Origin: Amphibalanus amphitrite | Lineage: Eukaryota; Arthropoda; Thecostraca; Balanomorpha; Balanidae | Assembly: GCF_019059575.1 (NCBI RefSeq) | Contig: NW_024881781.1 | Span: forward strand, 186,001-250,000 | Length of the DNA: 64,000 bases | Direction of reading: 5' to 3' | Part shown: positions 1-64,000 of the stretch, piece by piece | How the letters are laid out: the number at the start of each line of letters is the position of its first letter | Numbering within the stretch: position 1 is the first letter of the stretch | The notes under the pieces: generated by a model | What the model was told of the DNA's origin: nothing | Databases searched by the model: none | What the model saw: the letters and a program-made list of their open reading frames with translations, nothing else | Translations under genes and position numbers: made by a program

Positions 1-352
1 ATAATCTCAAAGGGCGGGTGCTCGGTAGCCGGTCAGCAGCCGTACCCCTGATCAGATTAGGCATACGTCAGCGCCACGAGTCTACAGCTTCCGGCCAGTC
101 ATGCTATCCATGGATCAGCTCACCATGAAGGTTACAGCAGTTTGGCAGTGAAAATCTTCCTCTTTCCTCTTTTCATTGGGACTATCATTAGATAATTTAA
201 CTCAAATTCCATCAGCATCGTCTGGTGGTAGCATCATGCAGTCGGCGTGCGAAATAACTTTGATGAGTATATACAAATATCAGAACACATAAGCTGTTTT
301 TATTTTACTTAAATATACACTGTAAACCAAATCTACAAGTTGGCTCCTTGTT

Positions 353-665
353 ACAAGTTTGGTTCCAATTCGCATAGGCGTCACCTTGTCGATACCTTGT
401 CGATTCACCAACCCCAGGCTTGTTGGCCAACAAACTAACAGTTTGTCTACAAGTTTGGTTCCAATTCGCATAGGCGTCACCTTGTCGATACCTTGTCGAT
501 TCACCAACCCCAGGCTTGTTGGCCAACAAACTAACAGTTTGTCTACAAGTTTGGTTCCAATTCGCATAGGCGTCACCTTGTTGAGTACTAGTCTGGGCCT
601 TGTGGACCTACCAACTTCTTGATAGGCATAGTCGTTTCCTTGTCGGTTCACCAACCCCTGGTTTG
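353..665. repeat. 96-bp tandem repeat, about three copies
   Basis: Copies begin at 353, 449 and 545 with ACAAGTTTGGTTCCAATTCG. The first two are essentially identical across 96 bp; the third diverges after about 40 bp. A partial copy seems to precede the array near 332. The open frames across it are products of the repetition. Confidence 0.9.
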
Positions 666-814
666 TTGATGAACTAGCCTTTGACTGTGCATTGCTAGCT
701 TACAAATTGTCATCAAGTAAGTGTACTAACGCTCTGTTCGAACTTGTTCTTCCTTACAATCGCTTTGTTTGCGTTGATAACCTCAAGAACTTACGATTCG
801 CGTTCGTTTTCAAT

Positions 815-1265
815 TGCCACGATACCGATTCAGGAAATAATTTCTATACGGACAGGTTATTTTTTGGCTGGAAGTGGTGCACAAAACCATGACTGGCATC
901 AGTTATTGCTCAAAGGCTTGCGCTAACCAGAAACGAAATACTAATTGGTTATATAATCAATGAATGCATACACCACATCCATTCGGAAGTTTCTGGAATC
1001 ATTAGTATTTATTACGGTCACGTAATTAATACTATTGACTGGAGACAATGCCGAGTGCATATTTTCGAATGTATGTGGTAAATGCATGAGGTAGGTATAC
1101 CCAGCAGGTATACCTATCGTGCACCGTCAACATATAAGTCTTTGAAGCAAGAACTGCTGCGTATGTGGAAGAACATGGTTTTGTGCACCGCATCAAGCCA
1201 GAAGTATAACATGCCAGTATGACGAATATTTCCTGAACATTGACCATAACAATCATGGCAGTTGC
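815..1265. repeat. Diverged foldback (inverted repeat) element
   Basis: The segment around 865-891 (GGTGCACAAAACCATG) reappears inverted at about 1173-1190. The flanking parts (TTCAGGAAATA... outside, ATACACCACATCCATTCG inside) also pair, with the axis near 1020. It looks like an old MITE or foldback; no clear target duplication was found. Confidence 0.55.
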
Positions 1266-1639
1266 ACGACCACGCAGATAATTCGAATAAATCGTGATCA
1301 CCAACCAGATTAGCTTTAACAGCCCATACATGTCCATCAGTTAAGTTAAAAATACAAAGAGTTGAATTAAAGGCAAATAAATGTATTTATATATATAAAA
1401 ACACCGACCGCAAAACATCTGCTCACATGTGCATGCACAGGTCTGGCCCACTTACATTGCGCGCGCAGGGGAAGAGAGGCGTCTCGACCGCGGGTATATG
1501 GCACGATTAGTGCGTCCCGCAGGCCAGAGGGGGCCTCACTCACAGCACGAACACCACAGTTCACAGATTTCACTTTTTACTGCACAAATGCTGGAACAGC
1601 CCTCGTCGCTGCTCCAGGCTGCACGGCGGCCGCGCGACA

Positions 1640-1740
1640 ACTGCTGGTTCGAAACCGCCGCGCCGGGGCCCGCTAACGGCTGGCGGCGACCGCTGATTGG
1701 TCCGCCAAGTCTGACGTCAGGCGCAGCTGACCATGTGTAT
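1640..1740 (-). promoter_or_regulatory. Putative GC-rich promoter with CCAAT and CRE-like boxes
   Basis: On the minus strand a full CRE palindrome (CTGACGTCAG, near 1711) is followed by ACCAATCAGCG (near 1695) and then GC-rich sequence. Farther on comes a possible donor, GTGCTGTGAGTGAGG (near 1540). This resembles a promoter and non-coding first exon reading leftwards out of the window. It is an inference only; no coding exon was recognised. Confidence 0.3.
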
Positions 1741-2071
1741 GCTGACCAGCTGACCAGTACAAGTTAGGCGCCGGTTAAATAACCATGCGGCAACAAGTTT
1801 CCAAAACTGGTAAAGAAACAAACGTTGAAACGAATGTAGAGTTGGTCTGGATACTGAGAAGTTGGTGTGCATAGTAACTATTGACTCGTAGTTGTCACCT
1901 GACAAGCAATGCACCAGACAACGGCTTGTTTAAAAAGTATCAGTTGGTAAACATACCAAGAGATGATTGGTTATATTACACAAGACTTGTCAATTTGGTT
2001 TACAGTGTAGGCACGGCTCAAGACACACCACTGGACAGTGGACATTGGTCTAAGAGACAAAACTGCTGCTG

Positions 2072-2370
2072 CACTGAAAACAATTTAACCCAAGGCTGGC
2101 GAGTAAACCGGTGTTTTACGGGTACCCCTATCCGCAACCATTTTTAACCACCCTCCCAGGAGTAGTGCTAGGTCCCATTGCGGTGTAGTCGTACTTGCTC
2201 TGAGCGGATATAACCGCTGTCAGCGAACAAGTCCGCTGAGAGCAGGGACGACTACACTGCAATGGGACCTTACTGTACTCCTGGGAGGGTGGTTAAAAAT
2301 GGTTGCGGATAGGGGTACCCGCAAAACACCGGTTTACTCGCGGGCCAATTGGGTTAAATTGTTTTCAGTG
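2072..2370. mobile_element. Palindromic MITE with CACTGAAAACA ends
   Basis: The left end CACTGAAAACAATTTAACC is matched by the inverted right end, which finishes GTTTTCAGTG. The arms run roughly 2072-2192 and 2245-2370, leaving a short loop. Related pieces lie at 10750-10800 and 14545-14636. No convincing target duplication was seen, so the superfamily is unassigned. Confidence 0.85.
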
Positions 2371-2900
2371 TGTGGGATTCTGGCTGTGAGCTAGGCTGTG
2401 CAACATACATCATTCCAAACGGCATAGTGCGTTATATCATTCGTCTGTTGCTTATTAGGTAATGTGGTTTCACTAACCGCGGTTACATGGTGAATGTAAA
2501 TGCGCATTACCAGCAGATTTGAGACGAATCCTTACCACAAAATGCGTTTGAAATGCGCACTTATAATTACTCCTGTATGTATATAACATACGTGCTGTAG
2601 TTGATGACTGCCTTCCTTTCAGTCTTTGATTTTGGTAATTGTTATCGGGTAACTGCGTCATATTCCACCCAAATCAGGTTGCTAACCCCACAACTCTGAC
2701 GAACGGCCCTAGCGACGCAAGCCTTGACGTCAGACGTCAGTGTAACTTACGATCCCGGCCGTCGGCGGCCGCCCGTCGGGTCACCGCGGTGGCGCCATCA
2801 GCTCAAAACCCGGGCTGCGGACGCCCATTTGTGAGCTGTGAGGGGCTCGACGGCAGCTCATCTGTCAGTCTGCACGGGAAGATCCAGACGATCTCAAGAC

Positions 2901-2972
2901 GGTCTCCGTGCGGTCTCAAGGCGGTCTCCGGGTGGTCTCAGGACGGTCTCCGGGTGGTCTCACGACGGTCCT
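2901..2972. repeat. 11-bp GGTCTC tandem repeat
   Basis: GGTCTC recurs every 11 bp at 2901, 2912, 2923, 2934, 2945 and 2956, with a decayed copy at 2967. Alternate units are more alike, so there is a 22-bp higher order. Open frames across it are repeat artefacts. Confidence 0.85.
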
Positions 2973-3032
2973 TGGCCGTCATCGGTTCGAACAGCGCGGC
3001 GGTTTGCAGAGTATCGCCGGCCAGGGTCAGTC

Positions 3033-4004
3033 AGCCCTTGTTACACTGCCGAATTTTGGTACACGAATGTGCACGAATATGCAAGTCATCCTATGTCGCG
3101 GACCGATTCGGGATCTTTCTTCCACGGTCTTGGCATTTCGCAGACTAGTCGGTGTCCACCGCGCGACTTTTACGGTTCGTCACGACCGCCACGAATATTT
3201 CATGAAAAAATGAAAATTTCGTGGCCGTTCGCCGAATTTATAATAAACGAACATGATCGCCAAACAGTCGCCGAGTCGCCGCCGACATGTCACTGCAGTG
3301 CGTCGACTTGTTGCCAAGGTATCGCCGACTATTCGCAACAGATTCGCCATTCATTCGCGATGTTCGCCGAATCATGGATCAGCTTCGACCCGCCCACAAA
3401 GGGGGGCCCCCACCCGTTTTCTGCAAACCGGGCTCTGTCGGCGAACTGTTCGCCTCTGTCGCTAAACTGTTCGCCGATTTCCTACACGACGTGATTCGGC
3501 GACAGGGTCGTGGCCAAAACTCGGCATTAAGGCCGTGTTACACTGCCGAATTTTGGTCACGACCCTGTCGCCGAATCACGTCGTGTAGGAAATCGGCGAA
3601 CAGTTCACCGACAGAGGCGAACAGTTCGCCGACAGAGCCCAATTTGTAGAAAACGGGTGGGGGGACCCCCTAATCGTGTGCGGGTCGAAGCTGATCCATG
3701 ATTTGGCGAACATCGCGAGTGAATGGCGAATCTGTTGCGAATAGTCGGCGATACCTTGGCAACAAGTCGGCGCACGCAGCGACATGTCGGCGGCGACTCG
3801 GCGACTGTTTGGCGATCATGTTCGTTTTTTATATGTTCGGCGAACGGCCACGAAATTTTCATTTTTCATGAAATATTCGTGGCGGTCATGACGAACCGTA
3901 AAAGTCGCGCGGTGGACACCGACTGATCTGCGAAATGCCAAGACCGTGGAAGAAAGATACCGAATCGGTCCGTGACATAGGATGACTTGCATATAACAAG
4001 GGCT
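3033..4004. mobile_element. Large (about 970 bp) foldback inverted repeat
   Basis: Arms of nearly 480 bp are arranged head to head with the axis near 3533. AGCCCTTGTTA at 3033 is mirrored at 3994-4004. The right arm lacks about 40 bp next to its outer end. The arms are rich in TTCGCCGA-type motifs and contain matching TTCATGAAAAA and GGCGATCATGTTCG segments. Several open frames over 100 codons run through on both strands, but they mirror each other and resemble no protein I know. Confidence 0.9.
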
Positions 4005-4092
4005 TAACGGATCCCGGGAGAAAAGTCTATCACAGGCTCCATAGTTAGCATTCGAAGGTGCGAAGTGAACGATGCTAATCTCTACTGCAGAA

Positions 4093-5904
4093 CAGTGTTC
4101 GCCACGGGCCCCAAAATCCCCAGCCCAGCCCGGCCCGGGCCCATGGGTTCAGAGCCCGGCCCGGCCCGTAGCCCGCTCTTGGCAAATATGTCCAAGCCCA
4201 GCCCGGCCCGGCCCGGCCCGTCAAAAATAGCAATCTAGTTATTGTCTTAGTCTATTGCTATAATAAGCATGATTGACTACACTGTTTTGAGAACAGTTCA
4301 AATTGCATGAATATTACCATGACAATCATGACTCCCTTCTTTTCAATGAATATAGTCATTTCAAGTACCTATGGCACAACTTTTAACAGTAACAGCAAGC
4401 ACCTCAGTCAATTAGGTCATGATTACACACCTATAAAAAGTTTACATGATTATATTAACTACATTCTATGAGTAAAGTCATCTTGCAAGCTGATGTGTGT
4501 GAACATTATCATGCATAATTGGTGACTCTAATGCATACTTGAAGGAAGTATTTGCAACTTACTCTATACCTACTTCCCAGCACTTACCAGCAGAAAAAAA
4601 AACTTGACTTATGGGAATTGATGAATCTGTCTGGGATTGACCTTGCTGTTAAATTCACTCCATTGATGCTGCAATATTGATATCAAAAGCCTGAGAAAGC
4701 ATACAAAATAGGTGACACTAGCTTTAGCACTGTCTTCCAAAGAAGAGAAAATCCATCCATTTATCAACAAAACTGATATAATCTATTTTCAATTCATGCC
4801 CACGTGTCAACCAAATCTCTGTGGACAACTATTATCTGCTGCTTTCCCTGCTATTTTATGTAAGGCTCTTTTCAAGATATGGATATCGCTAGCAGCGTAA
4901 GCAGAAAACATGGTAAACTTGAAATGTCATTGGGTACTTTTGCGACTTTTACGCATCATCATCATCAATTGAAAATGAGCGAACACTTCTTGATTGTCGC
5001 AGCTGCGGCTGGTAGCGATTCTGACCAATTGTATAATAAAATATATATGTTTAAGTTTTAATTTTGTTTTTCGTTCGAACTTTCAGACTTCGTGATTGAG
5101 GTTTTGTTTTTATTTGTTTTATTTTGTTTTTCACCTTGATATTTACTTAAAAAACGTATTTACTTGATATACTGTTGTGTATACTACCTAGATGCCGCCA
5201 CATAAACATAGCGCCATGATCGCAAATTTTGTTGAGAAGGGGCTGGTGTGTTGTGATTTATTTTGACAGATTTATGGACATTTAAAGAAACTTTCATCGC
5301 GAAATACTCTGTAGAATTCCTCGTTACTTACAGTGTGTTTCGTGAGTATCCTTTTAAGGTTTTGTTCGTTAAAAAGCCGTCGGTGAAGGAAAAATGACTG
5401 TGTTGGAATTGTCTCACTATCGCCATATATAAGTGTTAAACTTAATGTAGCCCTGTAGCCCATCATTGTTGAGTGGCTTCTTAGTTCTTGGAGTTGTAGT
5501 GCTAAGTAAGCTATTCTGATAACTACATTTTAACTTTTATTAACAAACTAATGATGCTAGAGATTCTCTGATCTTTTTGGTTGCGGAATTTTTATGAAAA
5601 CCCTCCTTAGTGTGACATGATGTGATATTGGATAATTCTCAAGATTCCCAAAATTCAATATCAAGTAGGTTTTCTTTCACATTGCTTAAATTTGGTTTAG
5701 TTTTAGTATTTTCCCAGTTGGTTTTGTATGCATCAGTTTCCAAATTTTCTTAAATTGACATTAGTCGCAAAACCCATAGTCCACAAAGCTCTTGGCCCGG
5801 CCCGTCCATAGCCCGTTAACTAATGATATTTGGGGGCCCGGCCCAGCCCGTAGCCCAGCCCGGCCCATGGCCCGTTGGGCTGGCCCGGCCCGTGGCGAAC
5901 ACTG
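4093..5904. mobile_element. hAT-like non-autonomous DNA transposon
   Basis: The perfect 18-bp terminal inverted repeat CAGTGTTCGCCACGGGCC is flanked by an 8-bp target duplication CTGCAGAA (4085-4092 and 5905-5912). Both CAGTG ends and an 8-bp duplication are hallmarks of the hAT superfamily. Inside each end lie subterminal GGCCCGGCCCG clusters (about 4120-4230 and 5790-5895). The AT-rich middle shows no transposase, so it was probably moved in trans. Confidence 0.88.
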
Positions 5905-5912
5905 CTGCAGAA

Positions 5913-6712
5913 CTGCTTGCTATATCAGTGTTCTCAGTTTACGTGCCGAGCCCCGAAACGAGTATATGGTACCTAAGCCTCGGGCCTAGTGAATTGACGC
6001 CCTCATACTGAGAGAAAACAGGCCAGTACCGTAACCTGTTGACAGACATTAAACAGTTTGTTGGCAAAACAACGTTTAACATAAACATTAAACACATAGC
6101 CATGAACTAAAAGATCAGATGATACTTTACTCAAATATGACGTTATGTAAATGTCTAATTTAGATGGTTCATTATTTCAGCAGACTGGGACATGCAGATC
6201 CTGTTGGAGCTTTAAACTGAGATGAAAATGTAAGTCATTCATAAAAGCTCCGGAGCCTTCAATGTTATGCTAAAATAATGTGTTGAGTATGGTTGAGTCT
6301 ATGCAAATTCGCTCCATTCGATTGCTCTGTTAAAACACATAAGACACGCCATTCAGCCAAAGTGTCAGCTTCAGTGTCAAATTCGGCTTCAGACTGTGGA
6401 TTAAAAGTTTTCCGAAATTATTAAATCCCTCAGGAACAACTGGGAACTCCCTGGGAAAGGCATGCTGGGGCCTTTTTCGTCCCAGTACTTTCACCAATGC
6501 GCAGCGCCAGTGGCCCAAGCTGTCACCTCCACTGAGCAGCGGGTATTTGTGTCCCACCGTGCACACAATGCGCCACAGCGGATACACACCTGGTCGGGCG
6601 GGTCTGGGCGGGCCATTCTGCAGCCGACACCGACAGGGCCGCCGACGGCGTACGGGCGGACGCACCACCGCACAGTGGGCCGATATGCCATTCTAGCGCG
6701 ACAGGGCCTGAA
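5913..6712. other. No feature recognised
   Basis: Mixed-composition intergenic sequence. A GC-rich stretch near 6500-6680 carries overlapping open frames on both strands that resemble no family. Confidence 0.5.
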
Positions 6713-7567
6713 TCTTCGAACGGAACCCTTGGTTTTTCGCGAGTAATTCGCGTAAAAAGCGGCCGATCGCAACGAAACTTTCAGTACCCTCGCGATAACT
6801 ACTTTTACAGCTAACCTGAAAATTTCATGACCCTGACCTTAATGATCTTTGACATGTGACCTTCTTTCGAGACCATGTTTGGCCGGAATCGCGATTCAGC
6901 GTATGTCGGCTCGCATTAGCCGCGGGTTTGCAGTCTTTTCTTGGTTTACAGCGTTCAAACATGGGATATTATGTTGCTCCCATGCATTAGGGTGGGTGTC
7001 AAGGTCACCAGAAGGTCAGGTAAGGTCATTGACCTTTGATGACCTTGGTTCACTTTTTCGAGTTTTACATGTTTCTAGGCTAGTTTTTGGAGCTGAATTC
7101 GAATCTAGCAACCATTTGAACATTTACTATGTAGCTTTGGTGCCTTCGTAACATGTTACAAAGCTGTCAGAGGCGGTTGCCACCTACTGCAAATACCCGG
7201 CAAAACCCTTACTGGTTGACCTGACCTGACCTGACCCGACCTGGCCTAAATGTATGAAGACATCATCTATGATCGTAAATAACATTATATTCGTGATCAG
7301 CACCAAAAAAAAAACATAGCAGCCACCCTTTACGACGTTCTAACAGGTCCCGATTTTCCCGACTTTTGGGTCATTGACCTGACCTGGAAGGTCAACCGAT
7401 GACCTAGGACATTACAATTGGGTATCATCAGCTTCCTCTTGTCACGGGCAACACGCTCGTCTTTTCCGCGAAGCTCTAGCTCGATCAGGGGCGAAACGGC
7501 GGGGGGGTCCAACGGACCCCTTCTATACGTTCGCGGCTGGAAAAACACCACTAGGGGCGAGGGTTAA
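6713..7567. mobile_element. AGGTCA-rich TTAA element, copy A (left end eroded)
   Basis: The right end GGGCGAGGGTTAA closes at 7567. Similarity to copy B starts near 6713 and includes AAAAAGCGGCCGATC, ACATGTTTCTAGG and GCCTTCGTAACATGTTAC. AGGTCA/TGACCT half-sites cluster at 7000-7060, 7205-7240 and 7370-7405. The expected TTAACCC left terminus is missing. Confidence 0.75.
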
Positions 7568-10281
7568 GCCAAATCTGAGGGCTTAATTCAGAAAGACCGC
7601 TAAAAGAGCAATTGAATGCACTTTTCTGCGACGATGTAGCTCTATTGGTCCCCGAGGTAAGGGCCGATTTTCGAGTAATGTTGATATATGCAACCTTTTA
7701 CCTTTGATGACCTCTGGTTACGTGACCTTTGACCTGACCTAGAAATGACTAATTACTCCATCTGGAATTTCGGGCGCTCTTTCGAATGCCACTTACTACG
7801 TGTCGCTATGTGGCCCAAGAGCCGAGTTAGAAGGGGAGTGTTCAATCAACACCTCCCGGCCCGGCGCGTTTGACGCCGAGCACCGGTCCGGCGCGGGTTG
7901 ATGTTTGGCTGCTACATCCAAAGTCGCAAAAAGTCGCAAAAAATGACTGTTGGATCTTGTAGTGCAATGAATCATTGACATGTAGCGAGATTTTCGAAGC
8001 GGTACTCTGCGGTACTTTTTTTTAAAGTCTATTTGTGTGTGACATCAATTATGTGAAATTATATTTTCGTCTTTAAATCTTTGCGGTGCCAATACATCAC
8101 CCCAAGTAAGAGTTTGCCATTTTCATGTGGTTATGTGTGTTCTGCAGACCCGGAGCTATCGTTTGATGTAGGTATATAAATGTGGAATGCCTCCTCAAAT
8201 TGTGATTGTTTTCGTGGATCAAAGATACGTTGTCGAAGAGTGCGGGGGACGAGTTCGGTCAAAACGATTCCGAAGTTCGTGTTTAAGCTGGGTTTTCGCC
8301 ATGAAATAGCAATTGTGTTGGAAAACAAAGACCACAGCAATGTAGTATGATCATTTTTGAACAAATTGGTATAGGTTTCATTGCACATCCACAAAGTTCG
8401 ATTTTTTTACTCATGTCGTGCTAGACCTGGCGATCGGCCCAGTGTGCACCGCGCCCCTGGGACGCCGATTTACGTCAGATGCTGACGATGCCCGCATTGG
8501 ACGTAATGTCTGCGTGCCAGCACGTCAATCGTACGCAGAGAACAGAGCTCTGCAGCTCGTTCGGGGATACAGTGTCATAGTAATTGGTCTATACGGAGAT
8601 AAGGTGACGCAACTATTGGAACATTGGTTTCGTGCTTATAGCTAGGGCTCCTATAACGCAGTTCACTGCTGAGAATAACTAGGAAAAGGCTTTCGATTTT
8701 AATCATCGAAAATGTCACATTTCAACAGAACCTAATTTGCAATAAAAACCAACGAGCAAATCGTTGAAACGGCGTCCTTTTTAAAGAAAACGGCTTGCAC
8801 CATCACCCTTCATGGTATGGTTGATTATTCATGCGATATTAGATTTCTTCTCATCTGAATCTGAAAATAATCAATATTACTCAAAAGTTTGATTAATGGC
8901 TTTTATTTGACTTTTCAGTAATTGACAACTAACTTCAAAGTTAGCAAGTAATTTAAGTTGGGAAACGATGTCTGTTTTATATGGAATAGTTAATCGTCAT
9001 CTCATATAAAGTCATCGCCTTAACAGACAACTTTCCATTCCCGCATAGCGCCATATAAATCGCAACTCCATTTAGTGCATGTTGGCTGAGGCCGAGGCTC
9101 CACATATAAACGCACCTAATCATTATTTTCGTTTATTTATTGTAGACCACAAATAATGAGGGCATTTGCACATATCACCGTGACAAGATTCGACTCACGA
9201 CGAACGGTAAATATAAACGTCGATGTGTTTATTATACCGTGAACAGTATCAGATACCACGCAATATTCGTCTCACTCGGAGAGTTTTGTTCCGAAAACTT
9301 GGAAGCTGGAGCAGTAAAGCGTCTGACATGGCGGTGGCCGTGCCGGCGACATTTTTCACCACTTATATCCATGGTCCAGTGATCCAGAGTGCACCTAAGT
9401 GTGCTAATTAGAGATGTGGCTAATTTCCACGGTACTGAGAAGGGAGACAGGTGTGCCTAAGCTGGGAACGACTCGATACTAGGACCGTGCCGCCACGTTT
9501 TCGCTAGATATCTTATCAAGGAAGGCGTTGAAGTGGCAGGCGGGGAACTTTGAAGATGGAAGCACTGGTCGTTTCCGGACAAAAAAAAAAGTTCTGTTTC
9601 ATCTAGACTTCCTTGTCCTGTTTTTATTCGCTTTATTATTTAGGCACAATAACTTCTACGTAACTTTTCGGGATAGTTGTGGTAACTATCCTAAGTCTAG
9701 AGAAGGGTTTGGGTCTATTTTTACGTTTAGGTACAACTGCACCATCAACGCTCAGAAAAGATTTGCCGCCGGCGAACAGGGAGACCAGTGCATGGAAGGG
9801 AGCGTATGACCACACTCTTCCAGTTCCTTTACAGTCCATTGTCATTAGCTAAAGGCTAGTCCTGAAACATACATACGATATACCTGAAACATGGATGAGG
9901 CATACATCAACAAAAAGAGGAAACACATACCTACCACAAGAGGCTGACAACTGCATCTGATTGTAGGCATAGATGCATGTACCTATCGATTTTTTTTTTT
10001 ATAAATTTAGCTCGAATGTTTGAATGGACGGATTGACAGAGCCGGAGCCCACGCTAAGCAGAGCTTGTTGCGTAGACCCCGACCCCTACCGTCCGATCGC
10101 GCAATTCCGGGTAACGGGAGAATTTTATCAGAGAAGATTATCAGATTATCAGAGAAGAAACTGAATTAAGTGTCATAACACATCTTCAGGTCCGGATGAC
10201 ATAGCGGGAGAACGGCTGCCTCCCTCCCCCACCCGCGCTCATCACTCGTCCTCAAACAGAGGACAGCCGTGTCACTGCCAT
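7568..10281. other. Gene-free region
   Basis: More TGACCT motifs lie at 7690-7745, perhaps from a further decayed element. The rest (7990-10281) is AT-rich and without recognisable coding, RNA or repeat structure. It probably includes the 3' UTR of the minus-strand methyltransferase next to 10281. Confidence 0.5.
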
Positions 10282-10482
10282 TCATTCTTTCTTCCGGGCG
10301 ACCACAAAGAAGCAGCCAGTGTGGTCCGCCATCTTGTCCAGAGGACACTGACGCGGGATCTGGTGCCACTGTTCCTCGCAGAGGCCGGTAGAACGGAGCG
10401 ACTCGCTGATCATCGAGTGTGTAAGCGACACTGACGGAAAACGCGCCTCCTCTACCAGGTAGAATGAGTTTCCTAGCGCGCC
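10282..10482 (-). CDS. N-methyltransferase exon 5 (stop codon)
   Basis: This exon encodes residues 189-254 and the TGA at 10284-10282. It begins GALGNSFYLVEE after a CCGGCAG acceptor and ends GCFFVVARKKE. The last strand and the final basic residues match the end of NNMT-like enzymes. No canonical AATAAA lies close downstream; the nearest AT-rich candidates on this strand are around 9640-9617. Confidence 0.88.
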   Translation of the reverse strand, partial: GALGNSFYLVEEARFPSVSLTHSMISESLRSTGLCEEQWHQIPRQCPLDKMADHTGCFFVVARKKE

Positions 10483-13400
10483 CTGCCGGCCAATTATATA
10501 GTGTCACTCGGGCTAGCTGAAAATAATAATATTAATGTTCTAGAATTTATAATCGAGGATCTGAGGCCTGAGGGACAGTGAATATGATTGGACGAACACT
10601 CCATAACGGAAGCATTACTTTTTAATATTCGTCATCATTTCGTTTCTATTTTGCTATTTTCTATTTTACTATTTTCGTTTCTCATTGTACGCTTTGTTGA
10701 CAAGAAACGAGAAACACGGATGTCGCATTTTAGTCATGCAAGAGTCGTGCACTGAAAACAATTTTACCCGAAGCTGGCGAATTAAGCGTTGCTCTGCGGG
10801 TGGTATATGTGTATTAACTCGCCATGTCCAGATTCTAGCTAGAGGGTAAGCAGACTTGCCTGCCTTATTACCGTAAACCGGGGTGAGTTGATATGGATTT
10901 TGAGGTTATTCTAGATTTCGTTAAAAGCCACATTCATTTACGGAATTCTTTTTGTGCCAGTTTCATGGCACATGCCTTGGGGAGGCAATCAGCAAAAATG
11001 AATAAAAAATGTATATATTAAGCCCCTTTTTTAAAACGCCAAAGTTCATATCAACTCACCACCCCACAGGGGGTGAGTTGATATGATTTTGGATTTTTCA
11101 AAATTTCTCGGCTAAAGAAGCTCAGAGGTGAGTTGATAAAATGCCAGTGTTTAAAAAAAGGATGAGAGAACACATCCTGAAAGAAACCATTAGAAAAATG
11201 CTAGTAGTTTGGCAGCAGACCTCACATTCATGAAAACGCAATCATGTCCAACACAGCGCGATCAAAATGGCTTGATTTTAGCAGCATCATTTTTTCGCTT
11301 TATGATACTTAGTTTTACTTAGAACATTCTGAACTTGGCTAGTCACGTGTCCTCAAGCCAACGGTATCAAAACTGGCAATATATTTTGGAATTACAAGTG
11401 TATTTTCTTGTAATTAAAACACATTGTCAGTTGCGGGTCAAGGTTGATATGCCTCTGACAGAAATAATGGATTGAAATGAAAGAATACATATACTTCTGA
11501 GCTTTTGTTGACTGGTAGTCAACAAAATATTAATGAAGTGAAGTGAAGCGAATCTAATTCGGACTGTATTCTAAGCGACATAAAACAGAATTCGGCATCA
11601 AAAGCCAAAATTAACCCTCGCACTTATAGGCGGGCGAACGGACCACCTCGGCTTTTCGCACATAACTCGCGCAAAAAGCGGCCGATCACGACGAAACTTT
11701 CAGTACCTCTCGAGTTTATCAATTTTACACATGTTCTAAAGATTTCATGACTCTGACTCAAATGGTTTTTGACTTGTGACCTGATTCTCGAGACCATGCT
11801 TGGCCGGAATCGCGATTTGGCGTAGTCGGCTCACATTATCCGCGCATTTCCAGTCTTTTTGTGATTGTAACGTCCAAACATGTAAATGATGTTGGTCCCA
11901 CGCAGTATTTTGGGTGTCAACTGTCAAGGTCGCCTGAAGGTCAGGTCAGGTCATTGACCTTTGGTGATCTCGGTTCACTTTTTGGAGTTTTACATGTTTC
12001 TAGGGTAGTTTTTTTCGGGCCGATTTCGAATTTAACATGCATTTGATCATTTATGAAGTAGTTTTAGTGCCTTCGTAACATGTTACGACACCGTTAGTGG
12101 TAGCTGACACTTGACACTCCCTATGGATAGCCGGCAGGACACATACTGGTTGACCTGACCTGACCTGACCTGGCCTAAATGTACGAAGACATCTGTGAGC
12201 AAAACTAACATGACATTCGCCATCAGCAACAGCCAAAAAATAATAAACTCGCTTTACGAACTTCAAATAACCCCCTATTTTCCCGACTTCTGGGTAATTG
12301 ACCTGGCCTGGAAGGTTAACCAATGACCAAGTTGGCTATCATCGGCTTCCTCGCGTCTCGGGCAACACGCTCATTTTTTCCGCGAAGCTCTAGCTCCACC
12401 AGGGGCCAAACGACGATGGGATTCCAACGGACCCCCCCCCCCCCATACGTTAAACGCTGCCAAAACACGAATACGGGCGAGGGCTAAACACCAGTCAATT
12501 TCTTTATATTGTTTGTTCCATTTCATTTTGCCTCTCATTCTCGGTTGGCAACTGCCAAGCAGGAAAACTAATCAGTTTCACGAGATCAGAATTCCCGCGC
12601 TGTTAGCCATACAGAAATGACAGTTCTGTCATTTTCGAAACTACGAATAAATATAACAGTTTTTTTAATCTGTATGTAATATAGGTGTTCTATAGTGTTC
12701 CTTTGTAGCTTGTAGGGAGCCATCTTGAGACTTGACAGGGAGCTGTGCTGTGCCTTTTTTCATGTTAGGTATGTCCACAGAAAAAAAAACTTTGGGGTTA
12801 CTGATGTTAGTTGTCGGACCTTCGTCCCCGTCTTGAGTTGAGATTCAGTTTCATAACGTTTCGGCCAGTTACTCTCCGGCCGTCGTCACTCGTCAGGTGT
12901 TCTTTGACCCTCAAGGACCTGGATGTTGGTGGCGTTGCGCCGTACGCGTCAAACAGTTCGAAAGCTCCTGTAGTCAGCGGGAATCGAACTCGGGTTTCCC
13001 CGGTGATGGTCCACGGTTGTAACCACTCCACTATCGAGGCAGGCTTGACTACGGCCGGAGAAGCTACTGGCTGAAACGTTGTGAAACTAACATCTCAACT
13101 CAAGACGGGGACGAAAGTCCGACAACTAACATCAGTGATACTAACAGGCCTCGTCTCAAGCATTCAGAAAAAACTAAAGCTTTTGGGGTTGATGGAATGA
13201 TGTGGGGAAAGAAAAGGAGAAGAGTTGGTCTAATTGACTTTGTCTTACCTGCAGACCCATATTTCATGCTAATTTGCATGCCTACCAGCCTGGTATCAGC
13301 TTTTATCATGCATATCAACTCACCACCTGATGGCATATCAACTCACCACCTGTCACTTTTCTTAAAATTATAAAAAAAGCGTTGTTATAGGTGAAACCCA

Positions 13401-16400
13401 AAACTACCTGGGATCAACAGTAAATTGATGGTAGTTTCTTTCCCAGTGCATGTTGTTTCATGAATATCCACCGTCTTTGCTGTAGGGTGGGGACTTTTCC
13501 TTAGTTTCAAAATCAGAAGAAAAAAAGGACTTTGAAAAAAGTAATGTGTTAAGAAGGCACTGCACCACATGCATGCCTTCCTCAGCTATATGCATCACTT
13601 ATTGGTTGCTTCACTTCACAGAAAAATAAAACTAAAAATTGGTTTACAAATGGATGAGCAACACACATTTTAACATTTTTCGAGCAATTTATATCAACTC
13701 ACCACCCCATATCAACTCACCCCGGTTTACGGTACTCGTAAATATGCACCGTACCCACAGTCTGCAGTAAGGTAGCTACTCAGCAGCGGATATTGTCCCC
13801 GCGGGTGTCGAGTCATTGGCATAGCCCTCACTTAAAGAGTTGGAACTACTCGAGGTATCGTAAACGCGTATCCGTGGATGGCGAACCTTTACATAACCTG
13901 CCCTGAAGGAGTTGGATCTACTGTTACAACTAGATGGCGTTGTCTCATACGGTTTTGAATTACAACAATTTTTTAACTTTTTTTGAACCAATGATATGTT
14001 GGCACATTGTTTGGCGGTTTTCAAGTGGGGGCGAAAGTACAATTGTTAGGGTGCATCTTTAAAACCTCTGCAATATTCATCACGGGACGATTGGCAACGC
14101 TTTTTCTTCCGAAACTACCAAGTGAGACCATTTTGATTCTTATATAGGTCACGAAAGCGGCGGCGCCACATCTCCTTGATTTCGGGCGGTCTGCATGGCT
14201 GCCGGTGACTGAGTCATGTCGAAATTCCTATGGGAATTCGATTTGACCTTTCCCACCGATGTAAAACTTTCTCACCGATGTTTTCTAGGTGTGAGATTGC
14301 TATAATATAGATATTTTCCCGCAAATATGTTCAAGCGTGGGAGTTTTTTTGGCACTCGTGATTTGGTCGGCGAAGGGTAGGCGTGGAGGGTAATCCCATC
14401 TCCTAGGGGTTTGTGGGGCGCTGCTGCCAGGTAGGCGTCGATGAATACCTTTCGATGGAGGGGTCGCGAGCCACTGGTGCGCGAATAGTCGTGGAGGGTT
14501 ACTACTCTCCAGAGTGAATTGCGAAAGTGTTATGTCCTAAATTGACTCCTGGGAGGGTGGTTAAAAATGGTTGCGGATAGGGGTACCCGCGAAACACCGG
14601 TTTACTCGCCGGCCCTGGGTTAAACTGTTTTCAGTGTGGGCATCTCGAGTTTTTTTTTTTCTCTCGTCTTCTTACAGGTCCTAACACACCAGGGTTCGAC
14701 ATGCAAAACTGGTTCCCTGTAAAATGTTGATATCCTTATGAAGTTTATAGAGTATTTTCCAACCTAATATGCTTCTTAACCCGGCCGGGCCCGGGGGGTA
14801 ATCCCAACCACCGCAGCCCGGGGGGGGGCGTTTTTCGCCCCCCCCCCCCTGTCTAACTCCGTAAATAAGGGAGCTACAGAAACAAAAGCGATACCAAACG
14901 AAAGGTCCTTACGAGACGATTCTAATGCACCTAAAATTTTTGACCTCAGGTCAATTTTCAAGGTCAGAGGTCAAGGTCAAAGGCCAAAACCGGCACATGT
15001 GTAGTGATCTCAAAGTAAGCCTTCTAGAGGACGGCAGGCTGCATCAAACCGGCAAAATTGGGTGTCAAACGAAAGAAGAGAATCTGAGGATTCTGAAAAT
15101 GTGCTCCAAATCAAAGGTCAAGGTCAAGGTCACGCTCAAAATTGACCTCAAACTTGGCACTTTTTCGCACATCTTGCGTGCTAACTTCCAAGATGTTTTG
15201 AAATGTTTTGAGGCTTATCAGTTCCCTATTTGTGGTTCATCTTACGATACAAGGCTGCTCAAAGGTCAAGGTCACAGAAGAGTATCCCTGCTAGAGGCTA
15301 TTTCACTGATTCAAGTTAGTAATAATAAATAAGACAATTTTGCCATCCGGAAGCTCTAAATGAAGGCTTAGAGGAAAATAGATGCCAGATTCGTGATCAG
15401 CGGGTACAAATCCATCATAAACGACCCTTCATGTGTCAAGGTCAACCAGAGGTCATTCGAGGTCACATGAGGTCAACATGAAACTTGACCTTTTCCGAAC
15501 AAAATATATATCATTCGACGCGGCTTGACAAGGCGAATGCGATGGTACCACTGCCGTAGCTCTAGGACCATTTTTGTCGAAGTTACTTGCGAAAAACTAA
15601 AACCACATTTCGAGGTCGTTGACCTGACCTCTGACCTCAGGTCACCAAAACTATTTTTCTATTTTTCTCTAGGTGAAACGCTACACAGCCGTGCTCGTAA
15701 TTTGTCTTTATCTCTAAAACTCTATTTTTAGCAGCTATTTGAAGTTTGCGTCTGTGACGCCGAAGTTTGCCGTGCAGGGGTCTAGAAAAATGGACCTTGT
15801 GACGTCATCAAGGGGGCTATGTCCAAATTTTTTACTTCAGAAGATGTCAAATTGATGGGAGAAAAGGTACTGAAAGTGTCGTCTTCCTATCCCTAAGCGT
15901 TCGGGAGTTATCGCAAATATTCGCCAGGGGGGGCGTTTTTCGCCCCCCCCCCCGGGCCCGCGAGGGTTAAACCAATTTTTGACTGCAGGTAAGCTCATTA
16001 TTATAAGATATTAACCTGATTACCTGCATAATGAGGTAGCCTCCGGGCTTTAAAAGCGTCGTCACATTTCTCAGGGCCTGCTGATACTGCGTCAAGTCGG
16101 TGGCGGCAAACTCCAAACACAGGCTACTTAGCATCACATCAAACCTGAAACGGAGAGAAATTTAGTTAACTAATCAGTTATTTCATGTGCTGCCTGTCTC
16201 TGCCTCGGTTTCGTCAACGAGTCGAACAGCAATGCTGTGCAAAAGCATGGAGTCATGGATCACTATTGGAGCTTATCAGTTACTTCCAGTTACCACTGGT
16301 TAACCGAAGCAATGATTGCAGACCTTTCAGGCTTATTTGCATTTGATCAACTGGAACAGTCTGGTTCAGACGCTCTGCATTATACCACGTGCCTGTTCGG

Positions 16401-19400
16401 GACGGCGGCTCCCAGCGGCTCCTCCTGCAGAACATCTGCTGGAAGGACTCGGTTGACCTTGTGTCGGACCCGGTCGGCAAGCTGGGACGGGGTCAGCCCG
16501 CCTCCCTCCAGGGCAGCCACGTACTTCAGGTGGGGGCTCCAGTCCAGCTGATCTTCCCCCTTCTTCAGCCACTCCATAACCGCCTCTCTGAGAAACAGAA
16601 ACAGCCAAACGGTGGTTACCACCGGATCCAAGAACACGAATAAATTGAGTAGCTCGCTATATTCGTATAAATTAGCCAACTTCATTAAAGTTGAACTCGT
16701 ATCAGCTGACATACTCTCAGTGCTGTACCTTCTTACCTATACTTTGTACATTACTGCATTTAGCACATCATATGCATATGTCGCACATGGCATGTATCGA
16801 TATGTTCTATGTATAGCTAAATTAACACAACACTCAAGTCCGGGATAGTATTTCTCACCGGTTGGCAGGCACGAGATCGGCCATTGTGATGGTGTCGGCC
16901 CACCGGGAGGCCGAGAGTACGGCAGTGATGGTCGGACCACAGCCAATGTCCAGAACTTCCCGACCCGGGCAGTCGGTCAGCCCTGCGCAGAACAGGGAGT
17001 CGTCTCACTGCCGTAGGAGGCACCAGCATGGCTTAAATACAACAAAATGCATCTGTGATGCAAGCAGAAACTTAAGCTATATGTGTTAATGGATTTATTG
17101 GGTTTTGAGTGCAATTATGCCGAATAATATGAGGTACAACGTATTCGGGTGGACTCATTTCGTCAGAGACGGATTCGACACCCTTTTCAGAAGCAGAAAT
17201 AATACGAGACGCGTCCACACGAATGTGTTGTATACGTCTCATAAGATATGCTTCTCTTTTAGGTACTGCTCAGTTATACCGAATGTTTGTTTTGTTCTGT
17301 CCTTCAAAGGCTTGAGCACGGAATATATACCTAGTCTACGACTGTCGTATCCGTGGCTTGAGGATGGCTGTTCACTCTGTTCAGATTAGAATGAATTTTA
17401 GGTGGTAGCGGTAGGTTTTTTTTTGGAACCCCAACTCTCTGTCTACTGTCAACCCGAAGGTTAGTACATACATACCATTTTTTCATGCATATTCAAGGTG
17501 CAAAATAGAAACTGTGGCAAAGTCTAACCCGCGCACCGACGGGGGGGGGGCGGATATCCGCCCCCCCCTGAGGTTTTTCGCAAATAGCGGGAAAACCGCG
17601 GCGCGTAGCGCCGCGAAATTTGGTATGACTATTCCCTTATCAATTTTACACATGGTGTGCAAGTTTGAACCTCCTACCTTTCAAGGTCAGGTCACCAGGT
17701 CACTTTGAATGACCCAACCTCAAGTCACTTTTTTGCAACTTTGTCACCGTGCCAGAGCTACAGTAGATGTCGTAGGCCTTTGAAAGTCGCAGGATGTTAT
17801 TAGGTCATTAGTAGCTACAATTTTTATATCTCGGAATTTTGATATCGGTGACCTAAGGTCAGGTCAATTTCGCGACCTCCCCATTATAAGTCAATGGGGG
17901 AAAAATCAACTCCCTGTTTTTACCACTAAAACGGGTCGGAATGGCCCCATATACCATACATGACTTCATATACGATCAACCTTCACTACCTTGAGGTCTG
18001 TTTTGCTGTTGGGCAGCTGTGAGGTCATGTGACGTCATCAAAGGTCACCAAAGGTTTTTGGCCAATAACTCCGTACAGGAACAAGATACAGACGCGTGGA
18101 TGGTCTCATTGTGTTCAGCTCGTCAAGACGCATCGAATGATATACATGATGACCTCGAGGTCACGTGACCTGAGGTCAACCTTTGACCTTGACCTTTCGA
18201 GGTCAACATATATATCATTCGATGCGGATTGACGAGAGGATCACGATGATGCCCTTAGTTTGTTCCTATCTTGACTAATTCGAAAGTTATTCGAGAAAAA
18301 CTCTCTCCATATTTAGCGCCGCCATTTTGACTTTTTCGACCCCTGTGACGTCATCTTTGACCTGACCTGAAAATGACCTTAGTAAAAATTGTAGATCTTG
18401 ACCGTGCGTATCCGATGCCGTTTACCGCTTGTCGCTATCTTGCTTCGTTCTCGAGATCTCAGGGGGGGCGGTCATCCGCCCCCCCCCCCCGTCGGTACTA
18501 AGTTGGCGCAGACCCCCGTCGGTGCGCGGGCTAATCAGTCGAACTATCGTGTACTGCGGCACAGTCTAACCAGTCAGTCAAACTAGCGTGTACTGCGGCG
18601 CAATCTAACCAGTCAGTAAAGCTTGCGTGTACTGCGGCACAGTCTAACCAGTCAGGCAAACTAGCGTGTACTGCGGCGCAGTCTAACCAGTCAGTTAAAC
18701 TAATGTGTACCTAATGCGGCACAGTCTCACCATGCACTCGAACTATCGTGTAATGCGGCGCAGTCTAACCAGGCAGTCAAACTTGTGTGTACTGCGGCAC
18801 AGCCTAACCAGTCAGGCAAACTAGCGTGTACTGCGGCGCAGTCTAACCAGTCAGGCAAACTAGCGTGTACTGCGGCACAGTCTAACCAGTCAGTCAAACT
18901 AGCGTGTACTGCGGCACAGGCTAATCAGTCAGTGTAACTAGTGTGTACTGCGGCACAGTCTAACTATCGTTTTCTGCGCCACAGTTTAACCAGACAGTCA
19001 AACTAGCGTGTATTGCAGCACAGTTCAACTATCGTTTTCTGCGGCACATGTGCCGCAGAAAACGACAGGTCTAAGCAGGCAGTCAAACTAGCGTATATAG
19101 CGGCAGAGCCTAGCCAGTCAGTGTACTGCGGCACAGCCTAACCAGTCAGTCATCCCAGTTGAATAACATAAAGTGTGAGTGGAATTTGGAAAATATATTT
19201 CATTTATTTTTCTGTGCCTGGTAAGTAGAGCTTACATAATCCTTTAAACTAGTGATTCAACAGACTTAAATCAGCCACCGGATGTCAATCGTTAGGGATA
19301 TTTAAATGTGTCACTCTTAGTAATCGTACCCACCTTCAGCGAATGTCTGGTGCAGCTGCTGGAGGAAGAACTGCACCTCGGGGTCCACCTCCGAGTAGTA

Positions 19401-19457
19401 CTCACGGTGGTACCTGGCCGAGTCAAACGACGCGTACAGTTGCCTGGTTTCGGTCAT
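10282..19457 (-). CDS. NNMT/PNMT/INMT-family SAM-dependent N-methyltransferase, complete, 5 exons
   Basis: The protein is 254 residues, joined from exons 19457-19334, 16982-16859, 16587-16393, 16144-16024 and 10482-10282; all phases close. It should move a methyl group from S-adenosylmethionine to a nitrogen of a small amine or pyridine in the cytosol; no signal peptide or membrane segment is seen. Motif I VLDIGCGPT lies at residues 51-59. The family block EWLKK...DWSPHLKYV is at about 88-106, DVLQEEPLG at 134-142, SLCLE at 155-159 and LKPGG at 179-183. The C-terminus, GCFFVVARKKE, matches the family end. Human NNMT is about 264 residues, so the length fits. The ATG is the first one before the conserved FD..RY...YY segment; the frame stays open upstream. 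Vertebrate relatives use nicotinamide, noradrenaline or indolethylamine; the substrate here cannot be told. Intron 3 uses a GC donor, and intron 4 (5.5 kb) is full of transposons. Confidence 0.9.
10750..10800. mobile_element. Fragment of the CACTGAAAACA foldback
   Basis: Its first approximately 40 bases match the left arm of the 2072-2370 element (CACTGAAAACAATTT, then GCTGGCGA); similarity then fades. Confidence 0.6.
11611..12487. mobile_element. AGGTCA-rich TTAA element, copy B
   Basis: It begins TTAACCCTCGC and ends GGGCGAGGGCTAA, so one target copy has probably mutated from TTAA. It is close to copy A across most of its length. TGACCT/AGGTCA clusters lie at 11940-11975 and 12150-12175, and a C-run at 12433-12444. 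It is inserted inside the 10871-13732 element. Confidence 0.85.
12801..13135. mobile_element. Foldback element enclosing a tRNA-like sequence
   Basis: About 90-bp inverted arms start CTGATGTTAGTTGTCGGA at 12801 and mirror to 13135. Between them, on the minus strand, a tRNA-like stretch runs about 13040-12975: GCCTCGATAGTGG...GGTTA resembles a pol III A box, and GTTCGATTCCC a B box. The acceptor and anticodon stems do not close well, so this is a tRNA-derived repeat rather than a working tRNA gene. Confidence 0.7.
14545..14636. mobile_element. Half copy of the CACTGAAAACA foldback
   Basis: It matches the right arm of the 2072-2370 element, from ACTCCTGGGAGGGTGG through GGTTGCGGATAGGGG to TGTTTTCAGTG, with a few substitutions. 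The opposite arm is absent. Confidence 0.8.
14776..15970. mobile_element. AGGTCA-rich TTAA element, copy C
   Basis: It begins TTAACCCGG and ends GCGAGGGTTAA. Both ends carry a hairpin of a G-run, CGTTTTTCG and a C-run (about 14820-14850 and 15928-15952). Half-sites are dense: AGGTCA directly repeated with 0-1 bp spacing at 14960-14985 and 15110-15135, more at 15430-15490 and 15610-15645. It carries one ATATATCATTCGA motif near 15505-15518. Confidence 0.87.
16024..16144 (-). CDS. N-methyltransferase exon 4
   Basis: This exon encodes residues 149-188, from FDVMLSSLCLE to LLKPGGYLIMQ, with a TTTCAG acceptor and a GTAATC donor. SLCLE and LKPGG are hallmarks of the NNMT/PNMT branch. It is separated from the last exon by 5.5 kb of repeat-filled intron. 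Confidence 0.92.
16393..16587 (-). CDS. N-methyltransferase exon 3 (ends at a GC donor)
   Basis: This exon encodes residues 84-147 with a TTTCTCAG acceptor. The 3' boundary must be phase 2 to join exon 4. The nearby GT sites are all phase 0 and would put a stop at the start of exon 4. The AG|GCACGT site fits both the phase and the GC-AG intron consensus, and gives AVPN-R-FDVMLSSLC, as expected for the family. Confidence 0.87.
16859..16982 (-). CDS. N-methyltransferase exon 2 (SAM-binding motif I)
   Basis: This exon encodes residues 43-82, flanked by a GCGCAG acceptor and a GTGAGA donor. It holds REVLDIGCGPT, the glycine-rich loop that binds S-adenosylmethionine, followed by the ITMADLVPANR strand-turn where family members have an acidic residue contacting the ribose. 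Confidence 0.92.
17524..18534. mobile_element. AGGTCA-rich TTAA/CTAA element, copy D
   Basis: The 18-bp inverted ends CCCGCGCACCGACGGGGG are identical and flanked by CTAA on both sides (17524-17527, 18531-18534), a TTAA-like target. G-run/C-run hairpins sit just inside each end. TGACCT/AGGTCA motifs cluster at 17680-17720, 17850-17880 and 18150-18210. An inverted pair of TCGAATGATATA motifs lies near 18133 and 18212. Confidence 0.88.
18535..19165. repeat. 39-bp minisatellite, about sixteen copies
   Basis: The unit contains GTGTACTGCGGCACAGTC and CTAACCAGTCAGTCAAACTA. GTACTGCGGC recurs with 39-bp spacing, for example at 18551 and 18590. Units differ by substitutions and some are shortened. 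It begins directly at the right end of element D and lies in intron 1 of the methyltransferase. Confidence 0.92.
19032..19065. repeat. Perfect 34-bp palindrome inside the minisatellite
   Basis: The left half TCGTTTTCTGCGGCACA is followed directly by its exact reverse complement. After it the array resumes in the original orientation, so it looks like a local inversion or hairpin scar. Confidence 0.9.
19334..19457 (-). CDS. N-methyltransferase exon 1 (start codon)
   Basis: This exon encodes residues 1-41 plus one base of codon 42. It starts MTETRQLYASFD and ends before a GTGGGT donor. It carries the aromatic N-terminal segment (YHREYY) seen in NNMT-type enzymes, which there helps close over the cofactor. 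The phase-1 end joins exon 2 to give ...FAE-G-LTDCPG. Confidence 0.88.
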
Positions 19458-20286
19458 CGTGGGGCCGTCACTGCGATACCACGTCTGTCTAAGTCCCGGG
19501 TGCTGAGCTAGATTGAATAAGACGACCGCCTTCCACCCTGACCAGCTGCGGAGATTATCTTTGACTATTCCAATCCAGCAGAGTCTACCAGGGGTTAACT
19601 GGAATCCTGCAGAGCTTTCCAGTACTCTGACACCTCAGCTGACCAGCGCTGTCGCCGTCCTCTGCGTCCTCCTGGAGCCCAGTGACCGCTCCGGTCCGTC
19701 GCGCCCCGTTTTATCCCTCTGCCGCTGACCGGACGGTCTGAGATGTCGGCCATCCGGAGCAGATACCGCCCCGGTCCGGTCCCCGAGGACCGTTTCAGGT
19801 CGCCTTATAGCGCGCTACATATGGAACAGGAGGTGTGGAGACCCGCGACAGCCCTGCCCGGGACGATAAGAGCTGTGGAGAGCTGGGCCAGCCTCGTCCC
19901 CTGCGAGCGTAGCAGAGCTGCGCTGGGGTGACCTGTCACCGCGGGTGCACGACCACTAGCCACCGGGCACGTCAGGCCCTGGGCAGCCGGACAGGCATGA
20001 ACAACTAACCTGCAGGTGGACCAGATAAAAGGACTTGCACTTTGCAAGGTTAGGGAAATAAACGTTATCTTCTCTGGTCCATGTAGGCAATGAATAGCTC
20101 AATCTGCTAGGCCCAGGATTACATGTGTTATAATGTAGGTAATTGCACTGCACTAGCGTTTATATTTTGGAAAGAAGATACGTGCATGTAGACTGTAGAG
20201 CCTTCGATTCATGCCTTATCAGTCGTGCCAAATAAGAGGTTGCATTAAGATAAGTCAGGTCAGATCAGGACAGAAAGTCGGACGTT
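19458..20286. other. GC-rich region upstream of the methyltransferase
   Basis: This is the likely 5' UTR and promoter side of the minus-strand gene. The stretch 19540-20000 is GC-rich, with GATAAAA on the minus strand near 19713, which could be a weak TATA-like box. No firm promoter can be assigned. From 20030 to 20286 nothing was seen. Confidence 0.35.
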
Positions 20287-20385
20287 GGGGTAAAGGCTGG
20301 TTTGATTATAGTAATTATTAGGGTGGATAAAGTTGGGGGTAAAGGCTGGTTTAATTATAGTAATTATTAGGGTGGATAAAAGGAC
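20287..20385. repeat. 49-bp direct duplication
   Basis: GGGGTAAAGGCTGGTTT...AATTATTAGGGTGGATAAA occurs twice in tandem with two or three changes. A neighbouring AGGACTTGCACTT also occurs near 20030. Confidence 0.85.
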
Positions 20386-20520
20386 TTGCACTTACCAATG
20401 TCAGGGAGTTTCGTTCGTACCTAATATCGATGACAGTCATCGACATTCAGGTTCATATTCCTCCCGAATATCGCTGATCTAGAATGCGCATTTACTTTCA
20501 CGTTCAGTGTCCAGTTTTGT

Positions 20521-20701
20521 CAACAGAAAAATAGCCGACTGCGGAATTTTTTGCCTCAAGACCTTTTCACATACGGCCAGCGTGAACGGTATGCCCTATC
20601 TATTTACGTGCCCATCGCGCTTAGCCGCTTACGTTCCGTATGTGAAGCGGTCTTTAGGCAAAAAAAAAAAAAAAATCCTGCAGGCGGCTATTTTTCTGTT
20701 G
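20521..20701. mobile_element. Hairpin MITE, 181 bp
   Basis: The ends CAACAGAAAAATAGCCG and CGGCTATTTTTCTGTTG are inverted copies. Inner arms also pair (GACC...TTCACATACGG with CCGTATGTGAA). An A-run of about 16 breaks the right arm. No target duplication could be fixed. Confidence 0.82.
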
Positions 20702-21039
20702 GTTAAAGTGGTCTCAGATCGATATTCGTAGATCACTTTAACATATGGCTTTCACAAAGTTAAGGATACCGAAATGTATCTCACCAGGGGTGAAATTTTC
20801 GTAAAATGATTGTGGGACTGGGTGCCCAGCTGTAGGGGCGCCAGGCCGTTTTGGGGCGTAAAGAATATTCTGTATGGAGCCTAAATTAACACCGAATTTG
20901 ATAGCATTGCAAGCCGAAGGGAGCTTCAAGTGGCACTGTCTGACTAAGCAAATACGGTTAAAAGTGTAAAGTGACCGGAAGGGCGTCAAAACAAAACAAA
21001 AAATGTAGAGGGGGCTGGGGGAGGCGCCATCCAGTAGGA

Positions 21040-21720
21040 GGGGCACCAAATGTAAGGGCGCCAAACGGTTACGAGGGCGTCGTGAGACCATGAAAAGGGC
21101 CCATTCTCCTAAAAGGGCGCCGAGTGATTGAAAACGTTTTATGGTCCAAGGGCGCTGAGAAGCCAGAAGGGCTCCGCACATTTAGTAATGCTAAGTTGGT
21201 GGGGACGTAGGGGCGCCAGACGGTTACGAGGGTGCCGTGAGACGATGAAAAGGGCACCATTCTCCTATAGAAGGGCGCCGAGTGATTGAAAACGCTACGT
21301 GGTCCAGGGGCGCTGAGAGGCCAGAAGGCAGAAGGGCGCCGCACAGTCAGCAATGCTAAGTTGGTGGGGACGTAGTAAGTAGGAGCGCCAGACGGTTACG
21401 AGTGTGCCGTGAGACCATGAAAAGGGCGCCATTCTCCTAGAAGGGCGCCGAGTGATTGAAAACGCTATGTGGTCCATGGGCGCTGAAAGACCACAAGGGC
21501 GCCGAACAGTCGAGGGATGCACGGTGGACAGAGACCTACTAGGGCGCGAGACGGTTAGGCGCCGTTAGGCGTTAGACCATTAGAATGGCGCGGTCCTGTC
21601 AAAAGGGCGCCATTTTCCCAGAAGGGCGCCGAGTGACTAAAAAAAGCTATATTATCCAGGAACGCGGACGGTCAGGACGCCGTTAGAGCATGCGAAGGGC
21701 GCCGTGCTCTCGAAAGGACG
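21040..21720. repeat. Degenerate tandem array of about 155-170 bp units
   Basis: Units start with CGCCA(A/G)ACGGTTACGAG at about 21059, 21213 and 21386 and contain AAGGGCGCCGAGTGATTGAAAACG and a CGCTGAGA...CAGAAGGGC segment. A fourth, decayed unit continues to about 21720. GGGCGCC recurs many times inside each unit. The minus-strand open frames are repeat products. Confidence 0.85.
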
Positions 21721-21863
21721 CTTGTAAAAGACTTGTGGGTGCCCATCATTGTTGGGGCATAATTCAGGATTGTGGGTGCAATGTGCATCTGCCCCCACAA
21801 AGAAATATAAAATTACACCCCTGTTCCTCACAATGAGAATCATTTTCAAGCTTCAATTCTGAC

Positions 21864-22910
21864 TTAACCCTCGCCGGACCTATTGGTTTTCTACATACGC
21901 GCCGGCCGAGGGGGGGGGGGGGCGGGTACGACCCCCCTCGCCGTTTCGCCCCTGGTGGAGCTAGCGCGTCGCGGAAAAAACGAGCGTGTGCGCCGTTACG
22001 AGACGCAGAGATTGGTACCCGATTTTAAGGTCCTAGGTCAACCGGTGACCTCTGAGGTCAGGTCAAGTGCCCCAGGGTACGGTTCAGTTTTTGGTGAATA
22101 ACTTCGCAAAAAAAACGGCCGCAGAGCCGCGATTTTGGCAGCATCGTGTTCGCCTCGCTCAGGCGCGTCGAATGATATACTTTTTGTCCGGGTCAGGTCA
22201 ACTTAGGGTGTTGACCTCAGGTCAAGGTCAGGTCAGCACCCCCAGGTCACGAAATTGGTCGAAAGAGGTCATGTCGCATATCATTCGATTTGGCAGGTCT
22301 TCCTGAGTCCATTGGTGGCTTTCTCGACTCGCTAGCTTAATTTGATCGGGAGTTATTGACGAAAAACTAATATGACCTTGATGACGTCATAAATGACGTC
22401 ACGCAAGGTCAACATTGCAAAAGTGACGCATCTAACCTTGCAAGGAGTGCATCAAATCACGATTCTGTGTGCTTGAGACAGTTGGAGATCGTTCCCGGCG
22501 CCAGAATAGCAGTTTTCATTTTTCCCCATTGACTTATAATGGTGAGGTCACGAAAATGACCTGACCTCATATGACCTTTAGGAAAAATCCGAGATATACA
22601 AGTTGTGAGACTCATAATGGATACTAGATCCTGCAAGTTTCATTTCCCTGTGACATCTCCTCTGGCAGTGAGGGCGTTGCGAAGTTGCGAGTTGCGACAT
22701 CTGAAGACCGTGCAGAGGTTCACTTATGACGTCATAGGTCAGTGACCTGACCTGACCCAAAAATGCGGTTGGTGTCAAAAGATGCGGCTTGGATCAAAGG
22801 TCAGGTATGCCAAGTTTCAGCTCTCTATTGCCAGCGTGTTCGGAGCTATCGCGAAAAAAACCCTATGGGGGGGGGCGGCACCCCCCCCCCCCTCGGCCGG
22901 CGAGGGTTAA
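21864..22910. mobile_element. AGGTCA-rich TTAA element, copy E (best preserved)
   Basis: It starts TTAACCCTCGCCGG and ends CCGGCGAGGGTTAA, giving a TTAA target duplication and inverted ends, the layout of piggyBac-type elements. G-run/C-run hairpins sit at about 21909-21940 and 22867-22893. Half-sites lie at 22028-22065, 22195-22245, 22540-22580 and 22735-22760. An inverted pair of TCGAATGATATA motifs lies near 22168 and 22277. No transposase frame is present. Confidence 0.9.
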
Positions 22911-25900
22911 GGCTTTATCGGAGTAAAGTCTTCATTCAATTGTTACATTAGCAAACTCCACATCATGTCCTTTAGTTCATTGATTTCGAAATTTAGCGTC
23001 AAATGTCGGGACACCGCATGAGTGCAGTGCCCTTAATTTTCGCCTCAACCTTCTTTAAGGGGTCTCTACGTGCTCCTCTACGTGCTCCTCTCTACGTCTC
23101 TACGTGCCCCTCGCCACGGCCTAATGGACCATCGGGGATGACCCGACCTGTGAAATCTAACTTGACCAGACCCTGGTCCTCGACCCTTTCGTCAAAAGTC
23201 CAAAGTCGGGGTACCACAAATGACGTAAATGCCCTTAACTTTTCTCTCGTCAGATCGTTTTTTAAAGGGACCCTCCCACCTTCAAAAAAGTTTATGAATT
23301 GGCATGAAAGTGATGTCGCTCGATTCAGAAAGAGCGAAAACGAATATCTACCAAATTTCACCGAAAAATATTCACCGGTTTTCAAGATATTTGACTTTTA
23401 TTTTTGTTTACTTTTTGGGATCTCCGCTGTTCCTAGCGACTTTACTTGGAAGCAATAATTTGGCAGCTTAAAGTGCGGCACTTGTTGCTACAAAGCAGCA
23501 TATACCACAGGCATATTTACGTCTGGACAACGAGTTGCGGGGAAAAGTGCTGATTTTGTTGCAGATTTAGGAGCCGGTGATTAGGCTGGATTTTTGGGTT
23601 ACTTTTTCGTTCCGATTCATTTATTTCATAGTGTTTGGCTTTTGAATATTCTAGTTCTTTCAGATAAATATTACTTGCCTTACAACTTTTGTAAAAACGT
23701 TTCATTTTTTATAAGCCGACCTTTAGAGTCCTAAAAATATATCAGCACTACAATCATTGTAAACAAACAAATGGAGCACCACTTGGCTCAAACTTGGCTC
23801 TGTTCCAAGGCGCTTTATCTGGTGGCTTCCGTACTCTTGTACGTCGTTTTGTTGGATGTTTTGGATCCCTTAAGATTGACTTATATCATATTTAAGAAGC
23901 ATGTGACTGAAAACAATCCGAAGTATCCAGGAGGATGACAGAGGCAGAGCAATATCAATATCAAGTTGAACTTGAAGTCATGAAATTTTGGTTGATAAAC
24001 GCAAGTTGATCGGGCTCATATATCAGCAAAAAAAAAGTAAAATTAAAAGACCTTATTGGCCGAAAACAAGCTATAATATTGCAGATCTTGGAGCAATACT
24101 GAAGAGCACGCTGAGCAGGATCATGCCAGAAAATGTTGACTGATGAGCGCATATTGATGTATTGGTATGAATATTGAATGATAACAACAGCAAGATAAAT
24201 TAGTGCTAACTATCAAGTTAAAAATCTAGAATGAATGGACTTTGGCAGCTTTACTATGCTTAGATGCTATGCAGATTGTATGTGCATCAGGTACTCAGTG
24301 TCTGGCAAATGAAACATGCGATCATTCCATTGCTACTGCAACTGGAGGAGAAAGCTTGGATCACGAAATCCACTTTATGTTGATTTTGATGTTAATCATT
24401 ACTGTATTTCTTGAAAAAAGGATTGCTATAAAATTGTCAATGTGACAATCTACCTGTATGCAACGATGTGATCATATGATGTGTTCATAGTCATTCATGA
24501 TAGTGATTCATGATTGTTGGTCCAATATACAATGGCAAAGCTCTCAGTCTCAGCGTTTCTTCCTGTGGATGGCCAGCAGTGACTCAGAGCTTAAAAGTAT
24601 TAGTTTTCTTCACAGGGCTGGGATAAAAAGTACTGAGGGTAATTTTCCACCAAGGAACTCTACTTGAGTTTTGACATGGTATGAGATGTAGGCACAAGTA
24701 GGTAGGTGCTTAGTTCCAATAGGTCTGCAGTTGTGTAGGTTTAGTCAGGTTAGCTTAGATTAGGTTATGTTAGTTTTTTAATTTGCCAAGTGTCCATAAA
24801 AATGTGACCTGAGCAATGAGCATACCTGGATAACCTGACAGCTGACCTAACCTCAATCGTCACACATATTTGCAGCCTACCCAAGAGTCAAGACCTGCAT
24901 AGCAGTAGCACCCAGTTATAGGTAGGTACTCACCCTAACTCAATCTTACCTGCTAACCTTCAACTTGCCTATAGTTAGCTCACCTTGCCAAGCTGCATCC
25001 AGGGAAACAGTCAACTGAGGAACTGGCTCATTGGGTGGCTGGTGTGACTGTGTGAGTCTGTGCATTTTAAGTGTTTCTTCTCTGAAGCTGCTCTGCACTT
25101 GTCATGTTAGATGCTCAGAAAATGTGGGAAATGATTACTTAACTACTCTAGTGCTTTGTTAATGCTCAAGACATGAACAAGTACAGATCCTGCAGGGTAC
25201 AGCTATGAGTTAGGTGCTAGGTGAGTATGTTATGTGAATGTGCTGTTCCCTGTTTGACCATAGTAAGTATACAAACAAGCAAAGGGTCACAGTTATATTC
25301 AATCTCCACATAAACATACAACAAAAACGGCCATATAGCCTCACTCCGAACACACCACAAATAGCTTAAGCCTTTGCAGGCACAAAAATGCTTTGATTTA
25401 CAGGACAGGTATACAATATAACCTCTGTCCATGGGGATCTTGCTGCCAAGTTGAGGTACGATGACTGAACTTCAGGATTGATCAACCTTTTCTTCTTAGC
25501 CACTGCTTATATACGAGAAAGACCAAATGCTTGTTTGTAAACTGCCTTGAAAATTTAATGATCCACCTTCAATTCTGACATGAAGGCACAAATAAAATAG
25601 TTCCCTCTCCTTTTGGAATACACAAAGCAAAATATTTAATAACTTCTAGTGGATGGACAAGAGCAATTAGCATAGCTTTCCCTCAAGCCCCTCACTGATA
25701 AACAACACTGACGCTTATTCGCTTCATATTTTGTAACAAACGCGCAAAAACTGCAATATAACAGCACTATATGCTTCTTGACAAAATGCAAAAGTAGTAA
25801 AAAAAATTAGCCCTGATGGCATTCATTCTTGATGGAAACGTAATGACAAAATATTTTGTAGTAACTATTAAATTTCGGCCGAAAACAGTGCACGGTTTCA

Positions 25901-26150
25901 AAAAGAATCATTCCAATGACGGTCCATTCTTGCGGTCCTGAAATCGCCACTATTTCCGGCCTCTCCAACGCAACTCGTTGTCCAGACGTAAATATGCATA
26001 CCACAGCATGCTACAAAACGTTTTAGTCAAACGACAAACATTTAAAAATCGTTAGATATCTGCGCTGACGTCACACATTCAGAGGGGTATTCCTATGCAT
26101 TAGCCCCTCTGAATCAAAATGCTGCAATTTTGAAATTCAATATTGCCGAT
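22911..26150. other. Gene-free, mostly AT-rich intergenic DNA
   Basis: At 23003-23450 there is a repeat-like GC-richer patch whose GGGGTCTCTACGTGCTCCTC has a relative near 27050. The stretch 24720-24990 has scattered TTAGGT/ACCTAA words. I recognise no gene or RNA. Confidence 0.5.
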
Positions 26151-26947
26151 TTAAAGGGACAGTATCATCGAAAAAAAAATCAATGTATGGAGCTGATTTT
26201 TTTTTTACTAGCATTTCTTATTTTTCTGAATCAGAAAAACATAGTTTGAGGACCGAACTTGGTGAAAAATATTGCAACCACATTTCATTTTCATGATTCA
26301 TTTTCATGAGCGAACCACCACTATACAAGCATGGCCGCCAGTTTGGAAGCATGCAAAATTACTACAGAACTGGCGCAGATAATACATTATTGACGCTACG
26401 CTTACGGGGTCGTTCTTCTAATTGAGTTGTCCTTAGGGAGAGGTAGCCTTAGGTATTGCCTATAAAAATATCACGTGACAATTGGAGGGAGTGACAATTG
26501 GACGTGACAATTGACAATGGGAGAAAATATCACGTGACAATCACGTGATAAACGTCATACATTGGAGGGAGATTGTGATTCAAGCTGGAGGAATTCCTTT
26601 GTTGAGACGCTAGAATCCGAAGTGGAAGGAAACAGCGGAAATTGCCTACGACTATTTAATGAATTTAACGGTGATGAATAAGTGCGAAAAACGTTTTGGC
26701 TTTATAAAATTTGATGAAATGACCAGGGTAAAAGTTTTATTACTGGCGGTCAATTCAAAACGGCGCAAACATTTAAACAGTGAAGATAGTGAAGCACGAT
26801 TCAAAGTGTGGTACACCTTTCGTACTTTGAGCGGCGATAGCGGGAAAATGGTGTGGAGCTTCGAGGATCGGTCTTCAGTTCCCGGACCAGAAAGGTGGGG
26901 TCTATGCAATGTCAAATTTCATCAAAATGGTGATACTGTCCCTTTAA
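26151..26947. mobile_element. Kolobok-like non-autonomous TTAA element
   Basis: TTAA plus AGGGACAGTATCA at 26151-26167 is mirrored by TGATACTGTCCCT plus TTAA at 26931-26947. TTAA targets and TTAAAGGR-type ends are known for Kolobok/T2-type MITEs. Inside lie three TCACGTGA boxes (26471, 26530, 26541). A 102-codon open frame across the right part resembles no transposase I know. Confidence 0.82.
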
Positions 26948-27029
26948 GGCATTTCTCGATGTTGTGAGTGCCGAAACCAGTAATTGTGAGCCAGGGACCC
27001 CATTTTGGCTATCTCAACTCAAATCTAAT

Positions 27030-27200
27030 GTTAAGGTGGGAGGGTCCTTAAGTGGTCTCTATGTGCTCCTCCGTCCTCGCCTAAAGCCCCTAAATTACCG
27101 CCGGGAGACCCTGACCTCATGACCCGTGACCTCTACCTTGACATTGACCTCCTAACCGAGGGTCAAGGATCGGGTACCGCATAAGTGGGGCGAGGGTTAC
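27030..27200. mobile_element. Fragment of an AGGTCA-family element
   Basis: It ends GGGGCGAGGGTTA like the right terminus of copies A-E and carries TGACCT(C) words at 27108-27155. The left terminus is missing. It lies about 350 bp before the STT3B start codon. Confidence 0.55.
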
Positions 27201-27549
27201 CTGAAACTTCAAAGCATGCGTGCTCTTTGACAAAATACAACAAAGCTCATTTTTACCACATATGTCTTTATCGCTAACGTTTTGCAGCAAAATAAGGAAG
27301 CTACGTGGACTTTGCCGTCAAGGTGGCCAGCTGACTAGGAAGCTCAATATTTTATATCGATATAAAACGAAATAAACGCAAACTTGATGTAACTGTGGAT
27401 TAAATATGCATTTTATATTTCAAAAATCTGAAAACATCGTCCGTAATGTTTTCAAAACAACTTAACATTTTTTTTCATTATAATGTTGTTTCCAATGTTC
27501 AAAGCCTCGAAATCGATACAGATCTCTTCGGCACCGTAAACAATCCAAC

Positions 27550-27716
27550 ATGGCGAAGAAAGCCGGTGCCTCCGTAAAAACAGCGTTAAATACCCCTTCT
27601 GGGGTATCAACGCTTCTAACTTTTGCAATATTAGCGTTAGCATGCGTGGCTGGTTTTTCAAGCCGGCTGTTTGCGGTTATTCGCTTTGAGAGTATCATCC
27701 ATGAGTTTGATCCATG
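27550..27716 (+). CDS. STT3B: STT3B exon 1
   Basis: This exon encodes residues 1-55 and two bases of Trp56: a short basic start (MAKKAG), the first membrane segment ([17 protein letters not shown]) and IIHEFDPW with the first catalytic acidic residues. Donor GTGAGG. The TATA-less AT-rich sequence before it gives no clear promoter. Confidence 0.94.
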
Positions 27717-30700
27717 GTGAGGGTTCATTTGTGGCGCGCTGGGTTCGTTTACAATTACAGTGATTTTCGTTGAAACTTGGCTTTGTCTCATATATTTCTA
27801 TTCAGTTTTTCTTGCTTTTAGGGCCAGCTAAATGAATTTCTTAAAGTCACATTGAAATATGCAGTTATGGGTGAAACCTAGTTCCGTAAATTGAGCCACT
27901 AACAGCTATAGATATGTCGGGTAAATATCTATGGAAATAAACAAATTTGTAGGGATCTTAACTGCTGGACAAAGATCATCATTTAAATTATTTTTTGATT
28001 TAGGTGGTGTGTAATTTGTTTGAATTTTCTGTTCATTTATTATCATTCAATTTTTTACTTGATCAAAGTAATTTGGATGTTTCATTAACTATTTATAGGA
28101 TTATGTTAGCTATGTTTTCTTGGTAGCCATAAAGCAGGTGTTACACTTGTTTTTTTGCAACTAAGGAGAGGTGCTACACCCAGAGATGCTTTATAATCAA
28201 GCCAAACCAAGCCTAACTTATCCTGACCTAACCTTACCTAATACCTACAACCTAAAGCCTACAACCTACAGCCTAAAAACTACCACCGAAAACCCACTAA
28301 CTACCTACAGTGCCTCTCCTTGGTTGCAAAAAAAAACAGTTGATGCCTGCTTTACTTCTACCATTTTCATCTTCTTGATAGTACCTACATGGACATAATC
28401 AGCTGGCAGTTGCTTGAAAATGTGTTGTTTTCCATAATCTTATGCAAATGCAGAGCATCAGTTATATTTAGCATGTTGATCAGAACAGAAAGGTCTTATC
28501 AAAATATTATAATAGTTGAAGTACATAATGACTTGCCTTTTTTGGGAAAATAAACTTTTATTTAAAGTTATATTTCATGGGAATTTTTCATTACCTTCCT
28601 CTGTCACTTCCTAACAACTTTTCAAAAGTATTTGCTTGATTTGGAAATTTTGAAGTTTGGTCATTGTTTTTTCTTGTCTTGCATGCCCATTCTTAGAGTG
28701 AATGGCAGCTTCTCTGCCACAGAGCAGGTGAAACATACAGTGAGTGTGTGCCTCCCACAGGTTCAACTACCGCTCCACAGCGTACATGGTGAAGCATGGA
28801 TTCTACAACTTCCTCAACTGGTTCGACGAGCGTGCCTGGTACCCGCTGGGTCGGATTGTGGGCGGCACTGTCTACCCCGGGCTGATGCTGACCTCAGGTC
28901 TGATCCACCATGTACTTGACCTGCTCAACATCCCTGTCCACATCAGGGACATCTGTGTCTTCCTGGCACCCATCTTCAGGTGAGCAGTGTGGAGTGGTGG
29001 TGGTGTTTGTATGGAGGGTAACTGGGTGCTGGTTGCCTGTAATCAGGTACGGCGTTGCTGGATATGTAATATGTATGGACGTTCTGGTACATCAAGCTAT
29101 GAAGTGTTGTTTTGTGTGTGTCTCTGCCTTTGTGTGCCATAATTGACTAAATGGGCTCAAAGTTAAGAAAAGACACTTCTCTTTCTTTATAAAATGAAAA
29201 ACAATAAAAAATTATTTCCATCACCAACTGCAATCAGACAGCTGCAATTGTCACATTCCTCTGATTGAGTTTCCCCAACATAGCGTCTGACACTGATCGA
29301 CGTGATCGTTACCTACGTTCCACCTGAGTGACCCCACCACACCCACCCATATTCCCTCTGACTGACCTCCCATGACCCCAGCAGGCTGACGGCGATCGCC
29401 ACGCCCCTAACGGACTTATTTCCCCCATTCCAGCGGTCTGACGGCGATCGCCACGCCCCTAACTGACGTATTTCCCCCATTCCAGCGGTCTGACGGCGAT
29501 CGCCACGTTCCTGCTGACGCGCGAGCTGTGGTCGACGGGCGCCGGCCTGTTCGCCGCCTGCTTCATCGCCATCGTGCCCGGATACATCAGTCGATCGGTG
29601 GCCGGCAGCTATGACAACGAGGGCATCGCCATCTTCGCGCTCATGTTCACCTACTTCCTCTGGGTAAGTGATCATGTTCACCTTGGTGAGTGACAATGAT
29701 GGGTTAATGTCGCGCTGCAGGGTCTTCCTCGTGTTTGATACCTTCCTCTGAGTGAGGGACTGCGATGGATGGATCGATGATCGTACAGGGACGGAGTCGT
29801 GCGATTCTTCCTGGCGAGTGCCATGCCGATGGCAGTCGTGATGACGGTTGTACGGGACGTGTGGGGTCGGGGCGGGACCTTCGTCTTTGTGAGTGGCGGT
29901 GGCGATGGTATCTAGTCCAAGACGTGCCTGTGTTGCCTGTGTTGCCTGGCCAGTGTTGGGCTTTGCGTTCAGGTTCTGTAAGCCCCTATGTCGTCTACGC
30001 TGGTGCGAAACTTGAACTTACCGTCACACTGATTCTGTGGCGGATGTCACATCAACTCCGCATTTGTCCTTACGCGGCTCCGTCCTCCCCCTCTCCTTTT
30101 TCCGCTTCTTCCCATCTCTCTTTTCGCTGGCTCGGTTTCTATCGTCAGTGTCCACCGATCATCTCTGTTCTTGTCCTGTTTCGCACCTGCTGTCACTCGC
30201 CATTTACCGCCCGTCAAACACCCGCGGTCCCAAATGGCTGACGCCTGGCTGTTGGTGTTTTCCCTGTCCGCTTCCCGTTTTTCTCCGTTGTCCGTTATTC
30301 GTTCTCGGCTGTCCGTTACTGTCTTTTTCTGTCAACCGTAACATATCCCTGTTCCGTTCCTGTCTTTGTATGCACGTTCGGTCTGTTTTCCACCGCGTAG
30401 CCGGATACTCGTATCGAGCTGCAACTGACGTGGTCCGCACCCCGACAGCGAGCAAATGTGTGTGTGTATGCGGGGGAGGGAGGGGAGGGGGCTGTGATAC
30501 CACGTCATACTACGGCATGTTTTGATTGTCACCTCATGCCTACCCTGAGTCACAAACCTCTTGATGCCATGTAGAAGTATATAATATAACGGTGGTCGAG
30601 GCCTGTGGTGGACTATTGCGGTGATTACTTTTTTGTATTGGTGACTCCAGCCTGTTTCGTAGTCAATATTTTACGCTAACCCGTGATGTCGCGATAACAT

Positions 30701-33700
30701 TCATGGCCAAAAGTCAAGTCCTGAAGTCCTGAAGTCCTGAATGTAAATGAGTCGACGAAGCGCTCTGTCCGATTACCGTTTGAATTGAACAGTGAGCACT
30801 CTGCTGCATTGCTTTTGTCGAGGCTTTCTCTGTATGTGTGTTATTGATCAGTCTCGCTGCCCCTCCATATCGCGCAATCGATGAGTCGGTTAGCGCTGTA
30901 GTTGCAACAGGGCTGACGGTAGTCTCATCAATTCACGGGGACCTTACCGGCTTACCATTGTCCAGGTGTGGGGATTACCCGAGTACCCGTGCTGGTGTAA
31001 ATATGGAAGTGCATTGTCATGGTCGACTGCCCCGGCCCCTTGAACGCCTCAGTGTCCGTAGTATGACAAAGTCCCACCTCTGTGCAGTGCGAATGTCAAT
31101 TGCCCATCGGACGCACTTGGAACGGTTGTTTAACATCTTACACATGAATAACACTTTCCGCTTGTCTTCCCTGCGCGGTTGTTTATGAGCCATAAAAGTT
31201 GTGCTTATCGCCGATAATTACGGAATATTAGAGTTCGCATGGATATAAATTTATGCAGGAGCCGGTTGCCGCTCTTCAACGTTTGTCTATATCGCTATAT
31301 TGTCACGTCAATCTTGTCCCGCCGATCTACCCCAATCTCATCACTCATGAATCACAGACTCTGACATCAAACAGTCCTTGTTCATTTCACGGTATTTCGA
31401 TATGATTGAGCCCTGTTTGAATTATGAGTCCGCTTCACTGTACCGTGTCCGATCGGGTGGTTCCCCTTTTACCCGGGCTGATCAGCTGTCCATGTAAGTT
31501 ATCCCTGGGCTGTACCGTTTTTTTTAACCCACACAATACGTTTATCTCTTAGCCTGATGTCATGTTGTACCGGGTTGTGTCATGTGTAACCTGTCCGATG
31601 GGTGTGCCGTTAAACCTAACACTAGGCCATACCATTTCCGATCGGTGTTCCTCAACTGAACCTGACCGATGTGACCTGACGTGGCGTCTTATTGTCTGAT
31701 CAGTGTTTCATACCGCCGTGACCTGACGCCGGACCGGTGTGATGTGTGTTCCAGGTGCGCTCCGTGAAGACGGGATCAGTGTACTGGGCCTCATTGACTG
31801 CGCTCAGCTACTTCTACATGGTGAGACACCGGAAAGGGATGAGGTTGTGCCTAGACGTGAGTGGGGAGTTTATGCGAATGGCGAGAAAAACATGAGACAG
31901 TCTAATGCAAGATTAGAAGCATAGGCAATGCATTTTGGCACAACGCAGCATGCCAGCCCTCAACTTAGCTTCATGGTTTTATCTAGCATTTAAAGACTAT
32001 GTCGGTATTGTTAAAATTGAAATTTGGGAGTGGACGCCGTGGCACCAAGTTCATCAAAATATCCTCTGTGATATCTAGAAGGTGTACACCTTCGCTCGAA
32101 CGCGCGCCAACCCCATCACCATTCCCCGAGGTGCTCTGGTGTGACCCAGTGCAAACAGCGGCCGCCTGCCAGCCGCGGCGGGCGGCTGTTTCTTGCCACG
32201 CCTGGCGGCTATTTGGGCCGGACACAGGCGGGCCCACACACACAATGGACACACAGTCAACACACAGATACCCGCCCCCAGGACCGGCGCCCTGTCTTAT
32301 CAGCCTGCATGCCGTCTCCGTCCCGCGGCCGGCGCTATTTGCTCAGTGTGATTGACGACTAAATTTGCGGGTCACCGGAGTCGCCGGACAGTTTTTGCGT
32401 AACACCGCTGGTTGGTTTGCGGTAAATGAAAGGCTGCATCGGCGTATGACGGGAAGTGAAAAGTATCGAGCTGGTAGGGCACGGTTGTATGAGGGAAGAA
32501 GGTGATGCTTGAAATGAGCGACCCGAAATTATTGTGTCGGAATGATCGATAGGGCTTGACTGTGCTGTCATTGAACGAGTGAAGTGATTTTAGCTGTTCA
32601 GTTTTACTTCTGCCAAAGGAAGCTAGAGTGACCTAGCTTTGGTCATAGACCTCGGTATACCGAAGCCTGTGCTCTGGGCTTATCGTACTGCGTAGCGAGC
32701 ATGAATGTTTAATTATCGCTGCAAGTTATATCTCACGGAAGCTACCCAGACCTTATGGTTCGTTAGGTACTTCCTTTTCCGAGTTTGATATTTTTCTACA
32801 TCGGTGCTACTGCAACGGTATAAGTTTGCGTGCACCTCTAGTGTCGTTCTTATTAGCAGTCGGATAACGTTTAATAGCCCTTCCTACCGCGGATGCGATC
32901 TCACCGAAATAGCTGTTGTCGGTCTCACCAGCCCTCACCGGTTATGAATGGCTGCCGGCGCAGCACCTACCCGGTACCGTCCGGTTCACCGAGAAGTTGG
33001 AATGGGAGAACCTGCAGCTGGCGTATTTTGAACCAATGCTTAGCAGTAGCACCGCCTGAAAGCCAGCTTCTTCCCAGCTATGTATTTCACACTCCTTTTG
33101 AACCAGCACACCGGGCTTCTTTCGATCGCCCTGACTGTAACCTCTCGAGATGAATTCCCCTGCCTGGCTCGTGGGGTGAGAGATCTTCTATCTTTCCGTT
33201 CGTAGTTTCTTTTTTTCTGAAAGACTCCACCTGTAGTGTGACCGACCCCTTTTGCCGGCGCTTAGAGGTAGTGCCGTTGCTGTAAGAGGTTTTCCGATCG
33301 GTCCGAATGTAGTACACTCATGTGAAAGCTCCAACACTGACTGACCGTTCCTCTGTGACAGGTGTCAGCCTGGGGTGGCTACGTGTTCATCATCAACCTG
33401 ATCCCGCTGCACGTCTTCGCGCTGATGCTGATGGGGCGGTACTCGACGCGCCTCTACACGGCCTACACGACCTTCTTCATCCTGGGTCTGCTGTGCTCCA
33501 TGCAGATTCCGTTTGTCGGCTTCCAACCGATCCGGACCAGCGAGCACATGGCTTCGGCCGGTAAGTACCGGACTAGCGAGTGCGCTATATTGTGTCCGTA
33601 TTCCCTTCCGAACCAGCGAGCTTCGGCGTCGGCTTTTGGCCGGTAAGTGTTATAGCGTGCGTACCACCAGCGAACACATGGCTTCGGCCGGTGAAATTAT

Positions 33701-36700
33701 TTGCGTACCAGTGAGCATAAATTGCTGGCTGGTGAGTTTCGTACTTTTTGGGGACGAAAATTACGTCTAGACTAACAAATTATTTATTGGACACGGCTGC
33801 AGGGCACTGTGGGTGTCAGCCGTCCGCTCAGCCGTGTAAGCTCGCTGATCAGAACGGTGTGGACTGTGGGTATCCCCCCGTCCCTAGCGTACGATTTCCC
33901 CAGGGGTGTCGGTGCCGGCCAGCCGACCCAAGGGACCCCGAGGGTGGCTTGCTCAGCACACAGCTCAGCATCCCTCTGTCACTGCTGACATTTACCCAAT
34001 GTCGCAGCGGGAGGGGCGTGCCCGCCTGGATAGACTGTACACTGTTCGCGGGTAGTAAAAATGGGCGAAGACCGGTGCCCGCTTGGGGATAGGTGTGAAA
34101 GGTTGTGTTTAATTTTTGCCGCTCAGGGTGAAGTATGGTTGTGTAGGACGTTGTTGCATTCTTGGAGAGGTAGGTTGAACAAAGTGCCTCATTGTTTCGG
34201 TTGATATTGTCATAGTTTATGTTGTTTGAGGTGTCTGTTGGCAAACGTTTGTATTCGACGTCATGTAATGGCACACTTGGGGCCAGATGTGGGTGTAATT
34301 GTCATGTAAATTATGGTACCATCGCCCACTCGAAGACGTCGGTGACTGCACCTTTATTGCGACCTTTAAATCCTACGCACCCCTTGAAACTCGATACGAC
34401 CATCATACCCATCCGGCAGTTGGAACTCCCACTGATTCAACGTCACTTCTGTTCGTTAACCATCCTCCCCTTCTCGACAGTCCGACTTTGTCCCCCTATT
34501 CTGGACCAGTATCACCACATTCACACTAATTTCTCGTTCCATTTCCAGGTGTGTTCGCGCTCATCAACGCGTTCGCGCTGCTCAAGTACCTGCAGCCGTT
34601 CGTGAGCAGGGCGCAGCTGCGGCACTTTTTCCTGGTGGCGGCCGCCGGCTCGGCGGCTCTGGTGTTCCTGGCCGTGGTGGGCCTGACGTACGCCGGAGTC
34701 ATCGCCCCCTGGAGCGGCCGGTACGTGAGGGGGGGGGGGGGTCATCTGGGCTCCCTGACGCGAGTAATCAGTCATCGTGTTTGGGAATGGAGAGGTATAA
34801 TGTGACACGTGACTTGGGAGGGGGATGTGTTTTGGAAATGGTTGTCAGGTCGGGAAATGGTTCGTCCCGGAGACGGAAATTTGGGTGACTAATGGTATCT
34901 GGTTAATAGGTCCGGGAGTCGAGCTGGAACTGTTTTTGAACTGACGAACACATTGTCCTGACAAACGCTTCCCGTCCTGACTAATTCCCAACCCGGATCC
35001 GAAGTTTCCTGTCAGGATGGTTTGTGCCGGCCAGGTCTGTAAATGATAGCAGCTGTGCACACTGCACAATCTGAATGTTTTCTTGATTGTCGTGCGCCGA
35101 ATATGCCCTGACGTAAGCTGGTGTTCCGTCTGTTACACGCCGTCATGTGTAACATTTGTGCACTCTTCGCCTCTCCTCCAGGTTCTATTCGCTCTGGGAC
35201 ACGGGCTACGCCAAGATCCACATTCCTATCATCGCCTCTGTGTCGGAGCATCAGCCGACCACCTGGTTCAGCTTCTTCTTCGACCTGCACATCCTGGTGC
35301 TCACCTACCCGGTGGGACTGTGGTACTGCATCAAAAACATCAACGACGAACGCGTCTTCAGTGAGTTGGACGGTCGGGTGTAGAGCTTGGAAGAAGCTGT
35401 AATGTATAAGGCTAGTGTGGTTCAGTCTTGGTGGCTACTATTGAGGAACCGTTTATGCTAGCAGCTGCCGTGGTTCGGTAGCGGTTCCAGTTAGCTTCTC
35501 GTCACCTTCAACTTCCCACACACCATACCTGTCATGGCTTTCTGCCCATATATAATCACTCCTGGTCTCCCCACAGTCGTGCTGTACCTACGCCGTCCCC
35601 TTTCACTGTTTTCCCTGACCGCTATCTCCATCTGATCATTTCGACTGCTCTCCGTCTCCGCCGATAGCCGTATTGTACTCCGTCTCTTTGACAGCTAATG
35701 TCGTCCCTCTGCCCTTTAACCTGTCTGACCGCCCCCCTCCCCATCCACAGTCGTGCTGTACGCCGTCTCTGCCGTCTACTTTGCCGGCGTCATGGTGCGC
35801 CTGATGCTGACGCTGACGCCGGTCGTGTGCGTCCTCTCTGCCATCGCATTCAGCCAGTTCTTCAGTCTGTACCTGCGGGAGGAGCGGGACGGCTCGTCCG
35901 GGGACAGTGATGATGATGACCCGGCCAACGGCAACAAACAGCTCTACGATAAGGTGGGTGGACGGGGAACGAGGATTTTTGTGTGTTTGATTCCGTATTA
36001 TTGTATTGGTGGATGTATTTCTTCCGTCTTCCACGCTGGCCTCTTGTCCTGTCGTGCGATGTTTACCCATGGGCCATGGCTGAGATTGATGGAGCAGTTA
36101 GACCGTGCGCGGCTCATGCAACATTCGTCCTCCACCCTGTGAACCCGCCCTTGACCCTGCCCCGTCGTCCCTCCATTCCACCAGGCCGGAAAGCTGCGCA
36201 AGATGCGCCACGAGCGGCAGTCAGCCGAGTCGGACGGCCTGGGCATGAACGTGCGGACCCTCAGCCTGGTGGCCGTCATCATGATGCTGATGATGTTCGC
36301 CGTGCACTGCACCTGGGTCACCAGCAACGCCTACAGCAGCCCCAGCATCGTGCTGGCCTCCTACAGCGGCGGGTAAGACTGTCGAGTTGGGATGAGGAGC
36401 AACGTCTGCCAGCTGGGGTGCGGTGGGGCAGACTTTGACGAGCAGGGCTTTGGCGTGCTCGGGGAAGATAGGATGGTGACCGGGATGGTGGTAGTTTGCT
36501 GTTCTAGGACGATGGATGATGTACTACAGAGAAGATTGGTCGGTATCGACTTTATCCTAGATTGCTAACTAGCAATCCAGGAATACATGAACTTACGTAC
36601 ATATGTGCTGATAGGAAGTTAGTTTTGAAGTTTACATACAGCGTTTAGATTCCGTTTTGTTTTGCCAAAAGTTAGTAATAGATACTATATTTAGGACTGA

Positions 36701-39700
36701 TATGTGCTTTCTTCCTGGGTTAGTTTTGCGATGCCCCACTTACAGACTAGTTGCGCCTTACTACAGTAAATCATTCGCGAAGTCGGCTTGTCTGCCGCAT
36801 TGCACCGTCCCAGTTCACTCTATGTGGAGTAGATCATAGCGTGACCTCGAGCCTGTAACTTCTCTCACCCCTCCAGATGAGGAAACAAACGGTCCGTCTT
36901 CCCGGTCCGTTCACTGACCCCTGACCCTCCGTTGCAGGGAGAGGAACATCCTGGACGATTTCCGCGAGGGCTACTACTGGCTGTGGCAGAACACGCCCGA
37001 GGACGCCCGCGTTATGTCCTGGTGGGACTACGGCTACCAGATAGCGGGCATGGCTAACCGCACCACGCTGGTCGATAACAACACGTGGAACAACAGCCAC
37101 ATCGCACTGGTGAGGATGACTGCTGTTACAGCCGCGCAGTTCCCCGCTCCTCCAACGGACGTAAAATGCGGTAACGGATGCAGAATGTAGTTACTAACGG
37201 ATGTGGAATGTACTAACATCTGCTGAATAGCGAGCACTTGGCCAGCCATTGTTCAACGCAGTCAAACGGTCGCACAATATGGCACTTACCAACTCACATC
37301 AGTAAACACATCGTATGCTCACACCATTGTCTGCGTATTTGTAGTAGATGATGTCAGGAAGAAAGCTCAGTTATGTGTCAGGGAGTAGGGTTATGAGCTG
37401 GACCTCTCTCGAACGCCGCTGATTGTTCTATAGTTTACCGTTTGCGGCTTTCTGAAGTGTTTGACCTGTACTGGCTTTGTCGGTTTTCGTTACATTAATT
37501 TCGTCCTGTCTTTCAGCGCCGTGGAGTTGTGTCGTATTTATACAGTATATATCTTCAGGAGCGTATCAAATTGCCTCAGTCCGTTACACCTTACGGAAAA
37601 CCACCCGTTTTGGAGGCTACACAGACTGTTCTCATCGAAAAAATTTTGACCATTATAGCGCTTGCTTATTAATTTGAAAAACGCTTGCGTTATGTGCATC
37701 CGTTATCTGTGACTGACCACCATGACGCCGGTCTGACCTGTGCCGTGTCTCTGCCCGTTCCTCAGGTGGGCAAGGCCATGTCGTCCAACGAGAGTGCCGC
37801 CTACGAGATTATGACGGCGCTCGACGTGGACTACGTGCTGGTCATCTTCGGTGGAGTGATCGGTGGGTGGGACGGTGGGCTCGAGATGAGTGGGCCGGGT
37901 CGGATGAGGGCCGGAGTAATCGGTGGTTGCAACGGTTGGACTAGCTGGCCTTACGGTGGAGCATTTACGGCTAAACTTGGTCTTTGAATGATACATACAT
38001 AAAATGCTTGAAGAAGTCGACATTAAAGTGTTTTTTTTAAATTGTTTTAAAGTGTTTTTTAGTGTTATCGACATATTTAAAGTTGCACAGTGCTGAGTCA
38101 GTTTTCTCAAATATTATTATATTGATTTTTTTCCTAAATTGTGGGATTTCGAAGAGTTCTTATATCCCGCTAGCGAGACTAAATAATATCCTGTTAATTA
38201 GGCAGGTTAATATGCGGATCTATTTAAGGAGCTTTGCTGAGTCATGGCGCTTATTGATCTTGTATAATTGTATATGCATACAGCAATGCATATCACAACC
38301 GCACTATTATTTCACATTAACCGTGATCCTTCATCTCTCACCGCACCCACCTCTTCCTGCGGCAGGCTACTCCGGCGACGACATCAACAAGTTCCTGTGG
38401 ATGGTGCGTATCGCCGAGGGCGAGCACCCGCAGGATATCAAGGAGAGCGACTTTTTCACCGAGCGCGGCGAGTTCCGCGTCGACTCGGGCGGATCGCGGA
38501 CGCTGCTCAACTGTCTCATGTACAAACTGTCCTACTACAGATTCGGAGAGATGAAGGTGGGCGCTCAATGCTTTTTTCGTCAATTTATATTCCATTTTCT
38601 GGGCGCTACTGGTCAGTGATGCAGTAGGCGCCCGAAAGCTCAAATGTCCACCTGACCTATCACATACTTTTCTCTAGGGTGGTGTACATTTCTGCTGCCT
38701 GTTTGGCTACAAAATATGAAATACTTCTCTGAATATCGGTAGAGTAGTAATGTCGGTAAGAGTTATTGGTCATATCACTATTTGTTTTGGGAATTTACCG
38801 GTGTTTATCGGTACCTGCTGCCGCCTTTTTTTTGTTACGGACTACCGTGCGTCACCTGACTGACTGACCAACCCTGTCCGATCCACAGACTGACTACCGC
38901 GTGCCGGCCGGCTACGATCGCACCAGGAACGCCGAGATCGGCAACAAGAACATCGCGCTCACCTACCTGGAGGAGGCCTACACCACCGAGCATTGGCTGG
39001 TGCGGATATACAGGTGGGTACGATAGGATCATGATTATACAGTATACACCACCGAGCACTTGCTGGTGCGGATATACAGGTGAGTACGACACGATTACAC
39101 CGTATACAGTATACACCACCGAGTTAATATTGGCTGGTACGGATATACAGGTGGGTACGATGCTTAAATCAGTGGCAACTGGCAGCTGATGTGGATACAC
39201 AAACTATCATAAACTGGTGGATTGGTCGGACAGTTTGACTTACACTGCTTGCATTGTGCGTCTAAATGGTCACCGGACAGATTTAGGCTGTCGAGTACTT
39301 ATTCCAGTCTTTTTACGAGTCATGTTGTGGAACCTAGTTGACTGACAGAGTGGTTCTCTCTTTGCACAGGGTGAAGAAGCCTGACGAGTTTAACCGTCCG
39401 AGTATACCAAAGAGGGAGAGGCGCATCAAGCGAGGCAAGGTGACACTCTCCAAGAAGGTAAGACATCAACTATCCGGCTTATATTAATTCTTCTTATTGT
39501 TACCCTTGTGCTTTCTCTAAGTACTTGATATATTCGTCTAAGATATTTACACGTCTTCAAACGTTGGTGGCCAATTTTGCTAATGCGTCTGTTTCCCTGC
39601 ATATTGCCAGGATTCGGTGAGCCACTGAGTATGTTTTGGTGCCTTTTCTCTGCACGCGCTCCCGGCGCGTGGCTTTGTATCTGGCAGTGGAGCATGCTGG

Positions 39701-40203
39701 GTATTTGGTGGCACTGTGCCGGTTTCTAGTCCTTTTGTGTGATTTTTTCGCTGCTATGCTTTTGTTCTTCGTCATCCTGCTGGGTCTTGCGTGTGACGGT
39801 TCAATGCCACGTCAGGCCGGCGTGTGGCACTCAATACATATACCTACATATGCACGGTTGTTGCGCACTGAATACCACACTGCGGGTAACCCTTCGTGCA
39901 TCCGCCAAGGTTGTGACCGAGTCCAGTCTTGTGTGCTTGGTTTGCCGCACGCCTGGTCCCCGAGTGTTAAGTTGTTTGTTCGACCAAGCAAATATGGGAA
40001 TCAGCAATAATTATGCTTCCGTGTCGGTTTAGAGATGTCGTTTACTTGATGTTCACATTGTTTAGTTGTTGATTAATGTTTTTCTTTTTGCCTTCCCTAT
40101 GCTGACCCATGCTCCTTTCCCTCAGACGGCAAAGAGGCGCCGCGGATCGCTGAAGGACCAGCCCGTGGTGGTCAAGGGCCGGAAGCCAGCTGCCAGGGCG
40201 TAG
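27550..40203 (+). CDS. STT3B: Oligosaccharyltransferase catalytic subunit STT3B, complete, 15 coding exons
   Basis: The 773-residue protein transfers the lipid-linked glycan to asparagine in N-X-S/T sequons in the ER lumen; it is a multi-spanning ER membrane protein. All 15 exon phases close (2322 coding bases). Visible family motifs are the first acidic motif in HEFDPWFNYRS (residues 51-61), the second acidic motif DNE (172-174), SVSE in the fifth luminal loop (353-356), and WWDYG (552-556), which binds the acceptor sequon. NRTT and NNTWNNS nearby are sequons. It matches STT3B rather than STT3A in the acidic cytosolic stretch ([11 protein letters not shown], about 440-450) and the long basic tail ([10 protein letters not shown]...RRRG). 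The length suits invertebrate STT3B (human about 826). The start codon is in exon 1, AACATGG context. Four introns carry duplicated splice junctions. A possible ATTAAA poly(A) signal lies near 41252. Confidence 0.97.
27717..28760 (+). other. STT3B intron 1
   Basis: AT-rich. At 28200-28310 a degenerate run of CCTAAC/CCTACA words is seen. Nothing else recognised. Confidence 0.6.
28761..28979 (+). CDS. STT3B: STT3B exon 2
   Basis: This exon encodes residues 57-128, starting [20 protein letters not shown], with a CCCACAG acceptor and a GTGAGC donor. The loop [21 protein letters not shown] is near-invariant across eukaryotic STT3. Confidence 0.97.
29377..29500 (+). repeat. Three tandem copies of the STT3B exon 3 acceptor
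   Basis: CAG followed by CTGACGGCGATCGCCACG lies in three copies with exon-like starts at 29382, 29434 and 29486 (52-bp period). Use of the first two would shift the frame, as 104 and 52 are not multiples of three. Confidence 0.92.
29486..29663 (+). CDS. STT3B: STT3B exon 3
   Basis: This exon encodes residues 130-188, including [17 protein letters not shown] with the DNE metal-binding motif. The acceptor and first 20 or so bases are present three times; only this third copy keeps the frame. Donor GTAAGT. Confidence 0.96.
29664..31754 (+). other. STT3B intron 3
   Basis: About 2.1 kb with a pyrimidine-rich, TCCGTT-rich stretch (30060-30370), a purine-rich G-run near 30470-30492 and a small CCTGAAGT repeat at 30719-30738. 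No gene recognised. Confidence 0.6.
31755..31820 (+). CDS. STT3B: STT3B exon 4 (22 codons)
   Basis: This exon encodes residues 189-210, [22 protein letters not shown], in phase 0 at both ends, between TTCCAG and GTGAGA. It is too short to stand out alone, but it fits the protein exactly. Confidence 0.95.
31821..33361 (+). other. STT3B intron 4
   Basis: About 1.5 kb; GC-rich 32090-32340, otherwise mixed. Open frames on both strands resemble nothing known. Confidence 0.6.
33362..33560 (+). CDS. STT3B: STT3B exon 5
   Basis: This exon encodes residues 211-276, [19 protein letters not shown] to [10 protein letters not shown]. Donor GTAAGT; decayed copies of this exon end and donor follow in the intron. 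Confidence 0.97.
33530..33740 (+). repeat. Repeated, decaying copies of the STT3B exon 5 donor
   Basis: The exon end ACCAGCGAGCACATGGCTTC plus GGCCGGTAAGT at 33536-33566 reappears at 33610-33648 (donor GTAAGT at 33643) and 33664-33697 (GTGAAA at 33691). A fainter copy is at 33706-33737. Confidence 0.85.
34549..34720 (+). CDS. STT3B: STT3B exon 6
   Basis: This exon encodes residues 278-333, two membrane segments ending [10 protein letters not shown]. Donor GTACGT, followed within ten bases by an intronic G-run. Confidence 0.95.
35182..35360 (+). CDS. STT3B: STT3B exon 7
   Basis: This exon encodes residues 335-393, [28 protein letters not shown] onward. SVSE is the mobile loop motif near the active site. 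Donor GTGAGT. Confidence 0.97.
35565..35775 (+). repeat. Duplicated acceptor of STT3B exon 8
   Basis: CCACAGTCGTGCTGTAC occurs at 35571 and again at the real acceptor (exon start 35751), 174 bp apart. Although 174 is a multiple of three, using the upstream site leads to a TGA after 19 full codons. A third, weak relative lies near 35670. Confidence 0.82.
35751..35953 (+). CDS. STT3B: STT3B exon 8
   Basis: This exon encodes residues 395-461: two membrane segments and then the acidic stretch after YLREERDG, ending KQLYDK. The acceptor ATCCACAG has a decoy copy at 35571-35576. Donor GTGGGT. Confidence 0.96.
36185..36372 (+). CDS. STT3B: STT3B exon 9
   Basis: This exon encodes residues 462-523, from [12 protein letters not shown] to [17 protein letters not shown]: the last cytosolic loop, the last membrane segment and entry to the luminal domain. 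Donor GTAAGA. Confidence 0.96.
36938..37109 (+). CDS. STT3B: STT3B exon 10 (WWDYG motif)
   Basis: This exon encodes residues 525-581, with [25 protein letters not shown] reads the +2 Ser/Thr of the acceptor sequon. It ends [11 protein letters not shown]. Donor GTGAGG. Confidence 0.98.
37766..37862 (+). CDS. STT3B: STT3B exon 11
   Basis: This exon encodes residues 582-613, [32 protein letters not shown], of the luminal domain. Donor GTGGGT. Confidence 0.96.
38366..38556 (+). CDS. STT3B: STT3B exon 12
   Basis: This exon encodes residues 615-677, [20 protein letters not shown] to YYRFGEMK, of the luminal domain. Acceptor GCGGCAG, donor GTGGGC. Confidence 0.97.
38889..39013 (+). CDS. STT3B: STT3B exon 13
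   Basis: This exon encodes residues 678-718, [20 protein letters not shown] to EHWLVRIY. The donor GTGGGT at 39014 is the first of three tandem copies. Extending to the second copy meets a TAG at once. Confidence 0.96.
38975..39160 (+). repeat. Three tandem copies of the STT3B exon 13 end and donor
   Basis: TACACCACCGAG...GGATATACAG plus donor occurs at 38979, 39045 and 39112 (period 66-67 bp), with donors at 39014, 39080 (GTGAGT) and 39151 (GTGGGT). Confidence 0.92.
39370..39457 (+). CDS. STT3B: STT3B exon 14
   Basis: This exon encodes residues 720-748, [20 protein letters not shown]..., the start of the basic C-terminal tail. Donor GTAAGA. Confidence 0.93.
40126..40203 (+). CDS. STT3B: STT3B exon 15 (stop codon)
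   Basis: This exon encodes residues 749-773 and TAG. The tail [12 protein letters not shown]...GRKPAARA is basic, as in other STT3B proteins. Acceptor CCCTCAG. Confidence 0.93.
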   Translation, partial: TAKRRRGSLKDQPVVVKGRKPAARA

Positions 40204-41275
40204 GTGGCGCTGCAGTCGCCATGATAGGTGGCGCCACAGTCATAGGTGACGCTCCTGCGGTGAGCGCCGTCCGAGTCCTGCCGGTAGAAACTTTCAGACG
40301 ATAAAAGAGGAATGTCATTCGTTCGGTTCAGCTGTCCTGGTCAGTCTCTGTATCAAATTACGTAACATGTGATGCCGCTGTGTATCGAGTGTAGTTTAGG
40401 TGGACGACGCTATATCAGGGTGAGACTGTGGCTCGCTGGCAGTCTCTAGTTTTGTTTATTTGTGTGATCACTAAGCACTGTGCTGAACGTAAACCATCTA
40501 CCACAACACTATTTGCATATGGTCGCGAGACTGCGCCGGCGTTGTGCCATGCACGGTCGGCTAAGGTCGAATTCCCGATGCAGTATCAGGCTGGCGCCAC
40601 TTGGGCCCCCTGTCCAGTGACGATACCCGGGCCTCCTCGGTCTGTCTCCTGAAAACCGAAGGCACGGTACCCCCGGCCAGCGTCGGCCGGCGACAGACGC
40701 TGTTCCCCGGCGCTGCAGGGACCAGGGGACCTCCGTGATCAGTGTGTGGCCCGGTACGGGGTCTCACCCCAGCGGCCAGTGCAGGACGGCACGGGCGCAC
40801 GGTTGTGAGGGACAGTGACGGACGGTAGACGGCGGTGGCGGCGACTGATTCGGCCCCGCTGACGGACGGGGGTGATCGGGAGTCACAACGGGCGCACGGC
40901 GCGCCAATTCCACCGCGGGGATCCGGCGCGCGCGCGCGCTGCGTGCCCCGCGGCACTGAGTGATGCCTTATTTTGTGGTAAACGTTCCGGGCGCGTCGGC
41001 CGAAAGTGCGCCGTTTGCTGTTGGGTTTTGCGCGATTGGGGGACAGGCACGTGACTGGATCCCGGTCCCGGGTCCCGGGCGGGAGGTGCAGTAGGCCGGT
41101 GGTGGGTGTCCGGATCCCGGGTCCTCGCCGGACCAGGGCACGTGTCTGACTGTGGTTTCTTTTGTCACGAAAAGTGCAACTGCCTGCAATCTGCGTGCGT
41201 GCGTGGGTGGGGAGTGTGGGCTCGTGCTCTTGTTGGTGTTAAATACATTTTATTAAATACCAGCTGCATTCGGTG
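40204..41275 (+). other. Probable STT3B 3' UTR
   Basis: It begins with TAGGTGGCGC-type words at 40201, 40224 and 40242, the first including the stop codon. GC-rich 40540-41120, with an alternating GC run at 40926-40942. The ATTAAA near 41252 is a plausible poly(A) signal. No coding potential recognised. Confidence 0.45.
41252..41257 (+). terminator. Possible poly(A) signal ATTAAA for STT3B
   Basis: ATTAAA lies in an AT-rich pocket (TTAAATACATTTTATTAAAT) inside GC-rich sequence about 1.05 kb after the stop codon, with GT-rich sequence after it. It is a variant signal and unproven. Confidence 0.4.
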
Positions 41276-42307
41276 ATGCTATTTACTGGGCTAGTTAGAA
41301 GAGGTTGTTGGCGGCCCGGATGGCTGTCTGCGTCACTTGGTTTGCACATGTGTTTCCTGTCGAGTTTAGGGATGGGTGAGTCAGCGTCACACTCGCAGCT
41401 AAGTGGATCGATGCAGTGTACTGGGATAGAAAGGGTGTGAGTGAGTCTCCGTGCTGTGACAGCTCTGTTCTGTCAATTTTGAGGGAAATAATGTGCGCTC
41501 GTGCTTTGGTTTTGCTCGAAGACGTCCGTCTCCGCTGCTCGCACTGGTGGATCCAAGTGGGAAGTGGGAGCCGGGGGTTCAAGGGCTATGGCTTCCCCAA
41601 GAGTAGGCATGTGTTTGTTCGTGACCTCAAAGGACCCTCCCCTGGTCAAAATCGCTCGTGCCGGTCAACAATTTTCGGCAGTTGCCCTGTCATTCCTCTC
41701 AACTACGGACTCTTATAGCAAAAGATCCGTGCTTACTCCGTGATCGCTGCTTATCTTTTATTTGGCGGAAAATCAAATTAATTTAGGTATAGCTAAGTAT
41801 TTGCGAGGTATTGAGCCTAAGCGTGTGCGATCGAAGCGAGGTGCAAATTTTACTCACTCTGCGCGTTGCAGCCTTGCAACTCTCGCATAGTATTCCGGCG
41901 CTTTTTACTAAATCGATATAAAATTTTGGTTGCCCAATGTTCATTTTCGTTATTGGTGACCACGAGACACCATATTGTTGTCGCGGTTGAGGACGAACGG
42001 GTCAGATGTGTCTATTTTTGCACCCATCTGTCCGCGGGCGGACCGGGCGAGAATGAGGACAAGCTGGCACGGCACCTCGCGGGCCCCGGGGGCTCTTGAC
42101 GTTTTCGCGGCGGTCGCTCGCGGGCCGGCGGACGGGTCCGTGGCCAGTCTCGAATAACTGCTGGTGTGCGCGGTGTGGCTGCCGGGGCTCGCGCGTGGCC
42201 CGTGGACTGCATGGTTCTGTGAGCCGGGCTCGGGGAGCGGCGTGAGGTGGACGGTTCCCACGCTCGGTTTCCACCTGTTGGTCGTCGATAGAGAATTCCG
42301 TACCGTA
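41276..42307 (+). promoter_or_regulatory. Amph upstream region, promoter and 5' UTR
   Basis: The 1 kb before the first Amph exon has an isolated TATAAAA near 41917 and turns GC-rich at 42010-42260. The reading frame of exon 1 stays open upstream to at least 42164, so the leader cannot be separated from coding by a stop codon there. Confidence 0.35.
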
Positions 42308-42457
42308 ATGTCAACAACTCGCTCGCAGCCGCAGTCTGGGCCCAATGGGAATAAGGCGTCGCAATCGCCGCCGCCTTCCCCGCTGAAGATGTCCGAGATA
42401 AAACCGGAATTTATTGCAAGATCAGTTCGAAAACATGCTGGAAGGGCGAAAGAAAGG
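42308..42457 (+). CDS. Amph: Amph exon 1 (start; two in-frame ATGs)
   Basis: This exon encodes 50 codons from ATG 42308. A Pro/Ser/Gln-rich 27-residue stretch comes first, then M28 (ATG 42389) begins MSEIKPEFIARSVRKHAGRAKER, which corresponds to the usual amphiphysin start. Donor GTGAGT, phase 0. Confidence 0.85.
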
Positions 42458-45400
42458 GTGAGTACTCATTTATATTTGCTTAGTTCTAAGTTATTTTCGT
42501 AGTTATTGCCTTACATCGGTATTTAGAACGAACTGCCCGTTGTGAAATGTGGTTTCAACGTCGACGTGGTACCCCTGACAGTATTAGCAGGTATTTATGG
42601 GTAAAATTAATAAAGAAACAAATTTTTCACTCAATTATACAGTGAAATGTATGTTTTACACATGTCAGGGTTCTCAATCCCTAGTAGGCCTTGCTTTTTT
42701 AATTTCATGGTGGTGATCCGAAGCATGGTAATGCAATCTTGTGGTGGTGGAATAACGAGTGCCCAGAGGTCAGGAGCCAAGGTGAAGCTGCACATGTGAT
42801 TCAACAGATGGTGCTAGCTCTGAGCTGTGCATGATGCCAAGATAAGCTGACCCAAAAATAAGCTGCCAGTCCAGGCCAACGGTGCTGTGGCTGCCCCTTC
42901 TCTTGAGTGTGGGTGTTATGCGAAACCATGGGTTTCATAGAGAAAGTGAAATCATACACTGCTGTCACCTCCAGAAGAATCAAGGAACAGGTTAGGCACT
43001 TGGTTGCTCAGTGACTTTGTCATTTTATCCTTTTGGCAGTGCTAATTGATCTTAGTTATTTATGCAGTGCTAGTCCCGAGATATGCAGTTCAATTTCTTG
43101 GCTCAATTTTTATACACCAACTTTTTAAGCAGCCTTTGTGTAGTTACCTGTCTCTAATCCAAAAAAAAAGAAATTTGTAAATTAACTTGAGATGTAAAAG
43201 ATAAATTCCAATCCATAAAGTTTATCATATTTTCTTTCAAATGTTGTATGCTATGAATGTCTTGCTGAAATTATATGTCATGGTTTCAGGCTGAAAATTT
43301 TCAGCTTGAATAATGAATGAAAATAACATGAATGCTTCTTCAATTTCCTGACATAGCACAATATTATCTAGTCAGTATTTTAAAGACAGAAATGCATTAG
43401 ACATAATAAATTTTCTTCACAGCTAAAAAAAAGAAAAGCAATTTGTCATCTTGCTTGTCAAATTTCCTCTTTGATCAGGTGGCTGAGTGCTGATTCTGGA
43501 TACATGCTATCCAAAGAAATAAGCGCTGCTTTCTGGTTGGATGTTTTAATCGATCCCCAGCCTGGTTGGGACTTATTCTGGGTCTGCTGTTCATACCGAC
43601 CTCCGGAGTCCGGAGGATCCGGAACCCGGACCCCGCTTCAGTGACACGGAGCACCTGCTCTCGACTGGCTCGCCTTGAGGCGCGTTCCATGTGCGTGAAC
43701 TGACGGACAATCCTGAGGCGCAGGCACGCTCGCCTTTGTGCCGACATATGCCCTTACTTGGCTGGCTCGAGGACACTGGTGTCATTTTGTGCTGGTGTGT
43801 TTGCCCGTCATATACGTTTACCCGGCCGAACTTTGTATTCTGCTCACGAGTTTAGCACCGTCGTGGCCTTAGGGACAAGGTCTTAATCGCAGGAGGTTTG
43901 CTAGATGGTGTATGCTGTTTGAGATATCCATATGAAAAGTCGTGCAAGTTTTTCTGGTTAGGTATTCATTTGACCCTGAGAGATTGGACTTCACTTGTTC
44001 TTGAGCTGACGAGACCGACGAGATACTCTGGCGGCGTACCATACATCCACAGCGTGGGCTCCGCGGCCGGCCAGAACCGGTCTGCGACTCTCCGGTAAGC
44101 GAGGGTGTCGTAGTGGCCGGAATGCGGCTGTTTTCTCTATGCAAATGACCTCCGTGCAGCGGGTACAACTGACCCATGGCGGGCGCCGGTCGGGGCTCAT
44201 TTGCACGAGATCGACCTCCACTGGACGCCGCCTCTCCCCTCGGGCTGACCGTTGCGGGACCAGCGCTGTGCGAGAGCTGACTACTGATGCCGTCGGGTAT
44301 GGTCATCCCAAGGGATATGCAATATTGAGATAGGTGTTTGTTGGAGCGAGCTCGAATGCTGACCAACGTCTGTCTTGAGCGGAGCGGACAGGTGTTTGCT
44401 GTTGGGCTGAGACTTCAGCTTGATAATTAGTCACGAAGTTTCGTTTTAATCATCATTTTCATTTATTCCTCGAATTTCGCTACCAGTTATATTGGGAGAA
44501 AAATTTCCAATTTGACTCGAAGCCACCTGATCCCTGGCGTTTTTTCGTCACCTGACGCTGAGACAGCTGACACTTCAGCACGCCTGCGCTCGGCCGTTCC
44601 TGCCGACTGGCTGTGAAAGTCATTGGCAGCTATTTTATCACCGAATGACATCAGAGTCGCACTGTCGTCGCCCGGTCAGGTGCTGCCCGGCGGCTATATC
44701 GGGTCAGTGGCCCGTGGACGTCGAACTCCGGCCCCAGTGTCGGCGGCCGGCTGCAGGCCCTGGTCGGCCGGTGTGCTCTGTGAGCAGGCAGCGATGTCGA
44801 GCTCGAGGGCAGCAGGCGCCGGCGGTCGACAGGACTTCTGGCACACCGCTGGCCGGTCGGCCGCGGCCAGATTCTTGATGACCGTCCAACGACAACAGGC
44901 GGACGGACGAGGGTCGACCGGCGGCCGGCGGTGTCCCCGCACCGTCCTCCGTCCGCCACAGCCCGCCGGTCTGTCTACTCGGTGATCCGATCATCCTGAC
45001 CCAGTGAGCCAACGGGGCGCCGATCTGACGGCAGATGAGTGACGGGTTAACCTGCCCGTCGGCGGCGCTGGCTGGGAGCGTCACGCCGCCGCCGGTAGCT
45101 CAGAGGCCCCCTGCCAGCGGCGCCGCCCCGTCCTGGCCCTACCGACGGGGCTGTGCCTGTGCCCCTGCCAGCGCCGCCGGCGTCCTGTCAGCCGGCCGGG
45201 CTCCCCCCGTGCCAGATCGGCCCGGTCAGCTGACTTGGCCGGTGCCGCCGGCGGCCCGGCTGCAGCCCCGTCGCTAAGGCGAGCGAAATCGAGCTTCGAT
45301 ACACGTGTAATGAATGACGGCGTTCGCTGTTGGAAATCGCTTGGCATCGGGCACAACGAGTTAATTTGGGGGTGATCAGCTGGTTGAGAAGCCTATCAGC

Positions 45401-48400
45401 TCGGCAGTTTTTGCCATGGAGCCCTGCTCAGAAAAAGTAAAGCAGTAAGGAAGCGATTGCTGCACATCGCTCGTGCTATGTGCTGATCGCGTAGCACACT
45501 TGTGCCAGCGGACTTATCGAGCGATTACTCAGTGGCGTTCCCCGGCTCAGTTTCCCATCCATCGGGGAGGGTTATTCCGGCAGCCGGCGAAGCTCTCCCT
45601 GTCGCCGTCTGGTCTCCATCGATCAGCTCTCGTTACGACAGGGCTGGTGGCAGTTCGAGGCGCCGCCAGGACTGCCATCGATCGGGCGTCGGCGCTGCCA
45701 ATTCAGACGGCGGCCCCCAGTCAGGTGGGCGTTGGCCGGAGGCTGGCGTGTCGTCCTGTCTCTGTACCGGCCACAGTTTGATTCCTAGCTCTGTTCTGGT
45801 TCTGCCCTGGCCAATTTCCAGACCAGTGTGTTCAGATCGCTGCTCTTTGCCAATCGTGTCTCCTGTCCCGTCCTGGCTCCTGACCTGGAACCGACTCCTG
45901 CTCGTCTGGATTCCAGCTGACCCGGCCTACTCCTGGCCCGTCCTGACTCCTGGCCCGACCCTAGCTCCTGTCCTGACTCTTATCATGACTCCTGAATGTG
46001 GGCAGTGGCACAGTCTGGTTTGCGTATGGTTTATTCTGCGGAAATTACGCGAAAATCTGACATGGGATTTTTTTTGGCTTGTGAATTGTCTGGCACGCTT
46101 CTGTTGATCCAGTCAATGAGTGCAGGCTAGGTGCCGTTTTTATAGCAATGGTGAACGCTGAGCATTTTCATTGAATGGCTGGAAGCCGCACTTCCCTGGC
46201 TTCCGCTTTTATAACTGAAACTTTTTACGTCTTATGTTTTTCTACAACCCTCATGAGAATGACTATTCTGGCCACACTGTGCCGATCCGTTGACTGTGGT
46301 CTGTGCTGGCGGTTAGTGGCCGAAGCGCCACTGGGTCTGCCATCACACCAGCCGGCTCGATCCGGCTGTCCGACTGGCAGAGGTGACTGCCCTGTTTACT
46401 GGGGACTGCCCACCGGCCGGTCGGACCGGTGTCGCCGTTGTCGGCTGTCCGGCGGGTGTCGCGACTCATCCATCGTGTCGAATGCCACCGGCGGGGGAAG
46501 ATAGTTACTTCCCGTATTCGCAGCTCAACCACCTGACTAGTCACCTCGCCGGTTGATGCCCAGGCTTGACTTCATACTCCGGCAGTTGACGGCTACTCTG
46601 CCTGAGCAGCGGACGGTCCGGGCGCCAGTGTCCGGTCGGGCGGGCCCCGCACGAGGCGGCGCGCGGGCCGCGGAACCGGTCCGACGGGCTGGTGTTTGGC
46701 TCCGGTCGGCTCCATGTACGGGCTGCCGCGCGGGCCGCTGCCGCCCTGCCCACGCGGCAGCGCGGTGCCGTGAGGAGGTGGGCTGAATGACTGGCCGAGC
46801 GGTCAGCGCGCACGACAGGCCGGCGCGTTCGCCCCTGAGCTGACTGCTGCATGGAGAGAGCGAGAGAGAAAGAGAGGGGTTCCATGATATGCAGCGGTAA
46901 TAACTATCTGCCAACCTGCTCTCATCGCCCCGAATGCCAATATCTGTGTAGCGGCGTAACTATGACGATCGCCGGAAGCTGGGCCGGTTGCATTTTGACC
47001 CAGTCGAATCCTCATAGAGAGGCGAAGAGAGAGCGCCCGAGAAGCCCCGCTATGCAGGGCAGCCGGCGCTGGATGGATGCCGTCACGTCCCCGCGCCGTC
47101 ATCGCTGCCGCCGCCGGGCCGCTCTGACCCACCACCGGCCACCTTTTCTCCTTCCCCCGACTGGACCAGGCGGCGGTGTCTGGCTCTGAACTCGGCCGTC
47201 GGGGGGCGGCGGTGCGAGTGAGTGCTGCCGCGGCTCACTGAGCGCCGATGGGCCGCAGCGGGGCCCGCAGAGCGGCGCAACTGTACGCGGGATGACCGCC
47301 CCACTGATGGACGTGTCCGCGCTCTGACGCACCCTGCCGCGCCGCACTGCGTGTCGGTCGCGCTCTAGAGGTGCGTGTGATGCGCCGCCATTGTATGACC
47401 GCTGACTGGGTGTCCCTCAGTGGTTGGTTAGACCGCTGGGCTCCGTCTGCGCCATGTGGGCCGTGGCGCGGGACGTGTTGTACAGTCTGTCTTAAAAGTA
47501 CGGCGCAAAGTGACGATGTATCCATCAAGCCTGACCGTGGAAGGGCCTGCTATAATTTGAAAGTCACCCAACCAATTGACCAGGGGAATGGACGAGGATG
47601 TCAGTTGCTGCGGTGACTCAAATTTAGGAGGTTCTTCCTCGGTCAGGCTTGATGGATCCACCGTTACTTTGCGCGGTACTTTTAAGACAGACTGTACGTC
47701 CGGTGTCGCAGAGCAAAGCTGCTCCGAACTGCATCGGGTGGGAGATGGCCTGCTGGGGGCATGGGTCGTCGTCCCGGGAACCTGATAAGGGCTCAATTGG
47801 CATAAACTGGACACCCTTTGACGGATGGGAGGCTCATGAATTGTGATTCACGTATTGACTCATGAATCATGATCCCTCAGAGAAATTGAACGGTGATGAT
47901 TCATGTGCATAAATAACGTCGTTTTCTGTACTAAGATGGACGGAGTTCTGTCAATAGAGGCTCTATATGCTACTGCTAAACTATGCAGCCTGCACTACCC
48001 TTCGATGTGCCAATGCATTCAGTTGTTCCCTCTCACGCTCGACCCAAACATGTCCCACGCGTGGGTCCCAGAATCGAGTCTGTCAGGTAGCAGCACGGCG
48101 GGGGTCGTGCGCGGCACGTCCCGTGTCGCACGTAGGGTGTCAGATGTCAGAGTGCGGTGGTTGGGTTAGGTCAGGAACCAAAGCCGCAGCTCCCCCTGCC
48201 CGCCTGCCGGTGTGCGTGAGGCACGGGGTGCGCAGAAATGGGCTGAAGGAGGAGGTGGATATATGGCTGCTGGTTGCGGATGTGATAAAAGGAAAACAGG
48301 GGCGGAAGGAAGAGACTCTGCTACATTTTGATCATGATTTGGTGTAACGCATCTGGAGGGTTAGAAGGACGTCAGCTCTTCAAAAAGCCCCAAAGACGCT

Positions 48401-51400
48401 TCCGTCGCTGTCGCTGATCTCGTCTCTCCCATTGACTAGCTGGCGTCTGCACCAACGTGCATATAACTGGTATAAGATGGGATAGCGACAGCCCTGGTGA
48501 CACGAGTTGCATCGGCTGGCGATTTACTCTCCGCTGTCAAATGTCACAGGACAAACGTCACAATGTCCCACTTATCCCGCCGACTGACGCATCACTCCCG
48601 TGGTTGACGGTCCCTGTGCCCACACCAGAGCGCACCGACAGCATATTGTAGTGTGCCGCTGGTTTTCGATGATGTTTCCGTGCCGTAGTGTGGTTGTCCG
48701 CTCTGTCGATGAAGTGACCTTTGCTCTTTTTAAACAAGGGTAGACGGTAGGCAGTGGACCTGGAAGGACGTTAGACTGCAGGGCTAGAGGATTTGCGTCT
48801 GATAAGAGGGATTTTGGAGAGGGGACACCGGACACGTCAACCTGGATCCACGAGCTACATGTGTGTCGTACAAAAATAGGCCGACCTGTCTGAGAGCCTG
48901 CATTGTCTGCATTTCTTGGCGCTGGGTGGATGCAAAGTGGCAACTGTCTTGATTTGACGTGGACAGCTGGTCGTTCAGTGCATCTTACTGCGAGCACCAG
49001 CAGTGGAGCAGTGGCGAGCTGATTTAGCCATGGTGGTTTCACTGATCTATTTTTGGCTTGATGCGGTTTGGATTGTAATTAATTTTATGTTCACCAGGTC
49101 ATGCAGGTCAGACGATTCAGTACCTCGACGCTGTGATCCTCGTAAATCATTGACCTCGTGAGAGCCTGGGCATTCCGCGTGATACGGCGAGCTCCTGCAG
49201 GTTCAGTCGATCATCGCGGCTAGTAACTGCCAGCCTGGCACTGAGACTGGATCAGGGGATCGGCATCTAAAACTAGTGTCACTTGCGGGGGCGGTACAGG
49301 TTTGCCGAGGCAGCCATGATTGCGCCGACCACCACCGCAGCGGCTGGGCGGTCGGCGGGCGGCGGCAGGCGACCCGCGCCGCCCCCGCCCCCGCCCCCGC
49401 CCAGCGGTAATTGATACCGCCCTGGGCGGCGGTGGCGGTGATCGGGTGTTTCCTGCCTCCACGGAGCGGGGGCGGCGGCGGCACGGCTTTCCCTGGTGAT
49501 GGAAGGTGGCCGCGGCGGGCGGCAGCGGCGCCTATCTGCGTCTGGGGACCGATGGCCGAGCTTAGGACGGGCGATAGAGCTGGGGAGGAATGGCGGCGGG
49601 CGATAGAGCTGGGGAGGAATGGCGGCGATGTGGGGCAACAGGCTGTCTCCCTCAGGCCGGCACGTTTCTGGGTGGCTGGGGAGATTTGACGGCATTAGTG
49701 ATATTCCTGTAGTGGGACTCAGGAAAAGGGCTACCAGCTGTAGCTTGTTATTTCAACACTTGTGAGGTCTTCAGGTTCCTATAAACAAACTGGTTGCGCA
49801 GCTACAAATGCACTGTAGCGTGTCACAGCTGCACTGCATGCAATGGGCGTAACATAAACATTTGACACTACCGAAACACCAGGACAAGGTCTTTGCTGTG
49901 TTTTCCTTTTAGCTAAAACTTTCAATGTCATTTATTTTCTTCCTTTCTACATTTGTATACGCTTATACTATCCACTCCGCCCACAACTCCCCATTGTTCC
50001 CATGCTGACCCTCGGCCCGTCTCACAACCACCCCGTGCCCCGCATGCTGATCGTTCTCGGTGGCCGCGGAGGGGTGTTGTGCTGTTATAGCCGCCGGTCA
50101 GTGACCCGTTGGTGGCTCCGCCGCTGCCTGCACCGATCGGCCGTCGGCCGGCCAATGATTTACATCTGCTGCCGGCGTGACGGACCGGTCGGTCGTGGCT
50201 GCGCACCGCACCGCGGTCCATTGGCCACGCATCGGTGCACGTGCGCGCGAGCGTCGGACCCCGCGCGATGGTGTGGAGAGAGGAGTAGATGATATCGCTG
50301 CACCAGGGAGAACACTGCCGGCTCTGGAGAAGAGACCACGGCCGCAGCGGGGGAGCAAATAGAGCTGCTGCTGCGTTATCCGGCATAGAGAGCACGGCTG
50401 CAGGAGGGGAGCCTCCTGCCCTACGCAGAGAGCAAAAACTCCCCGACGCTGCTTAGCGCTGAAGCAGAAAGCAGCTCCAGCTATGCGTTCTCATGGCCGC
50501 CACAGAGCTGATAAATTGCACGGCAGCAGAGAGAGCGTTGCTGGCCCTCCGGCGTTCGGGGAGAGCTGAGAGCGGTGCCATTGTTTGGTCTCGCGCGTGA
50601 GCGGCATGGAGGCGGTCGAGTGCGCTGCCGTGCTTGCCTGCTCCTCCCCTCTGAGAAGTGAGAGGTTTGTTTCTGGGTACTGATGGAAATGAATAGCCAG
50701 CTGGAGAGCGTTGGTGCGTGAGACGCCGCTGCTACTGTGGGTGGCGGAAACGGACCATCAATCGCTGCTCCCAGTAGGACTATGACACTTGTGTACGAGT
50801 GTTCAGTCTGCAGCTGGCTGGAATTGGTGGAAGGATCGCAGCTGTGCAGCGTTTAGCATCGTCACCAATTGTCTACTGGCGGTGGCTTCTGACGGAAATT
50901 AAGGTGGTGGAAGCTGACAGTCTTAGACCAGGAGATGCCCCTCGCCAAGGAGCAGCAGTGGGACAGCTTTATCACAAACCGTTCCGGCGCGGCGGATAGA
51001 ACCGCTGAGGGCGCCTCTCTGGCCGTGTGTGGGAGGTGGCAAGGCCGACTGGTGTGCCGCCCTACCCAGGTGTACCTACGCCAACCAAGGACACCGGTCC
51101 TGTCTTCACTATCACCCGTGACCCACCCCGCCGCGGACGGTGAGACCCTGCTCACACCTGGCGCAGGGTCACATGAATATGGAGAGGGGAGGAACTGTTT
51201 GTGTACTGGCAATGTCGCGGCGGAGAATGGCGACGGCCAGGTGTCTTCAATGACGCCATCACTGTTTATGTTTATAGCTCAACGTTGCCAAATGTGGTGT
51301 GTTAGTTCAAACGAGTGTTTCTTGATACTATCACTCACTGTCTTCCGGGGTCCGCATTGTGTATGGGCTGATGACTTTTTAGGGATATTTTTATTCTTTG

Positions 51401-54400
51401 AGCGGCATTTAAATCCCGTGTCGGCGGTGGTCCAACGCGGACAGGTAAGCTCCATTGTTGGTGACGATTCCATCGTGGCCCGAAGACCTGGCGCCGGTCC
51501 GGTCCCGAACCGGGAGAAAAATCTCTATCGGCACCATTGTGTGAGTTACAAACGCTCGGCCTGTCACGGAACTGGAACGGGTGGCGCCGCGGCCATAGTG
51601 GGATGACACTGACACCACTACTGAGTGTCACAGGAAGACGGCATTAAGACGCCACAGCCGGGTGTCATTGCCAAATGCCACCGAGGCACCACAGCTGTTC
51701 AGCGTGTTCGCTACGGTCCCCAGGGATCGCTGTGCCAGTTTACCTGTCGAAAGCTGTTCGAAAATAGCTCAGGCGGCTGGGATGTTGCCTGTCATGTCAC
51801 CACATGTAATCTGTCAGACCCAGGTGTGTGCTGTCCTTCCTCCCCTCCCCTCCCCTCTCCTCTCTTCAGCGACCCCTCCCCTCCCGTCCTGACCTTGTGG
51901 CCCGCCCTGGGTGTGACCCAATGGAGTCACGCCCTGGTAGTAGGCGAGTCATAGATAATCCGAGAGCGCGGCTGCCTTTTGTGACGGCCAGTTTCTGGGG
52001 CTACCTGTGGGCGCACAGTTAATGGCCAGCTCTGGAGGAAATGATCAAATGATCATGCCTCGATCTCGGGGATAGATTTCCTACCTTCCAGAAATATGCC
52101 TCATGGTAGCTCACGAGTGCTCCTATTTCCTTGTAGATTACTTCGCAGCATATCAACATTATATCAGCACTCGTTCGCTTTGCCACCCGTGTCTGTTCCT
52201 CAGCATGGCCAGCCCATGGTTTTTCAGCGTTGTTTCTTTTTATCTCTGCCGACGCCCGTTGGCCCTGTCGCCGTCACCTGACCCTAGTTCAACCATCACG
52301 ACTCCTTGACGAGGTCCTACGCTCCCCCCCCCCCCTCCGGTGCTGGCCGGAAGCCGGGCCCAGTTTCAGTTTGATGCCGGGTCAGTGGGGAGACAGGAAG
52401 CCGGCGCTTACGCTCGGTCGAGCGGTCTGGGCCCGGGTGTGTTTGGAGAAAGGTGTAGTGAACTGCGCCAAAGGGGCGGCTTCTCGGTAACATACGTAGA
52501 ACGGCTCAACGTTCGGTTTACCGTGAAATGGGTTGTGAAACAGCGGTCGGAACTTGTAAAACGAATTGGATCTCTTGGAAATGACGTTAGATGGAACCGG
52601 GCTACGTGTGGCAAGTGTGCGTGTGTAATAGATTTATGAGTGACGTTTGACCATCCTTTGGGTAACATCTGGTGCAGAATGAGTACGGATTTCAACAACG
52701 GCTGAACAGACTCGTTGATGCTCAACTTGATATGTGTTGTGAAGTCCAGTAAAGTGTCGGCTCGCCCCCTTCCTCTCCCTCCCAGTTCCCCTCGCGGTCT
52801 TGGCCGGGCTGTGGCGGCCAACCCGGCGGCGGCCGCCACAGCCGCCGCCTCGGCCAAGATTTAAAAATATTGTGAGGTTGACACGGCGGCGCGACGCCCT
52901 GCCGCCGGCTGACGCCGCCGGCGCCGTGTCAGCAGAGGCGGCCGGCCGTTCAATGGTCTCGACGGATTGGTGTGTTAGAGTATGTGGGGAGGGGCGCAAG
53001 ACGTTGATTAGTGTGTAACTAATGTAGGGTGGGGCGTGGATCTGGCGTGGATCAGAATTCAAACCAGTGATGATTGACTAGCCTGTCATGACGGTGTGTA
53101 GAAGCGCACGTTAACGACACCGCTGTGATGCATAAATGCATCACCTGTCTCTAGCTGTCTGGTTGTGCATCAGCTGACTCCAGCTCCATTCAGTCTGTTG
53201 TTTTCTGCACAATGGAGTAGCAATGGCTGTTCATCCAAAGCAGCTGCACACAATTCGGCCATGAGTAGCTCAAGGCAGGTGGTAGCTATTCATAGTCTGT
53301 GCCGATGGAACCGTGTAACGGAGAATGACTAGAAGACTCTTGGGCCGTTCAGACACTGAGACCGTTTGAGACGCCTGGACTATGGGACCGTTTCAGAGGC
53401 AGAGACACTAGGCCTGCCTATTTTCTGTCTGTCCTGCGCCCGTGTCGCCCCGCTCTGATGCCCATACCAGCTCTGTGTCGTTGCCATAACCGGGCTGTGA
53501 CGAGCTGTGACTGCCACTGTGATATCTGGTGTCAGGCCGGCCGGTGGCTGGTGCCGGCTGCCCGCTGGGCCGCTGTTTTTAGCCTGTTTTCCGCCGCTCC
53601 AAGGCCGGTAGAGGCGCGTGCCAGACGGCCGCGGGCCGTCCTCTGGTCTGCAGCCGGGTCGGACGGTCGCGCTGCGACTGCGTCACCTCTGTGGGACGGC
53701 ATACCGGGCTGCTGACCGGTCGGCGGTGGCGCGGCGGGCCTGTCTGATCCCGGGCCCGGGGTATCGGTTTATGTAAATACCAGTGGCATGCTCTGCAGCA
53801 TGCTGCTGATGTTTGGCGACCTGCAAACATCGAATGCCTTTTTCTATTCTGTTTTCCGCCAGCTGTCCAGTGACTGCTATTATAATGGCATTGAAGGAAA
53901 AGTGCGCAACAAAGTCCCGTTTACCATCTCCCTGGTCAATGTATTTTTATTATTTGTGAATACGAAGCTACCATGAAATCTGAGCAGCCAACTCTGCTTG
54001 TGTCGAGCTTCAACCAATATTGGACAATCGGCGTTTTAGTCGACGTTTGTTGGTTGCTGCATCATTCGGGCCATATTCTTCGTAACTTACAGAACACATT
54101 CCATTCGTGCTTGAATGGCTTGATAGCTCTCGTAATGCCGGCTCATCCACACTCGTTGCTGCATTCTTGGAGGCTGCGCCGCCAAACCAGCCCAGTGGCG
54201 ACCTGTGCATGAGGTCATCCTGGGACCGTCCGACACCTCCGCTCATCTCAGTCAATCACACACCCTGTTGGTTTGTTCAGGAGCCGTGATTAGTCAATGG
54301 TCTATCATCGTGTGGCTGATGTTCGATCTGTCCCGATCCGACCCGGTCATACTGGTCCGGTTGACCCAGTGGTCAATAATGCACCTGCGTTATCGCCCCT

Positions 54401-57400
54401 GGCACTCAGTGGAGCTCTGTTCTGTCCCTCTGCACTGGCGAGCACCTACTGCTTCTCAGAGCCGCACTGAGCTATGGGGACTTGTGCGTCTAGTGCCTAT
54501 CTCGTGCGGCCCGTGTCGACCCCGTGCCCAACCCGTGTCGGTTCTTTCCACCCTTGTCCGCCTTGTGCCGCCTGCCACCCACCCGACCACTGTCATGTTT
54601 TTCCTGCCTTGCGTTGGTCCAAGACTACGCCCAGCACACGAAGTCAGGCAGCAACAGCCGCGTGACCTGTCGCACCCACCCCTGCCACCTCTGTCTGATC
54701 GCTCAAACTGGGTGGGCCGTCTGACTGTCCATGGGCTCGACTCGCGGAACAGAGGGTGGGGTGATAGGCGTCTCATCTCTGCCGTTCACGACACGCTCCG
54801 CGTGAGTACGACCTGTCAGCGGGAGTGGCCGCGGCTCCGCCCAACGATTATAGACACACGGCGACGCCCGCTGTTTACTGATTCTTTTTGCTTCGACCCA
54901 CGGCGCTAAACGTTAGGAAGACCGGTTCGGCCATGGCAGGGGATGAGGAGTGTTAACTCGAGTTGGTTGTAACGGCCCATGTTACGTCGGATCTCCGGCT
55001 CTATGACGCCGGGTCGTTCACTCCCACTTCGTGTGTGCTTGACTCAGTTACGGCTGTTTCGTAAACAGAGGCGGTCAGCTTTGCAAAGTTTGCAGCCAGC
55101 GAGCGTGATGCGGTTCAGAGCCCTTGCTCGTTGCGGGTGGAATGCTGGGTTCGCTGCGAAGTCTGTGGACTGTGCAGTGGGCATTGCTGCAAACTGTTGT
55201 GCCTTGTCGGTTTCTACAGCAGCGGACATTTGCCGAGTTGGTGCCTGATCAGAGTTTTGCGCGATTCGCTAAGACACTAGCTTTCCACGCTTGATTCGCG
55301 TCCGACAGGCGGGCAGACGGCCTTACACACTGCTCTGGAAACCGGCGACGGGTCTGAAGAGAGAGGAGGGGAGCGGTGGAGAGAGGGGAGGGGCCGAGCC
55401 GGGAGATGACTATCTCGCCCCGCCGGCGGCTGACCAGTTAGGGAAAGTCGTGCGCCGCCCGGCGAGCCGCCAAATTTGGGCGGGGCTATCGTGGGCTGCT
55501 GCGTCTCGGCCTACTCGAGAGAAAGTCTCGGTATGAGATAGTTCCATTCGGCGAGTCGCTGGGAGATGGAGCCAGGTTTCAACTGAGCTGTCCAGAAACG
55601 GCGACTGCCGGTCGCTGGTAGGCCGCCGACGGACAGCCCAGCCGGCCGCCCGTCAAACCAGTGCAGCGGCCCGGCCTTTTCAGGAAACTACGGAATGGTC
55701 TCTCCTCGCCAGACCGTTTGTATGTTTGGCGGTGACGCTGGTCAGCGACGTAGACGAGCTCAGGCTGTCGCGTGCCCTTACGTCGTCCCAGCGGTCGAAG
55801 TCTGCACGGCGGTGGTCTATCATGCACGTAAATAACAAGGGTGTCATGTTGCGAAAGTGCCGGCTGCCTGCCGGTAACGGCAGGGCCTGTGTAATGCGGA
55901 GGGGCTACAATGAGTCGATTAGCACTGAACTGTGCTACACAAAGTTCACCTAAATTAGCATGAAAGGACCTTTACTGACGCACCGGCCCGCCGGGTCGCC
56001 AGCCGTCGGTACCTAGCCGAGCAGTGCCGTTCCGGTGTGCTCTCAGCTCAGCGGTCCCGGGTGCCGGTCTTGGTCCGTGGCGCCGCATACACCGTGCAGC
56101 CCTCGGTGTGGTGCCGCTGACCGGCCGAACCGGTCTGTAGTGGACCTCACGGCCGGCACCCTGGCATGCGCTCACCAGTCGGTGACCGTACTATCGATCT
56201 AAGTCCTTGCGATTCTAGTTTCTATTCTACCCAGCTGCGTACAGCCGCGTCCTGCTAAGCATGTAAACTCTGTGCTTGGCGAAACCCTTGGCTCGCCTTA
56301 AAGCCGTCTGCTCGAAGCTTTTCCTTCTCCATGCTGGCGGGGTGGGCGACCAGACCAGGGCTCGTTTCAGACCAGCGTGCCTATCAGATCAGATGTGATG
56401 TCACCTGGAACCGTGGGAGGACCGAGTTACCGCGCTGGTCCGGCTCCCAGCACGGCGCCCGAATCATGTCCGACCTGAACGAGGGAATGACCTATGCTGA
56501 ACGGACCCAGCTGAGTTTGAGTTTTGTTCTAACTATGGTGGCGTAGTTACGTTTTCGTGCGATCTCGTAGGCACTCCTGTCTGACACGGATTTTTTAGTC
56601 GTGTTACTCCGCCCTGTGGTTTGTATTCGGGTGTCCTTCAGTCTGTCTGCCTGTCTGTCTGTCCCTCTGTCTGTCTGTCTTTGTGCCTGTCTGCGTCAGC
56701 CTCACTGTGTGCGTGGGCTGGACCGTGGGCACAGGTGGGCGGTACCCATTCGATGCAAGGTCGACCGCCCCCTGCCCGTGACAGGTGGCTCCACCGGACT
56801 GGGGCCGTCTGCCCGTCCCTCCCTCTAACCCCAGTGACGTCAGCACTGAATGACGTCACTGGGGGGCAGAAGAACGCAGCGAAACTGAACTCCAGCCAAC
56901 AGGCAGGGCGAGGAGAGGTCTGTGACTGGCTGACTGACGAAAAATGGCACTGGTGCGCACACTTTTGTGATCCAGTAGCGGAACATAACTGGCGGTATCA
57001 CATCACCCGTTTGCTGGTGTCTAGGATTACCACAGAACCGCACACTCGCCTAGCGGCTGGCAACAGTGAGGGATTTGTGGAACAGGCAATCCGATTTAGC
57101 TGAATGTTTTGTTTTACTGGCTGTTTTTGTGACTTTTCCTCGCTAATAAACCGGTCACAAGCCACTACAGGAACGGAACAAGGCAAATGCCAACAACACA
57201 TTTGACACTCGCTGATGACATGATTTGGACACAGCTGGCGCTTGCATAGTTTCCGTAAAGACACGTTCTGGTTGAAATTAGACGGACCCGCTGAGGAAAG
57301 AATACGGATATCGCAGTGTTTCGCCTTCTTATGACAGCTTCCACTCTGCAGCCCTGGACTGTCGCTCGCGTCTACCAAGCAGCGCGGGTGACCGTTTCCG

Positions 57401-60400
57401 TTTCCGTTTCGTTTTGTCCGCCGCCGGGCCGGGGGCGAGTAGCGGTGACCGACGCGCCTCCCCGTTGTCTCATCTCGGCCACAGAGGAGTAGCGGTGCCG
57501 CTGATGGGTTTCACGTGAGGTGGCCTCCTGGTGTCGCCATCTGTTGGTGGTTGACGTCACCAGCTGGACCGGGAGTGGGGACGTCAGTCAGGAGTTGGCA
57601 CCGTCACCGTTGCCGCTCGGGCATGAAACTGTCACCTAATTATGAGTCGATGTGGTGGGATGAAGTAAATCTTGGGCTCTGGTAGGTACTGGAGATGGCT
57701 AAACGTTGGCATTCATAATCGGCTGTAATCCTGGTGTCAGTTGTCGCTAGCTTGCCTACCTGATTTTTTCCTCTTCTTCTTGGAAAGCATACCTAAGCAG
57801 TCCGAGTACTCCAAGCCACTCCTCATCATCACAATCATTTTTATCTTTTATGTGAATTTACTGGTGATGCAGACCGCAGGAGTCTGCTGTCTGGTAATAT
57901 GAATTACCTTAGTAACAGTGCATTCTGTTATATTACCTGGCAGACTAGTCGGTGACTGTCATTCGGCTCCCGACATTAGCTGGCAGCGGAGAGTTGGCTA
58001 CGCCGGCCTGCTGCCCGGTGGGCGATGGGAAGCCGTTTGTCGCTGCCACGGGTGACCGCCTTACCTCAGTGGAGCAGACGTCGCCATCAATTCCACTGTC
58101 GAGCACGCGCCGCATTCGCCGGACCTGCACTGCGACTGTCAGAATCCTGTGAAGACCGCTGGTGGGGCAAAGTCCGATAACTTCTGCTGTACCCCCGGAC
58201 CTGATAAATGGCGGTGCTAGCGCCAACTGACAGACTGGTTGCGGCCGAGTCATTCGTCCTGGAAACAAATCTGGCAGCTCTGATGGAAACGTTTCTGGTT
58301 GATTGCCTCGTTTGGGACGGAGCTGTCAAATCATAGAGCCAGTGATCTGTCTGAAAACAAGCTCACGTTCGCCTGAGATAATGGATGTATTGGCAAGGCA
58401 GAGGGTACGGCGGGTGCGTGTTTGATTTACTGTCTGAGAATCTATATCAGGCTGTGATTTGCTGATCATGCGTCCATCATAAGCTCATGATCGTGCCAAT
58501 CTGTACCACACGCACAGTGGTTTGATCGGTATGTGCGGCTGGGGAAGGGTGGTACGCTTGTCTGTTATCAGCTATTAGTCATCCGCTGTCAGTTGGCAAG
58601 GACTCCGCTGTGAGTTGTCAGCCGCGGACGGGCGATGATCTGAGAGAGACATCATGTCCTCTGGGACGCGGTCGGGCCTTGCGCTCAGTGATTCGGGGCA
58701 TCGGGTCGCATCTCTGTCCTTTGGGACGCCATCTAATCTTGCACTCGGTAGTTCGGGTTGATGACGTGCCCCAACTCTGCTGTCTGCTCTAGCTTGTATC
58801 AGAGACTGGGTGGTCGGTTGTCGGTGGGGTGGAAGACTGATGACCGTTCGGCTGGCCAGCGTTGATTGAAGCTCCGATTAGTATCGAATAGGTCACTGAC
58901 TGCAGTGAGCGCCACACGATCTGCACGTGCCAGTGTACACTTCTCACTGTGGGAGGGGGACCTCTTGATATGATGACTACGTGACGCCCTTTGTCTCTTG
59001 TACGATATAGCCGGTGCCTGTCGCTGTATTCGTAATTTCGTCGGCTGTACTTCCGTGTATATATGTAGCTGATTTTGCTGTGTACAAACTTAGGTTCGTC
59101 TGCCCCCTCACTGACACCACATCTCTGTCCGACAGATCCTCCAGAACCTCGGTAAGGCTGACCGGACCACAGATGAAGTGTTCGATGACTACGTCCACAA
59201 CTTCGGCCGGCAACAGGGCCAGGCCAACCGGCTCCAGAAGGAGATGGCCAACTACGTCCGCTGTGCGAAAGGTGGGTGGTGGGAGGGCGCTGGCTGAAGT
59301 TGCAGCAACCCGCTCAGCGCCCGACCTCAGCACCCAGCGCTCACTGAACGGCGGGCGGCACCTGTGGTGCGGATCCGTGCTTCGAGGGGGTTTAGAATCT
59401 CCATCCCCGCCAGAGCTTCCATGTCTCAACCCTTCAACAACACCATGGCGTAACCCGTTCTGTCCGTTCCTGTCTCCATCCCTGGCCTTCCTTGCCTTTT
59501 CGGAACCGATGTCATCTGTCTGTAGATACACATCCGATAATGGTGTAAGCAGTCTCACCTGGGTCCGGCTTTTGGAACACTGGTGTGGGTAGAGTTACCT
59601 TATCAATACCAACGGGAGCTTTATATTCGTGGGTGTACAGTGGGTTCGTAGAGTTCGTATCTGTTGCTGTGCTACAGAGCTGATAGGATTACTGACTGGT
59701 GGCACGGAGGGTCTCGAGTCCGTTGTTGTGCTGTTGAGTATATATTTGATGTCCGTGATTGTATTGAAAAGCTGGCAGAACTGCTGACTGATACATTGAA
59801 GGTGGCTGTTTTCCGCGCGTCTCAAGTTTAACCCTCCGTCACATGGCGTTTTTTATCTTCATGCATCTGACGATCCTCTCCGCTTCTTACAGCGATGCAG
59901 GCGGCCAACAAATCCCTGATGGACACCATATACGACATGTACGAGCCAGAGTGGTCGGACCGAGACCGACTGGAGCGGCAGGCGCGTGAGCTCGAGCTGC
60001 TCTGGGCCGACTACTGTCACAAACTGTCCGACCAGGTGCTCGAGCCGCTCAACACCTACAGCTCACAGTTCCCAGAAGTGCGGGTACGTACCTCGCATCG
60101 ACCGCCGTGTTCGGGTGGTATCGCGGGGATGTGGGAAGTCTGGGAAGGAGGAATTGGAATAGGATAAGGGCCTGAGGATAGGGGGCTGAATGTGTTTTAC
60201 CCAATTGGATCAGATCCGTGGCAGTGTATTGGCATGATCGTGTTGGATTCCTGGTTGTAGAAGAAAACCCAACGACTGTTTCGCCTCACACACCGACGAC
60301 TGGCCTCCCTGAGGTGGCGGCTGTGACCGTGTGCGACGTTTTCCTGCCGGCTACACCCCGCCCTTCTATCCGTCCCCGGTGTTGTGCTGGCTGAGCATAA

Positions 60401-63089
60401 CCGTGTGTTGTGGCAACTGAGTGTGTGCTGTGTGGTTTGTGGTCGGGCTACGGTCGGAGGTGATAGTCGTATTGTGTACACAGAATGGGTGACGGTGTTC
60501 AAGTGTGTGTGCAGTGAATTCCCAAGTGTGAAGGGCTGTTGAGTGTTAGTGCCTTCTTCATTGATTATTCAGGCCTCTCATAGTAATCCTGATAGTAATG
60601 TTTGTTGCGGTTTGTGTTTAATTGGTCAAGTGTTTGAGGTGCATAGGCAAGGAACTATCGGGCTACAATCGTACAAATTCGCTCCATTTTTTTTTTTTTA
60701 GTTCAGTTGAACTGTGGGCTCCTTTGCTTGCCGATTTAACATTGCAAACATTCAGCCTGCAGTGCCTGGTTGGTGACCACATGCTACCTTTTATTTTGGC
60801 TTGATCACCTGAATTGCCATACAACTTGTAATTCACCATTCACTGTAAGCATTGCTATTGTTCTCATTCCCCAGTCAACCTTACTTGTCCACAATGACAG
60901 TGAATAGAAATGCATCAGTGGACCAGAACAAAACGGCTTTACTCGCCTGGGTTCGGCTGAAAGCTGTGATACAGAAGCTGGGCTAGTGAATTTAGTGGAT
61001 GGCTCTTCGTTCCAGCATATCGACGACTTAATATGCAACTTGGCCTTGGGTATGTTTCTTTGAATGAATTCAATCCTAGTTCCTGCAAGTGCATAAGCTT
61101 CTGTCACACGCAGTTACATCTCGTATGCAGGTTAAACGGGGGCTTACCGCACATTTGAGGTCAACTCATGCTGTTGCGAAAGACCGGATTACTTGGTCCG
61201 AATATGTTGGCTCGGTGTGCCAGTGCATTCGCCAGGCTGGAATGCATTACGCGCCCCCCAGCTGATTATCCCGGTGACCGTCATTCCCCTCCCCCTTACC
61301 ACCCCACACCTCTCTCGGTATTCCCATTCAGCAGAGTCCATTTACCGCGCGCGGCGGCTGCCCGGCTCCTTGAGCGCCCAGAATGCGGCTCAGCCGGGCG
61401 CCGACCGGCCCGGAAAAATTGAAACTGTCTCCGGGCCTACTGCCAGCTGGCGGCTGCTGTAGGGAGCGGCGGTGGCGTCCTTCCCTCCTTGCCAGCGCCG
61501 TTCGGCCTTCTTCCCGTCCTGAATCGCCGCCCTAAGCCGCTCGCGGGACTGGGGAGCAGTGACGAGCCCGGCGCCGTCTCGACCGGGGTTGATGGATAAA
61601 TGCCGTGGTAACACCGCGGCTCGAAATCGCTGGTGGTTATGACTCCGCAAGGCTCTGACGCGGAGATGCTATGAATGGAACGAAATGTGGGCGGATGCAA
61701 GGAAGGATGGTTAGGGTATGGGTAGATTGTAGGCGAATCGACAAACAGGTTGTGTTGTATTTTGTAACATGCGTGATTTAACTCTGTCGTCTCATATTTC
61801 CAATGTTTCGCCGCTCACTTTCCCTTTCCTCGTCCCCCGCCAGTTTTTCCTTCCGATAATGTCAAGAATGATATGTGCAACGTCCATGAAGTGTATCGAC
61901 TTGATATCCCATGTCTGGCGTTTATCTTGAGCAAAAACATCAGGAAACCTTAATGTTTTACTTGGAACCCTCGCGCTCTTATATTTGTCTTATCATACGA
62001 GTATGGGAAGCTGAAAAGATTGTTCGTTTGTCCGCTCCGCTTCCTTTCCTGTCACTGTCCCACTTCCCAGATGATAATAGAATTATTGTTGTGTGATTTA
62101 TACGCTACCGTTCTCTTTCGAACGATGATATCCATAACCGAGGAAGGCTAAATCTCGACGTCCTCCTCTCAAGCTCCGTTGCTGAGCGGCATGTCCACGG
62201 GAGCTTGTCTGACATGACCCTCTTTTCTCCCCGGAGACAAGAAGGTGGACAGGGACGGGGACGGCATACTTTCTGTCCCTCTTTCCCTGGCAGGAACCAA
62301 AGTTTGATATACTGAGTGCTATCTGAAACGCATTCCTCTCTCCCCTCAAAAGCCAAAGACGTGGAGTGAACGTATTGTTATCTCACACAAACCTCTATCC
62401 TTTGGACAGAGGAAGGTTAGGAGCGTTTGACAGTTGTCTGACAGCTATCCCCGTCTCTCCTCTACAGAGGAAAGTCGAGAAGCGCGGCCGGAAGCTGGTT
62501 GACTACGACAGCCACCGGCACAACTACGAGGCGCTGCAGAACAACACCAAGAAGCGCGACCAGACCAAGATTGCCAAGCAGCACGAGGTGCTGGAGGAGG
62601 CGCGGCGCACCTTCGAGGTCATGAACAACGAGCTGTACGACGAGCTGCCGGCGCTCTACGACTCGAGGTACGCCGCCACGGACGGGACGGGAGGGGAGAG
62701 AGGCAACGGGGGGAGGGGATGTTTGGTGGTTGATATGGGGGGTAGGAATGGAGGATATAAGATAGTCATAGTCTTCACTTTTTGAAATTCTGAGCTGAAG
62801 TGTTTGTTTTACTTGTTTGTCTCTGGAAAGTTGTTTGGTGTTTTTATCTGAAGTGGATCCGAACGAGGATGATACCTTTTGTACCATTAGTCTGTAAGAT
62901 CACACCAATAGGTAAGATCACCCGCCGCGCATAACGCCAACATTCCTCTGGTCTGGATAAGTGTCCTAATGATGTGCCCCCCCCCCCTCCCCGCTCTGTT
63001 TCAGGATACCATTCTTGGTGTCGAACATGCAAACGCTGTTCATGGCAGAGAATAACTTCCACACGGAGGCGGCCAAGGTATCGGAGCAT
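42308..63089 (+). CDS. Amph: Amphiphysin (BAR-domain membrane-shaping protein), 5' part, runs off the window
   Basis: Five exons (42308-42457, 59136-59271, 59893-60083, 62468-62667, 63005-63089) join in frame to about 254 residues. The protein is the N-terminal BAR domain, whose banana-shaped dimer binds and bends membranes in T-tubule formation and endocytosis. The amphipathic N-helix FIARSVRKHAGRAKER is followed by ILQNLGKADRTTDE, YEPEWSDRDRL, LLWADYCHKLSDQVLEPL, the basic RRKVEKRGRKLVDYDS and ELPALYDSRIPFLVSNMQTLF. Together these fit amphiphysin/BIN1, closest in feel to insect Amph (recalled, not aligned). The C-terminal SH3 region lies beyond the window. Two in-frame start codons exist (42308, 42389); the second gives the usual N-terminus. 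Intron 1 is very long. Confidence 0.93.
45880..45995. repeat. Degenerate CCTGACTCCTGGCCCG repeat
   Basis: Short words GACTCCTG and CTGGCCCGNCC recur about six times with variation in the Amph intron. Confidence 0.55.
46852..46878. promoter_or_regulatory. GAGA-type purine tract
   Basis: GAGAGAGCGAGAGAGAAAG at the edge of a GC-rich island resembles binding sites of arthropod GAGA factor. A function is only inferred. Confidence 0.3.
47483..47694. mobile_element. Tc1/mariner-like MITE, 212 bp
   Basis: The ends CAGTCTGTCTTAAAAGTAC are inverted (about 58-bp arms) and flanked by TA on both sides (47481-47482, 47695-47696). TA targets with CAGT ends fit Tc1/mariner. No coding capacity. Confidence 0.85.
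49380..49405. repeat. CCCCCG hexamer repeat
   Basis: Four consecutive GCCCCC-type units; the minus strand could form a G-quadruplex or bind Sp1-type factors. Confidence 0.7.
49568..49629. repeat. 30-bp direct duplication
   Basis: GGGCGATAGAGCTGGGGAGG and the following AATGGCGGC occur twice in tandem. Confidence 0.85.
56636..56696. repeat. CTGT microsatellite
   Basis: Interrupted CTGT/CTGC tetranucleotide run in Amph intron 1. Confidence 0.9.
56829..56864. promoter_or_regulatory. Palindromic pair of CRE sites
   Basis: CCCCAGTGACGTCA, an 8-base spacer, then its exact reverse complement. Each 14-bp arm contains a full TGACGTCA, the consensus for CREB/ATF proteins. Confidence 0.7.
59136..59271 (+). 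CDS. Amph: Amph exon 2
   Basis: This exon encodes residues 51-95, ILQNLGKADRTTDEVFDDYVHNFGRQQ...NYVRCAK, BAR helix 1. Acceptor CCGACAG, donor GTGGGT. Confidence 0.95.
59893..60083 (+). CDS. Amph: Amph exon 3
   Basis: This exon encodes residues 97-159, MQAANKSLMDTIYDMYEPEWSDRD to NTYSSQFPEVR. Acceptor CTTACAG, donor GTACGT. Confidence 0.96.
60084..62467 (+). other. Amph intron 3
   Basis: About 2.4 kb; AT-rich at 60550-61130 and GC-rich at 61250-61600. Nothing recognised. Confidence 0.55.
62468..62667 (+). CDS. Amph: Amph exon 4
   Basis: This exon encodes residues 160-225, RKVEKRGRKLVDYDSHRHNYEAL to ELYDELPALYDS, BAR helix 2 with its basic membrane-facing cluster. Acceptor CTCTACAG, donor GTACGC. 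Confidence 0.96.
63005..63089 (+). CDS. Amph: Amph exon 5 (3' boundary uncertain)
   Basis: This exon encodes IPFLVSNMQTLFMAENNFHTEAAK and, if the stronger GTGAGC donor at 63090 is used, VSEH. A weaker donor, GTATCG at 63078, would end the exon at 63077. The two choices differ by 12 bases in frame with each other, but need a following exon of matching phase, which is outside the window. Acceptor GTTTCAG after a C-run. Confidence 0.85.
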
Positions 63090-64000
63090 GTGAGCTATTT
63101 CTTCCTCGGCTCTGTCGCTGTGCCGCGCCCGCCGACCGACTGCGCGCTGCTGTCTGTCGGACCATGTCTACTTACATCACCCTGACCCGCCCCTGGCCCC
63201 CGGCAACCCTGGATATAGTGCCCCTGGCCCCGACCCTCTGTGACCCCAGCCAACCCTGAAAATAGCATCTCCAGTCCCTAACATTTCACCTGACCCTTGC
63301 CAGCCCTGGATATAACTCCCGGTGTTCTCCAGTTTCTTAACCCCTAGAGATCATACCATGGATGTAACCCACCCCCGGTCTCTCCAGCTACTTGAGCCAC
63401 AGGGGTATACCATGGAAATAGCCCCCCACCCCGCCCCTCCCTTCCCGTTTGTCTGTCTGTCTGCCCTCCAGCCGACTGGTGCCGGCCTGCCACCCTGTCT
63501 GCCGGCGGACAGGGCTACTACGGTGGTGCCTAGCTCGCGGTGACGGCGTCTCCCTCCCGCTGTGCCCGCTGTCGACAGCGTGTCTGCGGCGCTGATCGAA
63601 CGGCCCGGCGGTGACCGACCGGTGGTCTGAGGTGGTACTCTACGGTGACGGTACTATCCCCAGTACTCTGACTGTGCTCTGCACTTTGTATCGCCCCCTG
63701 CACCGCGGCGGATGGCGCACTCTGTGTGTACCCCGGTGGACTAATATCTGTACGCCGTGAATGGGCTCAGCTGTGGGGTGTCACTGATGGCAGTGCGGGC
63801 TGGTAAGGCTTGGCTATCTTTACATATTGCTGTCTGCAGCTGTCTTGCTTCATCTCTGCGATCATCTTTGCCGTGCTAAACAAACGTTTCTTTGGATTAA
63901 AATCAGCAGCATTGGGAAATACAACTCGTAACCACATAACTATTACTGTGGATGTCAGCAATGCTTGGGGCCGTGAAGCCGAAAGCTTTCAAGCCTGGTG
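63090..64000 (+). other. Start of Amph intron 5 (or continuation)
   Basis: Contains loosely repeated CCCTGGATATA/CCCTGGCCCC words at 63190-63320 and a short CTGT run near 63452. The next coding exon was not found. Confidence 0.5.

Follow-up and report, generated by a model that had tools for sequence, protein, structure and literature searches.

Phased AGGTCA arrays in piggyBac-type MITEs of Amphibalanus amphitrite

Repeat copies in the window and in the genome

The window, the whole 64-kb stretch of Amphibalanus amphitrite DNA analysed here, holds five copies and one remnant of repeats carrying many AGGTCA words, counted below on both strands.

6713 to 7567, minus strand: MITE copy A, A/B family; truncated on the left (window orientation), with GCGAGGGTTAA as right tip; 14 AGGTCA
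11611 to 12487, minus strand: MITE copy B, A/B family; TTAA on the left, CTAA on the right; 10 AGGTCA
14776 to 15970, plus strand: MITE copy C; TTAA on both sides; 20 AGGTCA
17524 to 18534, plus strand: MITE copy D; CTAA on both sides, inserted at the edge of a 39-bp tandem array; 19 AGGTCA
21864 to 22910, plus strand: MITE copy E; TTAA on both sides; 21 AGGTCA
27030 to 27200, no strand assigned: remnant F; a single tip-like end (GCGAGGGTTAC); 3 AGGTCA in 171 bp

The copies are 0.86-1.2 kb long, and none of those in the window was seen to contain a transposase. CCC...GGG terminal repeats are present at both ends of copies B, C, D and E, and CCC is also the tip of the Trichoplusia ni piggyBac. 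The preliminary description had given such ends, at TTAA or CTAA, to all copies; this holds for B-E, but A is without its left tip and F has one tip-like end. Copies A and B (76% identity) form one family, to which an element at L039:422-1310 also belongs; it is 90% identical to copy A and retains both tips. The proposed division into subfamilies A/B and C/D/E was otherwise too simple: the first 211 bp of copy E resemble the A/B element at 76% identity, and copies C, D and E have only pieces in common, at 70-78%. Against copies A-E and the pair of L039 MITEs, remnant F gave no BLAST match at E 1e-6.

When 40 of the 4,437 first-look candidates from a genome-wide search with copy E were scored, all were matches elsewhere, 39 with 97-98% identity and one with 85%. 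In the E loci examined, TTAACCC stood at both ends in 8 of 8 (the window copy counted), with a TTAA target duplication in all. Copies C and D each have 39 other places among 40 scored candidates, at 97-98% for C (of 2,441 first-look candidates) and at 99-100% for D (of 3,209), most relatives of D aligning from base 2 onward. Copies C, D and E have the marks of MITEs, being short, homogeneous and of high copy number, and their transposase would come from elsewhere.

The AGGTCA counts compare with means of 0.40, 0.37, 0.73, 0.49, 0.56 and 0.11 for A-F under dinucleotide shuffling (300 per copy, maximum at most 4 throughout), such that 10-21 words are present in copies A-E against about 0.4-0.7 expected, and of the 127 AGGTCA in the window, 87 fall within these six. 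Genome-wide, exact AGGTCAGGTCAGGTCA occurs 36,932 times (overlapping matches included) against 185 for the reversed word, and the whole L039 locus, its two MITEs counted in, has 47 AGGTCA against 3.8 expected. Together, the shuffles, the L039 excess and the genome-wide word count rule out chance enrichment.

AGGTCA is the nuclear-receptor half-site. The preliminary description had stressed direct repeats separated by 0 or 1 base; these do exist in copy C, but the commonest arrangement in the window copies is a one-base overlap (AGGTCAGGTCA, 16 pairs), which to our knowledge is no standard receptor dimer spacing. The other spacings were DR0 6, DR1 2, DR2 1, DR3 0, DR5 4 and IR1 3, while DR4, at 9, is inflated by counting the outer pairs of overlapping triplets. 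TCAAGGTCA makes up 11 of the 84 AGGTCA of copies A-E, in which exact AGGTCANTGACCT occurs three times. A second word, the palindrome TGACGTCA, has 6 of its 12 window occurrences inside copies C-E; it is absent from copies A and B, which weighs against the transposase-binding role favoured below.

14960 to 14985, plus strand: direct AGGTCA repeats, copy C left cluster I
15110 to 15135, plus strand: direct AGGTCA repeats, copy C left cluster II
22727 to 22734, no strand assigned: TGACGTCA palindrome adjoining E right cluster I
22382 and 22394 (E), 18030 and 18346 (D), 15800 (C): further TGACGTCA sites

Position and orientation of the half-sites

Phasing of the half-sites from the tips, which did not figure in the preliminary description, is the main pattern in these repeats. 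Counted from either tip, most half-sites fall in two bands, at 150-205 bp and at 320-385 bp, as exemplified by copy E.

22036 to 22065, plus strand: E left half-site cluster I, 173-202 bp from the tip
22191 to 22271, plus strand: E left half-site cluster II, 328-408 bp from the tip
22546 to 22576, minus strand: E right half-site cluster II, 335-365 bp from the right tip
22737 to 22757, minus strand: E right half-site cluster I, 154-174 bp from the right tip

Within 420 bp of 13 tips, 94 of 104 half-sites fall in the two bands, which make up 29% of that length, and none of 5,000 circular shifts gave a concentration as high. The half-site period is 172 bp (0 of 1,000 as high) and the step between clusters 166-190 bp. 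The same arrangement was seen in forward-strand counts over the genome, where the tip TTAACCCTCGC is followed by AGGTCA 13,554 times at a gap of 150-180 bp and 14,640 times at 318-348 bp, against 208 times at the off-band gap of 220-250 bp and 400 times at 400-430 bp; the reversed-pattern control on that strand gave 0 at each of the four gaps. Many thousands of transposon ends in the genome carry AGGTCA clusters at steps of about 170 bases. No 10-bp AA/TT/TA periodicity was found between clusters in 15 segments, a comparison of low power that nevertheless counts against the explanation favoured below.

The half-sites are also oriented, with 71 of the 94 in the two bands and 21 of the 23 clusters pointing inward. 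The two outward clusters weigh against recognition by a transposase, as does the left end of the MITE nested in L039, which is without clusters.

It is possible that hormone receptors use these half-sites. In the fuller form of this proposal, host receptors (FTZ-F1, HR3, ERR, or EcR/USP at inverted pairs) would bind them, the element would gain expression at set times or accessible chromatin, and receptor sites would spread with the MITEs. The identity of the half-site and the three AGGTCANTGACCT and 11 TCAAGGTCA in copies A-E speak for it, and Alu elements with DR2 sites offer a precedent (PMC1785376). However, one-base-overlapping pairs are the commonest, the inward orientation at both ends fits end recognition better than an enhancer, and the arrays are kept in non-coding MITEs. 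We consider receptor binding an unlikely origin of the arrays.

Related elements coding for a transposase

The termini had been described as like those of piggyBac MITEs, and this was borne out by the TTAA/CCC ends and by elements coding for a PF13843 transposase (in L039, L045, L054 and L063) that share tips, G/C-runs and phased half-sites with the MITEs. In L039, which has the tip TTAACCCTCGCC at 1625, the left arm follows the A/B MITE collinearly on both sides of a nested TTAA insertion, and the right arm, also collinear with the MITE, is truncated. Its transposase scores 241 bits for PF13843 and matches T. ni 6X67 at E 1e-74; Pfam gave PF13843 alone, and no receptor-type zinc finger, in two L039 pieces. 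The stretches with the catalytic aspartates align in the related transposases. A full-length relative of the T. ni type lies at C527:290214-294184; it is bounded by two TTAACCC tips, each of its arms holds AGGTCA clusters, and its open frame runs to 673 codons. A further relative in C257 has the right tip GCGCGGGTTAA and 26 AGGTCA against 2.5 expected.

The left arm of the C527 element contains diverged units of about 187 bp, consistent with passive inheritance, whereby the ends would have grown by tandem duplication of a GGTCA-holding unit of about 170-190 bp and then diverged, leaving idle arrays. After motif masking, self-matches of copies A-E and the L039 MITE were short and weak (E-values of 0.44 and above), and both motif and phase are retained in elements with transposases 38-62% identical to each other. 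In one family the half-site columns were better conserved than the other columns, but the significance was mixed (92, 10 and 9 of 2,000 shifts as high), which also counts against the transposase-binding role favoured below. Idle arrays of this origin seem improbable to us. Recent tandem duplication as the source of the phase in A-E is likewise unsupported by the masked self-comparison, though duplication is seen in the C527 element.

Four transposases of AGGTCA-bearing elements form one group (100/100). The C-terminal pattern CxxC..CxxC..[VI]CxxH..CxxC is present in all four of these as aligned and in none of five from other clades, which have a different domain, and the L045 transposase aligns with 6X67 through the cysteine-rich domain (E 2.2e-78). 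This association between motif and domain depends on a single split between clades and so amounts to one evolutionary event, a point against the binding site proposed below.

Whole-locus AGGTCA counts do not part the clades cleanly, which weighs against a clade-specific binding site. The AGGTCA clade (12 loci, L044-L055) ranges from 4 to 26 and the 29 other-clade loci (L009-L035, L037 and L038, about 4.1 kb each) from 0 to 22, with 0-5 in 22 of the latter. The seven richer ones are L010 (14), L020 (13), L022 (11), L023 (10), L024 (6), L027 (9) and L028 (22). In L010, L022, L023, L027 and L028 the clusters lie outside the element tips, among the ten positions listed per locus; the right tip of L024 was looked for and not found. 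In L020 an other-clade transposase is flanked by AGGTCA clusters on both sides, again weighing against that role, and its left clusters alone could be assigned, to a separate MITE resembling one nested in L039. Two other piggyBac clades examined carry palindromes of their own, which speaks for that role. The tips are CCCATTAG in L009, L010, L013, L015, L016 and L022 and CCCAGATC in L035, and none were found in L012 and L037. The CCCATTAG-tipped piggyBacs are unsupported as a source of the MITEs, as their tips differ and 22 of the 29 other-clade loci hold so few AGGTCA.

Putative transposase binding and known systems

piggyBac MITEs are a known kind of element, and the repeats in the window are a variant with phased AGGTCA arrays. 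We consider it probable that they are non-autonomous piggyBac elements in which AGGTCA is a subterminal binding site of the transposase of the T. ni-type clade. The MITEs would be mobilised by that clade in the same genome, whose C-terminal cysteine-rich domain would bind AGGTCA/TGACCT, with GGTCA as its core and TGACGTCA added in some families. This domain is a candidate because the T. ni relative binds TGACGCATG with the same domain type. The putative binding sites are clustered repeatedly at fixed distances from both tips, so that the arrays may raise, or as in piggyBat tune, transposition via multivalent binding, and the step of 166-190 bp may keep the sites accessible between nucleosomes. 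Between the two roles proposed in the preliminary description, service to the transposase is the better supported because the half-sites mostly point inward, stand at fixed distances from the tips throughout the genome and occur within the element tips of one clade with a cysteine-rich domain of its own; the scattering of hormone-responsive sites is supported neither way. A bolder formulation, which we put forward tentatively and hold to be rather doubtful, is that a piggyBac lineage converged on the receptor half-site, the inward arrays one nucleosome repeat apart forming linker-phased docking platforms for the transposase, and that as a by-product the 808-Mb genome was flooded with receptor-type sites.

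These elements provide a natural and very abundant series of transposon ends in which motif number, orientation and the spacing of about 170 bp vary by family. With them one can test what use transposases make of subterminal arrays in chromatin, and also what makes certain non-autonomous families explode. Should receptors read the sites too, a parasite would be spreading a hormone-type binding word through the genome, and any analysis of AGGTCA motifs in this species would have to take the repeats into account.

In a single literature collection we found nothing on piggyBac MITEs with receptor half-sites, on internal repeats of piggyBac/TTAA MITEs or on nucleosome-linked periodic subterminal transposon repeats; on barnacle piggyBac transposons it yielded a dog-whelk genome, and on ecdysone response elements together with transposable elements an abstract book. 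Tol2 and Ac/Ds, which belong to different superfamilies, resemble the present elements in that a short motif is repeated in their subterminal regions; we know of no nucleosome-length phase in either. Alu is a retroposon. Alu elements with DR2 retinoic acid sites are likewise a transposon family spreading AGGTCA-type sites (PMC1785376), whereas here a DNA transposon carries phased arrays, with 10-21 AGGTCA per copy of about 1 kb.

The Myotis piggyBat (PDB 9C0F) is of the same superfamily and has multiple internal sites for its transposase, one of which is inhibitory, a feature that may be widespread according to the authors (PMC11707139). By analogy with this third site, the arrays might mainly soak up transposase rather than aid it, but in this genome the densely arrayed families are those present in very high numbers, and we regard such restraint as very unlikely. 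Unlike the elements here, piggyBat has its own motif, GCGGGA plus a palindrome, and another domain fold; the L022 transposase, of another clade, resembles that of piggyBat more closely than that of T. ni.

For binding by the cysteine-rich domain, a close parallel is the T. ni piggyBac (PDB 6X67/6X68), with its TTAA target, CCC tips and DDE transposase. Its cysteine-rich domain binds a palindrome with TGACGCATG, which has TGAC in common with TGACC and TGACGTCA here, and only 35 and 63 bp of the ends are required (PMC7351741); compared with a first cluster about 155 bp from the tip, these short ends weigh against our explanation. In T. ni a 19-bp palindromic repeat lies within 35 bp of one tip and 63 bp of the other, whereas the GGTCA clusters of the A. 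amphitrite elements begin about 155 bp from the tip and recur inward every 166-190 bp.

Half-sites in the MITE copies

By superfamily the repeats of the window are ordinary piggyBac MITEs; what is unusual is their organisation into phased, mostly inward arrays of GGTCA (the core of the AGGTCA/TGACCT half-site), which is common to the clade with transposases of the Trichoplusia ni piggyBac (T. ni) type. The preliminary description gave all copies CCC...GGG ends at TTAA or CTAA; both tips are present in B, C, D and E, whereas copy A is without its left tip and F is a remnant. The AGGTCA enrichment that it reported was upheld, with 10-21 per copy in A-E against shuffle means of 0.37-0.73, and 87 of the 127 AGGTCA of the window sit in copies A-F.

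AGGTCA on both strands, and mean after dinucleotide shuffling
A (6713-7567): 14; 0.40
B (11611-12487): 10; 0.37
C (14776-15970): 20; 0.73
D (17524-18534): 19; 0.49
E (21864-22910): 21; 0.56
F (27030-27200): 3; 0.11

The genome searched comprised 807,550,619 bases on 2,644 contigs. The proposed TTAA-ended family was confirmed with copy E, for which at least 40 other copies were found among the candidates scored (identity 97-98% for 39 of them and 85% for the other, with 40 of 4,437 first-look candidates scored), and TTAACCC stood at both ends in 8 of 8 aligned loci, the window copy counted. Copy C had 39 further places at 97-98% (among 40 of 2,441 scored) and D 39 at 99-100% (among 40 of 3,209). 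Since the alignment begins at base 2 of D in most of its relatives, the CTAA of D is probably unusual.

Direct repeats with 0 or 1 base between do occur in A-E as described (DR0 6, DR1 2), but the commonest pair is AGGTCAGGTCA, with a one-base overlap (n=16). The remaining direct repeats are DR4 (9, which takes in outer pairs of overlapping triplets), DR5 (4), DR2 (1) and DR3 (0). The inverted pair AGGTCANTGACCT occurs 3 times in these copies and TCAAGGTCA makes up 11 of their 84 AGGTCA, while TGACGTCA is not present in A and B. Genome-wide, AGGTCAGGTCAGGTCA gave 18,613 + 18,319 matches (overlapping matches counted) against 121 + 64 for the reversed word.

Other features of the window were as follows.

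352-543: 96 bp in two exact head-to-tail copies
2085-2357: short foldback element of another TTAA family, ends TTAACCC...GGGTTAA; arms 2094-2219 and 2221-2346, 87% complementary
3077-3994: nested long inverted repeats; arms 91-142 bp, complementarity 91-96%
7700-7740: four AGGTCA in ~35 bp just past copy A, perhaps an older relative; BLAST at 1e-6 matched it to none of A-E
14545-14636: piece matching the 2085-2357 foldback at 95%
15976-16146 and 16380-16601, minus: exon pieces of an NNMT/PNMT/TEMT-type methyltransferase (PF01234, E 1.5e-11 and 2.4e-11), the first 6 bp from the end of copy C
18536-19150: 39-bp tandem array, CTAACCAGTCAG in many units; copy D lies at its edge, at CTAA
19317-19463: perhaps a further methyltransferase exon; no Pfam match
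21030-21720: interspersed GGGCGCC-rich repeat (family D2); an 88-bp unit recurs at spacings of 158 and 170 bp

At L006, L008, L046 and L056 elements lie back to back at one common TTAA, with junctions GGGTTAACCC. Of the 8 E loci, 2 have this arrangement, and element ends may be favoured targets.

Spacing and orientation from the tips

Within 420 bp of 13 ends, 94 of 104 half-sites sit at 150-205 bp (cluster I) or 320-385 bp (cluster II) from the tip, bands that make up 29% of the length considered. The ends counted were the two of each of B, C, D, E and of the A/B and the nested MITE of locus L039 (see below), together with the right end of A, the truncated left end of A being excluded. When each element's map was shifted circularly, the fraction in the bands averaged 0.28 and was at most 0.69, and 0 of 5,000 shifts reached 0.90; since the bands were picked after the map was seen and the ends are partly homologous, the shift p-value is a guide only. 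The best half-site period per element was 166 to 190 bp, and the summed periodicity peak of 172 bp (one element per AB, C, D and E family) exceeded 1,000 of 1,000 null maps.

Motif-masked self-comparison of the copies gave only short, weak matches, so that recent tandem duplication is not supported as the source of the phase in these copies. Units of ~187 bp that have diverged and that contain GGTCA and TGACGTCA do occur in an element on contig C527. The ~170-bp step resembles, by analogy, a nucleosome repeat; a 10-bp AA/TT/TA signal was sought between the clusters and none was found.

A genome-wide test with the pattern TTAACCCTCGC, gap, AGGTCA was independent of the copies chosen.

Tip-to-AGGTCA matches by gap, and reversed-pattern control
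150-180: 13,554 + 19,973; control 0 + 1
220-250: 208 + 351; control 0 + 0
318-348: 14,640 + 32,615; control 0 + 0
400-430: 400 + 623; control 0 + 0

The forward counts (13,554, 208, 14,640 and 400) are the fairer because, among the matches listed (the first ~100 rows), reverse rows can repeat a tip and forward rows give it once. At gap 150-180 there were at least 10 distinct tip sequences among the matches listed, and cluster I would be present at ~27,000 ends, provided that the two strands behave alike.

In the two bands GGTCA points inward from the nearer tip in 71 half-sites and outward in 23, with an inward majority in 21 of 23 clusters (sign test 6.6e-5), or in 16 of 17 when each family is represented by a single element. 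The array is roughly a mirror image about the element middle, as expected for end recognition. In the A/B family half-site columns were 0.919, 0.959 and 0.991 identical, by reference row, against 0.854, 0.840 and 0.802 elsewhere; this was equalled by 92, 10 and 9 of 2,000 shifts, the reference choice favouring the motif.

Transposase-coding relatives

The genome holds at least 116 matches to the piggyBac transposase profile PF13843. The likeness to piggyBac MITEs noted in the preliminary description was substantiated by fuller relatives with a piggyBac transposase, at L039 and on contigs C527, C257 and C702, with AGGTCA clusters near the transposase.

L039, C778:129000-136900: A/B MITE at 422-1310, then a larger element
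L039, 1625: tip of the larger element, TTAACCCTCGCC
L039, 1787-2709: nested MITE, inserted at TTAA within the larger element's left arm
L039, 3758-5692, minus: transposase, interrupted by a single in-frame stop and read in two pieces
L039, 5940-6900: repeats of GTAAGAGTACGC in both orientations, 5' of the transposase gene
L039, ~7207 to 7786: right arm; pieces match the MITE, foreign sequence ~7305-7568, match ends after 7786
C527:290214 to 294184: element with AGGTCA clusters in both arms
C702:34200-39400: fourth transposase, 38% identical, GGTCA clusters on both sides

Apart from the nested MITE, the L039 left arm and the A/B MITE are collinear. Over the whole locus there are 47 AGGTCA, where 3.8 are expected (two MITEs counted in), and the longer transposase piece scores 241 bits with PF13843 and matches T. 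ni piggyBac at E 1e-74. Protein search gave relatives at 60-65% on C527, C1173, C171, C42, C44, C1797, C702 and C512, at 39% on C257, C431 and C33, and more distant ones besides. The C527 open frame has 673 codons from a TTG start, fewer if a later ATG is used; the right end of this element is GCGAGGGTTAA, preceded by a G/C-run, and its left end, TTAACCCTAGAACGCC, adjoins a MITE at a common TTAA. On C257 the right tip GCGCGGGTTAA is D-like and the left tip CACTCGCCGGACCTA is decayed and E-like, with right-arm AGGTCA clusters ~170-205, 335-375 and 500-560 bp in. The C702 clusters before ~770 look like a D-type MITE, the element's own tips being not identified.

Domain type and predicted recognition

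In an alignment of nine transposases, the four AGGTCA-bearing ones end CxxC...GxG[YF]K...CxxC...VCxxH...CxxC and the other five C..C..CxxC..C..C..[YF]H, with variations. In the tree a branch with support 100/100 separates the four from the rest, and the association of motif and domain is a single split, that is, one event. Per whole locus, the 12 loci of the AGGTCA clade (L044-L055) have 4-26 AGGTCA and the 29 of other clades 0-22 (22 of them five or fewer), so that the ranges overlap. Of the 7 high other-clade loci, 5 (L010, L022, L023, L027, L028) have their listed clusters beyond the element tips; in L024 the right tip was looked for and not found. L020, with a transposase of the other domain type, has AGGTCA clusters on both sides, of which the left belong to a MITE of the kind nested in L039 and the right lie at 3576-4086. 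Two other clades have repeated palindromes of their own, GTCCTCATATGAGGAC in L009 and GTATCATANATGATAC in L035. Long open frames occur in L009, L022-L032 and L035, and L022-L032, with nearly equal profile scores, may be young copies.

The preliminary suggestion that the motif may serve the transposase is, from the sequences compared, the best explanation of arrays common to the T. ni-type clade, the binding itself being predicted. Counting against it are the overlap of the whole-locus ranges between clades, the mixed shift result for the half-site columns, the missing 10-bp signal and the lack of TGACGTCA in A and B. Hormone-receptor use of the AGGTCA words, which it also raised, is possible as a by-product. 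Putative transposase binding need not activate: the arrays may instead restrain transposition, since an extra internal site can do so in piggyBat, the Myotis piggyBac (PMC11707139).

L022, of another clade, is nearer piggyBat than T. ni, while the alignment of L045, of the AGGTCA clade, with T. ni (PDB 6X67) spans the whole cysteine-rich domain. In T. ni this domain binds a palindrome with TGACGCATG, plus a cryptic TGACGTACG (PMC7351741). Both TGACC, which is GGTCA read on the other strand, and TGACGTCA are close to the TGACG of T. ni, and recognition by the two kinds of transposase may be related.
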